A DNA stretch of 64,000 nt from Chiua virens (Eukaryota; Basidiomycota; Agaricomycetes; Boletales; Boletaceae): contig JAHNUO010000004.1 of the NCBI GenBank assembly GCA_019787685.1, forward strand, positions 930,001 through 994,000, written 5' to 3'. The stretch's first letter is position 1. Each line of letters starts with the position of its first letter. The position numbers were made by a program, and so were the translations under genes. Below, piece by piece: positions 1 to 64,000 of this stretch. The notes below the pieces were generated by a model. That model had not been told where the DNA came from and made no database searches. It saw nothing but the letters and a program-made list of their open reading frames with translations.

Positions 1-14
1 AGTAAACGACTTAC

Positions 15-2286
15 ACTGAGCCTTCGTTCATCCTTCCTGGCCTTCTGCAACCTTTCATCCTTTTCCCTCAGCAACCGCTTTGCAATCTCCTGCTCGGTTT
101 CGATTGAGCTATCGTCACGCACACGAGGTTTGGCACTTGAAAGCCTAGCTTTGATGCGAGCGAACTTCTGAGCTATAGCATCCTCCCAATATTCATCAGA
201 TCGAGGTTGCGTCGACCACTTTTCTTCCCGCCTCTTCATCTTTAGTTGCTGCACAAGTTCGGAAATCACCACTTGGTTCCAAACGGAAGTCGCTGGACGG
301 CTGAAATCCCACTGCAAGTCGTCAGGATCGGGGCCGCTTCCACCATCTAGAAATGCCTGAACTCGTTCACGGGAAACCCCACCAACAAGTAAGAATTCGT
401 CATCCGTGCTGATCCCAAACGCTTCCTTGAAAAGGTCGCGAACATGTTCCTAAAGCGGATTAGGTACGACTCCATGCAGATAACCTTAATGTGCTTACAA
501 GATTTACAACCCGCTCTTTATCGCAAGCAATCTCATGCTTCAACTTGACCACTTTGCGTGACTGTCTCTTCGCAGGAGTTGGAGACGTCGGATTATTCTG
601 CATGACCCGGTAGACCTCGTGCGCAACCCTTTCTATTGTACTTTGGTCCAATAACAAGGAATTGGCAGGTGCGCTTGTAGTCACAGGAGGATTTTTCTCC
701 TGGAGGAACAATCAGTAAGCGATCAGCGATATGATTAATAACTACAAACACAAGTGCCGGTCAACCTGACCCTTGGGGGGGAAGCCAACTTCTGGCTGAA
801 GAAAGGCTGTGGCAAGGGAGACGAATTCAGATCGGGTGAAGGTGAGCGAGACATTGGGTGCTGGGTTGGCATGGGTGGAGAAAATGCCTCAGTGAGAGAC
901 GATCGAGCAGGAGCATTCTTCTCCTGGAGGATCGATCAATAAGCGACCGGTGACATGATTAATAGCTACAAACATAAGTGCCGGTCAACTTAACTCTCCG
1001 GGAAGTCGACTTCTGACTGAAGAAAGGCTGAAGCAGGAGAGATGAATTCAGATCAGGTGAGGGAGAGCGGGATATTGGGCGCTGGGTTGGCACGAATGGA
1101 GAAAATGGCACAGTGAGAGACGATCCAGGCTGATGTGAGATAATTGCAGTGTCTCCAGAATTCTTCTCCAGTTCCTATTGCGTCGTGCATGAGTACATTC
1201 CAGGTATTATGTGGAGATAAACGTACATAAATTTTCCGGAGAGCCATCTCATATTTCTGCGAAAGAAGAGCTACCTCCGACTCCTTGTCGACCTGGCGTG
1301 TTTTGAGATCATGACTTTAAGTCAACAAAAAAGAGCTTACTTTCATCCTCTGAATCATTGTCTGAACATCAGCTTCCGCACGATGCATTGCCTGACCTGC
1401 CTGACGCTCAGCCTCGACTTCCCTCTCGAATTTCTCAATTGCTAATTGCTGGTTCCGAAGAACCAACTCCTGATCAATAATCGCCCGTCTCATCCTATCG
1501 GACTCCTCGGTAAGTATTGTATTACGCTGCCGGTACTCCTCTTCGAGTGTTTTGAGTTTTGCGTTTTCTTCTTGAAGAGTATTATATTGGACAAGAGCTG
1601 ATTGGTAAAAGTGCTTCTTGGACGTTTTCGTACTCTATGGCCGGTCTGCGTCAAAGTTCCACACGAATGCAAAGCATCATACCTCGAGCTCTCTGGAGGT
1701 CCTCTGAAAGCGTGATTTCAACGAATACATGCTTGTTCGTAGTGATGTTGATCGATCAATCTCGACCAACTTTACCTTTGCGCCCGGCTGTGCCCCATCG
1801 TTAAGTCAACAATTACGGCGCTCAAGAGAAGCACGTACCGGTTGCATATTTGGCTCACTATTCGGATCCGCAGGACGAGTACCGCTCGTGGCATTCCAGG
1901 GATTGTAAGCGACGACTTCGGTTGACGCATTGGAAGGAGTAACATGATCCGACGTGGTATCCGACAGAGAGGGGAGCGCATCGAGGACCATGGAATCGAG
2001 GGACTCAGATGGATCAAGGACCATAGAATTGTCATCGGGAGTCATCAGACAGCCAGGCATAACCTTATTAGAAGACGGGGGTGGACTAGCTAAAATCTCA
2101 AGTTAGGGAAAGGCATCACAATAATGACGGGTGGTTACACCAAGGATTTGTTCCTGTGTCCAATGAAATAATCTGAGCTTCCGGAAGGCCATCGCTGGAC
2201 GATGGAATTGAGGGAGATTCCCCGAGTGGATTAAGCATGTAGGCCTCATCAGCGGCAGCACTATTGAAGAAGGAGAAAATTGGCAT
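15..2286 (-). CDS. Coiled-coil protein with GPGPD-type C-terminal domain (partial, runs off left edge)
   Basis: Nine exons fit in phase: 2286-2139, 2089-1839, 1787-1683, 1634-1341, 1292-1227, 1174-995, 923-771, 699-499 and 449-15, about 611 residues before the edge. The start is the ATG at 2286 (MPIFSFFNSAAA). The N-terminus is Ser/Pro-rich. Residues ~150-290 are a charged coiled coil (LQEENAKLK, EEEYRQRN). Two duplicated Ser/Pro exons follow. The last exons carry a segment with EHVRDLFKEAFGI, GGSGPDPDDLQWDFS and a WN motif, then a basic helical tail. I recognise this C-terminal block as a recurrent Agaricomycete family of unknown function. A clear donor (GTAAGT) lies at 14-9, so at least one further exon is off the window. 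Function is not known; the exon model is well supported by phase agreement across all introns. Confidence 0.75.
771..1174 (-). repeat. Tandem duplication of one exon-intron unit (~223 bp)
   Basis: Two adjacent direct copies (about 690-910 and 911-1130) share the exon text encoding SPSPDLNSS and QPFFSQK plus the following intron with TGACCGGCACTT and a CCTCCAG acceptor. Both exons (995-1174 and 771-923) are phase 0, so the duplication is frame-neutral. Confidence 0.8.
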
Positions 2287-2339
2287 GATTCTGTAGAATT
2301 CCTCACCCTCCAGTGCTGTTTAAATACAATGCAGGGAAT

Positions 2340-2710
2340 TATTAACGTACCTTGGTCGCTATGGAACCGATATCACCTTATCTTAATTGAAACAAAGTCG
2401 ACCATGTGACGTCGCCATCACCAAGTTCGGCCCTTCCTTAAATTACAAAAGATGAATCAGTCGACTTTAGGACAATTAACTGACGCTCACTTCGGATTGC
2501 GAGATGTTTTGTACAAGAGAGACGAGTATTGTACAGGGGTATGTATAAGTAACTATTACAGGAAGTACCTTAAACGATCAACAACGATTGCCCCTGAAGA
2601 GCAGCAGAGCGCAGGAATGCCTCCCTAATATCATCGCCGTTGACAATATCATAACATAAATTCAGTTTCAGACACGCCACTCTTGGGAAAGCGGGAAGCC
2701 AGCTAGTGCA
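2340..2710. other. Intergenic, no gene seen
   Basis: Lies between the start of the coiled-coil gene (-) and the 3' end of the F-box gene (-). No open frame with splice support was found; it probably holds the promoter of the gene starting at 2286. Confidence 0.5.
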
Positions 2711-2711
2711 A

Positions 2712-4548
2712 TTACTCTACATCGCATATCAAATCGCCGGTGACTGATCTCAAACGAATAACACTTACCAAAATATCCCCGCCCTCAATAGTTCCGTACG
2801 ACGAAAAACAGCTCAGCCTGAGCTCTCTTGCGCAGCAAATACGACTCTCCCCCTTTGGGTAGCATAAGGATGCCTTTGCAACGGGTTTGAGCGCATTGAA
2901 TTGGATGCCTAGATCTTCAAGTCGGCAAAACACCTCCGTACAGGCCAAAATGTTGGATAGGTAACAACGTGGTGGTTTTTCGCCAACCGCCAAAGTCACT
3001 GATGTAACGGTCTCAGGAATGTCAAGGCGCGTGGCTAGGGCCGATATATATGCGATGGGACCACGAAGACACATCACTTTGGGTAAGCTGACCGTTCCCA
3101 CAGAGGATGATCTGAGGAAGCCTTTCGGACGCGTGTCGTACGAACTGTAAATACCAAGGCTTTCCACATCGGGATGCCGCCGAAGAAAGTCGATAAGAGC
3201 ACGAAGAGGGCAATGGTCGTCAACTTCAAAATGATGGAGTTCTGGAAAAGTCAACAGATCCAGAAGAGTCGTCCAGGTATGTGGGGTAATGTTGACGCGC
3301 GTGAGCGACAGCGATTGGAGAGAGGAGCTTAAGAGAATTGACAACGTGGATCGCGAAACGGCAGAGGTGAAGAGCGCTCCACATTGAAGCTTGAGGGACC
3401 GAAGACTCGTGGGGGAGTGGGAGAGGCGAATGTCCTTGGGGAATGACATACGAGTGAGAGGGACCGTGGATGTTGCACTAACTTCAGTCTCACGGCAACC
3501 GACGACGCTCTCCAGGAGGGTCGCCAGTACCTCAGAACTGAATGCTGCATTGCCCAAACACAAGTAGAGAGATGACTTGGAAGAGTTGACAACCGACTGG
3601 AAGTATAAAGCGATAGCGCGAATGTGACGATTGGTGCCTTCGGAAAGATTGCAATACAGATTGGATGGGATCTTGTGAGCATCCGTGCGCCGCCACAAGA
3701 GTAGTGCTTTGCATGTAGTGTGGTTAATGTCGGTCCAGAAAGAATCAGGACGGAAATTGACCGCGGAGAGGTAGAACGGGGCGGCGATTTCTCTGAAAAG
3801 TGTCGACACTGCCGTCAACCTCCAAGCATCTTCTTCGGGCAACAAAGAGGCGATTTCGCATAGCAGTTCATTGGGGAGTACTAACAAAGATGTCGCCTAA
3901 CAGAACTTAGTAACGGCAAAAATCCAATATAACACTAGCACTCACAGGAGTCCTGGTTGAGAGGTCGACCACCACAGTTATTGAAAGCCCAGTCTCATCC
4001 CTCTGATAGATGTCGACAGGAGGCTCTGACATCCAGCGCCGCATCTTGGTTGGTCGTGGATCAGGCCGGTCATCCTCCATACGACGTTTACGTTGCTGGC
4101 AAGCGAAAATGTCAGACAATACCACGAAGCAGATAGGAAAAGGATACGCAACAGGATTCGGAGCCTGATGCAAGGAACCGTTTGCTGGAGGTTCCGAACT
4201 CTGCCTTGTTTGTCGTCTACTTTCACCGAGGAAGTCCCGCTCCCAGAGGCATTTAGGTAGCTACTTACATGTCAAACATTAGTCGACTAGAACAAACAGA
4301 ATACGCAACGATGTCCAACCCCTGTTCAACAGAGTCGCCTGCCGCAAACTCCGAACGCAGCCGCTTCACAGGTCTGGTGTCTGCACAGTCGTTTTCCCTC
4401 GACCGCTTCAGATGTCTGAATGTGGGTTCCTGTTTACCAAGGTAAGGCTTTGAAGAGAATATTACGCTAGAGAACTCACAAGGAACGACTTAATGGAAAT
4501 CTCACAAAGAATCTCGCGAAGGGAGATTTTACTGGCGATGTTGCCCAT
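2712..4548 (-). CDS. F-box protein with leucine-rich-like C-terminal region
   Basis: Five exons: 4548-4480, 4447-4269, 4219-4153, 4095-3946 and ~3897-2712. The F-box reads LPNELLCEIASLLPEEDAWR and starts the large last exon. About 370 residues with regular Leu/Ile patterns follow, resembling degenerate LRRs typical of fungal F-box proteins. Such proteins are substrate receptors of SCF ubiquitin ligases. The N-terminal exons encode MGNIASKIS, a possible N-myristoylation sequence, then basic KRSREND and KRRMEDDRP stretches that could be nuclear signals. The join to the F-box exon removes an intron with branch TTACTAAG and acceptor TTAG. The intron 4152-4096 (GTTGCG donor) is the least certain. 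It is transcribed divergently from the gene at 4934. Confidence 0.75.
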
Positions 4549-4630
4549 GGTTGGTGATACGAACGATATGGTCTCGAACTGATTGGTGACATGCAATTGT
4601 TGCTGGAGAATATTTAAGTCAGAACTAAAT

Positions 4631-4790
4631 GTATCCGTTGACAATAGATACAATACCGATTGGTGATGATCCATGAACAGCGACGACCCATGAGATGACG
4701 CCAACGTCCGAGCGCGTATCCGTTGACAATAGATACAATACCGATTGGCAATGATCCATGAGATGGCGACGATCCATGAGATGGCGACGA
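4631..4790. repeat. Short tandem duplications in a divergent promoter
   Basis: A ~45-bp unit (CGTTGACAATAGATACAATA and flank) occurs at 4631-4675 and 4716-4760. It is followed by two copies of GATCCATGAGATGGCGAC at ~4753-4788. The repeats lie between the divergent F-box gene and the gene at 4934. Confidence 0.8.
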
Positions 4791-4933
4791 TGCCCAAGAT
4801 AGTCACATTGTCGGCCCTAATAGATGACCAAGTCCAATGAACTTTACATAACCTTACATACCCGCTCAGTTGTAATGACAATAAAGCCTGATCTGACAAA
4901 TAAAACCCGTCAACACCAGACATAGATGATCAG

Positions 4934-5772
4934 ATGTCTCCCAAAAAACTTCAGTCAGTTCCAGCTTTCTATAGCGCCGATGCGCCCCCCCAGCTTCCCC
5001 AACTCTCATCTCATGTACAAATGATCCGGACCGCGTCCTTAGTTGCAGTTACTGCAACCACACAACTAGCTACGCCTAAACCAGCCGCTCTGGTGCCGTC
5101 CACCACCAGGGCAGCAACGCCTGGCCCGCATTCAGCTGCGCCCCCATTTCGACTTGCCCCAACTCTCAGCCGAACAACCACACCCCCACCCCCTCCGGGA
5201 GCAAAGGGTAAAGGGGTGGCTTTCGCAGCCTCCACTGAGGCCTGGCCCCATTCAGACTATGAGCGATCTGAGCACTCACCTGCCCCAAGTGATTCCTCCC
5301 TTTCTTCTCTGGAATCCGACGTCGACACTTCAAAGATTGTGAAGCCTACTGGAGAAGCAGGCAGACCGGGCCGTGGTGGGTACAACTTGGAAGAGCAACT
5401 CGGCTGGGAAGAGACCGAGTTCAAAAATCTTAAAGTCAGTCCTTGACTCGCAGTTAAACGTTGCTCACCAGCATGACAGCGTTTCGCGCACAAATTGATC
5501 AAGAAATATTTGGACACTACCCAGAGCAGGACTGCACAAGACCTCGCGGCAATGAAAACTGTGAAACAGCACGTAAGCCAATGTCTTGTAGGAAGGAATA
5601 CCACTCACGCTTCAGCTAGATTTTGAAAGCATATCCTGCATTGGATAGCTTCGAAAATTGTTGGCCGGTAGACGACCTTATTATGCTCCGATTGAAGTAT
5701 ACTTCACAACGGAGTCGCCAAATGAAGCGGATGCAAGCAGATACGCCTCCACCTGCCAAGAAAACTAAGTAG
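4934..5772 (+). CDS. Small Agaricomycete protein with WPVDDLIMLRLKYTS motif
   Basis: Exons 4934-5434, 5480-5572 and 5620-5772 join in phase to 248 residues. The first ~110 residues are Pro/Ala/Thr-rich and probably disordered. The C-terminal ~110 residues contain GRPGRGGYNLEEQLGW, a helical segment (FAHKLIKKYLDTTQSR) and CWPVDDLIMLRLKYTSQRSR, then a basic tail ending PPPAKKTK. I recall this C-terminal block as a repeated family in Agaricomycete genomes, often near the GPGPD-type family found at the left edge. Its function is unknown. Splice sites are canonical (GTCAGT, GTAAGC donors). Confidence 0.7.
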
Positions 5773-6362
5773 ATATCATAGGTAGCACACGTACACGTAC
5801 ACAATGTCACAGTCTGCTGGTACTACTGTAATTGAGCTGTCCGACTACTACAACCGATGAGTGCGTGATGGAAACGAAAAGAAAAAAAATCAACTCACCA
5901 GGAAGTACAGGCTTATATACTGGAACGGGCATCACAGTCTCCCACTGCCACATTTGTATACCAATTGTTATACCTAAAAAAAGAAGAAACCCCGACAATA
6001 AGGTGTCTGCATAGCAACGATCGCGTAGTTGTCTTCTATTATCTTCACGGGATCACGTAGACCCTCCTAACCCGACTAAGCTTATTGTCTTCGGTGATCA
6101 CGTAGGCCTCACTAACCCGACTAAGTTCATTGTCTTCGGCGATCAGTAAAAATAACAACTGACCGGACCAAAATGAAACGACAATTAGCCAGGGCATCGC
6201 ATCACCAGGGCATCGCATCATTGAAAGAGCACAATGGCAGGACATTGCCCAGGTTACGACTACCATAATGCATTATTTTCCTGCTATCCAGCGACACGGC
6301 GGGCAGTTAGGATTATATATTTGACGACAACCAACAGAATCTGCATACCCAGAACAACACCA
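5773..6362. other. Intergenic with a ~45-bp tandem repeat
   Basis: No gene was seen. Between about 6052 and 6145 a unit of roughly 46 bp (GATCACGTAG, CTAACCCGACTAAG, ATTGTCTTCGG) is present twice with a few differences. At 6185-6222 GGGCATCGCATCA is also doubled. Confidence 0.6.
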
Positions 6363-7742
6363 ATGTCTTCACTTTGGTCTAAATCCCAAAAATACGAACT
6401 CGTTGGTCGCCTGACAGGGCATAAAGACGCTATCCTGTGTCTGGCAGTATCCAATGCTCGCCATTTGCTAGCAAGTGGCGGTCAGTACGTTATCTCTGTT
6501 GGAACAGGAGACAACTAACGATGAGTAGGAGTTGATGGATTACGAATATGGGACATACCGCGAATGTCTCAACTCGCGAAACTTACTCAAACGCGAAGCC
6601 CAAGGGATCCTGTCACCTGCATGACGTGGTTATCCGGAAACAATCAGATCCACGAAACTCTATGCTGCGGAACAGGGCTAGGGTACCTTATGCTGTGGCG
6701 TCAGCGTTCGGATGCAGCGAGCAAATTCGACGTGTCCTCGCGGCGCATTGGGACTGGGCAAGAAATCATGAGCATCAGCCAGTACAACGTTGATGGCAGT
6801 ACTCGCCTTATCACAGGGACACGGGACAAACGTGCCCAGCTTTGGGCCCTCGACTCCAAACTCAATATAACCAGCATTTTCAGTGTCGAGCTTCCCACAT
6901 CCATTCCACGCGCTCTATATTTCTTGGGTTCCGATATTGTTGTTTTCGGGATGTACGACGGAGAAATGTAAGTCAACCTGTGAGGCGAGAATAAAATTGA
7001 TAACGAATACTCCAACACCAGACATACCTTGCGATGCAGAGATGGCTTACTTCTGAGCACGAAGTCTACCGGACTGATGATGTGAGTCATATAGCATGCA
7101 TCAATACCTCATATCTGAATGATTCACCGTAGCGGGGCGGTCGCTCTCGACCGGTCAGGAGGGTATTTTGTCGTTGACAATGCTGTCAGCGGGTTCGGCT
7201 TACACCGTCTGGACGATGGAGTTTGTGTTCGATCATACGACACTAAACCAACGAAAACTTACCCGAAACAAGTGGCATTTGCTGAACAAGAGCGAGTGAT
7301 CATTGGTGGTGGGGAAAAGGGAATGGTGCATATCTTCGACAAGACTACCGGATCGCTCGTTCAAACTTTGAGTCATTCTCATGGGGGACTAGTTCAAACA
7401 ATAACGGTAAGCATCGAACAAATAGATGAGCAACAACTTACGCCTGATTATTAGGCCCATGATGATGGAAGTTCCTCTCTGGTCATCGCTGCCTCTTCAG
7501 GTAGTGATGCTGACGCTAACGCGCACATATCGGTATGGAAGAAGCAATATTCTCTGGCGCAAGACAATGCGACCAATACCTGGCCAAGCTTCCGGACAGC
7601 TCTTCAGGTTATGTCCCACCTCCTGACCATCTTAGTGGTGGTCATCCTAGTCGTTCAAAGTATGGTGAGTGGAGACAGTCAACGAGATCACAATCAAACT
7701 TACTGGCACCCAGCATCCGCATGTTCGCGGCAGGGAAACTAA
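6363..7742 (+). CDS. WD40-repeat protein with C-terminal membrane helix
   Basis: Exons 6363-6480, 6529-6967, 7022-7081, 7133-7406 and 7455-7742 join in phase. WD40 features are LTGHKDAILCLAVS, GVDGLRIWDIP, GTRDKRAQLWALD, GEKGMVHIFD and HISVWKKQ, so six or so blades of a propeller are plausible. The last exon ends with a hydrophobic helix (LLTILVVVILVVQSM), which would make this a tail-anchored or single-pass protein. The reading frame stops at 7742. Alternatively a donor GTGAGT at 7665 could splice to a long acidic/Gln-rich frame (to 8169, rich in EQVEQQIP and EGEQGDEQGD), giving a larger C-terminus. I cannot decide between them without transcripts. Confidence 0.7.
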
Positions 7743-8169
7743 CACCCTAATAGATGTCTGGAACAATTTGTGGCATGAGTCCAACCAGCCCGACACGAAC
7801 GGCGACGTACAGATGTTGCTGCAGCAACTGGTTGAGCAGGTTGAGCAGCAGATTCCCGACACTCGTGTCTTACCAACGCGGAGAAGGGAAGACCGCCCGA
7901 GTCGCAAGGGACCAGACTACGATATTGGCAAAGTCAGGCTCACGATGCCAAGCGTGGAGAGGGAGCAAGAAGACTCACTTGTTGACCCGAGGTCAGGAGA
8001 CCATGAAGATGCGACCCATCGTGCACTTCTCGAACATGAAGGCGAACAGGGAGACGAGCAGGGAGACAATCAGGGAGACGCGCATGACAAGACGCGCAAA
8101 GTGCACGATCTTCGCGAGTATGTCGAGGAGGGCACTTGGGAGTGTTCAAGTGTCGAGTTTAGGAGATAG
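7743..8169 (+). other. Acidic open frame, possible alternative 3' exon of the WD40 gene
   Basis: An uninterrupted frame in the same direction encodes DVWNNLWHESN, QQLVEQVEQQIP and an Asp/Glu/Gln-rich tail with GEQGDEQGDNQGD. The composition is protein-like, and an acceptor (CCCTAATAG) ends at 7753. Phase with the upstream exon does not match simply, so it is listed separately. Confidence 0.35.
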
Positions 8170-8284
8170 CACAAACACTTACATGTTACTGTAGGAAGTT
8201 CCGCACTAGGATATTAAGAATCGCATTACTGTCAACATTTTGCCCGCGTTGTTGGATTCCTGAAGCCTAAATATCTCAGCGATA

Positions 8285-8783
8285 CTGATACTGCTAGGGG
8301 TGCTACTGGAACAAGAAAGAGTTGTCTGAGTGTCGCACGAAGGAATTTAAACTGGAACGAACTCAGTCAAACTCCGATTATTTGTCCCAATTCGTGATCA
8401 ATGTATCGCCACCGTGGCCACTGTGGTGTGGGAACCGATTATCCAATTGACTGCGTTCCAGTTTATAAGCCGTCTCCTGTGAACTTTAACCTTTTTCCCC
8501 CCCTCCACCAATACGTAGTAGTGCTGTTTAAGATGTCATAGCTTCAAAGCTTCCTTTCCTGTCAGTATGTAGTAATGATTCGTCGCAATGCAATTGCGAC
8601 GCTTATTCATCGCCACTATGAGTACCATCCACCACACGTCCATTGTTCTTGTATTGTGTTGGACAGGCACCGCCACTGTAGAGGAACCGATTGTGGGAAT
8701 CGCTGTACGTTCCAGTTTAAATTCCTTCGCGCGACACTGACACAACTCTTTCTCGTTCTAGTAGCACCCCATAGTAGTATCGG
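8285..8783. mobile_element. Non-autonomous inverted-repeat element (MITE), ~499 bp
   Basis: The ends are inverted repeats of ~77 bp. The left arm begins CTGATACTGCTAGGGGTGC and runs to AAACTGGAACG near 8362. The right arm is its reverse complement from ~8707 to 8783 with about ten differences. A second, inner inverted match (GTTCCAGTTTATAAGC near 8456) pairs with the left arm, so nested hairpins can form. No transposase frame is inside. A convincing target-site duplication was not seen; CAGCGATA and CAGTGTAT flank it but match poorly. Confidence 0.75.
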
Positions 8784-9092
8784 CAGTGTATTGGCAGTAG
8801 AGTGCCATTCGTAATACCGAACATTGCAAGTATTTCATCAATATCAAGGCGACTTGTCTAATAAATGACCCAGGCGAACTACAGTAATTAGAAATTTCGT
8901 GAGCCGACGTGCCTAGGAGTGAGTATCTTCCTCGTCGATCAAGTTGATTCTAATCTGGACACGTTAGTTGCAATCTCGCAAGGGTAGGTAATACTGGAAA
9001 ACTGTCAAATAGCAACCTACTACATTGTAAGTCGTACTGAATGCTCTCCATCTTTTTGCGCTAACTCAAATCCCATCTAGCAACGCACAAGT

Positions 9093-12000
9093 ATGCCATC
9101 TCTCATTGAAGTCCACGCAGCTTGGTTGTTCGTAAAGCAATGGGCCTCCGACACCATATCCTTTCTCGATCTCGAGAAAGAGCTGTTAACCCTCGGCAAC
9201 TACGACTACAACGAATGGAAAGAAATCTTCCAGAAGGTTGAGGTTGCATCGGATCCCACCGAGGATCATCTTATTTCGGCTGTCGATATTGTGCTTGAGG
9301 AGGCCAGAGTTCGCGGGATTTCCCTGTCTGATCAGCCACCCAGCAACATCGCCGTGACCGATGGTTCTTCTTTCCCAGTCGCTTCGAGGAGTAGGAGACT
9401 TCCCAGCGAACCGAAGTCGCGCAAACGCCGTAGGATTGCTGTTAACAGGTTCCTCGACCTCGATGCCACGGAAGAGGAAGAAGAGGAAGAAGAGACTAAT
9501 TCCGAACCGGAGGATGAGATTTCGGTTCATTCGTTACGCTCGAGTCAGCGGCACATAGGGAGGTCGGGAGTGCAAACTCTTACCCAAGATCTGAATGACA
9601 TCGCCGACCGTTATGCTGGTGCCCCTCGCTCTCACCGGGTAGCATCGCAAGGGCAGGTTGAGGACACGAGGTGCTACTTCGTTGAATTTTATACTCGTGA
9701 GTCATGAATCCCTAGTACAATCAACCGCTCCTCACTGACGCCTTACAGTACACGCTGCTCGCTTCATCCTTGAAGACCTGAAGCCTCGTGTGTCCGGGGC
9801 ATTAATCATTCCATGGCTCCCCCGAAGGGTTTATATACGAGCTTCGTGCCCTCTAGAAATCCGGCGCGCCCTGAACCCTTCTCACTGCATTTTGGTGGGG
9901 GATATCACCCTCGTTCCCCCGTCGGAGGCGAATCAAATCTTCTCCGCGGGTGTTACCCTACCACGCCGAAGTTGGGTACAAATCAGGAGAGGCGCGTACA
10001 AGAGCGATCTCGGATATGTTCTCAACTGTAATGGGGACACGGCCGATGTTCTGGTTGTGCCGCGCAAACGACCCTATGATTTGTGCAAGGAGAAGTCACA
10101 AAATACCCGTGCGTTGTTCGATTGGCAAACCGCACACGAAGTTGGTCTACAGCTGATCGCCATCGAGAACTCGAAAGGCGTGACTGCGTTTCAATGCCAG
10201 GATATCTCCTACTTCGCCGGCCTCCTTCGCCTCTCGTTAATGACGAATGAACTCGAACGCGTTGCCATTCCTCACCCGGAGGAGTTTTTGCTTCATGCGC
10301 AAGCTGGCATTGATCCATCCTTAGTAGAGGAGAGTAGCATCCTCTTTTCTTCCCAGTTCTGGGTAGAAGGGGATGTCGTCCGTTCATCTTCCCCTGAACT
10401 GCTCGGTCAAAGGGCGACAGTTGTCTCTGTTGATGTAGAGAAACGGTCCATCTCCCTCCTTCTGGACAACGAAACATATCACTGCGCTCTCCTCGAACAA
10501 CGTCGCCTTTTCTCTCTTGGAGATCATGTCCGAATTGTCGTCGGTCCCCACCGTGGTTTTGTGGGGATGGTCACTACCGTCTTGGAGGATGAGGTAGTCC
10601 TTAGTTCAGCAACCGACCTGTCCCGCGAAGTGAGTATTAAAGATAAAATATCATTTCGTCACCTGAACGTGTATTAGGTTCAAATATCAAATTTCTATCT
10701 GGAGACATTCCGCCCTGATCATCAGTGGTCGTCTTATGATCCAAGTCACCCTCTCCCTTCCGTCCCGCCGTCCGAAGAACAAGCGGCTCTCGATGTCGGT
10801 GATTGGGCACGCGTTGTTGATGGCCCACACTGTGGTCTTCGCGGTTACATCTGTTGGATTGATACTAACACCAACATAGTGCAGATTGCGGTCCCCGGTG
10901 ATCCAAACGACCACCAGCCTGAAGATCCAGAATATGCGGGTTTGACCGGAGACATGGCATTTGTTCATGTTTCCCACATTGTATCCACCCCAGCGTCCAA
11001 CACCTTGAAGTTCACGAAGGAAAAGGGTTATGATGTCACTGTTGGCGACGAAGTCAGAATCGCAAGGGGAACACACTGGGGCAATCGAGGAGTGGTAAAA
11101 AAGGTTGATTGGTTCAAAGGTCGCCTTGATGTGATGTTTTACCATGGTGTGACAGTAAGTGCTTACGTGTCAATTCTCCAATAATGGGATCTAATAAACA
11201 TATTATGCAGGATACTGTTCCCATCACGCGATGCGTGAAGGTTGCAGACTTTTCAATGCGTGAATCATCCAAATTGATTGGCAAGGAGGTTTGGGTGATC
11301 CGTGGTCAGTTCAAGGGTCGTCGGGCGACGTTGTATGCTTTGGGTCGGGACTGTAGTGTGGTATCATTGCCTGGGCACCCGTCTGTTAACCTCCCTAACC
11401 GTTACGTTACTGCTCTGTGAGTTCGGTGACCGCTCTCCGTGCCACTTCTCACATATTTTACAGTTCTGGTGTCCTCTTGTCGGGCCACATGTTGGATCAG
11501 AATCACCTGCGTCAACTTATGTCTCTTTTTCGTGCATCGTTTCGTGCATCGTTCGCTCCAATGCCGCGAGAAAGGACACCACCTCCCTCTCCCGGAGCAT
11601 CTTCTTCGTCACAGCTGGCAGAAGACTCAGCATGGATGGTAACGCCCTCCGATGTGCCTGTAACTGCCCAGCTACATAGTATGTCTTCTACCTCTATTCC
11701 GTGATAGACAACTTTTAATTTGCTGAATTCAGGTCAAATTCCCTGGCTTTTCAACGACGAATTCTGCAAGGAGTTCTCCTCCTTCCATCTCGCATTCAAT
11801 GTGGACCTTCACTTCGAGCGTGGATCATTTCTTAACCATGTCGCTCGTACAACCTGCCCTGACCGCTTTTGTGGTCCTTCTGGGCCTGCCCCCGAAGGTT
11901 CCGTCTCTGTCACTGTCCCGGGGCATAACAGGGGGTCAGGGATTCAACATCACTTCATCCCTGCGCAATTCCTGAAGCCCGCTCTTCCGACTGGCAGCGG

Positions 12001-12151
12001 GAACGATAGATGTGCGCTGATCCTGGTCGGCACGCTTGCCGGCCAAATCCATCCAATCACGAAGTACCGCAGCAGGAAGAAGGAGGTAGAATTGATGGGA
12101 ACTTGGTTTTCATGCGCAGACATTTGCCCCGCTTACCCCCTTGTCAGATAA
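9093..12151 (+). CDS. SPT5-like KOW-domain protein of the expanded Agaricomycete family
   Basis: Six exons keep phase throughout: 9093-9696, 9749-10629, 10678-11154, 11211-11416, 11464-11678 and 11733-12151, giving 933 residues. The N-terminal part has a basic patch (KSRKRRRIAVNR) followed by FLDLDA and a run of Glu, as in the N-terminus of this family. Later regions repeat KOW-like cores: RGAYKSDLGYV, VGPHRGFVGMVT, VDGPHCGLRGYICW, ARGTHWGNRGVVK and VIRGQFKGRRATL. Canonical SPT5 binds RNA polymerase II with SPT4. This shorter divergent protein belongs to a multicopy group in mushrooms, some members of which sit near transposons, so it is unlikely to be the essential SPT5. The C-terminus is a novel ~150-residue globular-looking region. 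Confidence 0.8.
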
Positions 12152-12773
12152 GTTTACTGTATACAATGATTACTCTACTATTGTGCAATATATGTTGCTC
12201 TTGTGTTCAATCGCTGTTTTACTCGTAAAAATTAATCCGATCATTTCCAGCATAGCAGCCCGCTCATCGCCCGCTCATCGCCCTCTCATCGCCCCCCCAT
12301 CGCCCATTTGCTTCTGACTGGTTGTAAAATATTTACTTTTAAAATAGCTTATGTGACGTATTAAATATATTATTTTAGTAACAATCACAGTTTGCTCGCA
12401 ATCTAAACTGTTATGGAACACGTGGCGGTAAAAATAATCTTATCATGAACCTGTTGACGACCATTCAAGGTAATATTATAAATTTACTTTTCTGCCCGTC
12501 AAAATACCACTATAAAGTCAATCTTCCGAAAATTATTTGGATTACTACCAACACCAAATATGTTGCTGTTCTCATCATATTATTTCACATATTTTATGTC
12601 GAAATACATTTTGAAATATATTATGAATGGCTCAAAATGTTGTAAATCTGGATGTGTAAGTCCCCGGTATAAACATCTAGTAAGCGTGTTATTCCGAGCC
12701 TTGAATGTATTGACCTACAACCTAAGCCCCGCTCCATTCCGTGTCGCTCCACCAGCGAAATACGCAACCGATA
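12152..12773. other. AT-rich intergenic stretch with a short minisatellite
   Basis: At 12255-12305 a GCTCATCGCCC-like 11-mer is repeated about five times with variation. From ~12320 to 12660 the DNA is very AT-rich with no supported gene. The end of the stretch is the presumed promoter of the permease at 12774. Confidence 0.6.
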
Positions 12774-13065
12774 ATGGACAGTGATGTCAGGCAAGACGAC
12801 GACGACGAGGAATTGCGAGCATTGGGTTATGTCCCTTCCTTCCGGCGCGAGTTCTCCAATCTCGCTACAATCAGCTTCGCATTTAGCATTTTGGGTCTTT
12901 GCTCCAGCGTCGCTATCACTTTCAATACGCCCTTGCTTCTAGGAGGTCCGGCATCCGTATCGTGGTGTTGGTTCCTAGGAGCGACGAACTGTCTTGCTCT
13001 AGCAAGCAGCATTGCTGAGATAGTGAGCGCGTATCCAACTTGTGGTGGGCTCTACGGCGCTTCTG
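12774..13065 (+). pseudogene. APC-family amino-acid permease, 5' fragment (interrupted)
   Basis: The frame from the ATG at 12774 encodes an acidic cytoplasmic N-terminus (MDSDVRQDDDDEELRALGY) and then the first helices of an amino-acid/GABA permease: FSNLATISFAFSILG, ITFNTPLLLGGP and the signature IAEIVSAYPTCGGLYGASA. It breaks at 13065, exactly where an inverted repeat begins, and the next in-frame codons run into foreign DNA with a stop at 13107. The missing 3' part is found at 39066-40412 on the same strand. Joining base 13065 to 39068 restores one frame with the expected family sequence (GASA, R, LCPKRYRATVGW). The family moves amino acids or GABA across membranes by proton symport. As assembled the gene is broken. 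Confidence 0.85.
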
Positions 13066-13075
13066 CATCAGGAAA
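13066..13075 (+). repeat. Left terminal inverted repeat of the giant element
   Basis: CATCAGGAAA, identical in inverted orientation to 39056-39065, preceded by TG. Confidence 0.75.
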
Positions 13076-13724
13076 CTGTGAGGGAGCTGCTATAACCAGA
13101 CAGATATGACAAACAATTGCAAAGCTGATGCTGATAGAATAATGTCAGATATGGTACATGCAACAAGGGCAGCAGAAAGCTAGGGTATGAAAAGAGGACA
13201 GAAGAAGCATGTGTTGATAGAAATGCTATCTCAGTGCTGATACAGTTGGTGGACAGTTGTCAGCATGGATCACTGCTTCGATATAATGAGTTCAGTATTA
13301 TCTGGCTTGTAGCATGCTGGCACAGAATTGGTAACAAGCAGGCATGAGTAAATGATTATTACAACTAAATACAATGCAGGTATAATATGGCAAATGGCGG
13401 ATAAATGAGTATCAACAGTTGCAATGAAAACAGAAGAGGCTGGAGTACTAAGGAAACACTGACGAAAATCCGTTCCCGGCGATATAGGCCGCGGTGTAGC
13501 TGGTGGTCCTTTGAATCGGACGACTCGGATTTTAGGTAACGGGGAAAACATCGTGAATGCGAATGCCATGGTAGTATATATGCATACACGGAGGCATTAC
13601 TACAAGAAATCACACAATGAGAAACAGAAATATAAACGATTCAAATCATTCAACGTCTACGCGTCAATGCTATCACGAGTTGGAGCGTTCGGACATTGGG
13701 CCTACTGTATCCACTGAGAAAATG
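13076..13724. other. Left subterminal region of the giant element, no gene
   Basis: The stretch contains several short related words (CTGATGCTGATAG, TGTTGATAGA, GTGCTGATACAG, CAGATATG) that could be transposase-binding subterminal repeats; this is inference. No supported coding frame was found. Confidence 0.45.
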
Positions 13725-15789
13725 CTATAGATGGCGTGCATCATCCGGATAAACCAGTCCAGTACGAAAGGTTGCAGTCGCTGACAACCAAAATGGTCCC
13801 GAAACGAGCACAAGGGTCACGATGTAAGCGCCACTTGTACCCCACGAACTCGATGGATCAAGCAGAAGGCCCGCCACAAAGGCGGAAATCGTAAAAGCAC
13901 CACTTTCGGATCATTCTCAACAAAACAAAAATAACGTGGTGAATGTATCGCTCACCTTATGACACAACAAATGCCCGGTAGGCCGAATATGAGCATAATT
14001 TTGTCAATGCCTTCATTCAATACAAATTCCTGTAATAGTAGTGGTCACGATCGTGTACCGACAACTAAACAAGATGGATACCACCGACATACCGAAAATG
14101 CGATAGACCTCATCCGTTCGCCGAAGCGCTGAGCCAACAACCCTACGAACAAGGAAACGGCCCCGAGAAGGAAAGATATTGCGCAGAGTGTTTTGGTAGC
14201 AGTCAGGGTACCAAGGACCGGAATGCTCATGATTGTACAATCAACTGCCATGAGGACTCCAGACTAATGACCGCTCATGAGTAAAGGTAAATTTAGTCCG
14301 TGATTATGCGACCTACTAGCGTTATCTGACTATTGACTTGATAACTCATGTCATCCACAAACGTTTTCACGTCCACTGCATTGACAATATTATCAACGCA
14401 AATGGCTTTCAAACGTTCCACAATCGCCGGAAAGAGGAACATGACATTTCCAGTAATGACGCTTCGTTGCGCCATCATCTGTGACACCTTCAAAGAGTGA
14501 GATCGGATAAGTCGGGCTTCTGGGAAACCATGCATATGCAAGAACTGGTGGTGACCTGTTGAGACGTGGAATAAATACCCGAAATCGTTGACATGCATTA
14601 CTTACAGAGTGTGGATTTAATTCTGCCTGGCCGTCGAAGATGTCATTTAGTTCGGAAAAAAAAAGTTGTTTCAAGTTGTTCCCTCACCGAACAGTGCAAC
14701 AGTGAATTCGTCCGCTGGGCCCCCGCATGATTCAACTGATGAAATGTCAATGTAAGGTGGATCATGATACGCTCCGGACAAGCATACCAGCTTCGCTTAA
14801 GTATCTCAGAAGCTTTTCCGTTGTATCTGGGTTGCCAAATATTGAGGCAGCCACAGTGCCCTCCATAGTAGCGGCTTCTATCGGCGAAGGGACTGAGTGT
14901 TGTGACTCATCTTTCTCTACAAAGGAACTTACCAACACAGAGGTAGCGAAGCTCCTGGCATAGAGATTGAATTTCGGACAGAGGTAACGATTGTTCAAAA
15001 GGGAAGTATTCGACGTGTTTCCAGAATTGTGCCTCAAGTTCCCATCCTATGAAAGAGATATCAATACACGTAGAGAAAACAATTTATCAGAAAAACTCAC
15101 GCAGGTGCTCTTTGTCGTGGATATAAGCAGATTCTTGAAACAACAATTCTGCAGAGACGTTCTGTTTCCAGGTAACGAGCCGCCGCACGGAGTCAACATA
15201 ATAATATTCGTACATATCACTTTGATCCGGGCTATCGGCCAGGTGGATAGGTTCCGCGTACATGAGCCATTTGGGGTTGGCTCGTGCTCGCGCCGCAGTA
15301 ATCCACTCCTCGAAATCACGTATCCGTTGCACTGAGTCACACCGCTGAATGTTGAATCCAGTGATAGTGTTCTGATCGCTGGATCAATAACATGTGAGTA
15401 CACAATGTCTAGTTACTTACCAACACCTCATTGTAACAATAGGTTACACCACACGGATGAGGCAGTACCTTCCAGTTATCAATGCATGTAATAACTCTAC
15501 TCGCCGTGATACGTAAGTTTATTTGAGCAGTTGCGTCAAAGGAACACTAACCTATCCCCAAACTGCTCAATGTCATGCTCCGTCAAAAGCCACCCGAAGG
15601 GCGAGTCAGCGCTCGGTGTCGTCGTCACCAGGCTCCGTGGCAATGTGGGTCGGTTATACCTCCTCAGCTGTGAAGGCCAAGTAGGTATTCCATGCGTCTC
15701 GTAGACATCCGTGTGACCCGTCGGAGGCGACGGATGTTGCGCTGGTACCACGATTGCCTCAGGTTGCAACAGGCTTACCGAAGTGTGCA
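13725..15789 (-). CDS. WW-like domain protein with C-terminal transmembrane helices (Agaricomycete-specific)
   Basis: About ten exons read from the ATG at 15789 (MHTSVSLLQPEAIVV) to the stop at 13725. The order is a Pro-rich N-terminus, a WW-like segment (NWKVLPHPCGVTYCYNEV), a region with YEYYYVDSVRRLVTW, and ELEAQFWKHVEYFP. Then come EKLLRYLSEA, HHQFLHMHGFPEARL and FPAIVERLKAICVDN, and four or so hydrophobic helices (IMSIPVLGTLTATKT, AISFLLGAVSLFVGLL, LIFGLPGIC, FVAGLLLDP). This layout matches a large family I know from mushroom genomes; its function is unknown. All inferred exons are open and splice sites look usable (GTGAGT, GTAAGT). It lies inside the giant transposon as cargo. Confidence 0.7.
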
Positions 15790-16300
15790 TACTAGGGCTT
15801 GTAGTAGAGTAGTACGATTTCAAGTTCGGAGTCGTCGGAGTCACGGACGGTCACGATCGTGGGTCACGCTAATGTCACGCACTCGGACCGCCGACTCGGA
15901 CATTCAGCTTCAATTGAGAGCACCAGTAGTGGGCTAACTACGTTTAGTACTACGAGACAAAGAACTCAGGCAGGCGGCAGAAAGCCCTCCACAATCAAGA
16001 TACGAATAGTATACATGGACAGGCCAGCCAAAATGCACTCAGGTCAGGGGAGAAAATGAGTCTAGATAGATAATAATCATGGCTTACAGGGAACAGTCGA
16101 TAGAGCTGGGAATGTGTGTGGGCGTGAGCGCCGATTTATGGCAATGGATTAGCGAGACACGAAGGCTGCCAGCAAGGAAGATTGAGTGACAGTACTCGCC
16201 TCGTTTAATAACTGTACTAGAGTCACTCGTGATGAATCCGATCCAGGAATACGAACACGCACGTACCTGAGCCACCCAATCTACTCCAAACCAATCCCAG
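15790..16300. other. Upstream region of the WW/TM gene, no gene seen
   Basis: No supported open frame on either strand; it contains short runs such as repeated GTCACG/CGTGAC near 15838-15885. Confidence 0.4.
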
Positions 16301-16399
16301 ACAGCCTCTGCATCACCTGAACCCGCCGCGTCGTTGAGGACGAATCAGAATGGATGCTACAAGAGAGAATAGTTAGTTAGTCCCAAGAATGCAGACATC

Positions 16400-17024
16400 A
16401 AACGATCACGTCAAGACCACTTCGGACGTATTGAACACGCTGTGTACAATCTATAAGAGACGAGGGGATAGTAAGTACCAACTTGACAGAGGTTGAGCAG
16501 AGAGAACCGCACGCAGATATATGGCAACCCGTGACTTCTGGTATTCTGTATGGTGGTTTACCGAGTGGTGCTTGGCCCCTTCGTGTCCCTAACTCGCCCC
16601 GGATAAATCTCTCGCCAAAGGTACATACCATCATCAAGTGGATGGGATTGAACAGATCGGAAACGGTCGAGCATTCGTGGCCCTTTTCATTGAAGATGTT
16701 CCAGAGTGTGTACCCGGCGGTGGCGTACGCCATTAACGCGACGATCGTGCACCTGTACCCGGGGAAGGGCGATTGGAATGACCATCCTAGCATTGTAATT
16801 GACTTGGCGCCACCGCTCAGATGGGCTTGTTCTTCCTGTGGTATGTTATATCGGGGCACAGAAAACGCGGATCGGAAGAACTGGGAAAGTGAATAGAGAT
16901 TAGGGCACCGTTTAGGACATGGGTGGATGTGGGTATGTACGGGATAAAGACGCACCGTACCGGAGAACTCGATGACACCCTGCCAGTAATGCGCCTGAAT
17001 TCGACGTCGTCTGTATAATTTGAC
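16400..17024 (-). CDS. Hydrophobic Agaricomycete protein (uncertain model)
   Basis: A likely start is the ATG near 17024 (MSNYTDDVEFRR). Readable pieces are YWQGVIEFSGT, HLSGGAKSITMLGWSF, FPGYRCTIVALMAYATAGY (membrane helix) and DLFNPIHLMMVC. The order of a GW...PFP segment, a hydrophobic helix with TLWN, and a DxxNPxHL motif resembles an unnamed mushroom-specific family. Exon limits were not resolved and the 3' end may be degraded. Confidence 0.35.
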
Positions 17025-17946
17025 ATAAGAGACCGTAGAAGCTCGCCGATTCTGTTAAGAAGGCGGCATTCACATCGCTGGTTGAGTCGTTAATCTCAAG
17101 AGAAGTATAGACAGAGTATCATGTATCGCCCACGGTGTTGGAGGCCAAACCCCGGATATTCCGTGACTGGCCATCGACAATGGCCGCCAAGAATTTCGAT
17201 GAATTTGAATTGCTAGTTCAGAGCGGTTCTGATGCGATGACTGTCGTGTTTATAATACACGAGAGGTCGCTGAAGAAAAGTAATTAAAGGTTGAATGAGA
17301 AGAAAGGTGGGGCGATAAGTTCGTCCCAAAGGGGGTTATGTTTGAAGGGATGATGGATTCAGGTTTGTCTAAGAGTCCTAGAAGCTGCTGGACAATCCGG
17401 AATGAAAAGCGGTCGATATAAGAGTATCCGGGTGGGGGCGAAGCGATGAGGGTATTGATTCGAGTAGATGAGACGTCGAGGAACGATAGGACGAGGTAAA
17501 AGAGAAGCTATCCAGCTCACTCACGCACGGGAGAGTAAACAGGAGATCTCCTGAACGCAGAAAGACAATATTTTTGTGTTAGAAACAGGGTTTTATAGTC
17601 CTGGGCATATCCCAGGACTGTTAAAGGTAATCCGACCCTAAGTAAGTGTACAGGATTGACGTAGGGTGAGTATGGAAAGAAGGGGTGTCAAACCTTGTAG
17701 ATGACAAAGAAAGGGAAGGTGTTAGGATAGTAATGACCTTAATAAGGCCAAATCGAGTAGAACAAGTCAAATCGGATGAAGCGGAATACGTACGAAAGCA
17801 CCGGATTGGATCGCGTTGACTCGGATTGGACTCGGATTGAACTCGGATGATCTGTAAACGCTAGGAATGAAACCGGGCTGGCACGAAGTCGATGGCGGAT
17901 GAGACGGGAGATGATATGACATGATGAAGAGCGAGGAAAATGTATC
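17025..17946. other. No gene seen
   Basis: Repeated stops occur in all frames. At 17770-17860 there are several tandem ACTCGGATTG(A/G) words (GACTCGGATTGGACTCGGAT), a short degenerate repeat. Confidence 0.5.
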
Positions 17947-18693
17947 CTACAACCGTAGGGAGTATCTAACTCCTACAACGGCTGCGGCCCTCCTTTCAAA
18001 AAGAGGGAGTAAATTTTTCGGATCAACAGCGGTAGACAGATCATAATTTTTTGCAAACGCCTCTGCTTTGGTAGCCATCTTACCCCGAAGCGTTTGTACA
18101 TGTTCCATGTACTAAATTATGCAGGTTTAAAACATGGATGGTCGAAAACTGAGGTCGACTTACCGTCTTATGTACCCTCTCATCCCACTCGGTGACTGAA
18201 AATGTGAGAATCAGTCATGCTCGGTTGGAAAATATAACGAACAACGAACTATGGCTAGACTCGGCGGATGCCTGGCTCAGGCACTCCGTCTCAGCGTCGC
18301 TAAACTCCGTCGCAGTTGAACCCCACCCAATGTTCTCGATGATTTCCATGATGAGAAGATCGCAAGCGCGTCGCACGTTAGCCTTATGTTCAATGGAAAA
18401 CTTCTGGTATTCAGGACCAGCTCCCCCGACTATGCTCGGGGCTGATGAGGCCAGGGAATATGAGTGACTACTGTAGTTCTGCTGGGCGAGCTCAATGTCG
18501 GTAACTTGAAGTGGGACACCGAGCTGAGCCGACCCATCGGCGGCAAGTGTCATTTGTGCGAATTCCTGAAAACGATGGAATTTCATACCTGATCAAATTC
18601 AAAAGCCTGTGAGTGGTGTCCAGGATACACTGAGGCGTGCATGCCCCCAGATTCTTCGAAAATAAAATCTGGTGGCGGTAGAAAGTGAGACAT
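17947..18693 (-). CDS. Small helical protein of unknown function (transposon cargo)
   Basis: Four exons agree in phase: 18693-18589, 18523-18250, 18195-18164 and 18111-17947, giving 191 residues from ATG (MSHFLPPPDFIFEES). The middle is a Ser-rich then helical region (VRRACDLLIMEIIENIG, FSDAETECLSQA). The C-terminus is a predicted coiled coil (EWDERVHKTYMEHVQTL, KMATKAEAFAKNYDL). The introns have canonical ends and ~50-66 nt length. I do not recognise the family. It is on the same strand as the coiled-coil gene at 20227, with a similar Ser-rich plus coiled-coil layout. Confidence 0.55.
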
Positions 18694-18759
18694 GAGAGTA
18701 CGATGGAGAAAGACCGCTGGCGGGGGTGACTCCGAGTACTAACCAATTGTCGACAGTCC

Positions 18760-20226
18760 TCGTTTTATCATTCACGAATGGTCAGGTGCGATACTGAGCC
18801 TCAATGGGGATATCCGAGTCGAATAGAATGGGCAGGGAATACTAAGTAGTATGATCAAGTTCAATGTAGCGGAAATTATCATTACTCACTGTCCTTCGAC
18901 TTGTGCCATTACGTGGCAGTAACAGCCGATTTCATCATACCATACAATAAGTACTGATGCGGAAGTCATGGGAGAACTTGAGGCAGAGAGAAACCACAGG
19001 CAGTCGCGTCGATAAGTTGAAGCCGCGTAAGCGAGGAAATATAACAGGAGGAGTGATTGCCGCTGCGGAGCTTACATAAGTTAGAGTTTTGACCAATACA
19101 ATGGTTCGTAAATTCAGGTATCATTCAGTCATCGGAATGGCGGACGCACGGGGCTTACTCGGAGTTCTTTCGGGGTTGTGGGCGCCGTATCATAAGATGT
19201 GGGATCCAGCTGCTAAATTCCTGGACCCTTTAGGGGACAGGTTTGGGAGGGCGTCGGAAGTTCGCAATCGCTGACGGATGCGTGGGAGTTGGATGGTGTG
19301 GGAAAGCTGGCGAGTGGGGATGCGGCTCTCCTCAGCATCTCTGTCGCGACGCCTATGAACGTGAATGGTGTGTTACTTTTTCTGTTTTCCAGAGTTGTCG
19401 TTAATTTCTGCTGCATGCCAGGGACAAGATGGGCGGTGTTTGAGTGTACTGCTGGTTTAGCGTGATGCTGTAACGTATTCAGAGTTACGACGAGATTTTG
19501 AGTTTGTAGGTTCGCTTTCGGCGCTGGTGAATGATGCACGTCGATTCCCGTGTGGTGTTTATCATGATCTTGCAGCTGTTCTGCATGATGTCTCCGTCTT
19601 TGTGGAGCAGTTTCGGTATCTCACTTGCACGCATTTGCGTCTCCTTTGCGATGATCACACTTTGCTTGCTTCCCCCGCGGACCGTCGTCCAGCCTTGGTG
19701 ACAAGGCGAGTCCCATCGATCATGCTTGTGCCCTGATCGGGCCTATCTCTTTCGCATGCTTGCTAGGTCGCGTATACACCCCGATGAGGGTACGACAGCG
19801 CCGTTGGGCCGTGTTCAAGCGCCTCGTCGCCGTGAGGAGCGTTGCGAGATGTCGAGTCTGAGCGTTGAATCTGTGGCAGAGGTGCGGGCCGTGACGAGCG
19901 TAGACGACGATTTCCCCTTTCCTTATGTCTGTTCGTGGGAGCACAAGGTGGAAAGGGGAGTTAGTGATTATGCTTGTGCTGTATCCTTCACTCCTTACTG
20001 TAATACTTTCTCCTTTGTATTCCGACTCTATATTTCACTCCGAGTCAGCATTGTTCGGGTCCAGGGTTGCCCGGAGGGCCGTTGAATTCAAACTCCCATG
20101 GTGTATGTTCGAATTCTGCCAGGGTCACCCTCACAGTCACAGATTACATAAAGAGGCCTAGGTAAATTTCGTAGAAGTAACAAGTTCGTTGCGGTTTTGG
20201 CGTGATAAGCACTACAGTAATACAAT
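18760..20226. other. No confident gene
   Basis: Short frames on both strands (for example around 19213-19539 and 19720-20085) have no splice partners or recognisable motifs. The stretch may hold a decayed gene. Confidence 0.4.
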
Positions 20227-20902
20227 TTACACCTGTACATGTTGATCGACCTTAACGGACACTGGCGAAGGAGGGACGCTACCGGAAATACTGACAGAAG
20301 AACACGAGGCAGAACTGGAAAATTCATCGAAACCACAAGCTCGAGAGGTTGAACTATTAAAGAGGGAGGACCATGGACCTGTTTCCCCGCAGGCGGTTAT
20401 ACCGCCGTTGTTGTACAATTGTCTGCGGATTTCACCAATCTGGCGATGTGTCTGGTTGAGAGAAAACTGAGTATCTTCGTACTGGTTCTCTACAACCTCC
20501 TTCATCATCTCCAATTCCTGCATACGGAGACGTTGATAATGCATCTTCGCCGTGCAGACGCTTCGACTCAGTCGAGCCAGACTGAGCATCTTTTGGTTCA
20601 TGTACGTATTAACCTCTCGGGTTCGATCAGTGTTGGACTTTGGACACACATAGCTCAGTACGGTGACTGGGTTTGCATTGACTTGAAGAACTTACAGGTG
20701 TATTCAACGCTTGAGTAGCGTGGGGAGCATCTTTTCCACCGTCTACCGATACAATTGGCTCGGCTGCAGCGCTGAAAATAAGAGGGATCTCTGGATCATG
20801 TGAATCGCTGTGGGGGATGGCACATGGCAGTTCAAAGACTGGCCGAGGGGAGAGGACGGAAGAAGGCGACTGAGGTGTTGAAGAGAAATTGTTAGAGTAC
20901 AT
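20227..20902 (-). CDS. Ser-rich coiled-coil protein (transposon cargo)
   Basis: Two exons, 20902-20696 and 20637-20227, join in phase to 205 residues, starting MYSNNFSSTPQSPSSV. Residues ~75-140 form a strongly predicted helix/coiled coil: TREVNTYMNQKMLSLAR, MHYQRLRMQELEMMKEVV and LNQTHRQIGEIRRQLYN. The C-terminal ~60 residues are Ser-rich. No catalytic motif is visible. The gene is transcribed away from the transposase gene that begins 1.4 kb to the right, so it could be an accessory factor, but nothing shows this directly. Confidence 0.6.
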
Positions 20903-22320
20903 GATGTGACGGTCAGTGGAAAAGCGAATAAAGCAAGTCACTGAGCAGTGACACTGCCGACGCCGTGCGTTCAACTTGAAGTTCGTTCCCAAGGGTTGTG
21001 GCGCCAGTCCGTTTGCAGCCCGTAATCATATACTTCGATGCGACATGAATTTAATCACAGCCGAGGCCCGGCCCGTCGAAGTAAGCATGATTACTAGTAG
21101 AGTCACTGCTGTGAATTTTATTCATCTGAAGTACGTTGTAGGGAATAGGTATTCCCTGTGCTCGCATAGCACGTTTCCGCACCCTGTCGTCACCCGATCC
21201 CGATCCTGATCTGTCTGCTTGTGCGAACTCATCCGGATTGCTGTATCCACACCCGATTTGCCTCGGACTCTTTTATTTTATTTTTGATGCTCCTTATTCG
21301 TACTTAGCATTGGCTAGACCATGTCACGCAGCCCTTGCAGGGACGTTCGGGTGCCTCTCGAACTTTATACCGTACGAAAACCTTCTTTTTATTATTATCC
21401 TTACTTAGGACAAGTCTGAGGGTATTCCCGAGGACTATAAATTCACTGTATTGACAAAATACAGTAGCTTTTGCCCGTGCGCATCTGTCTCACATCGTTT
21501 TCGGTCAACGTTCATTTTCTCTCGCTCTCCTCGTGTTTTATCGATCCGGATTCGGACTGCCGTGTCCGCCTTTCTATCCGTTTTAATCCGGATTCGCCCC
21601 GGATTCATCTCGGACTACTCAAAAACCATTATTCGTCGTTCACCAACTCAGTGTTGTCCCTGGGTCGAACGGAATCGCATTCCTTCACCCTCTTTCTATT
21701 TCTTTCAATCCCCCTGAGTATTGCACTACAGCCGGGATATATTACCTTCAACGTGATGGCCTGCTCTTACTTGTCACTGTGTTGTAGTTTAACTCGGACT
21801 GCCAGTATCTGAGGGTGCTGATGGCTCCTTCCAAAAAGAACTTGAAGTCGGAAAAAGGAATTCTGGCATTCAATAAGCCAATGAAAACCCCCACTTCGCA
21901 GCTTCCCCATTCCATGGAAACTCAAAGAAAGTTTCATTTAAGCTGTGGCCCTGCCACTGGCAGTGGGCGCTGCCACTCACTACTCCGATCTGCCTGATCT
22001 TCACGCTCCACCCGCGCTACTTGTTTTGCCCTTTCCCACTGATCGGCCGGCCGGCCATCAATAACACAACTGTGACGACCTAACTTGAAGGCGACTGCGA
22101 CAGAGCAACTTGAAGGTTGACGTATGTTTCACACCGCATTAGATTTAACCGATCCCTACCTAGATCATGATTTTGTACGTGAGGCATGCCCACCGTGACT
22201 GCAAAATTCGGAATCATCCGGGTTGATAGTACCAATCCGTCCAAGTCGTTATTGGTACCTTCATCCCCAATTCATCCCGGTCCACAGTAAGGCGAAGCCG
22301 CAGTTACGGTCCTGACTCTA
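20903..22320. other. Divergent intergenic region upstream of the transposase
   Basis: No supported gene. The stretch is rich in ATCCGGATTC-like words near 21540-21610. At ~21945-21970 a small hairpin (CCCTGCCACTGGCAGTGGG) is present. Confidence 0.45.
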
Positions 22321-25300
22321 ATGAATGCAGATCTGCCTCGGACATTCCTTGCCACATGCGTCTGCAATAAGACATTTACTGATTTGGCCCACTTAAGCCG
22401 GCATCAGAAAGCTTGCACGAAGGGCAAAAAATGGTTGGCTGGCGCTCTCACTATGGCCAAGGAGGTTTATCGTCGTAAGAAGATGCGCACTCAGGTTGTC
22501 GATTCATCAGTTGGCTCGGAAGAGGCCCCAGGTCACATTAACATGAATGACCCGGACGAGGTAAGCAACATTACTGGCAGCTAGCCACTAGCAATAGCTA
22601 ATAGGACTCGGAATGTGCTCAGCCACAAACGTCACTTGATACTACCCCTCTGACCAACGATACAACCGATGTTCACCCTGGGATAGAGCCCGATGCCCCA
22701 GACTTGTCTCTGGCCCAACGACGACCCTGGCGAGTACATCGACGGCTCCCTGCACGGTTCAGGGATGTCCTTCCCGAGCCCCCACCCCTCGTTCTACCTC
22801 GTGAATCCGACGTGAATCCAGACTGTCCACCATGTTCCACTGTGCCCAGATCCACGACCCGAGACGCACCGGTCCCACCTTCGTGTCGGACGTTCAGAAC
22901 TCAGCAAAATGGATTTGGAATATTCCGTGTTTATAATCGTCAAACTCTCCCGTCTCATGATCCCACTTCTTCCGTTTCCTACGCAACCCCGCGCTTGGAT
23001 GAGGTGATTCCGAAGACCCATGCGGATAATCCATTCCACCCTTATCCGAATGAGAACTCATTTTTGCTCGGCGACTGGTACTGGAACCATGGGAGTCAGA
23101 AGTCGAGAAAGAGCTTCAAGGAGTTGGTGAAAATCATCGGGAGTCCAAATTTCCGCCCAGAAGACGTGCGGGATACTAGGTGGATTGCAATTGATCATGA
23201 ACTGGGGAACCCGCGCCAAGAGCGGCCAGACGACGCTTCTGGGTGGAATCACACCACCATCACCATTTCCGTCCCCTTTCACAATCGTTGCCAGCACCCC
23301 GGTCCCAAGATTTACTCTGTCCCTGGTTTTCATTCCCATTCTTTGTTATCCATCATACGCGACAACCTTTCGCATCCAAACCACCATTCTCAGTTCCATT
23401 ACGAACCGTACGAGTTACGTTGGCAGCCCCCGCACAAGACTACTGCGGTCCGGGTATATGGTGAGCTGTTCACATCACAAATCTTTCTCGAAGCGCATGA
23501 ACAGCTCCAGGCATCGCCTGGAGAGCCCGGATGCGATCTACCTCGCCATATCGTGGGATTAATGTTCTGGTCCGACTCGACCCAGCTTACGTCCTTCGGA
23601 GACGCCAAACTGTGGCCGCTTTATATGTATTTCGGGAACGAGTCCAAATATACGAGAGGCCAACCATCCTCCGGCCTTAGCATGCACGTTGCATACTTCC
23701 AGGTTGTAAGTACCATTAGATTATTACCTGGAAATGGGACTGACTGCAAATATTTCTCATAGTTACCGGACGAATTCAAGGATTTTGCGACAGAGCATGC
23801 GGGAAACAAGGTTCCAGGTGATCCACTGTTTACGCATTGTCACAGAGAGTTGTTCCACATACAATGGCAGAAGCTACTCGATGAACATTTTATATCCGCA
23901 TACGAACATGGATTCGTTGTAACCTGTTGTGATGGTGTGGACAGGCGGTTATATCCCTGCATATTCACCTATTCTGCCGACTATCCCGAGAAGTACGCAT
24001 AGCTTCCTTCCTTAACTCTAACTCACACCAGTCAAACAGAGTGCTTATAGCCAACATATGAAATCTAGGACAATATCCATGTCCACGCTGTTTGATCCCG
24101 AAATCACAGATTGAGCTGGTCGCCACTTGTCATGACATGCTGCAACGCGATCTACTCTCACGAAGTGACTCGCAGGAACGAAAGGACAAAATATCCTTGG
24201 CCCGTGACTTGATTTATCAGCAGAATTACGCTGTTGATAGCGCCAAGGTGCAAAACATCCTGAAAGCTGAATCTCTCGTTCCAACAATTGTACGCTCCAA
24301 CCTAGTGACTGGTGCTTCCGAGGCTAAAGTTTCTCGTCTTCACAGAATGCGTTTTCTGCGCGACTCGGTCATACAGGTTTTGACTTCTTTCGGATGCTTG
24401 TTGTTGACTTACTGCACGAATTCGAGCTTGGGATCTGGAAAGCTTTGTTTACTCACTTGCTTAGGATGCTGGATAGTCAGGCGGGGACTAGCCTCGCAAA
24501 GCTAGACCAACGGTGAGATTGCTGCAGCCCCAGTTACCATGTGGTTCTAGCCTAAAGTTTTCGCTACTCAGCTACCGCCAAGTGCCGAAATTCGGTCGTG
24601 ACACCATTCGACGCTTTAGGAAAAACGTTTCAGAGATGAAACGAACAACCGCACGCGATTTTGAAGACCTTTTGCAGGTGAGTATTGCAACCCAGTTTGA
24701 ATTATCCGATTGCTGAGAATCATTTGGTTCAGTGTGCGATACCTGTCTTTGAAGGACTTTTACCAGAGCCCCATAATCATAGTGTATTGTGGCTCCTGTT
24801 CATATTATGCCATTGGCATGGACTTGCGAAGCTCCGGTTGCATACTGACGATACTTTGGACATCATGGAGACCATTACCCCACAATTGGCAAACTTTCTT
24901 CGCGAATTTCAGTCACGAACATGCTCTGCATTTCAAACGAAGGAACTTCGAAAGGAGGCAGTGAATCGCGCGAGATGGGGGGCCAAGCAAGCTTCCAACG
25001 GGGCCAGCCGCCCTAGTTCACAAGCCTGCGGCACACGTCGCCAGAAGGTATTCAACCTTCAGACGTACAAAGTACATGCTCTTGCAGATTATCCTGCGCA
25101 GATCAGGACATATGGTACGACAGACTCATTTTCCACACAGATAGTATGTCGGTTTTACAGGTCAGATCCAATTACTGAAATGTTTCAGGGCGAGCTGGAG
25201 CATCGAACTAGCAAAGGCCGTTATATCAGGACAAGTCGCAAAAAATACATACCTCAGCTGACTGCCATCGAGCATCGCCAAGACCGCATTCGACGCATTC

Positions 25301-26499
25301 GCTCGCAAATTCCATCTGCGCCTCCAGCCGGAGCATCGCCCGATGATATCCCGGAGTTCCACCACTACATTGGTAGTTCACATAATGACCCTGAGGACTT
25401 GATGCTTCTTGTGCGTCGTAATTGTGACGATCCAGCTGTTGTGGTATGTTACTTCGTGTGTCGAGCCTCAGGACAAAGTGCATGATAACGACACTCTTAT
25501 TATCCAGAATTTCATCCCGGACCTCAAAGCACACTTGCTGCCACGCATAGCAGAGATGCATAGAAGACTCCTGGGTCATAACAAGACTGCTCAGTCGCTC
25601 CCGGTCGCTGGTGATCCTGGTCATGTGATTATCCAAAACAACCGCATTTATCGTCATAGAACCTTCCGCGTGAATTTTACCACCTACGACTTGCGCAGGG
25701 AAGCTGATGTCATCAAACCGAAGTCAGATCAGTGTGACATCCTCATGTTATCACCCGGAGGGTCTGAAGAACATCCTTTCTATTATGCACGTGTCATCGG
25801 GATTTTCCATGCCAATGTCATCTACACTGGTGAGGGTTCTAGGGATTATTGGGCACGTCGCATGGAGTTCCTGTGGGTACGTTGGTTTGAAAAACTGGAA
25901 CAGCCCTCGGGGTGGCAGCAGAGCAGCCTGGATATCCTCAAGTTCGCACCAATGGCAGCTCCAGGCGCTTTTGGATTTGTCAATCCAGATGATGTCCTGA
26001 GAGGGTGCCACATCATTCCCAGATTTTGTACAGGTCGATTGCGTTCGGATGGTATTTCGGTATCACGGATTGCAGGGGACGCAGATGATTGGAAGAACTA
26101 CTACGTCAATAGGTGAGTGTTAATAATTCTTAACAGAGGTCACGAAATAACTTGTTCAACGTCAACGACAGATTTGTTGATCGAGACATACTTCTTCATT
26201 ATCACTGGGGCCTCGCAGTGGGTCATGCATACACGCACAGCCGCCAGAATGGTGAGGCTGGGGTGAACTTTAGCCATGGCCGCGGCTGGAGCAACCCGAC
26301 AGCATACAGCGATGAGGCATCGGGCGATGAAACATCTCATGCAGAATATTGTGTGGGGCACACTGACAGTGAGGAGCAGGACAAAGATTGGCAAAGCAAT
26401 ACAGAGGAAGAGGAAACTGCCAGTGGGAGCTCACCTAGCTGTGGCTCTGACGACTCTTCGTCTGACGGTGGTTGTGACTCCGAGTTTGACGATTTTTAG
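22321..26499 (+). pseudogene. Plavaka-family (KDZ-related) transposase with one in-frame TGA
   Basis: Ten exons keep phase: 22321-22560, 22605-23705, 23763-23992, 24040-24289, 24346-24512, 24572-24677, 24733-25143, 25189-25443, 25508-26112 and 26172-26499, about 1231 codons. The N-terminus is a zinc-finger-like CVCNKTFTDLAHLSRHQKAC. Family signatures follow: NPFHPYPNENSFLLGDWYWN, FHYEPYELRWQPP, MFWSDSTQLTSFGDAKLWPL, FTYSADYPEK, CPRCLIPK, VVDLLHEFELGIWKA and RDTIRRF. Then come CAIPVFEGLLPEPHN, HGLAKLRLHTDDTLD and EHRTSKGRY, and an acidic tail ends SEFDDF. The Asp in SDSTQL and the Asp/Glu of DLLHEFELG are candidate catalytic acids. At 24059-24061 a TGA replaces an expected Arg codon (CGA), so the protein would be cut at about residue 530 unless it is read through. 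Confidence 0.85.
24059..24061 (+). other. Premature TGA in the transposase
   Basis: The frame reads GCC AAC ATA TGA AAT CTA GGA ahead of the CPRC motif, where the family has Ile-Arg-Asn-Leu-Gly. A single C-to-T change from CGA explains it. No alternative acceptor restores the frame. Confidence 0.7.
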
Positions 26500-26536
26500 G
26501 TTACCTTCGATGTCGCAAAGGTTGGGTTTTGCCAGT

Positions 26537-26561
26537 ATATATATATATATATATATATATC
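26537..26561. repeat. (TA)n microsatellite
   Basis: About twelve TA units lie 37 bp after the transposase stop codon. Confidence 0.9.
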
Positions 26562-27200
26562 GCATCTCTTCATCCACCAGCCTATAGTACTACGCGGGCG
26601 TTGATTACGACCCACTGGCAGTTTGAACGGATATTAGTATACCATTTGTTGCAAGTCACCTCTCTTAGTACTCATCGATCATCGATCATTCTTTTGACCG
26701 AAGACTTTTACCCTCTGTGGTGTCTCCTTCCACGATGACCATCCGCACGGACCACACCCCAGACGCCTCCACGCCGTGTCTCCCGCTGGCCTTTGGAACT
26801 TCACACCTCCTCTGCCGAGGTCTTTGACCTTTCTGACGTCGATCCAACTGATACCAGGAGCAATCCACACTCTGCCTACCCCCATCTGAACATGCTAATT
26901 ATCCGACATGACACGAACGACGCTGATAGCATTCATGATAAGTTACTATGTCGTTGTCGACGATGATAATTCACTCAAATGTCCCCGGTAAACTCTTTGT
27001 GCAACCAGGTCTGTTCTCTCGGCCTCCTCGCCCTCACTGGCACGTTGCTCATAGTATGCCAACAATAGGCTTCGCCGTGGCACGAATCTGTGCCAAAGGA
27101 TTTATCAGACCCTCATTCATTACAACACTTTCATCTCTCGAGGCGCTGTCTCACCTCTTCCGTCCACCCTGACCTCTCGCAGTCCTAGGCTATATGCACC
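26562..27200. other. No gene seen
   Basis: Only short, unsupported frames are found between the transposase and the palindromic region. Confidence 0.5.
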
Positions 27201-27489
27201 CTTGGCAGCACTTTTTTCAACCTCCGATGGTCTTTCAGACCATTTACCGCCTACAAGGAAAATTGGTCTGAGAGACCCCACCACTCGCCTCCATCGCCAC
27301 CATAGGCCAAAATAGGCCAAATATGATTACGCAGTTTCTCATCTGCCTCGCAAGCTTGTCTCGCAGCCATCCGCGAAACCTGTATGCTGTCAACGAGGAC
27401 CTCTCACGAGCCTCGACCGTGCCTCATTGCCCTCGCCCTCCCTCGTGAGGCATCGTCGAGGCCTTGCAAGAACCACTCCCGAGCCCTGA

Positions 27490-29575
27490 CCGAGCCTCGA
27501 TACCTCCCGACACACCTGCCCTGCCCGCCCACATTCGCCCAAGCGCTGCTGCGCCTGACGTGCACGTGCCAGTAGTCCGACGCCGTCGCATCCCTGTCCT
27601 CATCCTCCCGACACGCACGGACGCTCCCGCCCTTCCTGTCTCACGCCTGCTCGGCCTCGCTCGACGCCCTGCTCTCGCTGCCCCCGGGCCGCCCCACTGC
27701 TTTCTGTGCATCGGCATGAACGCACACGTGCCACGCGGCCCCCGCCTACCCCTTCGCTTCACCACCCCGGCCTGCCAAATGACACGATGGCGACAACAAT
27801 GGCAACGACGCACTATTGTCGTTGTCGTTGTCGTTGTCGTCGCGTCGTTGCGTCGCCCTTCCCCACCCTTTCTCATCATCCCACCCAACGACAACGACAC
27901 GATGACCGCGGTATTGCGGCCAGCGTGTCGCTGTTGCTGTCGTTGCGTCGTCGTCGTTGCGTTGCCCCCGTCGCGTCGCGTCGCCTTTCCCTCACCCTCA
28001 TCCCACCCGACGATGACAACAACGCGATAACCACGTTGTCGACATCGCGTTGCATCGCCCTTCCATCACTAGCTCCCTCAGGCTCCCCCCCTCATCCCAC
28101 CCGACAACGACGACACGACGACAACGACATGATAACCATGTCGTCGTCGTTGTGTCATTGCTGTCGCATCGTCATCCTCGTGGCATCATCGTCCTCATAC
28201 CCTAGCCTGTCGAACGATGCGATGGCGATGGCAACAACAACGTCGCGATAATCACGTTAGCGTGATCGTCGCGTCATTGTCGTCGTCGTCGTCGTTTTGC
28301 TCCCATCCCGCCCAGTCCTCACCATGCCGTCGCACTCACCCTGCTCTCGCCCTCCTTGCCCTTTTCTCACCCTCTTGCCTCGTCTCCCCCACTGGAAATG
28401 ACAACGATGATGCGATAACCGCGGTGTTGCAGTTATCGCGTCGTCGTCGTGTCGCCCTTCCCCACCCTTTTCTGCCATCCCACCCGACGATGACAACGCA
28501 ATAACCGTGCCACGTGGCCCACGCCCACCCCTTCACTTCACCACTCCGGCCTGCCAAATGACACGATGGCAACGACAACGACAACGGCGCTATAACCGCG
28601 ATAACGCGGTTATTGTGTTGTCGTCGTCGTCAGGCGAGGGAAGGGCGAGGAGAGGAGAGGCAAGGCAAGGCAAGGCGAGCCTGAGGGCGACGACAACGAG
28701 GGCGACGACGACGACGACGACGTGACGACCGCATTATCGCGGTTGTCGCGTCGTTTTCGTTGGTTTCGTCAGGCGAGAGGCGAGAGGCGAGGGCGACGAC
28801 GATGACGACATGACAACCGCGTTATAGCGGTTATCACGTCGTTGTCGTTGGCGTTGGCGTTGGCGTCATCAGGCGAGGTGAGGGGTGAGGCAAGGCGAAG
28901 GCGACGACGACGAGGGCAACGAAGGCGACTCAGAGAGCAACGAAGGCGACTCAGAGAGCAACGAAGGCAATGACGACGTGATAACCATATCACATCATCG
29001 TTGTCATCGTTGTCATCATCGTCAGGCGGGATGAGGCGAGAGGTGAGGCGACGAAGGTGCCACCAAGACGAGGGCGACGAGAGCAAGATCGAGGGCGACG
29101 AGGGCGACGACAACGTGACGACCGCGTTATAGCGGTTATCACGTTGTCGTTGTCGTTGTCGTTGTCGGGCAAGGTGGGGCGAAAGGTGAGGTGATGAAGG
29201 CGAAGACAAGGCGACGAGAGCAAGATCGAGGGCGACGAGGGCGACGACAACGTGACGACCGCGTTATAGCGGTTATCACGTCGTCGTCGTCGTCGTCGTC
29301 GTCGGGCAAGGTGGGGCGAAAGGTGAGGTGATGAAGGCGAAGACGAGGCGACGAGGGCAAGAGCGAGAGCGATGAGGACGACGACAACGTGACGACCGCG
29401 TTATAGCGGTTATCACGTCGTCGTCGTCAGGCAAGGTGGGGCGAAAGGTGAGGCGAGGGCGAGGTCGACGAGTTGAGGGAGAGGCAAGGTGAGATGATGT
29501 GAAGGCGGCGACGAGGGGGAGAGCGACGACGACGACGTGACAACCGCATTATAACGGTTATCGCGTCGTCGTCGT
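27490..29575. repeat. Left array of triplet-rich hairpin units
   Basis: Units of ~110-150 bp combine a GC-rich polypurine or polypyrimidine spacer, CGTCGT/ACGACG triplets and a central palindrome such as GACCGCGTTATAGCGGTTATC. Near-identical hairpins lie at ~28811, 29115, 29253, 29390 and 29537, with weaker ones at 27903, 28415, 28590 and 28720. A larger direct repeat (CACCCCGGCCTGCCAAATGA type) is at ~27722 and ~28507. Long open frames here are low-complexity artefacts. Confidence 0.75.
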
Positions 29576-29659
29576 TGCCGTCGGACAAGGTGAGAACACA
29601 TACCTGTAGCTGTACCCGTGCACGCGTACATAACTCGTGCTACGGGTATGGGTATGGGC

Positions 29660-29683
29660 ACGGGTCACAAGAGTGTGACCCGT
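29660..29683. repeat. Perfect short hairpin
   Basis: ACGGGTCACA, a 4-nt loop AGAG, then TGTGACCCGT: 10-bp perfect arms. Confidence 0.85.
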
Positions 29684-29989
29684 ACCCATGCAGAACCCTA
29701 TATATCATCCTGACGAGGCAACTTGAAGCCTGAGGGTGGTAACACAGGAGGGAAAGACGAGGGTGGATGGTATGACACAGTGGTGTGTCATCGCAGCGGA
29801 ACAACAGGTTGGTGGCACAACTTGAAAGGCCTGGGGGTGGTAGCATGAAGGAAGGAAGGAAGGGGGGACAACTTGACGAGGGAAGTGCGACATGCGATGC
29901 GATAGCACAAGAACACGATGTACAGTGCTGTGTCACATTGTCGTGTCGTGGTGGTGCAATTGTAATTCTATGGGATGATCCGAGCCAAT

Positions 29990-31180
29990 CACGTAACGAA
30001 TAATGATCCTACTGATACTGATTCTGTGATAGTTGTGATATTCTCCTCTCTTTCACTTTATCAGGCTTCAGCAGTGATCCAGCTTCCTCCAAATTATGCA
30101 GGCCTCATTGAATGATGTATATATAGATATTCTACTGTATATATTACTGCCCATAATGTCTTAAACATTATCTAGGACACATTTATTACTTTTGTGCAAT
30201 GAATATATTTAAAGGGATTTAAAGGGTATATTGTCAGGGCAATGTTGTATTATCCTGGCTCCTATGCTACTCTAATACTCTCTATTTTACTGTATTTTTT
30301 GGATGAGGATTGAAGACGTGAGGAGCGACTCAAACATATGAGATGCGTGGGAAACCATCTGAAAACTTAGGAGACTTTGAAAACAAATCAAAAACTTGAC
30401 ATTGTGGCTTCCACAACGCCTTAAGCACCATTCTAAGTAGTAGATAATCTATTTGACATGCCATATAACATGTGTACACTGTGTGCCTAGCCTATCTTGA
30501 TTTTTAAGACATCAAAATTGCGAACATGCATTCCATGAGGTTACTTTGAGCATATGTGCACGATCATGTTGACATTGAAGCAATTGCACTGAAGAGGTGT
30601 TTTTGCAGTTTCCATGTCTTAGAAATAGAATAAGCTAGGCACATGATGTACACAAGTTCTATTGCATTCTACATACATTATCTACTGTTTAGATTGGTTC
30701 CTGAAGCGTTGTGGAAGCCATAATGTCAAGTTTTTGATTTGTTTTCAAAGTCTCCTGAGTTTTCAGATGGTTTCCCACGCATCTCATATGTTTGAGTCGC
30801 TCCTCACGTCTTCAATCCTCATCCAAAAAATACAGTAAAATAGAGAGTATTAGAGTAGCATAGGAGCCAGGATAATACAACATTGCCCTGACAATATACC
30901 CTTTAAATCCCTTTAAATATATTCATTGCACAAAAGTAATAAATGTGTCCTAGATAATGTTCAAGACAGTGTGGGCAGTGATATATATGGCAGAATACAT
31001 AGGCATAAATCATACAACACTACATACACAATTCTGGGGGAGCTGGATCACTGTGAAAGCATGGGAAGGTGAAACATGGGTCAGGAGGAGAATGTGACAC
31101 AACTATCACCAGGACTGATCCTGGTGATCTGTGCTGCTGATATGTTGTAGATATGTTTTAAACCTCCCAGAGAATACGTT
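29990..31180. mobile_element. Long inverted repeat (foldback element), ~1.2 kb
   Basis: The core arms at ~30148-30425 and ~30695-30970 are almost identical in inverted orientation, including CATATGAGATGCGTGGGAAA and TTTAAAGGGATTTAAAGGG. Outside the core the arms keep pairing with less identity out to ACGAATAA (~29994) and TTATTCGT (~31181), through CAGTGATCCAGCT and GATAGTTGTG. The ~270-bp centre also shows weak inverted similarity. No protein-coding frame is present. It resembles a foldback or MITE-type element. Confidence 0.8.
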
Positions 31181-31499
31181 ATTCGTGGGGCATTACCTGA
31201 ATGTTTGAAAAAAGCGGTCATGTTTTTCTTTTTCCAACAAATCCACATTATCACTGTACATCAGGTTTCATATCCCAAATTGAGCATTCACACACATATA
31301 ATAGTACATCACATTGCATATATACAGACAAATGACGTGATGTACTGTGAGGAAGCAGGGAAAAAGAGAAAGAACATATTACCATTTCTGAAACACGACA
31401 TATCAAGCATGCCACAATATTTCCTAATAAGGAGCGAGAGTGGGTGTTTGTCAATGTGCACGTGAAGTTCAAATGTTCGACAACCACAATGATGACGCC

Positions 31500-33175
31500 G
31501 ACACCGACGTGACACGGCGACTCAGAGGATGATGACAACGACACGATAACTGTGCTCTCGTTATTGTGTCGTTGTCTTTATCCTCATGATCGGAAACCTG
31601 AAGGAAGCATGAATGACGCCATGTCACAATGATGACAATAATGAAGACGAAGACGACGTGACCCACACGCGACGCGATGATTACCGTGTTATTGTCGTCG
31701 TCGTGCGAGCCATTTTAGACGTGTAGAAAGGGGGAGGGAGGCGCGGCGCAGCGCAGCGCAACAAGGACAATGATGACGACACGACAACCGTGTCTCAACG
31801 GTTGTTGTGTCATTGTTACAGGTATTCTAGACGAACAGGGAAGGAGAGAGAAGGGCGAGAGGGCGAGGAAAGGCAAAGGTGACGCGACAATGATGACGAC
31901 GCGACAACAACGACATGGTTATCATGTCGTCGTCGTCATGTCGTCGTCGTTGTCAGGTGAGAGCCTGAGGTGCCAGTGCTGGAAGGGCAACGCAACGCGA
32001 TGTCGACAACGACGCAGGTATTGCGCCACTGTCATCGTCGGAAGGGGCGAGGTGAGGGAAAGGCGACGCGACAACGACATGATAACCACGATACCGCGGT
32101 TATCGTGTCGTCGTCATCGGGTGGGATGACACGAAAGGTGATGGAGGGCGACGCGACGCGACAACGTGGTTACCGCGTCATCGTCGTCGGATGGGAGGAT
32201 AGGGCGAGGGAGGGGCAACGCGACGCGACACAACGATGACGAAACCGATGCAACAACAGCGACAACGACACGATGACCACAGTATCGCGGTTATCGTGTC
32301 GTTGTCGTTGTTGGGTGCGATGATGGGAAGGGTGCGACATGATAACAACGACACGATATGTCGTTGTCATCGTCCTGTGGGACGAGGGGCGAGGGTGAGG
32401 GAGGAGCAACACGACAGCGACAACGACGTGATAACCGCACAATTGCGGTTATCATGTCGTTGTCGAAGTTGGGTGAGACGAGGATGAGGGAAGGGGGAGC
32501 CGAGGGCAAGGAGGGTGATAGTGAGATGTCAATGAGCACGTTGGGACCGTGCGCATCGACAAGGTGGCGAGGTCCACAACGTCGTCATTGGGTGGAACGG
32601 CCCGGGGGGAGAGGGCGACGGAAGGGCCAGTCAAGGGCAAGGAGGGTGAGGGCGAGGGCGAGATGACGGCGGGCGCGTTGGGACTGTGCGTGTCAGACAA
32701 GGTGGCGAGGTGAGGGAAGGGCAACCCGATGTGAAAAAACGCGATGCGACGACAACGACGTGACAATCGCAATACGCGATTGTCATGTCGTTGTTATCCT
32801 CAGGTGGAATAAGGGGAGAGGGTGAAGAGAGGGTGAAGAGAGGGCAAGGAAGGCGAGGGCGAGATGACGGTGGGTGCGTCGGGGCCGTGTACATCCGCAT
32901 TGGACGAGGGGAGAGGCGAGGGAAGGCCGAAATGGTGCGACAAAACACGACGCGACGATGACGGCGACGTCGTCACAATAACCGTATCGTTGAGTGGGAA
33001 CGGTGGCGAGAGGTGAGAGGGCGAGGAGGGCAAGAGCGAGATGATGGCGAGCGCGTCGGGACCGTGTGCATCGGACGAGGTGATGAGGGGAGGGAAGCGC
33101 ATCGTGACGACAATGACGACGACGTGATAACCGCACTATGATTGCGGTTATCACGTCGTCGTCATCGTCCAGTAG
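31500..33175. repeat. Right array of triplet-rich hairpin units
   Basis: Similar units to the left array, mainly purine-rich on this strand (GGGCGAGG, GAGGTGAGGG) with hairpins at ~31537, 31778, 32082, 32270, 32430, 32760 and 33120. The clearest reads GTGATAACCGCA, a short centre, then TGCGGTTATCAC. Open frames across it are low-complexity. Confidence 0.75.
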
Positions 33176-33722
33176 GACATGGCGGGAGGGGTGAGGGAGG
33201 GAAGGGCAAGGTGAAGGCAAGAGCGCGTCGGGACCGTGCGCCGATCAGACGAGGGAGGACCGGCGAGCAGTGTGACATCGTGACATCCGGGCGCGTCGGG
33301 CGAGGGCAGGGACGGCAAGGGCGGGACGGTGGCAGGCACATCGGCCGTGCGCATCGAACGAGGTGAGGGCCGGCGAGCACCGTGACGTCATGTCATCCGG
33401 GCACACCGGGAGGTGAGGACGAGGAGGCGTGAGGAGGCATGAACGGGGACAAATGCGGCCTCGGAAGAGGCACCTGCGAGCCTCGTTCGAGGCCCAAGCT
33501 GGGCCCAAGCTAAATTTGGGCCCAGAGGCCTCCAACGAGGCCGGTCTAAGAGACCTATTGTCACCTACAACGAAAATTGGTCTGAAAGACCATCGGAGTT
33601 TGAAAAAAGTGCTGCCTGAGGTGGCTATATGTGTTCCCTCGACCATCCTGTGGCGATCTCACCTTACCTTCAGGTGGTCCACCTTGTCATTCACGAAGCA
33701 CAAGTCTCCAAGCTTCCCTACC

Positions 33723-34317
33723 ATGAGAAATTTCCCAGTTCTTTTGTACCTCATGCTTCTCTTTGTGGCGGTCTCTGCATCTATCTCAGACGTCGATGTA
33801 CCGTAGGTTCCGGCGGTTTTCTCACTGACCGCTCACTGTAGAATGTGTCTTCTTACTACACCTGTTCCTCTATCAACACCCTACCATCATGGGCTATTCT
33901 ATGAGGATGGTGAATCCCTCTTGCCATCAATTCTGCCATCCAAGGCATCGTCCGAGTCCCGGTTCAGTGCGTGGCGTCTTCGTTCACGTGCTGTGGGAAC
34001 GATGTTTCAAAATATCCATGGTACCGCATCATCTCCGTCAATGCCCTCACTGTACCCTACTTCGCCCCGTCTCTCACAGCAACCAAGCTCGTCGGCAGTA
34101 AAGGGCGGAATGATTCCCTTGTCCGAATCGGGTAGGTGATCTCAATCATATTTTCATTGAAGAGCTCAACAATTCGTGCCCGTATGTCTTATTCGCTGGG
34201 AGGCACGGCGGCTATCGACTCGCTGTCTTCGTTGGGCGGTCAAGGAACGCAGACGAGGAGAAGCTTGTCGTCAGTGGTATCGCGCAGGAGTTTAGCATAA
34301 GCAGTGCCGACAAATGA
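33723..34317 (+). CDS. Putative secreted protein (cargo, uncertain)
   Basis: The ATG at 33723 begins MRNFPVLLYLMLLFVAVSAS, a good signal peptide. A donor GTAGGT at ~33801 and an acceptor CTGTAG at 33841 join in phase to a frame with HHGLFYEDGESLLPS and AWRLRSRAVGTMF. A further short intron (~34131-34161, only 31 nt) would lead to an exon with YVLFAGRHGGYRLAVFVGRS, ending at ~34317. I do not recognise the family. The second intron is short, so the 3' model is tentative. Confidence 0.45.
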
Positions 34318-34510
34318 ATGTAGACATTAATTGATGCAATAGATCACATGCAGTTAGATCGTGTCTTACGCATTCAAGTAACGATTGCTTGACTGAAAGG
34401 GTTCTTGACATACTAGGCTACGGGCTATCACCATGTTGTTCACATAGAAAATAATTCGACTCGGCAGAGGTACAGGGATCGCTAGTATGCCGTAGTAGTA
34501 TCACACTGCA

Positions 34511-35146
34511 TTAACTTTTGGAGGGGCGGAGGAAGTCAGGAATCTGTGACTCCTCCTTGAGAGAATCCAGATCATATCGCCATTTATCGATAGACTCCGA
34601 CTTACGGTCGTCTCTGAATTCCTGGCTGACACGGCAATGCCTACAGTTATGGTCCTCCATAGTGCAAGCGAGGCCGCCAACTGATCCTGCTGCAATATCT
34701 CCCAACAGCGTCACTACATGTCCTTTTAGCCCTCTGATTTCCGCCGCGAGCTCAGAGACGATGGCGTTCAAGCCAGGCACCGAAGAGCTTTCCTCTGGCA
34801 CAGGCTGTACCTCAGTGCCCGCACTACTCTTGTTGCAACCGCGCGCCACTTTCGATGGTGGGCTTTCGACATCGCCCAGGTCCTGGTCACGGCCACGTTT
34901 GACGCTACGTGCCAGCGGTGGTATATAAACTAGTTTTGATGTCAGTCCAAGTTCCTGTCGGTGACAACACAACTAGGTAGTTACCTTCTTGTGGTGCCCT
35001 GGCACCCATTTGCAACACGGTGGTGCCACCAATAATAAGAGTAACTGTTTGTGGTGCTACAATTTGAACTGAGTCAACATCGATTGATCTGCAGCGGTGG
35101 TCAACTTACCGATTTGGACGCTGTCTGATGATGTACATGCTGACAT
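34511..35146 (-). CDS. Small protein with Cys/His cluster and basic region (cargo)
   Basis: Three exons (35146-35110, 35068-34985, 34929-34511) are in phase and give 179 residues starting MSACTSSDSVQIVQ. Visible parts are a Thr/Val-rich N-terminus, a basic segment (RSVKRGRDQDLGD) and a helix LNAIVSELAAEIRGLKGHVV. Then follow DHNCRHCRVSQEFRDDRK, with two Cys and one His close together, and a helical acidic C-terminus. The helix plus basic region hints at a nuclear protein. The family was not recognised. Confidence 0.55.
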
Positions 35147-36230
35147 GGCTTGCAAACCAACCGATGCTAGGATGAAACCTCGGGTTTGCTACAACATATG
35201 TGCTGACCCGGCTGAGTGTTTATAACCACCCGGGCCGGCTACTCCAAGTCGGAATTTGTGGTCTCAACGGGCTGTGGCTCGCTAGAAAACGTCAGTAAGG
35301 TAATACTGATGGGCTCACACCCGATGCGGTGAGGGCATGCGTAGCACTACATTGGTAGTGCGGCGACTGACGTGGAAGCGACAGCAGCGCCAGAAGTGGA
35401 GAGATTTCGATCATTTCATATGCCATGACCCTGATTGACCCCGAGCTTCTCGGATAAGCTGCCACCGACACTGACTCGGATACTACCTGTCGAGCGGCAG
35501 AAACAACATAATGTTTTTACGAAATTCCAAGGTTATCGCCGGCGCTGGCCAAGGTTGATGATATTACCACACGGAAGGGCTTGAGAGTGTGCAGGCCAGT
35601 GAGGTAGTACTACTATTAGTAATTGTCAATGTGCCAAAAACGGCATATTATCACCGTTTGCTGGGACTGCATTGCGAGCGGTAACGAGTCGGATAGCAGT
35701 GCTCGAGGTATTTCGATTATTTTATGACACGGAGTATCCTAACCCTGATTACAGTAACGGGCCACTTTCAATTCAGCTTGTCACTGCTAGTGGCATGGTT
35801 TCAAGTAGCATTGGCAGTACCAAAAGTGGCGATCTCTGTCTGCAGGAACAGGAAGACCCAAAGATCTGGCGAAACCAAGTCCAAACGTGACAGAACCAGA
35901 GGTAGGAATAAGTTCACGGGAGCATGAGGAAGACTAGGAAGACTCACCAGTGGGGTTTAGCGAAAGCCATTCAGTACTGGTGATTCAAGTTGAGTCCCTG
36001 ACTGTCTCGACTCGTCGGGAGATAAAACCGTCATGGAATGACTCACGCACCTCTCATATCCTCCCTCAGGCTCCAGTAAACGGGCCTCCCCTTTCAATTC
36101 ACTACTACTGTCTCATGCCAATCATGCAGAATGATCGCCACGACCGCTCATCATCCGATGTGGCGACTGGTCAGAAGTGCGTGCACTCTAGCGCTTTGCA
36201 GCTTGGGCCCAGGAAAAAACCGTGAGGGTC
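35147..36230. other. Region upstream of the DUF6698 gene
   Basis: Two short frames (35672-35890 and 35950-36225) are on the same strand as the following gene and may contain its divergent N-terminal exons. I could not link them by phase. The words at ~35395-35440 resemble those at ~35690-35750 (ATTTCGATCATTT and CCTGATT), suggesting an old duplication. Confidence 0.4.
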
Positions 36231-36267
36231 CTTCGCATTGTTAGTATCGGTGCTGAACTTGTCCAAG

Positions 36268-37575
36268 AACAACTCAAGACCCGCTTGTTCATCATGGACG
36301 ACACTTCGGGTGGTCGGCGCACGCATTTTGCAACATTCAAACTCTCGTCACCAATGGGCTCTTGCTCATGTGTGAGGATGAAGAACAAGAATCTATGACG
36401 GCTGCGTGAGTAAATGTGTACATCACTTTTCATCGCCTTGATCCACACTCACTCTCCAGGGAAAGACAAGAGTACATGGTTTTTCGTGAACTCCTTCGCT
36501 TGGCGCCTGGGCTCGAGGCTCGATTGATGGGATCTTCAGAGGGAGAGGTAGTTACCACTGCCGAGCTGGTAATTCGATCACACAATTTCGTCTTGTCCGC
36601 CGTTGACTTACAAGGTCACTTCATCTCTAGATTCAGAGGGGTGCTAGTGGTGCAAGAGCCGACGACACAAAGGGAATGAAGAGCGCAATCATTGACTGGA
36701 TCACCCCTAAGGGCCAGTCTTTGAATCCCCACATCCCCAGAAATAACAAGTCCGGGCGTGGATTCAACCATGAACGTACTGGCGCTCTTTTGTGTCCTGC
36801 GGGACTTGACTGGAGCAACGCTGAGTGAGTGACATTGTAGATTTCTGCTGGTCATCCACCCATCTCAGGGCTTGCATTCACAGGACAAGAAACAAGCTCG
36901 TGAATGGCCAAATTCAGGTAGCCGGTGACCAATGGCCGGTTTTCTTGTATGCAAACTACTCGTACAACCCTGAGGACCCATGGAATGGACTGCTTCGCAG
37001 TGGGCTACTGATCTCTGTGCGTATTCTCCGTCCCTTTAATTTTGCGATCCTTGGTTTGAGCCCTTCAGATAGGCATTCAAACATATTTTTACTTCCCCAA
37101 GCTCCGTTGATCAAGAACCAAAGGCAACACGATCAGGAAATGCACGTATTCACGGTATGCGGTCCGTCACTAAGGCGTCGATCGCCTATGTTGCTACCCA
37201 GGTAAGTTCAAGTTAGACGTCTCCGGTAACTATGTATTTCTCAACACATCAATCGCAGGCTCGCTTCGCACTTACGTCTGCCCAAGTGTTTTCACGCACT
37301 GACCTCGTGACAGATTCCGAGCGTTTCTACAACAGTATACTGGAGCTGCTATTTGATCCTGATGAGAAAGAGGAGGTAGACCAACTTCTGTTGTGGTGGA
37401 ATCGGTATGTCCCTTCGATCTCAGCCGACACAGTACTTAAGGAATGAATAGGCAAGTATTCCCTCTTTATGCGGACATTGAACGCGTGCCATCGAAGAAT
37501 AGTGCTCTGGCGCGGATCCGCCAAAAGCGTGCGGAAAATAGGGACCGAGACAATATCTCGGACGTGGTAGAATAG
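36268..37575 (+). CDS. DUF6698-family protein (cargo; N-terminus unresolved)
   Basis: Exons after the first part are 36460-36568, 36631-36824, 36869-37016, 37073-37201, 37259-37404 and 37452-37575, all in phase. The upstream exon ends at 36405 and contains HAFCNIQTLVTNGLL. Family hallmarks are YMVFRELLRLAPGLEARLM, IQRGASGARADDTK, AIIDWITPKGQSLNP and GRGFNHERTGALLCPAGLDW. Others are AFKHIFTSPSS, QARFALTSAQVF, LLWWNRQVFP and SALARIRQKRA. This family is abundant in mushroom genomes and has no known function. The frame is open throughout. The first residues are not defined, so the start given is approximate. Confidence 0.7.
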
Positions 37576-37689
37576 ACACTCTATTTGCACCTTAGTGCCA
37601 TCAATGTTAGTTATATACAAAATCAGATGTTCCTAACTCCGAACGATGCGAAACGGGTGAGAACGTGCGCTGGATAGTCCAATGCCGCT

Positions 37690-38900
37690 GGCGGTCAGAC
37701 GCGTCCGTCTGCAAGGGGCGTCAATACAACGTAGTGATTGCCGACATGGGCCAAACTAGCACCAATGACGTTGATGGTCGAAAGCACCAGTCTGTGAAGG
37801 GTGTCAATGCGAGTAAAGATGGACCATATGGACCATACTGGCCTACATGGTATGGCTTGGCAACGCTCCACTAATGGCATCCGTGGTCGAGAGCGCCAGT
37901 CTGTGGGGGGTGTCAATACAGAGCGAGAGTTGCTGACGCGCCCCATGCCAGTCTGGATTGGGTTTGTTAGCAACGCTCCGCCAATGGTGTCAGTGGTCGA
38001 GAGCGCTAGTCTGCGAGGGGTGTCAATACAGAGCGAGGGTTCCTGACATGGGCCATGCTGAGCTGCATTGTATGGCTTGGCGACATTCCACCAATGGTCC
38101 CAGTGATCGAGAGCGCCAGTCTGCGAGGGGTGTCAATACAGAGCGAGAGTTGCTGACGCGCCCCATACCAGTCTGGATTGGGTTTGTTAGCAACGCTCCA
38201 CCAATGGTGTTAGTGGTCGAGAGCGCTAGTCTGCGAGGGGTGTCAATACAGAGCGAGGGTTCCTGACATGGGCCATACTGAGCTGCATTGTATGGCTTGG
38301 CGACATTCCACCAATGGTCCCAGTGATCGAGAGCGCCAGTCTGCGAGGGGTGTCAATACAGAGCGAGAGTTGCTGACGCGCCCCATACCAGTCTGGATTG
38401 GGTTTGTTAGCAACGCTCCGCCAATGGTGTTAGTGGTCGAGAGTGCCAGTCTGTGGGGGGTGTCAATACAGAGCGGGAGTTGCTGACATGGTCCATTTCA
38501 GTCTGGATTGAGTTTGTTAGCAATGCTCCGCCAATGGTGTTAGTGGTCGAAAGCGCCAGTCTGCGAAGGGTGTCAATACGAGTAAAGATGGTCTATATGG
38601 TCCATACTGGCCTACATTGTATGGCTTGGCGACATTCCACCAATGATGCTAGTGGTCGAGAGCGCCAGTCCGCGAGGAGTGTCAATACAAAGTGAAAGTT
38701 GCTGACATGGCCCGCGCCAGTCTGGATTGGGTCTGTTAGCAACATTCTACCGATGCGTATCGGTTGTCGAGAGCGCCAGTCCGCAAGGCTGTGTCAATAC
38801 AGAGTAAGAGTTACTCACATGGCCCATGCAAGTCTGGATTGGGTTCGTTAGCAAGACTCTACCGATACGGTGTCGGTGGTCGAGAGCACCCGTCTGGGAG
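37690..38900. repeat. 110-bp satellite, about 11 copies
   Basis: The marker GTCGAGAGCGCCAGTCTG or a close variant recurs at 37777, 37886, 37996, 38106, 38216, 38326, 38436, 38546, 38655, 38766 and 38879, mostly exactly 110 bp apart. Two alternating subtypes (CAGTCTGGATTGGGTTTGTT and GAGCTGCATTGTATGGCTTG) make a 220-bp higher-order unit. It sits 165 bp inside the right end of the giant element. Confidence 0.9.
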
Positions 38901-39055
38901 GCATTGTTATGAGTAGCCACAAGGGCACATGGATCAACACTCGACAACCCCCTCGGAGATTATATAAGCTGACCAGAGCATGTATCATTCTGGCATAAAT
39001 TGTGTTGTTGATAGACATGATAAGCCCAGCTAATTGTTGATCTAACTGTCATCGA

Positions 39056-39065
39056 TTTCCTGATG
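39056..39065 (-). repeat. Right terminal inverted repeat of the giant element
   Basis: TTTCCTGATG, the exact inverted copy of 13066-13075, followed by TG and then permease coding sequence. Confidence 0.75.
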
Positions 39066-40412
39066 TGCTCGCTTGTGCCCAAAAAGGTATCGTGCCACGG
39101 TCCGTCTCTCCCTCCCGAGTCGTCAACACATCAATAAAATTTGACTTGTCAATAGGTCGGCTGGATCGTAGGCTGGCTTAATCTCCTCGGACTCATTGTT
39201 GGCCTTACGTCCACTGAGCTTGGACTTGCCAACATGATTCTTGCTGCAGTATCTATATCCACCGACGGAACTTATCCAATCACTTCCGGAAAAGTTGTGG
39301 GACTAACTATCGGACTCCTTATTATTAACAGTATACTGAACACATTCAAAACTCGGCAACTTGCCTATTTTACCTGCTCGTTTATGTTCATTAACCTGGG
39401 TGCCACCCTCCTGATCATCATCCTACTTCTGGCAACTACACCACGATCCGACATGCATTCTGTGTCATACCTCTTCGGTGCGGATGGCCTTATCAACGGA
39501 ACGGGAGGCTGGAACGACGGTGTCAGTTTTCTTCTCGGACTCCTCAGTGTCCAGTGGACTCTGACTGGATACGACTGCACGGCTCATATCTCCGAAGAGC
39601 TTCGTCGTGCAGCGTACGCCGCACCGGCAGCTATCATGATTGCATATGCTGGTACAGCAATTTTTGGTTGGATCCTTAGCATCGTGCTGGTCCTGTGCTC
39701 TGGGTCATTCACAGACCTCCCCGGACCATCGGGGTCTGCATTCCTTACAATCATGGTCTTGCGATTGGGATATCGCACTTCCATCGCTCTATGGGTCTTC
39801 GTCTGCATGACCGCATTTTTTATCGCGCAGACCGGCATGCAGGCTGTGTCTCGCGCCATATATGCGTTCAGCCGCGACCATGTCCTTCCCGACCGTGAAT
39901 TCTTTGCACACATCACTCACTCCACGCAAACCCCACTGCGAGCCGTTTGGTTAACAGCTGTTCTCAGTGTCCTCCCCGCACTTCTCTATCTAGCCAGCGC
40001 TGTCGCTGGAAACGCCGTCTTCGCTCTATCAGCCATGTCCTTGGACCTTTCCTACGTTATTCCTATCATCCTTCGACGCATCTTTCATTCCCACCCGGAA
40101 GTCATGTTCAAACCTGGTCCATACTACATGGGCGACGGCTGGCTCGGGGCATTCGCCAATGTTTGGTGCACCGTTTGGACAATTTTCATTTGTGTGGTGT
40201 TTTCACTCCCCACAGAGTTGCCCGTCACGGCGACAAACATGAACTATGCCGCGCCAGTTACTCTGGGATTGCTAATCGTCACTGGGCTGTGGTATGTGTT
40301 GAGCGCACATCGGCACTATCATGGTCCACCCTCTGGAGATGGCAATGGACTTGACATGGGGCATAACGTTCTCGAGAAAGCCAACAATGCTGTTAAATTC
40401 GAAGAGCCCTGA
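39066..40412 (+). pseudogene. APC-family amino-acid permease, 3' fragment
   Basis: Two exons: ~39066-39099 (coding ARLCPKRYRAT) and 39156-40412. The second begins VGWIVGWLNLLGLIVGLTST and carries about ten membrane helices. Among them are VGLTIGLLIINSIL, FINLGATLLIIILLL, MIAYAGTAIFGWILSIVLVL and APVTLGLLIVTGLWYVL. Family motifs such as GYDCTAHISEELRRA and SRDHVLPDREFF, both conserved in fungal amino-acid/GABA permeases, are intact. There is no start codon before it and the N-terminal helices lie 26 kb upstream at 12774. No frameshift or stop was found, so the disruption looks recent. An internal ATG could give a truncated product but would lack the first transport helices. Confidence 0.85.
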
Positions 40413-40814
40413 ACACAGAAGCACAAGTCGGTTCTGGTGACAATAACATACTAATGTAGCTCATATTTCATCCATATCTGCAGTAGAAAGCTGTCGGGCA
40501 CCGTGGCGAGCACTGAATTGGCTATATACCTGAATACACTGGCAGGTGTTCCTCAGTACTATTTCTACGCAAGTTTTGTGTATCTTATTTCCCGAATATG
40601 TTGTCCTCGACCTTAAGGTACTTATAATTTGGACACGAACAGTAAAGCTCAGTTTCGAACTTGAACTTGAACTTCAGACGCGATGCCACGTGAACAGAAG
40701 ATGTCAACATGATATTCATATGTACATAGCAGTGAGATCTATTACCCATCACAACACAATCGTGGATATCCAAACGATCCGGAAATACTATACGAAAAGC
40801 GTCCTTGGTCAGAA
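40413..40814. other. Convergent 3' intergenic region
   Basis: Lies between the permease and the NLR, whose 3' ends face each other. No gene was seen; a short repeat TTGAACTTGAACTT is near 40660. Confidence 0.5.
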
Positions 40815-43800
40815 TTAGCATGCCTGCAGAAACCTCTTCCATCCAGGAAATTGATCCTCGTTGAGCTGCATCATGGGTGCCCATACTGTCAATAACTCTG
40901 GTGGTATGCCGGCTTCTCTGCACAATTCCATAGTTTGAGCAAAGTACCTTTCCGATTCTGTGTTGTGGCCCAGGCAATGTTTGGTTTCTCCCAGAGCTCT
41001 CGTGGATAACAACTTGATGAATATGAACCCGTGACAATCTGCAATGGCATTTGAGAAGGACTGGAAAGCCTCGGTGTAGTTTTTTGCATAGAGTTTGTTC
41101 CGACCCTGGACATAGAGCATTTCCAGAAACATGCCGGATGAAGGGGTGGCTATGGCACCGAGAGCATCAAAAATATGTTGCACGAGAGACCCAGCAAGCT
41201 CGTAATTGCCCTGCTCAGTGGCCACTGTTGCTTTGTCTCTTAGAACCTTCATTGTGTGTAGGAAGTCGCCGTGTACGGAGTCGTGAGCTTCGTGAAGAAG
41301 TTGCATTGTTGCATCGAATTTCTGTTGCAGGAACGCTGCCTCTGCCATGGTCGCGAGGAACGACCAACGGTCTCGTGCATTGCTCGACATGCAAAACTGG
41401 CGGATGGATTCAAGCTGCATTTCGACTTCCTGGGGCGTACAGTACCCGTGCAACATTCTTCCTCTCCAATGAAGTAGACGGGACTCCGGACCACGATCCC
41501 AATGGTACATCGAAGACAGGAAAAGCTTATCGGCGTCGTCACGTGAAGTGTACATCCTGGAGCAGTCGAGCGCGAAATAAATCTCTTCCTTGTCTTCCTC
41601 GTCAACGGGTTGCCAGGATGGGGATTGTATGAAGCTCTCTAGAATTTTCTGAGCCTGTGAGAAACGTCCCTCGTGGAGGTACATCATGCCTGCATAAGAG
41701 GTGCAATTTGCTGCCATGCCGTGGTTTCCAATAGCGACAAACAGCATCTTTGCATCTAACCAAGCTGCTCTCGCAAATGCTACATTCAAGAGTTTATAGC
41801 AAAGGTGACCGAGCATTTTCAGGCACCGTGCTTTCGAGTCTTTTTCGACCACTGACTCTGCGGGAAGTAAGGGAATGAGGTGAGCGAGCGGGGTAGGACA
41901 AGTTTTGTGGTTTGTGAGACCAAACAGAAACCAGTCACAGGCAACAGTAGCATCTCGGATACCGTTTGGATTGTGTACAATGTCGAACGCAATGAGGTGT
42001 TCAATGTTTACATGATGGGATATCACAAGATCGGCATGTGAATCCTTCTCCGTGGATAATGACCTGAGTGAGTTGTAGTACACGCCACGGATGTCCTCAA
42101 GAAGTCCGAGGCCTGCACCCGGAAAGGCATCGAGAAGGAATAACCGGACGGGTGCGAGGGTTGTAAGGAATGGGCCAGAGCGATGAGCCAACGATACTTT
42201 GCAAAGCGCATCCAGGATAGATAATATACAAGGGAGAGAGGGGAATAGGCACGAGGCATGGTCTTCGTAGATTCCTTGAGGAAGGAAAGCAACGATCCAA
42301 AGGACGTGCAGAGCATCGTCACCAAGCGCCTTAACAGACGGCGAGCTTAGAGATAGTCTGATCGTGAAACCGAGGTTATCCTTTCCATACCCGGTCTGGA
42401 GTAGTCTACCCTGTTGTGCATTCCACTCGTCGAGGAGTCTTTTTCCCGTCCATTCACTTTCCTCCGCAGTGTAGGCCAGAATATGAATCGACAGTGGATG
42501 GAAGTCGACTGCGCCTAGAAGAGAATCCACCTTGTCGTCGTCGATCTCTCCGTTGTAAATTTCCCGGAAGTATTGTCTTGCAGGGAGTTTCTCGAGTGGC
42601 GGGACTTTAAATCGAGTCCAGCGGACCTTCCGCGCGTTATTCCTGGTTCGTGACGTCAGGATAACGGTGACTCCTGGAGTGATTGCAATGTCGGACACAA
42701 AGTCCGAGATTCGCTTGGCCTCGTCTTGCTTGACAGCCTCTTCAAACGTTTCTGCGTTGTCAAGGACCAGAAGCACCGGCGACGACTCCAGGTTGGATTT
42801 CACCTGGGGCTCGCTTTCCGCCCCAGATCGCCGGAGTCCAAGCGCACTCGCAATTCGCTGAACGAACGTATCAAAAGTCATCGCTGTACGATCGAGACCA
42901 TCATACGTGACGAAGAATGTTCTGCGGTAACGCTTCCTGATCTCTTCGTCGTGCATCACAGACCTTGCTATCGAGCTCTTCCCGATACCACCGGGGCCGA
43001 TCAGCGCGATGTCTTCGTCCCGGAGTAGCGCAGCTTTCACCTGTCTGAGCAGGTCTTCACGGCCAAAGAACATGACCGGAGCTGGTGGTGGAGGGTCGGG
43101 AATTAGACTGTTCGAATTGTCAGCCAAGGGTCCGTCAGTACACACTTGACGAGTCTCACTTTGGAACATCAGGCTGTTTCAGTAATTCATAAATGTCCTC
43201 CAGACGGAGAACAGCGACGATGATCAACTTTGTCTGTCAGGAGTGTCGACGGTTGGATCTCGAGTAAACGCAATAAATGATCGGCGTACACTGAACGACG
43301 TGAAAATTCCATCCAATTCCCCGTACCAATCGGTAAGTTGTTTTTCGTCCAGATTCGCTGCAGTAAATCTATGGACCAGGTTGTGCTCCAATGTCTCGTT
43401 GACTCTTAAATAAAGGTCGCTGATTGAACTGTTTCTACCATGAACCAAGTTAAGCTGCAACAGTTGCAATCGCGAGACGCACGACTCGAGCGCACTCAAT
43501 GCCATCTTCAGTGCTTCGTTTATTCGATGTGAAGAAACCCCTTTCGTCGCGAGCGCCAAATGTGAGCAGATGTCTTCGCATTTCCGACTGAGGTCCTTTA
43601 AACGATCCTTATTTTGCAAGGTTTTCTGGGGCCAAGTAATTCGTTCAGATTTTGATCGGCTGAAACCCAGGACAAACCTGGAAGAGCAAGAGGATACTCT
43701 TAATCCCAGTAAAGATATTCTTTGCCATGGCGATCGGGATCAGATTATTGATAGCGTCTATTGTCTGGATCGTGATGTCCAGTGTCCTTTCCACGGTTTC

Positions 43801-43955
43801 TCGCCGGATACTCGATGCATTTGATGTTTGATCAACGCTTGATGTATCTTCACGCTGTGTCTTCTGTGAAGTCTTCTATCGCGACGCTTTGAGATTCAAG
43901 CCACACTACGCGTTTATCGACTCACGCTTTGGTGGAAATTGAGAATCTTCTTCAT
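40815..43955 (-). CDS. NLR-like STAND NTPase with N-terminal helical domain and TPR-like C-terminus
   Basis: Exons 43955-43926, 43875-43678, 43607-43290, 43233-43160 and 43107-40815 join in phase to 970 residues. Residues 1-200 are all-helical (RTLDITIQTIDAINNLIPIA, LALATKGVSSHRINEALK), like the HeLo/MLKL-type adaptor domains of mushroom NLRs. The NTPase has FFGREDLL, the P-loop GPGGIGKSS near residue 243, Walker B LLVLDN and sensor VILTSRTRNN, matching NB-ARC-type ATPases. The C-terminal ~450 residues form regular helix pairs (AAWLDAKMLFVAIGNHG, QGNYELAGSLVQ, YAKNYTEAFQSFSNA) like TPRs. Such proteins are candidates for fungal allorecognition or immune-like sensing. The gene is complete. Confidence 0.85.
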
Positions 43956-45419
43956 TCAGAAGGTGGGGATGAGTGGGCGAGAAACAGAGTCAATGTAATG
44001 AAGGGGTAGGAATAGGGCCCGGGTGCTAGGACACACGGTGGTTGAAAATAGGAATCAACGAAAACGAGGTTTTGGCAAAAACAGAACCACGGGCGCCTAT
44101 AGACTAGATTTATGACCTTCATGGGTATATACCCACTAGTAAACTTAATTTCAAGTCAAGACTTCAAATGACATGTTTGTAACAGCATACTTGACTAGGG
44201 CAGTGACAAGAGCCCAAAACAAAGTTAGCGAAATGCAGGATGAGTTGGGAAACAATGACGACGTCGAGGCCGAACCAGAATCGTCGACAAATAAGCAGCA
44301 AGCATCATATCACGATGCACGCACAGGAGGCGATGACGAGGTCGAAGAATGGTAAGACCACTAGATGGATCAGGTGGTGAGATGAGCCAGTCCAGAAGAA
44401 GGTAAAGGTTTAAAGGATAAGCTAAGAGGAAATGTGCACGTGCTAGCCATGTTTCCCAGCGTCCCAGAGAGACCAGAAGCCGAAACGGGCGACGGAGACG
44501 GAGATATGAACACGTCGGGTCGAGGACACGCCCAGCTCGCAGGGGAAAGGGAAGACCAGACGAGCTGCAAAGATCGGTGTCCAACCAGTGAGGCGCACGC
44601 ACCCGAGGGTCACCAGAACAGGGAATGAGACAAGCAAAGACGGCATCGAAACGGAGGTCCCAAGTCGAATTGCATACCCAGGATGGCAGGAGGAGGTCCG
44701 GTCAAATCGCGAAACGTCGAAGGCGAAGCGCAGCATTGAAAGTTGAAGCGCTGAAGGACGAGTCTGATTCAGTGGTAGAGGCCTGCAGATTGACGGCGCA
44801 AGGAGCAGCGTACACCAGGACGCGACACGAGTCGGAATGTGACTACTAGCTGAGCAGGAAGGTTAGTCCGAAAGGAAAGGACAAGACGAGGAACGCACCA
44901 TGCATATTATAATGCATCAATACTTAGTGCCTAGCAAAGACATCGCCGGCCTTATATTACCATAAGTACCCGTTGTGCAAGGAACCAAACGAACTCGAAC
45001 GAGGGAATGGTGGAGCGCGATGAGCAGCATGTATGCGTCCCGTCGTAGTCCCATCTCTATACTCGCGGCGAGTGGGTATGTATCTGTCACTGTGTCAGGT
45101 CGAGTCGGTAATATTTCGTGTCAAGCGAGGAATGTGGTAGAGACCTGGGGAGATTCAGAGCAACGGACCCACTGAGTACTTGTGGATGGTGGTGGTTGTC
45201 GAAACAGGAAACCCTCGGGTCTGAGCTGTTGCTCACGACCTCCCACCCTCAAGTAAGGTGCAAACATCACCCTGACCTACTATAACTGCGGCCAAGGCAC
45301 AAGTGTCAACAGCGCAAGAACGCGTCACCATGGACCGCGGCCGCAGCCATCAGCCGACTTCTTAAGGAACGCAACAAGAGATACCGAGACGCCTCCATCA
45401 TTTCTCACCACCGTGGACC
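43956..45419. other. Low-confidence region, possible decayed element
   Basis: Short plus-strand frames at 44173-44355 (MFVTAYLTRAVTRAQNK), 44434-44628 and 44625-44849 are charged and close-packed but lack recognisable domains. They may be remains of a retroelement or a decayed gene. The last ~150 bp are the presumed promoter of the GNAT gene. Confidence 0.35.
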
Positions 45420-46032
45420 ATGTTCGCTACCGCCCGCCTCCTCCTTTGTCCATACACCGAGGCCGATCTCGACGACCTAATGCACCTCTGGAATGACCCT
45501 CGCGTTCAATCCCTTGTGACAACCTCCGAACCCACACCCCGCGGCCCGCAGTTCAGAAAAGCACCTCCGCGCGCAAATGGAGACTGCTGTGTTCGGTGCT
45601 ATCGTGCGACGCCGGGACACCGGCGTGTTCATAGGCCAGGTCGTGATCCACGTCCCCGAGCGACGCAATCGGGACGGGACGTACGGTATCTGTCTGCTGC
45701 CAAGGTTCTGGAGCTGCGGGTATGGCAGCGAGGTGACGGCGTTTATCGTGGATTATGCGTTTCGGTGGCTCGATTTGCAGCGGTTGTCGTTGTCTGTGTT
45801 TGCTAGCAACGAGCGGGCTGTTGCGGTCTATGAAAAGGCGTGAGTAGCATTATTCGGCTTCATGCTGATCCGATCATCAAGAGATTATTGACACTCGAAC
45901 GATCAGGGGTTCGTAATCGAAGGGAGGAAACGGGGGTGCGTCTGGTTGAACAATCGGTGGGAGGACGTCCTATTCATGGGGATATTGCGAGACGAGTGGA
46001 TAGAAAAGATCTTTCGCCTCGAGCGATGCTAA
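45420..46032 (+). pseudogene. GNAT acetyltransferase with a frameshift
   Basis: The start matches the intact paralogue at 62460: TARLLLCPYTEADLDDLMHLW compared with TDRLFLRAFEESDVEHLIIL. After RGPQFR near 45553 the frame must change by one base to continue with KHLRAQMETAVFGAIV, then the core FWSCGYGSEVTAFIVDYAF and RLSLSVFASNERAVAVYEKA. An intron (45840-45906) leads to the last exon, GFVIEGRKRGCVWLNNRW, stop at 46030-46032. GNAT proteins transfer acetyl from acetyl-CoA to amines; the substrate is unknown. The frameshift could also be a sequence error. Confidence 0.75.
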
Positions 46033-46165
46033 TCAATCACCTTCTGATCAGATACCCCGACGACACAACTCAAATACTATACAATTACAGGATAGCGTAT
46101 ATATATACAATAAAGGGCGTGCAAGTTGAGATCTAAAAGAAACCAAAAAAAAGTGTTATCCAATG

Positions 46166-47426
46166 TCATGCCACGTCTGTGAAATAGTCAGCCAAAGACT
46201 CTTGCATTTCCTTCAACTTTCCAGCAGTCGCCGCCATCGCATTCTCTTTGCACCACTGCATCGCATCCAGCAAACCATGCGTAGGGATCTCGCGCTCTAT
46301 CAACGCCTTCAGGGTGCTTTCAGCAAGCATCGTCTTCCCAATGACGTCCGGATACTGCAGCGGCAGCCCATGCTTCCCCATATCCACCGTCGACCGCCAA
46401 AGTCCAGCCCACGCCTGATTGCATCGCACTTGCGCACCCCCCGTACAACGCAGGTGGTGCTGCAGCGTCGGCGGCTCGCTCGAGAGCCGTTCGCAGACAC
46501 GCCCCAGTGCATAATGTCCCGACAACAAGCGTATCCGATGCGCGCGCGTCAGCTGCGGGTCCGTATCCCACACCTCGCGTCCCTGCAACAACATGGCATG
46601 ATACGCCAACCCAAGCAACGAGCGCAAATTGAGTCGCTCTGCCATCCCGATCGCCAGCGCGACGTCCTTGCCGGAAGTAATCAGCCGTTTCCATCGAATC
46701 GTTGCCGCCTCAAGCAAATCGCGATGCTCGCAGAGCGACGCGAGCTCAGTGAGTTGCACCAAATTCGGCCCTTCCGCATCGTCGATGTGGGAATGCCCGG
46801 GATGCATCCACGTCGTCTTGAGTTTATCCAGGGCCCAGCTCTCGGTGGCGCGAAACTCATATTTGTGGGTGATGCGCGCGAGGTTAAACAACTTGAGACT
46901 ACTTGACTTGGTGGTCGTTACGCCCTCTAGTTCATGTGGTCTGTATGTAAATGGGCGCGTTGGGGTTGAGTAAACATTAAGCAGGAGAATGTACGTACAA
47001 TGCGTACAAAGCCCACAACAGGGACCGAAATTCGTCCGCAGTATCCCCTTGGAGCCTGATGGGGTTGTCATCGCTCTCACCCTCGGGCCCCACCGTGACG
47101 CCCGAGTTGCTTGTGCTAGTGGTGCTCGAGCGCAGGTCCGAGTCCAGAGAAAACATGCTCTCGAAGGTCGACTTCTCCTTTGTCAAGGTTGAGCGGTGCA
47201 CCTATAGGAAGCATGCTTGGGCATGACTGGTCAACACAGGGAGGGAAGAAATGACCTTGAACAGCGTGGTCTCGACGAGTAGCACCGTGTTTCCGTCGGA
47301 ATAGTAATACATTGAGTCCCTGCTGGGTATGGATAGCTGAAGTTGGAGTTTGGGCGTTGATGGACTAACGTCTGCCGAGTGCATGAAGGTGTTCGTAAGA
47401 TATACGTCGGGGGGCAAGTGCGCCAT
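46166..47426 (-). CDS. BTB/POZ domain protein
   Basis: Three exons, 47426-47256, 47201-46999 and 46940-46166, are in phase and give 382 residues from MAHLPPDVYL. The BTB core reads YYYSDGNTVLLVETTLFKVHR, STFESMFSLD, NPIRLQGDTADEFRSLLWAL and then LFNLARITHKYEFRATESWA. The C-terminal half is helical (LTELASLCEHRDLLEAA, AERLNLRSLLGLAYHAML), as in the many mushroom BTB proteins. BTB domains mediate dimerisation and can act as Cullin-3 adaptors. No DNA-binding domain was seen. The introns have donors GTCATT and GTACGT. It is convergent with the GNAT gene, with stop codons ~130 bp apart. Confidence 0.8.
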
Positions 47427-47923
47427 GATTTCACTTTGGAAGTTCGATGTTTCAGCGATGAAACAGAGTGGGGCTAACAATCCTCAAGAGGTGTGCCGGT
47501 GGGAATAGATAAGATAAATATCCCTTCATAAACACAATAGCATTAATTGTCTACATGTCGACACTAAAGCTAATATATTCCCAAGGGCAGGTCCACGGCC
47601 AATTGCTCGCTTTACGAAACTTTAGTGAATTTCGTGAACAACAAAGGAAGCCGAATGCAAAAGACAGCTAAGAGAGCGAAAGACAGCCAGCAGTGCATGC
47701 GATAACGAGACCAAAGCTCAAAGAAGGGAGGATTCTAGGAAATAGAATACATGCGTCGAAAAACGGGTAGGTGTTCATAGCTTTTACATACAAGTTATGG
47801 ATGGCTTTGATGGCTTCGCCGCGTATAGTATAAATGTAGAATGAATACGCTTGGCTGCGCTGACGAATACATTGCTTGCAAATTGTTCCGAAAAAGAGTG
47901 ACCTTGAGTTCGTAATAGTTTCG
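47427..47923. other. Intergenic, no gene seen
   Basis: Lies between the BTB gene start and the 3' end of the kinase gene on the same strand; likely BTB promoter and kinase 3' UTR. Confidence 0.5.
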
Positions 47924-50900
47924 TCACGATTCGAGGGCCTTTAGTTCTGCAACGAGTCTCTGTAAACAGGTCCATCAGGAATCAGACAACGGTTGCGTAG
48001 AAGGTGAAGAGCGACCAACCTCGGCTTCCTTTGCGAGGTGTGCTGGGTCAATGCTCCCAGCTTGGGCTTGTTGCCCAAGCTTGATACCGTACTCCAGTAG
48101 TTGTTTCATGTAATAGGGGTTTATAATGGTCTCGTCGCTCGCAAGTAATGATTTTGCTTGAGGAGCTTCCGCTGTCAAGAACATCAGTGAAACATGGCGT
48201 TCACACCAATGACGTACTCACGCTCCCTCATGGTTAACCATTCCTGCTCCAAAAGTTCAGGTATCGTAGCTCTTTCCTTTGGATGCCTTGCCAAACAACT
48301 CCTCATCCCACGAATCACGTCGGCTCTGACGGGCTTTTTCAGATGATCAAGCTTCTTGCGTTCCCCGTTCTTGTTGACCACGGAGGGGATGCTGAACTCG
48401 GGAAATTCAATCTCATGAGCGAGATCCGGGATAGCCTTCATCTTTTGATAGACGGATAAATGCTGGAAAGGTGGTTGGCCATAGACCATTTGGTACAAGA
48501 TGCAGCCCAGGGACCAAACATCGCTAGGTCGACCAACTTTCAGACGCCGCATACCCTCTGGTAGTTCAATAGCTTCAGGGGACATGTAATTGACCGTCCC
48601 AATCTAATTGCTATTCAGCGTTGCACCTCAACAATGAGGTTGTAAATTGCTTACTTGGTGATCTCGCTGAATGTTAGTTGTGTCGTTGGCAATAGCATTG
48701 GCAATGCCGAAGTCAATCAGCTTCAACTGCCCTCGCACGAGCACAAAATTCGCTGGCTTCAAATCCGAGTGCACGATTTTCTCTTCATGTATGACATGTA
48801 CCGCCTGCAGCATCTACCAACCACACTTCAGTCATGGGTAGTAGGTAAAGCTATCAAGGCGTACCTGTTGCCAGTAATATGAAATCCACACCATGTTCAG
48901 TGGCTCCCTCTGTTGCTCTTGCAACAATTTAGCCAGGTCGATCTCCCCACACTCCATTACCAACATGAGATGACCCTTGCCACCCCCTGGCCCAGCCTTA
49001 ACCTCCGAATCAAACAGGTGGATAATCCGGTTGTTTCCTTCGAGACGCTTGAGTAATCCAATTTCATTCATATATCCGCTAATCGTCTCTGCGTCAGCCT
49101 TATCAAGGGAGACGCGCTTGATGGCATAAATTTCGTTCGCCGCATTCATCACGCGGTAAACTCGGGAGGAGCCGCCTTTACCAAGAAGATCAAGACGTGC
49201 ATATACTTTCCTGTTTACCACGATGTTGTGATTCCGCACCAGCGAGGGTGGGGCAGTTGGGGGAGGGGGTGGTGGTGCCGGCCTCATCCGTTCCCGCTGT
49301 GTGGCTTTCACCTCGGACTCATTTTCCACAGGCTCTTCACCAGCTGCCCAAGTCTTTCCATTCTTCTGGATCCCGGTTCCAGGTGAAGGTACCAGAGTGC
49401 CACTTGTCGTTGGGGGTTCTGGAGCAGTCGGACTACGTCGATGGTATACTTGACCTTGTAGTTGTGATTGAGGTTGTGAGGGTTGTACCTGAATGATGGG
49501 GAACGGTTGTTGCTGTATTGTTGAGGACAGAGGTCTTCCTTTCGGCGACAAGCGTGTGGGGAGATGCTCGACAGCTGTTGGAGATCCACCAGGAGCTGGA
49601 TCGAGGCCGAGCGTGCGGACGGTATCAGAATCGCGCCGACTATGTTTGTGAACGTGCGAGCGAAGATGTGCTTGCGACATGTGCGTCGGGGAAGGTGAGT
49701 GGCGAGACTGCTGAACATCAGGTGAAACATCTGCTATTTGTCTCCGCGGATACTCGGCGTATGCTAGGTAGAGTGAATCGTGAGTCACCAGTGGCTTGCA
49801 TTGATTATTATACGAACATTCTTGTTCCATCGGCGTACGCAGTGCGTGAGCGGAATTCAAGCCAAGGCTTGATCCTGGTCTTGAAGAATATTGGTTTTGA
49901 CTGGTTGGCCGGGCCCCGGGAGAACGCCGGTCTTCAGCTGGAGGTGGGTCAGATCAGATACGGGCAAACGAATGGTTCGGAATGTACCCCCAGAGGCATC
50001 GCTCAGGCTCGCGGATCGCCGTGGACGCGTGCTACTCGGTTGCACGATTGGGGGAGCATAGTTATGACGCCGAGATTGTCCACTTGCGGTGTGTGGTTCC
50101 TCTCCGCCTATAGCGGACATTGTTAGCAAATATGCCACGATTTCAAGACAGCCACAAACCCGTATCAGTTTCCGAGCCAGGATAATCATTGGCAACTTCG
50201 CTCTCGCTTCCTTCGTATTCGTTGATCCTGTCAAAGCCACCAGCACCGGCCCCATATTTTGAGCCCATTAGGACACGACCTGCCCGGTTAGGACCCGGCA
50301 GGATCTGCCGACCGGGTCGCAATGGGGGGCGCGACAAACCACCCGACATAGAAGAGACATAGGCGCGCGTGGGCAATCCAGAAATTGCGCGCCCTTCGAC
50401 TTGGCTCAAAGACGCAGATCGACTAACCAATCTCGGTGATGTTTGCCTCGCTGGCCCGGCATCAGATGACATGCCATCGGTGCCATCCGAAGATGTCATT
50501 AAGTTCTCCTTGTCCTCTTGAATATGTATGTCCCAATCTCCACGTGCACGGAGCATGATATCCTCTCGTTCGTCAGCCTGCTGGGAATCTCGATGTTCAT
50601 CGAGAGGTACGCGCTGTGGTAAACCGATTTTACGGCTGGTTCCACGGAGACCGTTGGACAATGGTGCTCTGAGAGCAGATTGCGCCGCCGGCGTGAGTGC
50701 GGCTGGAACAGATGTAGCGCGCTGGAAGGATCGTGCGGAATTTGCAGTTGTTAGGGACTGGTGACGATGGTGGAGTAGTTCGGGAAGGACACTATTTTGT
50801 GCCAAATAACTTTCAGAGAGGGTGAGTGAGTTGCGACGGGGGTGGTCCGGGGAGTTGAGAGGTACCGGTGATGGCGGTTTGGCAGTATGCGGAGGGATAT

Positions 50901-51219
50901 GAGCTGATGTTCCGGGAGGTGACGATGACGGTTTGTGTGCAAGAGGACCATCGAGTAGGATCTCGTGAGGGGTAGGCGGACTGGATTGGTTGGAGCGAGA
51001 TGAACCTTTTGAAATACGAACATAATTGCCGGCGGAATCGAGCTCGTAGTCGAATGAAAGCTCAATGATAGAGGAGTCGTCAGATGGTGAAGCAGATGCT
51101 TGACGGTTGTTCTTCGCCGCGTCAAGGGCAGTAACTGGGGGTGTTCGGGGAGGTGATACGCGATGTTCGCCATTTGTCAGCGATATCGTTCGAGAAACTA
51201 TCTGAGGATTCAGAGCCAT
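47924..51219 (-). CDS. MPS1: MPS1/TTK-type dual-specificity protein kinase
   Basis: The long N-terminal exon (51219-50160, [14 protein letters not shown]) and the next exon from 50107 are Ser/Pro-rich and disordered. The kinase domain begins in the exon ending at 48865. It has [20 protein letters not shown] (Gly loop), [16 protein letters not shown] and [14 protein letters not shown], then [20 protein letters not shown] (exon 48813-48655) with [12 protein letters not shown]. Exon 48603-48223 has [29 protein letters not shown] and PPFQHL. The short last exons (48172-48020, 47959-47924) end [10 protein letters not shown]. The [19 protein letters not shown] and TVNYMSPEA set is typical of MPS1, the spindle assembly checkpoint kinase. 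The splice between ~49,990 and 49,820 was not resolved because the frame changes there. Confidence 0.85.
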
Positions 51220-51465
51220 TGAGGGCAAAATTGAGGGAGTGTCGAACTTGACTTGTGAAGATAAGACTAGAGAACGAATAAGAAACAAATCAAACCTGAT
51301 GCGACGAGAAAAACACGTCGCAGACGGCGACGGCGACGACGAGGACGATGCGAAAAACCAACTAATTTTCTTTGTGATGCGATTCGAACCGACACGAGGC
51401 AGACGCGTTAGTCACGTGATGGTTGTCCTCTTCTCTGCACAGCCACCCCCAATAGTGCTCAAGTA
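51220..51465. promoter_or_regulatory. Probable promoter region of the MPS1-like gene
   Basis: Non-coding stretch directly upstream of the kinase start; contains GGCGAC/GACGAC repeats (51327-51350) and GTCACGTGAT at 51412. Confidence 0.35.
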
Positions 51466-52027
51466 AGGTAGTCGACATGCGAAACCATCCAATATCACGT
51501 GCAAAGTGTGACTTGAGAGTGACTAGAACGAAAATTTAATATAAATTCATTGAATACCGAGAGCACAAAAGTGTTCTATAGACTGAAATGAGGATTAACT
51601 ATAGACTGAAATATGAAGCCGTGCAATCCAGCAAGAGTTATTCACTGATCAGTGGAATCAAAACCAACAGAGAATTAGGGAGTGCACAGCTGAAGTCCGA
51701 CAGAAGTTCAGCCACTGCCGACTCGTGCCGAGAGTGCTGCCGGTTTGTGTGCCGTGAAGAGCACCTCCGGGTCCGAGTCACTGGCAAGCCCATGGCAAGA
51801 CGGAAACGCTGCCATGAAGCGATGGTACACAACACCGCTATAGCACGAGAGTCAAAGCGGATGAAAAATGGGAGTAGGGGGCCAGGAAAGGAGAACGGCG
51901 AGAACTTACCTCTGTTACCTGTGTTCCATCTCCGTCAGGCTTCGGCATGATACGGCAAGACTAAAATCCTGTGTGTCACACAATGTCACCTCACGTGATA
52001 TTGGATGATTTCGCATGTCGACTACCT
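51466..52027. mobile_element. TA-flanked MITE (Tc1/mariner-like), 562 bp
   Basis: Inverted repeats of 36 bp start AGGTAGTCGACATGCG and end in CACGTG (51466-51501 and 51992-52027) with one mismatch. TA dinucleotides lie just outside both ends (51464-51465 and 52028-52029), as for Tc1/mariner target duplications. The inside has one unsupported frame (51588-51950). It lies 250 bp upstream of the MPS1-like start. Confidence 0.8.
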
Positions 52028-52029
52028 TA

Positions 52030-52475
52030 GCTTCGTTACTCGCGGGTTCAATGGACACTGACCGTTTGAATATTCAATACCCCCGGCAATCGAATACATA
52101 CTGACTTAGCTTCCGTCGTTCTGTCCATCGAAAGTTGAACGTTGAACACGGTGAGATATCCATTTTGAGTATAAGCCTGAGACAGCGAGTCATTGGTCTG
52201 CGGGAGGTAGTTAGAGACATCATAAAGTGACGGGCTCAAGATGATTGCGACAGGGTTTCGGGGGGGGATACAGGCAAATGTACCTTAGTGTCATGAATGT
52301 TGCTAATACTACATAGAAACAACTGTAACGGCTCAGTAACTTACAAGAACTGACAAGCAATACAATGAATCAATCATGATTTAAAATGATTTGTCAACAT
52401 CCAGGGACCGAGTCGGACTTTGAGTCGGCGACAGGCTCCTGAGGCCTGAGGCCTGAGCCTTCAAGCCTTCAAGCT
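52030..52475. other. No gene seen
   Basis: Between the MITE and the 3' end of the peroxiredoxin gene. At 52437-52485 there are short repeats of GGCCTGAG and CTTCAAGC. Confidence 0.5.
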
Positions 52476-53292
52476 TCAAGCGCAAACCGCTTGCGCAACG
52501 CGACCAAGTTCATCCCTCTCTGCAGCTTCTGAGAGATCTAAAGGAGTCACGTTCTCCTCATCGTTTCCAGTCTCTGTGGCATCGAGACTCTGGATTCCTC
52601 TCAAGTTCCTTCGTGACGAACTTGGCGTGAGCGTTGTAATGCAACACGGAGCTGAATTCGGCCCTGGCGAAAGGGTTATACGTGAGTATGTCTGACCTGG
52701 CGGATCAAATGTCCACTGACTTGACGATCCCCTTGCGGTCGATGACGAATGTGGCACGCGCATCGGACAATCCCAGCAACCCACGTTCAGTTTGGTATGC
52801 CTTGTGTGCGGTTTGGTCCGCATCGCTCAAAACAGGATACTGCACAGCCATCATCTTTGTGTGATCTACCCCTATCAAAGACACTCACAGAGAGCTTGTG
52901 TTTCTCGACAAATGCTTTCTGCTTCTCCACTGGATCGGAACTGACACCGATGACCAGAACCTCGGAGCGCTTAAATATTTCCTTTTCTGATTATAGGCGC
53001 TGAATGACGTGAGCTCGAGGATGATGAGATTACACACCCGCCAGAGCATCGCGGAATTGACACGCCTCACGGGTACAACCATAGGTCCCTGTACATTAGA
53101 AATCATCAGATGCATAAGATTGAGAGATCCCCGTTGAGCCAGCTTACCGGACTCGGGATAGAAGAACAACGCTATCGGTTTCTCGACACGCTTACCCTCC
53201 TGCTCGGGGGGAAATTTAAACGGTTCACCATTTGAATCCGGTATGCAAAAGGATGGTGCGGGTTTGTCGATGAGTGGGTGTCGAGGAACCAT
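52476..53292 (-). CDS. Peroxiredoxin (AhpC/TSA, PrxQ/BCP-like)
   Basis: Exons 53292-53148, 53088-53038, 52986-52889 and 52854-~52717 agree in phase. They read HPLIDKPAPSFCIPDSNG, KPIALFFYPES, TYGCTREACQFRDAL, VLVIGVSSDPVEKQKAFVE, YPVLSDADQTAHKAY and ARATFVIDRKGIVKS. GCTREAC holds the peroxidatic Cys and a resolving Cys five residues later, as in the PrxQ/BCP group that reduces peroxides using thioredoxin. The last exon is unclear. Frames with SSVLHYNAHAKFVTKELER and with DATETGNDEENVTPLDLSEA do not connect without a 1-nt shift, so the C-terminus may be frameshifted or mis-spliced in my model. Confidence 0.8.
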
Positions 53293-54274
53293 TCTGGGCG
53301 AGTTGAGTGTATGTACAAAGGAGAGAGGGGTTACTGGGAAAAGGATATCGGACCGGCTCTATTTGGGGATGACAACAACTTGCACATACTCAGGCCCAGG
53401 CTCACGTCGTGGTCGCGGTCAACTCAAAAAATAGCAGCGAATTATAGGATCAAACCTTGATAAAGAGCGCCTGAACCCAGGCGTGTATGTGGGGTTGACT
53501 CACTATCAGTCAACCCAGTACTTGGTTCTCTTTGACAGACAATCAGATAGGAGTGACAAGTAGAGGTGACTGATACTCTGATCTCAGAAAAAAAAGGAAA
53601 AATTCATCCCCTGAATCGCCATCAATTCGCCGTCGTACCTGGCATCAGGCATAGCAATATATGTAGCGAGTAAAAATTACCATGGGAGATGATGTACGAG
53701 AAAATGGTTATGCTCGAATAGCACCTCCCAACCCAACCCGTGTTACAGTCTCCCAATCAAGCGAAAGAGGTCCGAGATAAGGTCTTGGTTGTTCCCACCA
53801 AGGATGACATCGGACTCTATGTGGAATAAGGTGCCATTTGAATGGCTCCGCAGCAGGGAGCAATCCCATCGGAAATGGTGTTCACATTCGTGCATCAACG
53901 ATTCAGCCCTCGAAATGCTCGATGGAGATACCCTCTTAACAGCGAGAAGAAACGGCAGCGAAAGATCTTGGCAGTCTCACGACGACCATAGATCTGGGTG
54001 ACTTGAAAAACAGAGCGGATATGAAGACAGTACAATATCGAATGTACTGACCTGCAGGCCCTACCTTGAAAAGTCTGGTATGACATCTTCGACAAAACTT
54101 GCAAGGAATGAAGCATGAACCGTATGGTATTCAGGCCAATAAGAAGGGTTTGATGCTACTCTAACATCTGCACGCATTCTCACATAGAGGTATGATCTTA
54201 CCATACAATAGTGCTAACTCAGCTGCCGTCGGAACGGAGCTGTTCTGGGGATGTTGTGAGGCACGAGGGATAGC
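53293..54274. other. No confident gene
   Basis: Holds the peroxiredoxin promoter and unsupported frames. GGTTGACTCACTATCAGTCAACCC at 53493-53516 is a short hairpin. A minus-strand frame at ~54180-54080 (MRADVRVASNPSYWPEYHTV) might be an exon of an unrecognised gene. Confidence 0.4.
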
Positions 54275-54696
54275 TCAAGGTTTTGGCGGACTCATCGCCT
54301 CTGAGAAAATACGATGGGTGGAGAGAAAAAAATGCTCAGAAGAGGGCGTACCAGCGTTCAACTCCGCAAAACGTTGGCCGACGCGTTCGGAGTGCTTTAA
54401 AAACTTGTCCGAGCAGTTGAGAACACATTGCTCCTATGAATGGCGTCAGAATGAAGCGGGGAATGGAAGTAACCGCGCGACCTCTTTGGAAGAGAGAGCC
54501 TTGCTGGTAAAATCATTACAACATGAGTTGAAGCATCTCTCCACAAGGCCGGAGTAGAGACGCATGAAGTCTTGCATCTGAGGGCTACCAATGAATGGGA
54601 CGTGTCAACGAGCAAGACGTTCTCTCACACCTGTTTCTTTTCGATGATTTTTGTCATGTGGGCCTGTTCCACCGCATTGAGCTGTGAGAAATCCAT
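54275..54696 (-). CDS. TIM9: Mitochondrial import chaperone Tim9
   Basis: Four exons, 54696-54631, 54577-54482, 54433-54352 and 54300-54275, give 89 residues. The N-terminus [20 protein letters not shown] and the twin CX3C motifs ([11 protein letters not shown] and [10 protein letters not shown]), with [16 protein letters not shown], are clear Tim9 signatures. Tim9 pairs with Tim10 in a soluble hexamer of the intermembrane space. The hexamer carries hydrophobic carriers to the TIM22 complex, and the Cys pairs are oxidised by Mia40. The length is normal. The gene is divergent from the DAHP synthase gene with ~320 bp between starts. Confidence 0.93.
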
Positions 54697-55018
54697 GCTG
54701 GACGAAGAATATGGAGTGAAAGAAGGAGTAACGCAGGTTCGGCACGTGCAGATTTTGCCGTGGGGAAAGAAGACTCGTGTGGTGACAACATATGGATGCG
54801 ATGTCAAATCAAAATACTGACACACTAGCAGTCACTTTCTTGTCCCTCATTTTCTCAAGACTCTTCTCCATCCGATCCAATTATCTGACATTAAATAATC
54901 CCGTCGACTTCCGAAAACTTATATTAACCCTCCCGACTCCAAAAAGTGGGTTCATCATCATACTCTCGGTTGATCGTCTCGTCTTCAACAGATCGATTCA
55001 TCGGCAGTGGAAATCACC
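54697..55018. promoter_or_regulatory. Bidirectional promoter region TIM9 / DAHP synthase
   Basis: A 322-bp gap between divergent starts with no coding frame; TGACACACTAGCAGTCA at ~54821-54837 is a partial palindrome. Confidence 0.35.
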
Positions 55019-56581
55019 ATGACCCTTCCTTACAAAGATGCTCTTCAACGACTTGAAAACCGTCGCGTCAAGGCAACTCGTCCCTTGATCCCACCTCAGA
55101 TTCTTCAGGAGGATCTGCCATTGTCAGCGATTGTTTCCATCCCCCGTCCTATTTCTAATGCGTTACGATATTCGCTCCAGAACTCTTCTTTCCGCAAACA
55201 CAGTTTTGGAGGGACGTCGCGCAACTGAGAACGTGCTCCGCGGAGACGATGACCGTTTGATGGTTGTGGTCGGGTAGGAATACTGTCCGCCGCACTTCAG
55301 TGATCCCCATTTCTCATGGCTAGACTATAGCCCTTGCTCTGTTCATAACGTCGATGCTGCAATCGAGTACTGCAAAATTACTCAAGCAGGTATGCAGACG
55401 ACGCCAAAGATGATCCTCCATATCGTCATGCGTGTTTACTTTGAAAAACCGCGGACAACACTTGGCTGGAAAGGCCTTATCAACGATCCGTATGTCATCT
55501 CTACTTACCTACCTCTGATCCTTTTTCTTACGTGTACACGCCCTCAGGGACATGAATTCGAGTTTCCATATCAACAAGGGGCTCCGCATGGCTCGCAAAC
55601 TACTCTTGGATATCGCTAAACTCGGGCTGCCTGCTGGCTGCGAGTTCTTGGACACTATTTCACCTCAGTATACTGCCGATCTCGTCTCATGGGGGGCAAT
55701 TGGCGCTCGAACCACTGAGTCACAGGTTCACCGCGAGCTCACTTCGGCGCTCTCCATGCCAACCGGTTTCAAAAACTCCACAGACGGCTCGGTCGGAATC
55801 GCAATTGACGCCTGCAGAGCCGCCCGAAGTGGTCACGTGTTCCTTAGTGTCGGGAAGGAGGGACTGAGTAGTATCATCGAAACCGAGGCAAGCTTCTCCC
55901 TAGTCACCTCCGTAGTCATACTGATTGGAGCAGGGAAACCCGGATGTCCATGTGATCCTTCGAGGAGGGGCAAAAGGGCCCAACTTTGCCGCAGAATACG
56001 TGCGAGATTGCCGTGACAAACTCGGAAAGGCTGGACTACTTTGTAAGATCATGGTAAAGAAACATCTTTTCTCGCAAAGCTTGTTCCTATGCTTATACGA
56101 TATGCAGATCGACTGCAGTCACGGAAACAGTCAAAAGCAGCATCAAAAGCAGCTAGAAGTTGTCGAAGATATCGTGAGCCAGTGTTTGTCATTACCGCAT
56201 CCTCTAACTCTAAGCCTTTTTGCTCCGTAGGTACACCAATTATCGTCCGAGGATACATCGGCAGCTATCATGGGTGTCATGCTTGAGTCCAACCTTGTCG
56301 ATGGGCGACAAGACATTCCTACCAACGGTCCAGCTGGACTGAAGTACGGACAGTCTGTGACTGATGCGTGCTTGTCCTGGGAGATGACTGTTCCGGCCCT
56401 TGATCGTCTGCGGGAAGGCGTGCGAGCCCGCAGAGAGCTTGTGGCAAGGAGCGCAAGAGGGAATGCTACGAATGGTGTCACGAACAGTGTCAAGGGAATC
56501 AAGCTCAACGGCGTGAATGGGACCAAGGCTGTCAATGGCGTTCAAGAGACTAATGGAGTGAACGGTACACAATTGCATTAA
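55019..56581 (+). CDS. 3-deoxy-7-phosphoheptulonate (DAHP) synthase
   Basis: Seven exons, 55019-55122, 55181-55273, 55331-55489, 55548-55887, 55934-56053, 56108-56173 and 56231-56581, give 410 residues. Signatures are RPLIPPQIL, RLMVVVGPCSVHN, MRVYFEKPRTTLGWKGLIND, GCEFLDTISPQY, GARTTESQVHREL, HVILRGGAKGPNF, IDCSHGNS and GVMLESNLVDGRQD. The enzyme condenses phosphoenolpyruvate with erythrose 4-phosphate, the first step of the shikimate pathway (Aro3/Aro4 type, usually feedback-controlled). The C-terminus has an unusual ~35-residue tail of Asn-Gly-Val repeats. The intron after 55887 starts with GC (GCAAGC), a GC-AG intron. Confidence 0.93.
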
Positions 56582-57200
56582 GCAGAGCGTATCAGAAACT
56601 CATGTATCTGTAGTGATAAATATTATGCGTGTAGATTAGGGATCTGACGTCATCCCGCGGCACGTCAGTGACACGTTAAGCAAGCGTTGGCATTTACATA
56701 CTACATTTAAAGTTACGGTCCTTTCGACTCTGCAACACATTTTCAAGCCTTTTTGTGATCCGTCTCGACGTAACGAAGCTCACGGACGCCTGCAATCCCC
56801 GTCTATCGATGCCCGGTATCAATCTAGCCCCTTTGAATACGTGTCGTCGTGCGTCCTCATGTTTAAGAACGGGATTGATGGTAGGTTGTAGATTATCAAT
56901 TGGAATGTGGTGCTCGAGCCGGAGTCGCAGGTGACCTTCCTGGTGCTGTGGATATTGGCAGAGTCTATACGAAGAGATGACACGCGGCAGCCTCCTGCTC
57001 ATCTTGAAGACGAACTTGACTTTGCTGCAAGTGACTTCATCAAGTCCTTACTTTCCCTCGCTGCGTGGTTCATCTCCCGGCACCTCAAGGGCGTACAATC
57101 CTTATATATTACCTCTACCAGTCTCCCAACTGTGGAATGGCCCCTTTTACCCGCAGTGCGGACAAACATTTCCCATCCCTAGGAGTTTGATCTGATTGCC
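56582..57200. other. Intergenic or unresolved 5' part of the next gene
   Basis: CCGCGGCACGTCAGTGACACG is near 56657. Short plus-strand frames at 56907-57195 may be upstream exons of the following membrane protein, but phase was not resolved. Confidence 0.35.
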
Positions 57201-57233
57201 GACAAACTATCTTCCAGATGTCCCCAATCCGAT

Positions 57234-59792
57234 ATGGTCATTTGGCCCCTTGGAAGCGTGCGATTGACCCTGTCTATTCTTGTCGTCGGTCTCGTTTACG
57301 CTCTTCGCGCGTACACCGTAGGTGCACCTGATCGAAGTTCGCTCTGTTTCGCTGACAGTATTCCCACTGCAGGATCTCCAGACTCGAGGGTCCGTCGACC
57401 CCTTTACTTTCTATCTCGTTTTCCCTGTGACTATTTTGGGTATCCTCGTTATTCTGCGAATCACTGCGTGGAGAACTTTCCCTTCGGCTTTCTGGCATGC
57501 GAGTATTCTTCAGGTTCGTGAGATATCAGCAGATGTCGTTTGGGATGTTCAAACTCACTATGATGCTAGTTTGCAGGATTCTTAATTACCAGGGTAAATT
57601 TGATTGTGCTGTGTCCGTTCAATTGCTGATCAAAGTTCACACCCGTCAGAATGCATTTGTTGGTCCAATACTCCCGCGCTGGGATCTTTTGTTTTCATTT
57701 GCTATTTGCAATTCGATATGGATTTCGCTTGTTGATATGGTTCGTAGCCCACTGACATCCTCAAGTTGTCTTATAGCTTCCGTGACTAGGTCTATGGACT
57801 CCACCGGACGTCACCTGTTCATCTCATGAACACTGCAGTATTCGCTCAGTCGTGTCTCATCCATTCTTTAGCATATCTACTACAACCATCGCGTAGGATC
57901 CTGCATTCATATCATAATCGCTTTTCGGCTGTGCTACAAGTAGTGCCTTTGCTCGAGGCAGCCAAAGATGTTGTCGCTATATTTATTATACAGGGTGAGT
58001 ACCTGATTCTCATTGATGCAATAATAATTGCTTGATAATCGAATAACTTCACAGAATTTGGTGGGTTCACCCTGGGAATTCTCAGTTCACTGGCATCCAC
58101 TTTATTGATCACGGTCGACACATGGAAGTCTTCCGAAGCTCCTTATCCGGCGACTCTCGGCTGTTTAATAGCCATCCTTGGGTTCGGTGCTTATCTACTG
58201 TGTGGGGAATATACCGGAGAACAGCAGCTTGATCTCTTTCTCTCGGTGAGCTTCTCATCTCCATTCACTTGGGTCTCACTAGGAGTGCATGGACCATAGA
58301 CGTGTCGATGTTCCGCAGCTGCAATAGCTTCTTTGGTGGCACTGGGATATGTTATTGTCACATTCCAGAGTCTCGGGACTAACTCCTCGGACTTATCGTC
58401 CATGTGGATGCCGTTATCTGATATATCAAGCATTGGTACGAACTGCCGCGTGCTAGAATCATCGACTCCAATTCGTGCGAAGACGATCGCCAATTATGCT
58501 CACTTCAATAATGTTCTACTCATCGTGTTTTTCAGCCACGCTAGGTACGATGGCAACCTAGACTTTCATAAAGAAGTGTATGCCGATTATTTCCCAAACG
58601 TGAGTAGATGGAACAGTTAGAACGGACTGGGCCCGGTCTTGACGAATTATTAGATCGTCTACATCGGTCCCGCGACTCGAGAGGATAAGGGGTTTTCTCA
58701 TTCCTATGACGTCCTCGTTGACTCGTTTCAATCGGACGAAGATCTCAGTGACCCTGATTTTTACATGATGGCAGGTCGGGTAAGTACACATGGTTATCTA
58801 TGCGAATGGATGCAATGACTAATCTTGGTGAAGATGGCCCACCATATGCTCTACACAGCTTTGCGAGAATACGACTGTTATGATGGCTATCTTTGGGTAC
58901 CTTTCGATACACTCCTGAACATTCCCCGACTGCAGCAATTCAATCAAAGCTTGTTTTGGTACCATTCTCCCTGGGGACACCCTGTTCCAAATTTAGCTCT
59001 TGGTAACCTAACAGAACCCTATCTGAATATCAGCCGACATGCCCCTCCTGCGATGATCTCTCCCGATCCGTTTATCAATCTCACACAAACATGGAAAGGC
59101 TGGGGTCCAGACTGGTGGTGAGTCTCGACAAGATCCAAATCTCACGCCTGAACATTTTTCCCCTCGGATTTTAGGTGGGGGTAAGTCTCACATTGTGACA
59201 CCATCGGTGGTCATACCACTGACCATCTCGATCTCAGTGACCCACACGTTGGTGTGTCTGTTTGCATGAACGCGTTTCACAAGGTTCCCGTGTACATGCG
59301 TGCGCGCCTAGCTGGACGTACCAATGGACAGACGAGGCTTATCGGTGGCTCCGCGGACACACTGTACATACCGGGCCGTCATCGCAAGGCGTTCATGGAT
59401 GTCTTAGCGCTGTTTCTCGAAACCAATTGTTTTCTGGAGATTGCTACTCCGACGACCGTGCATTTGGTCGTTCCACCAGGGGAACCTATCCAGTTTGTGG
59501 ACCATGTGCGTCATATTTGCTTCCCTTTCCCCTCCAGAGAGATCGAGGACTGAATACTGAGTTTCGGATGCACTAGTGGTGGATTTATCAACCTCCGTTC
59601 AACGCGTCATTCGTGCGACAGAAATGGGCGCAAGGATACGAGGTAGACACGTTCCATACCTTTCACTGGGGTGAACGTGGCGAGGACGGCGCCTGGCGAG
59701 GCGATCATGACCATGTTGCGGACGTGCGGCACCTTTTACGGGAATCAGCACACAGACAAGGCCTGAACGATACATTTCCCGTGAACGTTTGA
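57234..59792 (+). CDS. Multi-TM protein with DUF288/STELLO-like luminal domain (start uncertain)
   Basis: The N-terminal part contains several membrane helices over many short exons (FTFYLVFPVTILGILVILRI, FTLGILSSLASTLLI, ATLGCLIAILGFGAYLLC). The C-terminal ~350 residues form a globular domain: NNVLLIVFFSHARYDGNLDF, VYADYFPNIVYIGPATRED, YDGYLWVPFDTLLNIPRL, LFWYHSPWG, WKGWGPDWWWG and TLYIPGRHRKAFMDVLA. The frame ends at 59790-59792 (DTFPVNV). The order of VLLIV, FPNIVYIG and GYLWVPFDTLLN resembles DUF288/STELLO-type glycosyltransferase-like proteins of the Golgi; this assignment is from memory of the motif order. The start and several exon limits are not resolved. Confidence 0.5.
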
Positions 59793-59998
59793 ACCTTGGT
59801 ACTGATCTGCGCGTGTGATTGTACAATGGCATTGAGTAGTTGATACTGTGGTAATGAACATCGGAAAGCGAACGTTACAAAGCGTCGAAAAAATCCGAAA
59901 GAAAGCCCATAAAAATGCCATACCCAGGAGGAGGTAGAAATACGGATAATCATAAGTCACATAACGGTGCTTCGAGCGAGAGAAAAACGAAAATGTCC

Positions 59999-61381
59999 CT
60001 ACGAGAGGTGCAGACGTTCGTGGAGGAGCGACGAGAGGCGAATGCCATCGTTGGCTGTAAAGTTGGGACACCCTGACACAACAACGTTTGTCAGCGTCTC
60101 GTTTGGCGTGGCCGCGTCCGTGTAGGCGATGCGATCGCTGAGCGCATCTACCAGTGCGTCTCCCGAAAATTGTTGACCCCCAACGAGCTTGAGCGTCGTC
60201 AGCCGTGGCAGACGGACACGGTAGTGGCCGGCAGTCCCGGGTGCCGCCTGCATCGGCACGGGTTTAAAGAGCTGCACGACCTTATCGGACATATCCGATC
60301 CGACGATAGAAAACTGCTTCAAGTGCGGGAGTCGGTCAAACACCCATTTAAAATCCTTTGTGCGCATGTCAGACAGATCCATGTCGAGAATCTCGAGCGG
60401 AGGACGGGAACGCTGGATGAGTTTGCGAAAGCCCATGCCGGTGTGGTGATCGCTGGAGGGGGACTGGGAAAAGTCGTCGGCCTCGTCGTCGCTATCGCCC
60501 TGCTCTTCGGTGAGGTAGCTGTCCAGGGAGACGTCCATGTTGAGATGATGAAGACGGAGCTCTCTGAGTGCAGGAAGGTGGATGTGTGAGAGGATGCTAC
60601 GCTGGATGCAGATGAGGCCGAGCAACAGGGTATGCAAACGTGGGAGGGTGACGATGGCATGTGGGGTGGACAGGATACCCTCCTCAGAGGAGACCCCATG
60701 TAGGTAAAAGTGTTCGAGATTAGGACAGCGAACGAGGAAGCTGAGAAGTTCGGGCGATCGGACGGTCTGGGTGCAAGAAGACTCGGTGATGTCGAGCGAG
60801 GTGAAGTAGAGAGTGTTGATAGAGTTTGGCGGAGGGAGACTGGAAGCTGTTACTTTCATGGAGATGTGTCGGAAGAAGCTTGTGCCCCATGAGAAAAAGA
60901 TCTTGCCATCGTCATTGCCGTCGGTATCAAAGGGGACTTTGAGGCGGACATCGAGGTGGTGGAGGACACGGCGAGGAGCGGAAAGAGTGAAATCTGAGAG
61001 CCTGGTGTGGGTTGTGCGGCCATCAAATGATATTCTGCAGTCCATCCAGCGATGCAAGTAGGGAAGAAAACAAGACATGATTGGGAGGACGCGCTCAAAG
61101 TCAGTGAGCTCAACGTCTACACTGAATGGAAGAGGGTCTGAGCGAGCGATCCAAATGTCAGCCTGGGCTTTGATAGAGGAGATGCGGCGGTAGGAGTCGT
61201 TGACGATGATAAGCTGCCATATTCTGGGTGACGCGACGCAGACGTCCCTCCAGAACTTACAGACAGCACAGATGGCAAGTGGTGCAAATAGAGCTCCAGC
61301 GCGACAAGTGTGTATGAAGATGTCGATCAGCAATTCGGGAGGAAATGAATGGACAGACGTCATGGTGGAGGTTATCTCCAA
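59999..61381 (-). CDS. F-box/LRR-like protein
   Basis: A single open frame of 460 residues. The F-box at the N-terminus reads SVHSFPPELLIDIFIHTCR, then ICAVCKFWRDVCVASPRIWQ, the classic arrangement in Agaricomycetes. It is followed by irregular leucine-rich segments (LEHFYLHGVS, LPRLHTLLLGLICI, LPALRELRLHHLNMD, LEILDMDLSDM, LPRLTTLKLVGG). It would be the substrate-recognition subunit of an SCF ubiquitin ligase. The start could be the ATG at 61381 or at ~61363 (MTSVHSF). No intron is needed. An acidic loop (EEQGDSDDEADDF) lies in the middle. It is divergent from RPS19, with ~160 bp between starts. Confidence 0.8.
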   Translation of the reverse strand: MEITSTMTSVHSFPPELLIDIFIHTCRAGALFAPLAICAVCKFWRDVCVASPRIWQLIIVNDSYRRISSIKAQADIWIARSDPLPFSVDVELTDFERVLPIMSCFLPYLHRWMDCRISFDGRTTHTRLSDFTLSAPRRVLHHLDVRLKVPFDTDGNDDGKIFFSWGTSFFRHISMKVTASSLPPPNSINTLYFTSLDITESSCTQTVRSPELLSFLVRCPNLEHFYLHGVSSEEGILSTPHAIVTLPRLHTLLLGLICIQRSILSHIHLPALRELRLHHLNMDVSLDSYLTEEQGDSDDEADDFSQSPSSDHHTGMGFRKLIQRSRPPLEILDMDLSDMRTKDFKWVFDRLPHLKQFSIVGSDMSDKVVQLFKPVPMQAAPGTAGHYRVRLPRLTTLKLVGGQQFSGDALVDALSDRIAYTDAATPNETLTNVVVSGCPNFTANDGIRLSSLLHERLHLS

Positions 61382-61539
61382 ACCGGAGTGACCCGGCCCG
61401 GTCCACGGATCGGGAATCTACGAGTCGATGACTAAGCAAAGAACTGCACAGACGGTGGCTGAATTCAAACTCCACTGCAAACTCTAATCGTCTGGTACAC
61501 ACACGCGACTGCCGTGCTCGACGTCCTCATACCTTCATC

Positions 61540-62127
61540 ATGCCTGGCGTAAGAGACATCAGGTACGCGTTTAATGATTGTGGAGAACTCTTGAAATCGA
61601 CTATCTACTAGCGCAGAATCATTTATCTCAGCATACGCATCCCACCTCAAGCGCTCCGGCAAACTCGAGGTGCCAACATGGGTTGACCTTGTTAAGACTG
61701 GCGCGTTCAAAGAGCTCGCTCCTTATGACCCTGACTGGTACTACGTCCGCGCAGGTAATTATTTCAGACAGTCTAAATTTCTCCAGCTCAACATCCCCAT
61801 TTCTGAATGGTAGCTGCTGTTGCACGGCACATCTACCTTCGCAAAGACGTCGGCATCGGTAAACTCACAAAACTTCACGGTGGACGCAATCGACGTGGTA
61901 ACCGTCCGTCACACCACGGCGATGCTTCCGCCTCCGTACAACGCAAAATTTGCCAATCCCTCGAAAAGATCGGTGTCCTCGAGCAAACAGACAATGGTGG
62001 TCGGAGAATTAGCCAGGACGGCCAACGCGATCTCGACCGAATTGCAACGGCCGTTGTTGAAGCCGAAAAGGAAGATGAAGATGAAGAAGATGAGGACGAG
62101 GAAGGCGAGGAGGAAGACGAAGAGTAA
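61540..62127 (+). CDS. RPS19: 40S ribosomal protein S19 (eS19)
   Basis: Exons 61540-61562, 61612-61754 and 61814-62127 join to 159 residues. [67 protein letters not shown] and [15 protein letters not shown] define eS19, a small-subunit protein needed for 18S rRNA maturation. Then come [16 protein letters not shown] and [17 protein letters not shown]. The C-terminus adds ~19 nearly all-acidic residues beyond the usual end of the family. A short first exon ahead of the conserved domain is common for fungal ribosomal protein genes. Confidence 0.93.
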
Positions 62128-62459
62128 ATGTATTGTCCCTGGTCACTCGGCATATCCCCCTTCTCCGCGCGTGCTCTATCCATGATCCCACATGATTTTA
62201 TGACATGGTATAGTGCATGCAACCTCCAAAATACATTCTATTACATCTCTGATTCTTGTGCTGAAGAGCTGACATTCTGTCCGACGTCAACGGTACGAGT
62301 TCCCTCAGTAGCGCCCCTAATTCTTCTCTACAGATCAGTTGGTCACGTTCGAATTAGCTCTGCGCCTCGGGTATCAAAACGTTCGCCGGTACTCTCTCAA
62401 TTCGGCCGCCGTTGACACTTATGAGTGCTGCACAGCACCAAAGAATCCTTTTGACCCTC
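62128..62459. other. Intergenic, RPS19 3' side and GNAT promoter
   Basis: No gene seen. An in-frame upstream ATG at 62421 would add 13 residues to the GNAT; the ATG at 62460 fits the paralogue better. Confidence 0.45.
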
Positions 62460-63087
62460 ATGTTTACCACTGATCGTCTTTTCCTTCGCGCTTTCGAAGA
62501 AAGCGATGTCGAGCATCTCATCATACTGCATAACGACGCTCGGGTGCAACGTTTTATCACGAACGAACCCATCGTGCCCCGCCCACCAAAATACAAAGAG
62601 AGGCTGAAACAATGGGCGGAACAATGCTCATTATACTTCACGCTCGTATTGCGAGAGACGGGGGAGTTCGTGGGACAATGTAGCATCATGGTTCAAGAAC
62701 CCAAAAACAGGGACGGCTTTTTTGGTATTGCATTGCGTCCCGAATTTTGGGGATCAGGCTATGGACAAGAAGCTTCCAAATTCGTGATCGGATATGCTTT
62801 CCAGGCATTGGGCGTCCAAAGAGTGTCGCTGTCAGTATTCGAGGAGAATGAAGCTGCAGTCTCACTTTATAAGAGACTGTGAGCGAGATACTACACTGCC
62901 CAATTTCTTACTAACTTTCGAAAGTGGATTTAAGGAGGAAGGTCGGAAACGACGTTGCAACTGGGTTGAGGGTCACTGGGAGGATATGATACACATGGGC
63001 GTTCTCGACGATGAATGGGCAACGGTGAATGTAGACGAGAATCATCCTACTGCTACCAGTAGTGGAGTTACTATTGTGAGATACTGA
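62460..63087 (+). CDS. GNAT-family N-acetyltransferase
   Basis: Two exons, 62460-62878 and 62925-63087, give 193 residues. TDRLFLRAFEESDVEHLIIL begins the fold and GEFVGQCSIMVQEPKNRDGF is strand 4. FWGSGYGQEASKFVIGYAFQ is the acetyl-CoA-binding motif (G-S-G-Y-G), and RVSLSVFEENEAAVSLYKRL, GFKEEGRKRR and WEDMIHMGVLDDEW complete the domain. It resembles RimJ/RimL-type N-acetyltransferases. The substrate is unknown. It is the intact paralogue of the frameshifted gene at 45420, sharing the intron position before the GF(K/V) segment. Confidence 0.85.
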
Positions 63088-63712
63088 TCACTACTCATTC
63101 AACTGGAGTCACCAGCTCATTAGTACTTGTGACACGCAGAACGTGACACCATTTGGGTGGTTCGTCGGAAGGCCGGCGCCATTCAGATAGTGCCAGTGCT
63201 GACACCAGGTTTTAGTACTGTACTATGAAACGCATCAACGTTCAGTCATGGGACACGCAGAGGCCACGATACTGCACTCGCAGCCCCACAACATACAGGC
63301 CGGGGCATCCGAAGTCTGGAACGTCGGGGACAGCAAAACTCACGCACTTGGATCAAACTGGGGTCGACGGCGAGTACCGCTGATGTTTGCAGCGAGTGCG
63401 GCAATTGCTGACCCGCTTTGGCAGCGATGCGGGCATATTCGGGGAGAATGGGAATATGGGCGTCGACTAGAAGAATGGCTTGGTAAGAATCAGGGGTTGA
63501 CATATTCCAAGTAGGCAAGTTCGGATGGTTTCGTAGCCGTCATGTCGACCGGCCACCGTGACACCGAGTCTAGATCTAGGTCACGGCCCGGTGGATCAGT
63601 GAATTTGTAGTGATAGCAGGTCCAGACAAGACTTCCCATCCAGATGCGGAATCGTATAAGGAGCAGTCGATGATAGCTCCTCCTTCCCTCCGCATCTCTT
63701 CTACAATCCATC
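63088..63712. other. Intergenic with unsupported frames
   Basis: Overlapping frames on both strands near 63246-63518 have no recognised motif. The last ~150 bp should hold the pyruvate decarboxylase promoter. Confidence 0.4.
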
Positions 63713-64000
63713 ATGCAAGCCTCCCCCGACCTTGAGTCCGAGGTGATCAGACTTCGCCGCGAGCTTGAACTCCAGGCCCTCGCAACCGCGCACGAAGATG
63801 AACAAATCACTATATCAGATTACCTCCTCACTAGGTTGGAGCAATTTGGAGTCTCGGTACATTCTTCTTCATTGCACCCTCGCAACTACTTATTTGAACC
63901 CGCCCGTCCTAGTCCATTTTTGGGGTCCCTGGTGACTTCAACATGCGTACGCACATTCCACTTTCATTCATTCTGACGCTCATGAATCTTTGATTCAGCA
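63713..64000 (+). CDS. Pyruvate decarboxylase (5' end only; runs off right edge)
   Basis: Exon 1 starts at 63713 (MQASPDLESEVIRLRREL) and reads QITISDYLLTRLEQFGVS, the conserved beginning of thiamine-diphosphate decarboxylases. An intron follows with donor GTACAT at ~63857 and acceptor CCTAG at ~63910. A second short exon encodes SIFGVPGDFNM, the FGVPGDFN motif of the PYR domain with the following Asn. A donor GTACGC and an acceptor TTCAG at ~63998 lead off the window. The enzyme turns pyruvate into acetaldehyde and CO2 in ethanol fermentation; an indolepyruvate or phenylpyruvate decarboxylase is an alternative. Confidence 0.75.

Follow-up and report, generated by a model that had tools for sequence, protein, structure and literature searches.

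EnSpm/CACTA transposons encode two proteins, TNPD and TNPA. Their transposase group is related to Plavaka, and EnSpm/CACTA elements proper have CAC..GTG ends and a 3-bp target-site duplication (TSD); the PlavakaB lineage carries CATCA..TGATG termini and TSDs of 2 or 3 bp, and some of its families contain an extra gene, TET/JBP (Kojima 2025, PMC12730594). Enlarged relatives are also described in two further papers. En/Spm elements of the red alga Chondrus crispus measure 16–20 kb with 4–5 ORFs (PMC6431247), and the Plavaka giant repeats of Amoebidium are tandem clusters of intron-poor genes that reach up to 50 kb, are usually flanked by the transposase and are highly methylated (PMC11244446). 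A link between DUF6532 and Plavaka was not found in the literature searched; the two are named together, without being linked, in a single sentence on the domains of two Ganoderma species.

The element described here lies in a 64,000-nucleotide stretch (the window) of the genome of Chiua virens (Boletales). It represents no new class but a large variant, with genes aboard, of a transposon group already known. Its CATCA..TGATG ends, 2-bp TSDs, Plavaka transposase domain and Agaricomycetes host are shared with PlavakaB as set out in PMC12730594, and judging from the DNA the ends, TSD and transposase domain fit that lineage. Unlike the published families with TET/JBP, the insert has no Pfam match to that gene; its extra genes code instead for a membrane protein and a DUF6698 protein. 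With EnSpm/CACTA it shares a related transposase group, short terminal inverted repeats (TIRs) and a second element-encoded protein, but its ends are not CAC..GTG and its TSD is 2 bp rather than 3; a likeness in action between its putative partner protein and TNPA is a candidate only. It resembles the Chondrus elements in being a large DNA transposon of a related kind that has several genes, differing in lineage, host and passengers, and the Amoebidium repeats as a large repeat tied to a Plavaka transposase, differing in that it is a defined 21-kb TIR unit with intron-bearing gene models.

Insertion into an amino-acid permease gene

An APC amino-acid permease gene is interrupted by exactly 26,000 bp (bases 13066–39065 of the window). 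The features of the junctions are as follows.

12774..13065, + strand: 5′ part of the APC permease gene (from the reading frame and aligned relatives)
13064..13065, no strand: left copy of the TSD, TG (base-exact)
13066..13075, + strand: left terminal inverted repeat, CATCAGGAAA (base-exact)
39056..39065, − strand: right terminal inverted repeat, TTTCCTGATG (base-exact)
39066..39067, no strand: right copy of the TSD, TG (base-exact)
39068..40412, + strand: rest of the permease gene (39068–39099, intron 39100–39155, long exon from 39156)

A sequence-only reading of the window had proposed that a 26.0-kb insert with transposon ends, flanked by TG on both sides, splits the permease, and this is confirmed to the base; the interval that it gave, 13064..39067, is the insert together with both copies of TG. 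The in-frame join that it predicted also holds, as 292 nt (12774–13065) and 32 nt (39068–39099) are followed by an intron at 39100–39155, placed by hand using the frame and the relatives, after which the frame resumes at 39156. The joined permease was aligned with eight proteins, one of which, the window's own fragment P0008, ends short of the site. Six relatives, two Chiua virens paralogs and proteins from Lanmaoa, Hydnomerulius, Hygrophoropsis and Leucogyrophana (71–77% identity), continue across the join without a gap, and a third Chiua paralog, P0012 (66%), crosses it with one additional residue, seven residues beyond. The predicted empty site is consistent with all seven relatives that cross it.

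Genome-wide, the exact TIR 10-mer is found at 286 sites and its reversed control at 78, so the terminal repeat is beyond chance. Within the window, the two ends of the insert are its only exact matches.

Copies, target duplications and size of the mobile unit

Six copies of the element (A–F) are present in the genome, the window copy being A. Copies B and C were read whole, D with a 2.2-kb gap, and E and F in part. Copy B (contig C4, 2.04 Mb) is 21,778 bp long, copy C (C8) is a clean unit of 21,151 bp with the TSD GA, and D and E lie on C21. B, C and D/E have the same ends as the window copy, with matching internal blocks of 95–100% identity, and A, B, C and D terminate at identical bases although their 1.5-kb flanks are mutually dissimilar. 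The left 1.5-kb flanks of D, E and F are identical, which makes these three duplicates of a single insertion; D and E also have identical right 1.5-kb flanks.

A 2-bp TSD is found in three of the four independent insertions (TG in A and D, GA in C), and copy B has none at its ends. A search for further copies with the same ends and TG flanks, suggested by the sequence-only reading, thus succeeded for the ends (B, C and D) and only in part for TG. From 100 of the 286 10-mer sites, 13 TIR pairs were drawn, those at C5:413799 and C7:1116009 being left out of the TSD comparison. All five pairs located elsewhere that enclose a single Plavaka transposase have a 2-bp TSD; three long pairs that lack a Plavaka match, one 158-bp pair and one pair spanning several Plavaka matches have none. 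The TSDs of the CATCA..TGATG elements examined are TG, GA, AA, TT and CA, and this variation led to the rejection of a fixed TG target.

Comparison with the other copies identifies several later features in the window copy, and one repeat common to the family.

17271..17977, no strand: solo LTR of 707 bp, TG..CA, where 2,919 bp of element sequence are deleted (comparison with copies)
21137..21750, no strand: LTR-like repeat of 614 bp, TG..CA, with a 4-bp TSD, ACGT (comparison with copies)
27197..33623, no strand: nested TIR element of 6,427 bp, CACC..GGTG termini, with an 8-bp TSD, GCTATATG (two insertion sites)
37860..38901, no strand: 110-bp tandem repeat of 9.4 copies near the right end, also in copies B, C and D

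The limits of the 6,427-bp element were read by hand from its two insertion sites, and no Pfam domain was found in it. Together the later insertions, with their target duplications, make up about 7.76 kb of the window copy, which also lacks 2,919 bp of element sequence; the missing segment has DNA matches to family copies only. The real mobile unit is therefore about 21.2 kb, and the 26-kb size is inflated by three later insertions. A mobile unit of 26 kb was rejected, the nested insertions being absent at the corresponding places in B and C, with no sign that the 26-kb form has moved. Among the DNA matches listed, those that score highly and fall outside the nested stretches of the insert are to family copies; short weak matches are listed too, for example near the DUF6698 gene.

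Five other PlavakaB-type elements in the genome span 6.7, 7.8, 11.3, 14.4 and 16.8 kb, the last two swollen by Gypsy elements, whose domains they contain. The description of the insert as a giant, far larger than typical, stands insofar as the unit of about 21.2 kb is longer than all five; its 26 kb was inflated, and large relatives had already been reported.

Differences between copies are almost solely C>T changes at CpG. Copies A and C differ at 194 positions over 18,232 bases, of which 175 are CpG transitions and 5 are transversions. This pattern indicates a young family that is probably subject to methylation.

Gene content

13725..15431, − strand: passenger 1, gene for a multi-pass membrane protein, modelled with 10 exons and open in the window copy (JVU11DRAFT_3709 of Chiua virens is near-identical)
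17978..20986, − strand: remaining part of the partner gene, divergent to the transposase and distantly DUF6532-like, its 3′ end lying within the deleted segment
22453..26499, + strand: Plavaka transposase gene, approximate 11-exon model (PF18759)
36115..37447, + strand: passenger 2, DUF6698 protein (PF20414), 6-exon model, open in the window copy (Pfam)

The transposase matches PF18759 with E 6e-20 in the six-frame translation of the window insert and E 1.6e-19 in the gene model, in agreement with the earlier proposal of a Plavaka transposase inside the insert. The model is an approximation in which introns 7 and 8 are doubtful; in the window copy one acceptor is not AG and there is an in-frame stop at residue 461. 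PlavakaB transposases have C(2)C and H(3–4)H between the catalytic residues; the approximate model contains CPRC, and the H motif is without a confident assignment. Of the suggested kinship with EnSpm/CACTA, a Plavaka DNA transposon with TIRs and a 2-bp TSD is upheld, but the CATCA..TGATG ends and 2-bp TSD are those of PlavakaB rather than of EnSpm/CACTA proper.

Relatives of the partner protein adjoin Plavaka transposases divergently. Those on contigs C31 and C12 pass the DUF6532 cut-off, and it is through these relatives that the window protein is tied to DUF6532, as its own Pfam scan gave no DUF6532 match and only sub-threshold DUF6417 and TPR_PATROL1. Each of the five other PlavakaB-type elements has a DUF6532 match divergent to the transposase. 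Among the matches listed, a subset of 161 and 221 rows, 39 of the 66 DUF6532 loci counted have a Plavaka match no more than 12 kb away (6.2 at random), and 25 are both near and divergent (1.8 at random); the 66 loci are a hand reduction of 98 rows that may include one locus twice and leaves out the family's own copies, and the random expectations are based on guessed or truncated lengths for the contigs and on hand-copied lists. Of the other near loci in these lists, 13 share the strand of the Plavaka match and 1 is convergent, which means that the divergent arrangement is not universal. A search of 5.8 billion proteins with the model of the partner scored 7,993 candidates, none of which reached E 1e-3.

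The two passengers bear out the claim that extra genes are carried. All 39 genome matches of the membrane-protein gene fall inside the six element copies, and a protein search (7,998 candidates scored) returned two environmental relatives besides the Chiua protein. A structure prediction from three sequences was discarded as useless (mean pLDDT 37.6), and Pfam hints of STIMATE, DUF6417 and TPR_PATROL1, all below the cut-off, were set aside. DUF6698 matches are present in copies A–E, among the matches listed, and DUF6698 was not found in the literature searched. As a general Plavaka partner it was rejected, since only 7 of 75 loci have a Plavaka match no more than 12 kb away, where 5.4 are expected at random, again among the matches listed. 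No Pfam match to TET/JBP was found in the six frames of the window insert and the missing 2,919-bp segment, a type of scan that a divergent PE-type TET may escape.

Discussion

The insert is very probably a copy of a PlavakaB-type cut-and-paste transposon of about 21.2 kb, with 10-bp TIRs, a transposase and divergent partner, and two passengers. The transposase would recognise the element ends and cut the element out, presumably assisted by the partner protein. Insertion at staggered cuts would generate 2-bp duplications of variable sequence, here TG, and the jump into an exon of the APC permease broke that gene. After the copy lineages had split, the window copy gained the 614-bp LTR-like repeat and the 6.4-kb TIR element; another event removed 2.9 kb, with the 707-bp solo LTR left behind. 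CpG decay and the in-frame stop probably immobilised the window copy, which is probably dead. We infer the order in which the nested events and the jump into the permease took place, as well as any function of the passengers.

It is conceivable, though doubtful, that this is an ordinary PlavakaB element swollen by later insertions, its extra genes being normal Plavaka parts. Three nested insertions are demonstrated, a transposase with a divergent DUF6532-type gene is common in the genome, and the red-algal CACTA/EnSpm elements of 16–20 kb and 4–5 ORFs were already known to be enlarged (PMC6431247). However, the clean copy is still 21,151 bp, the non-nested DNA of the insert matches family copies (among the matches listed), the membrane-protein gene is confined to the element family in this genome, and DUF6698 is not generally near Plavaka in the counts given above. 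A segmental duplication, in place of transposition, could account for the shared left flanks of D, E and F and right flanks of D and E, but as the origin of the extra copies it is very unlikely, given the mutually dissimilar flanks of A, B, C and D and the TSDs in A, C and D.

The case rests on one assembly, in which two permease halves might have been wrongly fused to repeat DNA. Such an error is extremely unlikely: TIR and TSD are exact to the base at each junction, the copies at C4 (2.04 Mb), C8 and C21 share these terminal bases amid different flanks, and the permease flanks join in frame as in the relatives. The size of the insert and its passenger genes also recall Starship giant cargo transposons, the hallmark of which is a tyrosine recombinase (the captain). 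The insert, however, is bounded by TIRs and a 2-bp TSD and contains a Plavaka transposase gene, and no Pfam match to a tyrosine recombinase was found in its six frames and the missing 2,919-bp segment; the likelihood of a Starship is practically negligible.

Beyond the identification of a PlavakaB-type transposon, we tentatively suggest, as one possibility and not the favoured expectation, that a PlavakaB lineage of boletes may have turned into a gene carrier, mobile as a 21-kb unit, whose intact membrane-protein and DUF6698 genes serve element or host, within a wider two-gene system of transposase and divergent DUF6532-type partner. The latter would work like the two-protein system of En/Spm, and is undescribed for Plavaka in the literature searched.

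With this locus, a little-studied group of mushroom transposons gains a recent insertion defined to the base, the empty site of which can be inferred. A Plavaka element can attain 21 kb and move non-transposase genes among sites, and a transposase–partner gene pair involving DUF6532 is indicated that is directly testable. With the near-pure CpG C>T divergence of its young copies, the family can also usefully serve as a clock of methylation-linked decay in boletes.

Interruption of the permease gene

The window occupies 930001-994000 of contig C4 in a 48.3-Mb assembly. Within it, the reading frame of an APC amino-acid permease runs up to 13065 (window coordinates) and is found again from 39068. 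The two halves are separated by 26,000 bp of DNA (copy A) with 10-bp terminal inverted repeats (TIRs) and with TG flanking either side. Beyond the insert the gene continues as follows.

39068-39099, remainder of the permease exon
39100-39155, permease intron, followed by a long exon

Using the joined permease as a protein-search query gave 455 matches at E 1e-50 or better, 120 of which were listed. When eight proteins are aligned to the joined permease, including the window's own fragment, which ends short of the site, six of the eight are gap-free across the insertion site; one Chiua paralog, more distant than these, carries a single extra residue seven positions past it. A NACHT/NB-ARC-type ATPase with TPR (40815-43178, minus strand) adjoins the interrupted gene, and SPT5-like KOW domains lie at 9739-11184 (plus strand).

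Copies of the element

When the two halves of the insert were searched against the genome at the DNA level, five further copies were located (C4, C8 and C21 are contigs).

C4:2041128-2062905, copy B, read completely
C8:1750262-1771412, copy C, read completely
C21:193477-223467, copy D, read except for a 2.2-kb gap
C21:253834-277566, copy E, read in part
C21 from 508739, copy F, left part, read in part

The sequence-only reading had proposed a search for other copies with matching ends and TG flanks. Such copies exist, and TG is the target site duplication (TSD) of A and D; that of C is GA, and B has none. BLASTN (E 1e-3) detects no similarity among the 1.5-kb flanks of copies A, B, C and D. 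The 1.5-kb left flanks are identical in D, E and F, and the right flanks in D and E, and these copies are therefore duplicates of one insertion. Two of the C21 duplicates lie in opposite orientations with about 30 kb between them, and D and E differ in internal length (29,991 vs 23,733 bp).

Copy C spans 21,151 bp, and no secondary insertions were recognised along its completely read length. Copy A aligns with it in four blocks of about 99% identity, and without its insertions measures about 18.24 kb. Relative to C, a 707-bp TG..CA sequence replaces 4206-7124 of C (2,919 bp), and A additionally carries a 614-bp TG..CA sequence with a 4-bp TSD (ACGT) and a nested element.

27197-33623, nested TIR element, 6,427 bp, CACC..GGTG ends, 8-bp TSD

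The 2,919-bp segment has matches in B, C, D and E and no others genome-wide, and was thus lost by copy A; a six-frame Pfam scan of it gave no match. Elsewhere in the genome the 707-bp type forms same-orientation pairs about 5 kb apart, a spacing as for LTRs. The nested element contains an internal imperfect inverted repeat of 1.1 kb and no Pfam domain, and has several genomic copies (C12, C40, C10, C38 and others); on C40 it sits between a DUF6532 match and a Plavaka transposase match.

Gene content, state and age

The six-frame Pfam scan of the insert returned Plavaka and DUF6698 only. A simple purpose-made gene finder, run on copy C with three low-scoring models disregarded, gave a membrane protein (minus strand), a large gene (minus) divergent to the transposase and termed its partner, the transposase (plus) and a DUF6698 gene (plus). 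The membrane-protein model has four to five hydrophobic stretches and agrees at 97% with the annotated 407-aa JVU11DRAFT_3709 of Chiua virens; all 39 matches to its gene lie within the six element copies. At least 221 DUF6698 matches occur genome-wide, with no enrichment around Plavaka (7 of 75 loci within 12 kb vs 5.4 at random). In the models projected on copy A the membrane-protein and DUF6698 genes are open, an in-frame stop interrupts the transposase at residue 461, and the 3' part of the partner gene is missing.

Copy A differs from C at 194 of 18,232 bases (175 CpG transitions, 5 transversions), B at 201 of 21,151 (186 and 4) and D at 483 of 18,549 (409 and 15). Divergence among the four is almost solely C>T at CpG sites, a bias that would be explained by methylation followed by deamination, or by a CpG-directed mutation system. 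With CpG transitions set aside, hardly any differences separate A and B from C, and the spread was therefore recent.

Related elements

The ends and TSD length described for PlavakaB (CATCA..TGATG, 2-3 bp; PMC12730594) fit the Chiua element; element size and a second Plavaka protein are not mentioned in the text consulted. The large size has parallels in other accounts: the largest library element of Marasmius oreades is about 42 kb, its type not given in the passage (PMC9674265), and other large elements are reported to have related transposases (PMC11244446, PMC6431247). No report of this combination of transposase, partner, membrane-protein and DUF6698 genes was found in searches of open-licence literature.

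Among 100 listed of 286 TIR sites there are 13 head-to-head pairs within 40 kb (random 5.5). Six of the 13 contain a Plavaka match among the matches listed (random mean 0.2, maximum 5), a count that scores A and B as lacking one because their own transposases fall outside those matches. End sequences were examined for nine other pairs and one 158-bp pair. Five of the pairs hold just one transposase locus, and each of these has a 2-bp TSD (TG, TG, AA, TT, CA); they span 14.4, 7.8, 16.8, 11.3 and 6.7 kb. No TSD was found in a 27.9-kb pair with several Plavaka matches, in three pairs without a Plavaka match or in the 158-bp pair. Nested DNA was looked for in the 14.4- and 16.8-kb elements of the five, each read in part; both contain Gypsy retrotransposon domains, and their own cores are therefore smaller.

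The partner gene

Distant relatives of the partner protein occur on C23, C18, C12, C31, C40, C21 (0.38 Mb) and C4 (1.29 and 2.63 Mb), several near Plavaka matches among the matches listed. Relatives' models from C31 and C12 score above the cut-off for DUF6532, and one from C23 just below. Of 66 DUF6532 loci across the genome, 39 have a Plavaka match no more than 12 kb away (random 6.2); 25 of these are divergent to it (random 1.8), 13 on the same strand and 1 convergent. A DUF6532 match is also divergent to the transposase in each of the five single-transposase elements. This enrichment, together with the five divergent pairs, suggests a standard transposase-partner pair, and makes the DUF6532-type gene a candidate for a second gene in Plavaka elements. 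By analogy with En/Spm, the partner may act like the TNPA protein of that element.
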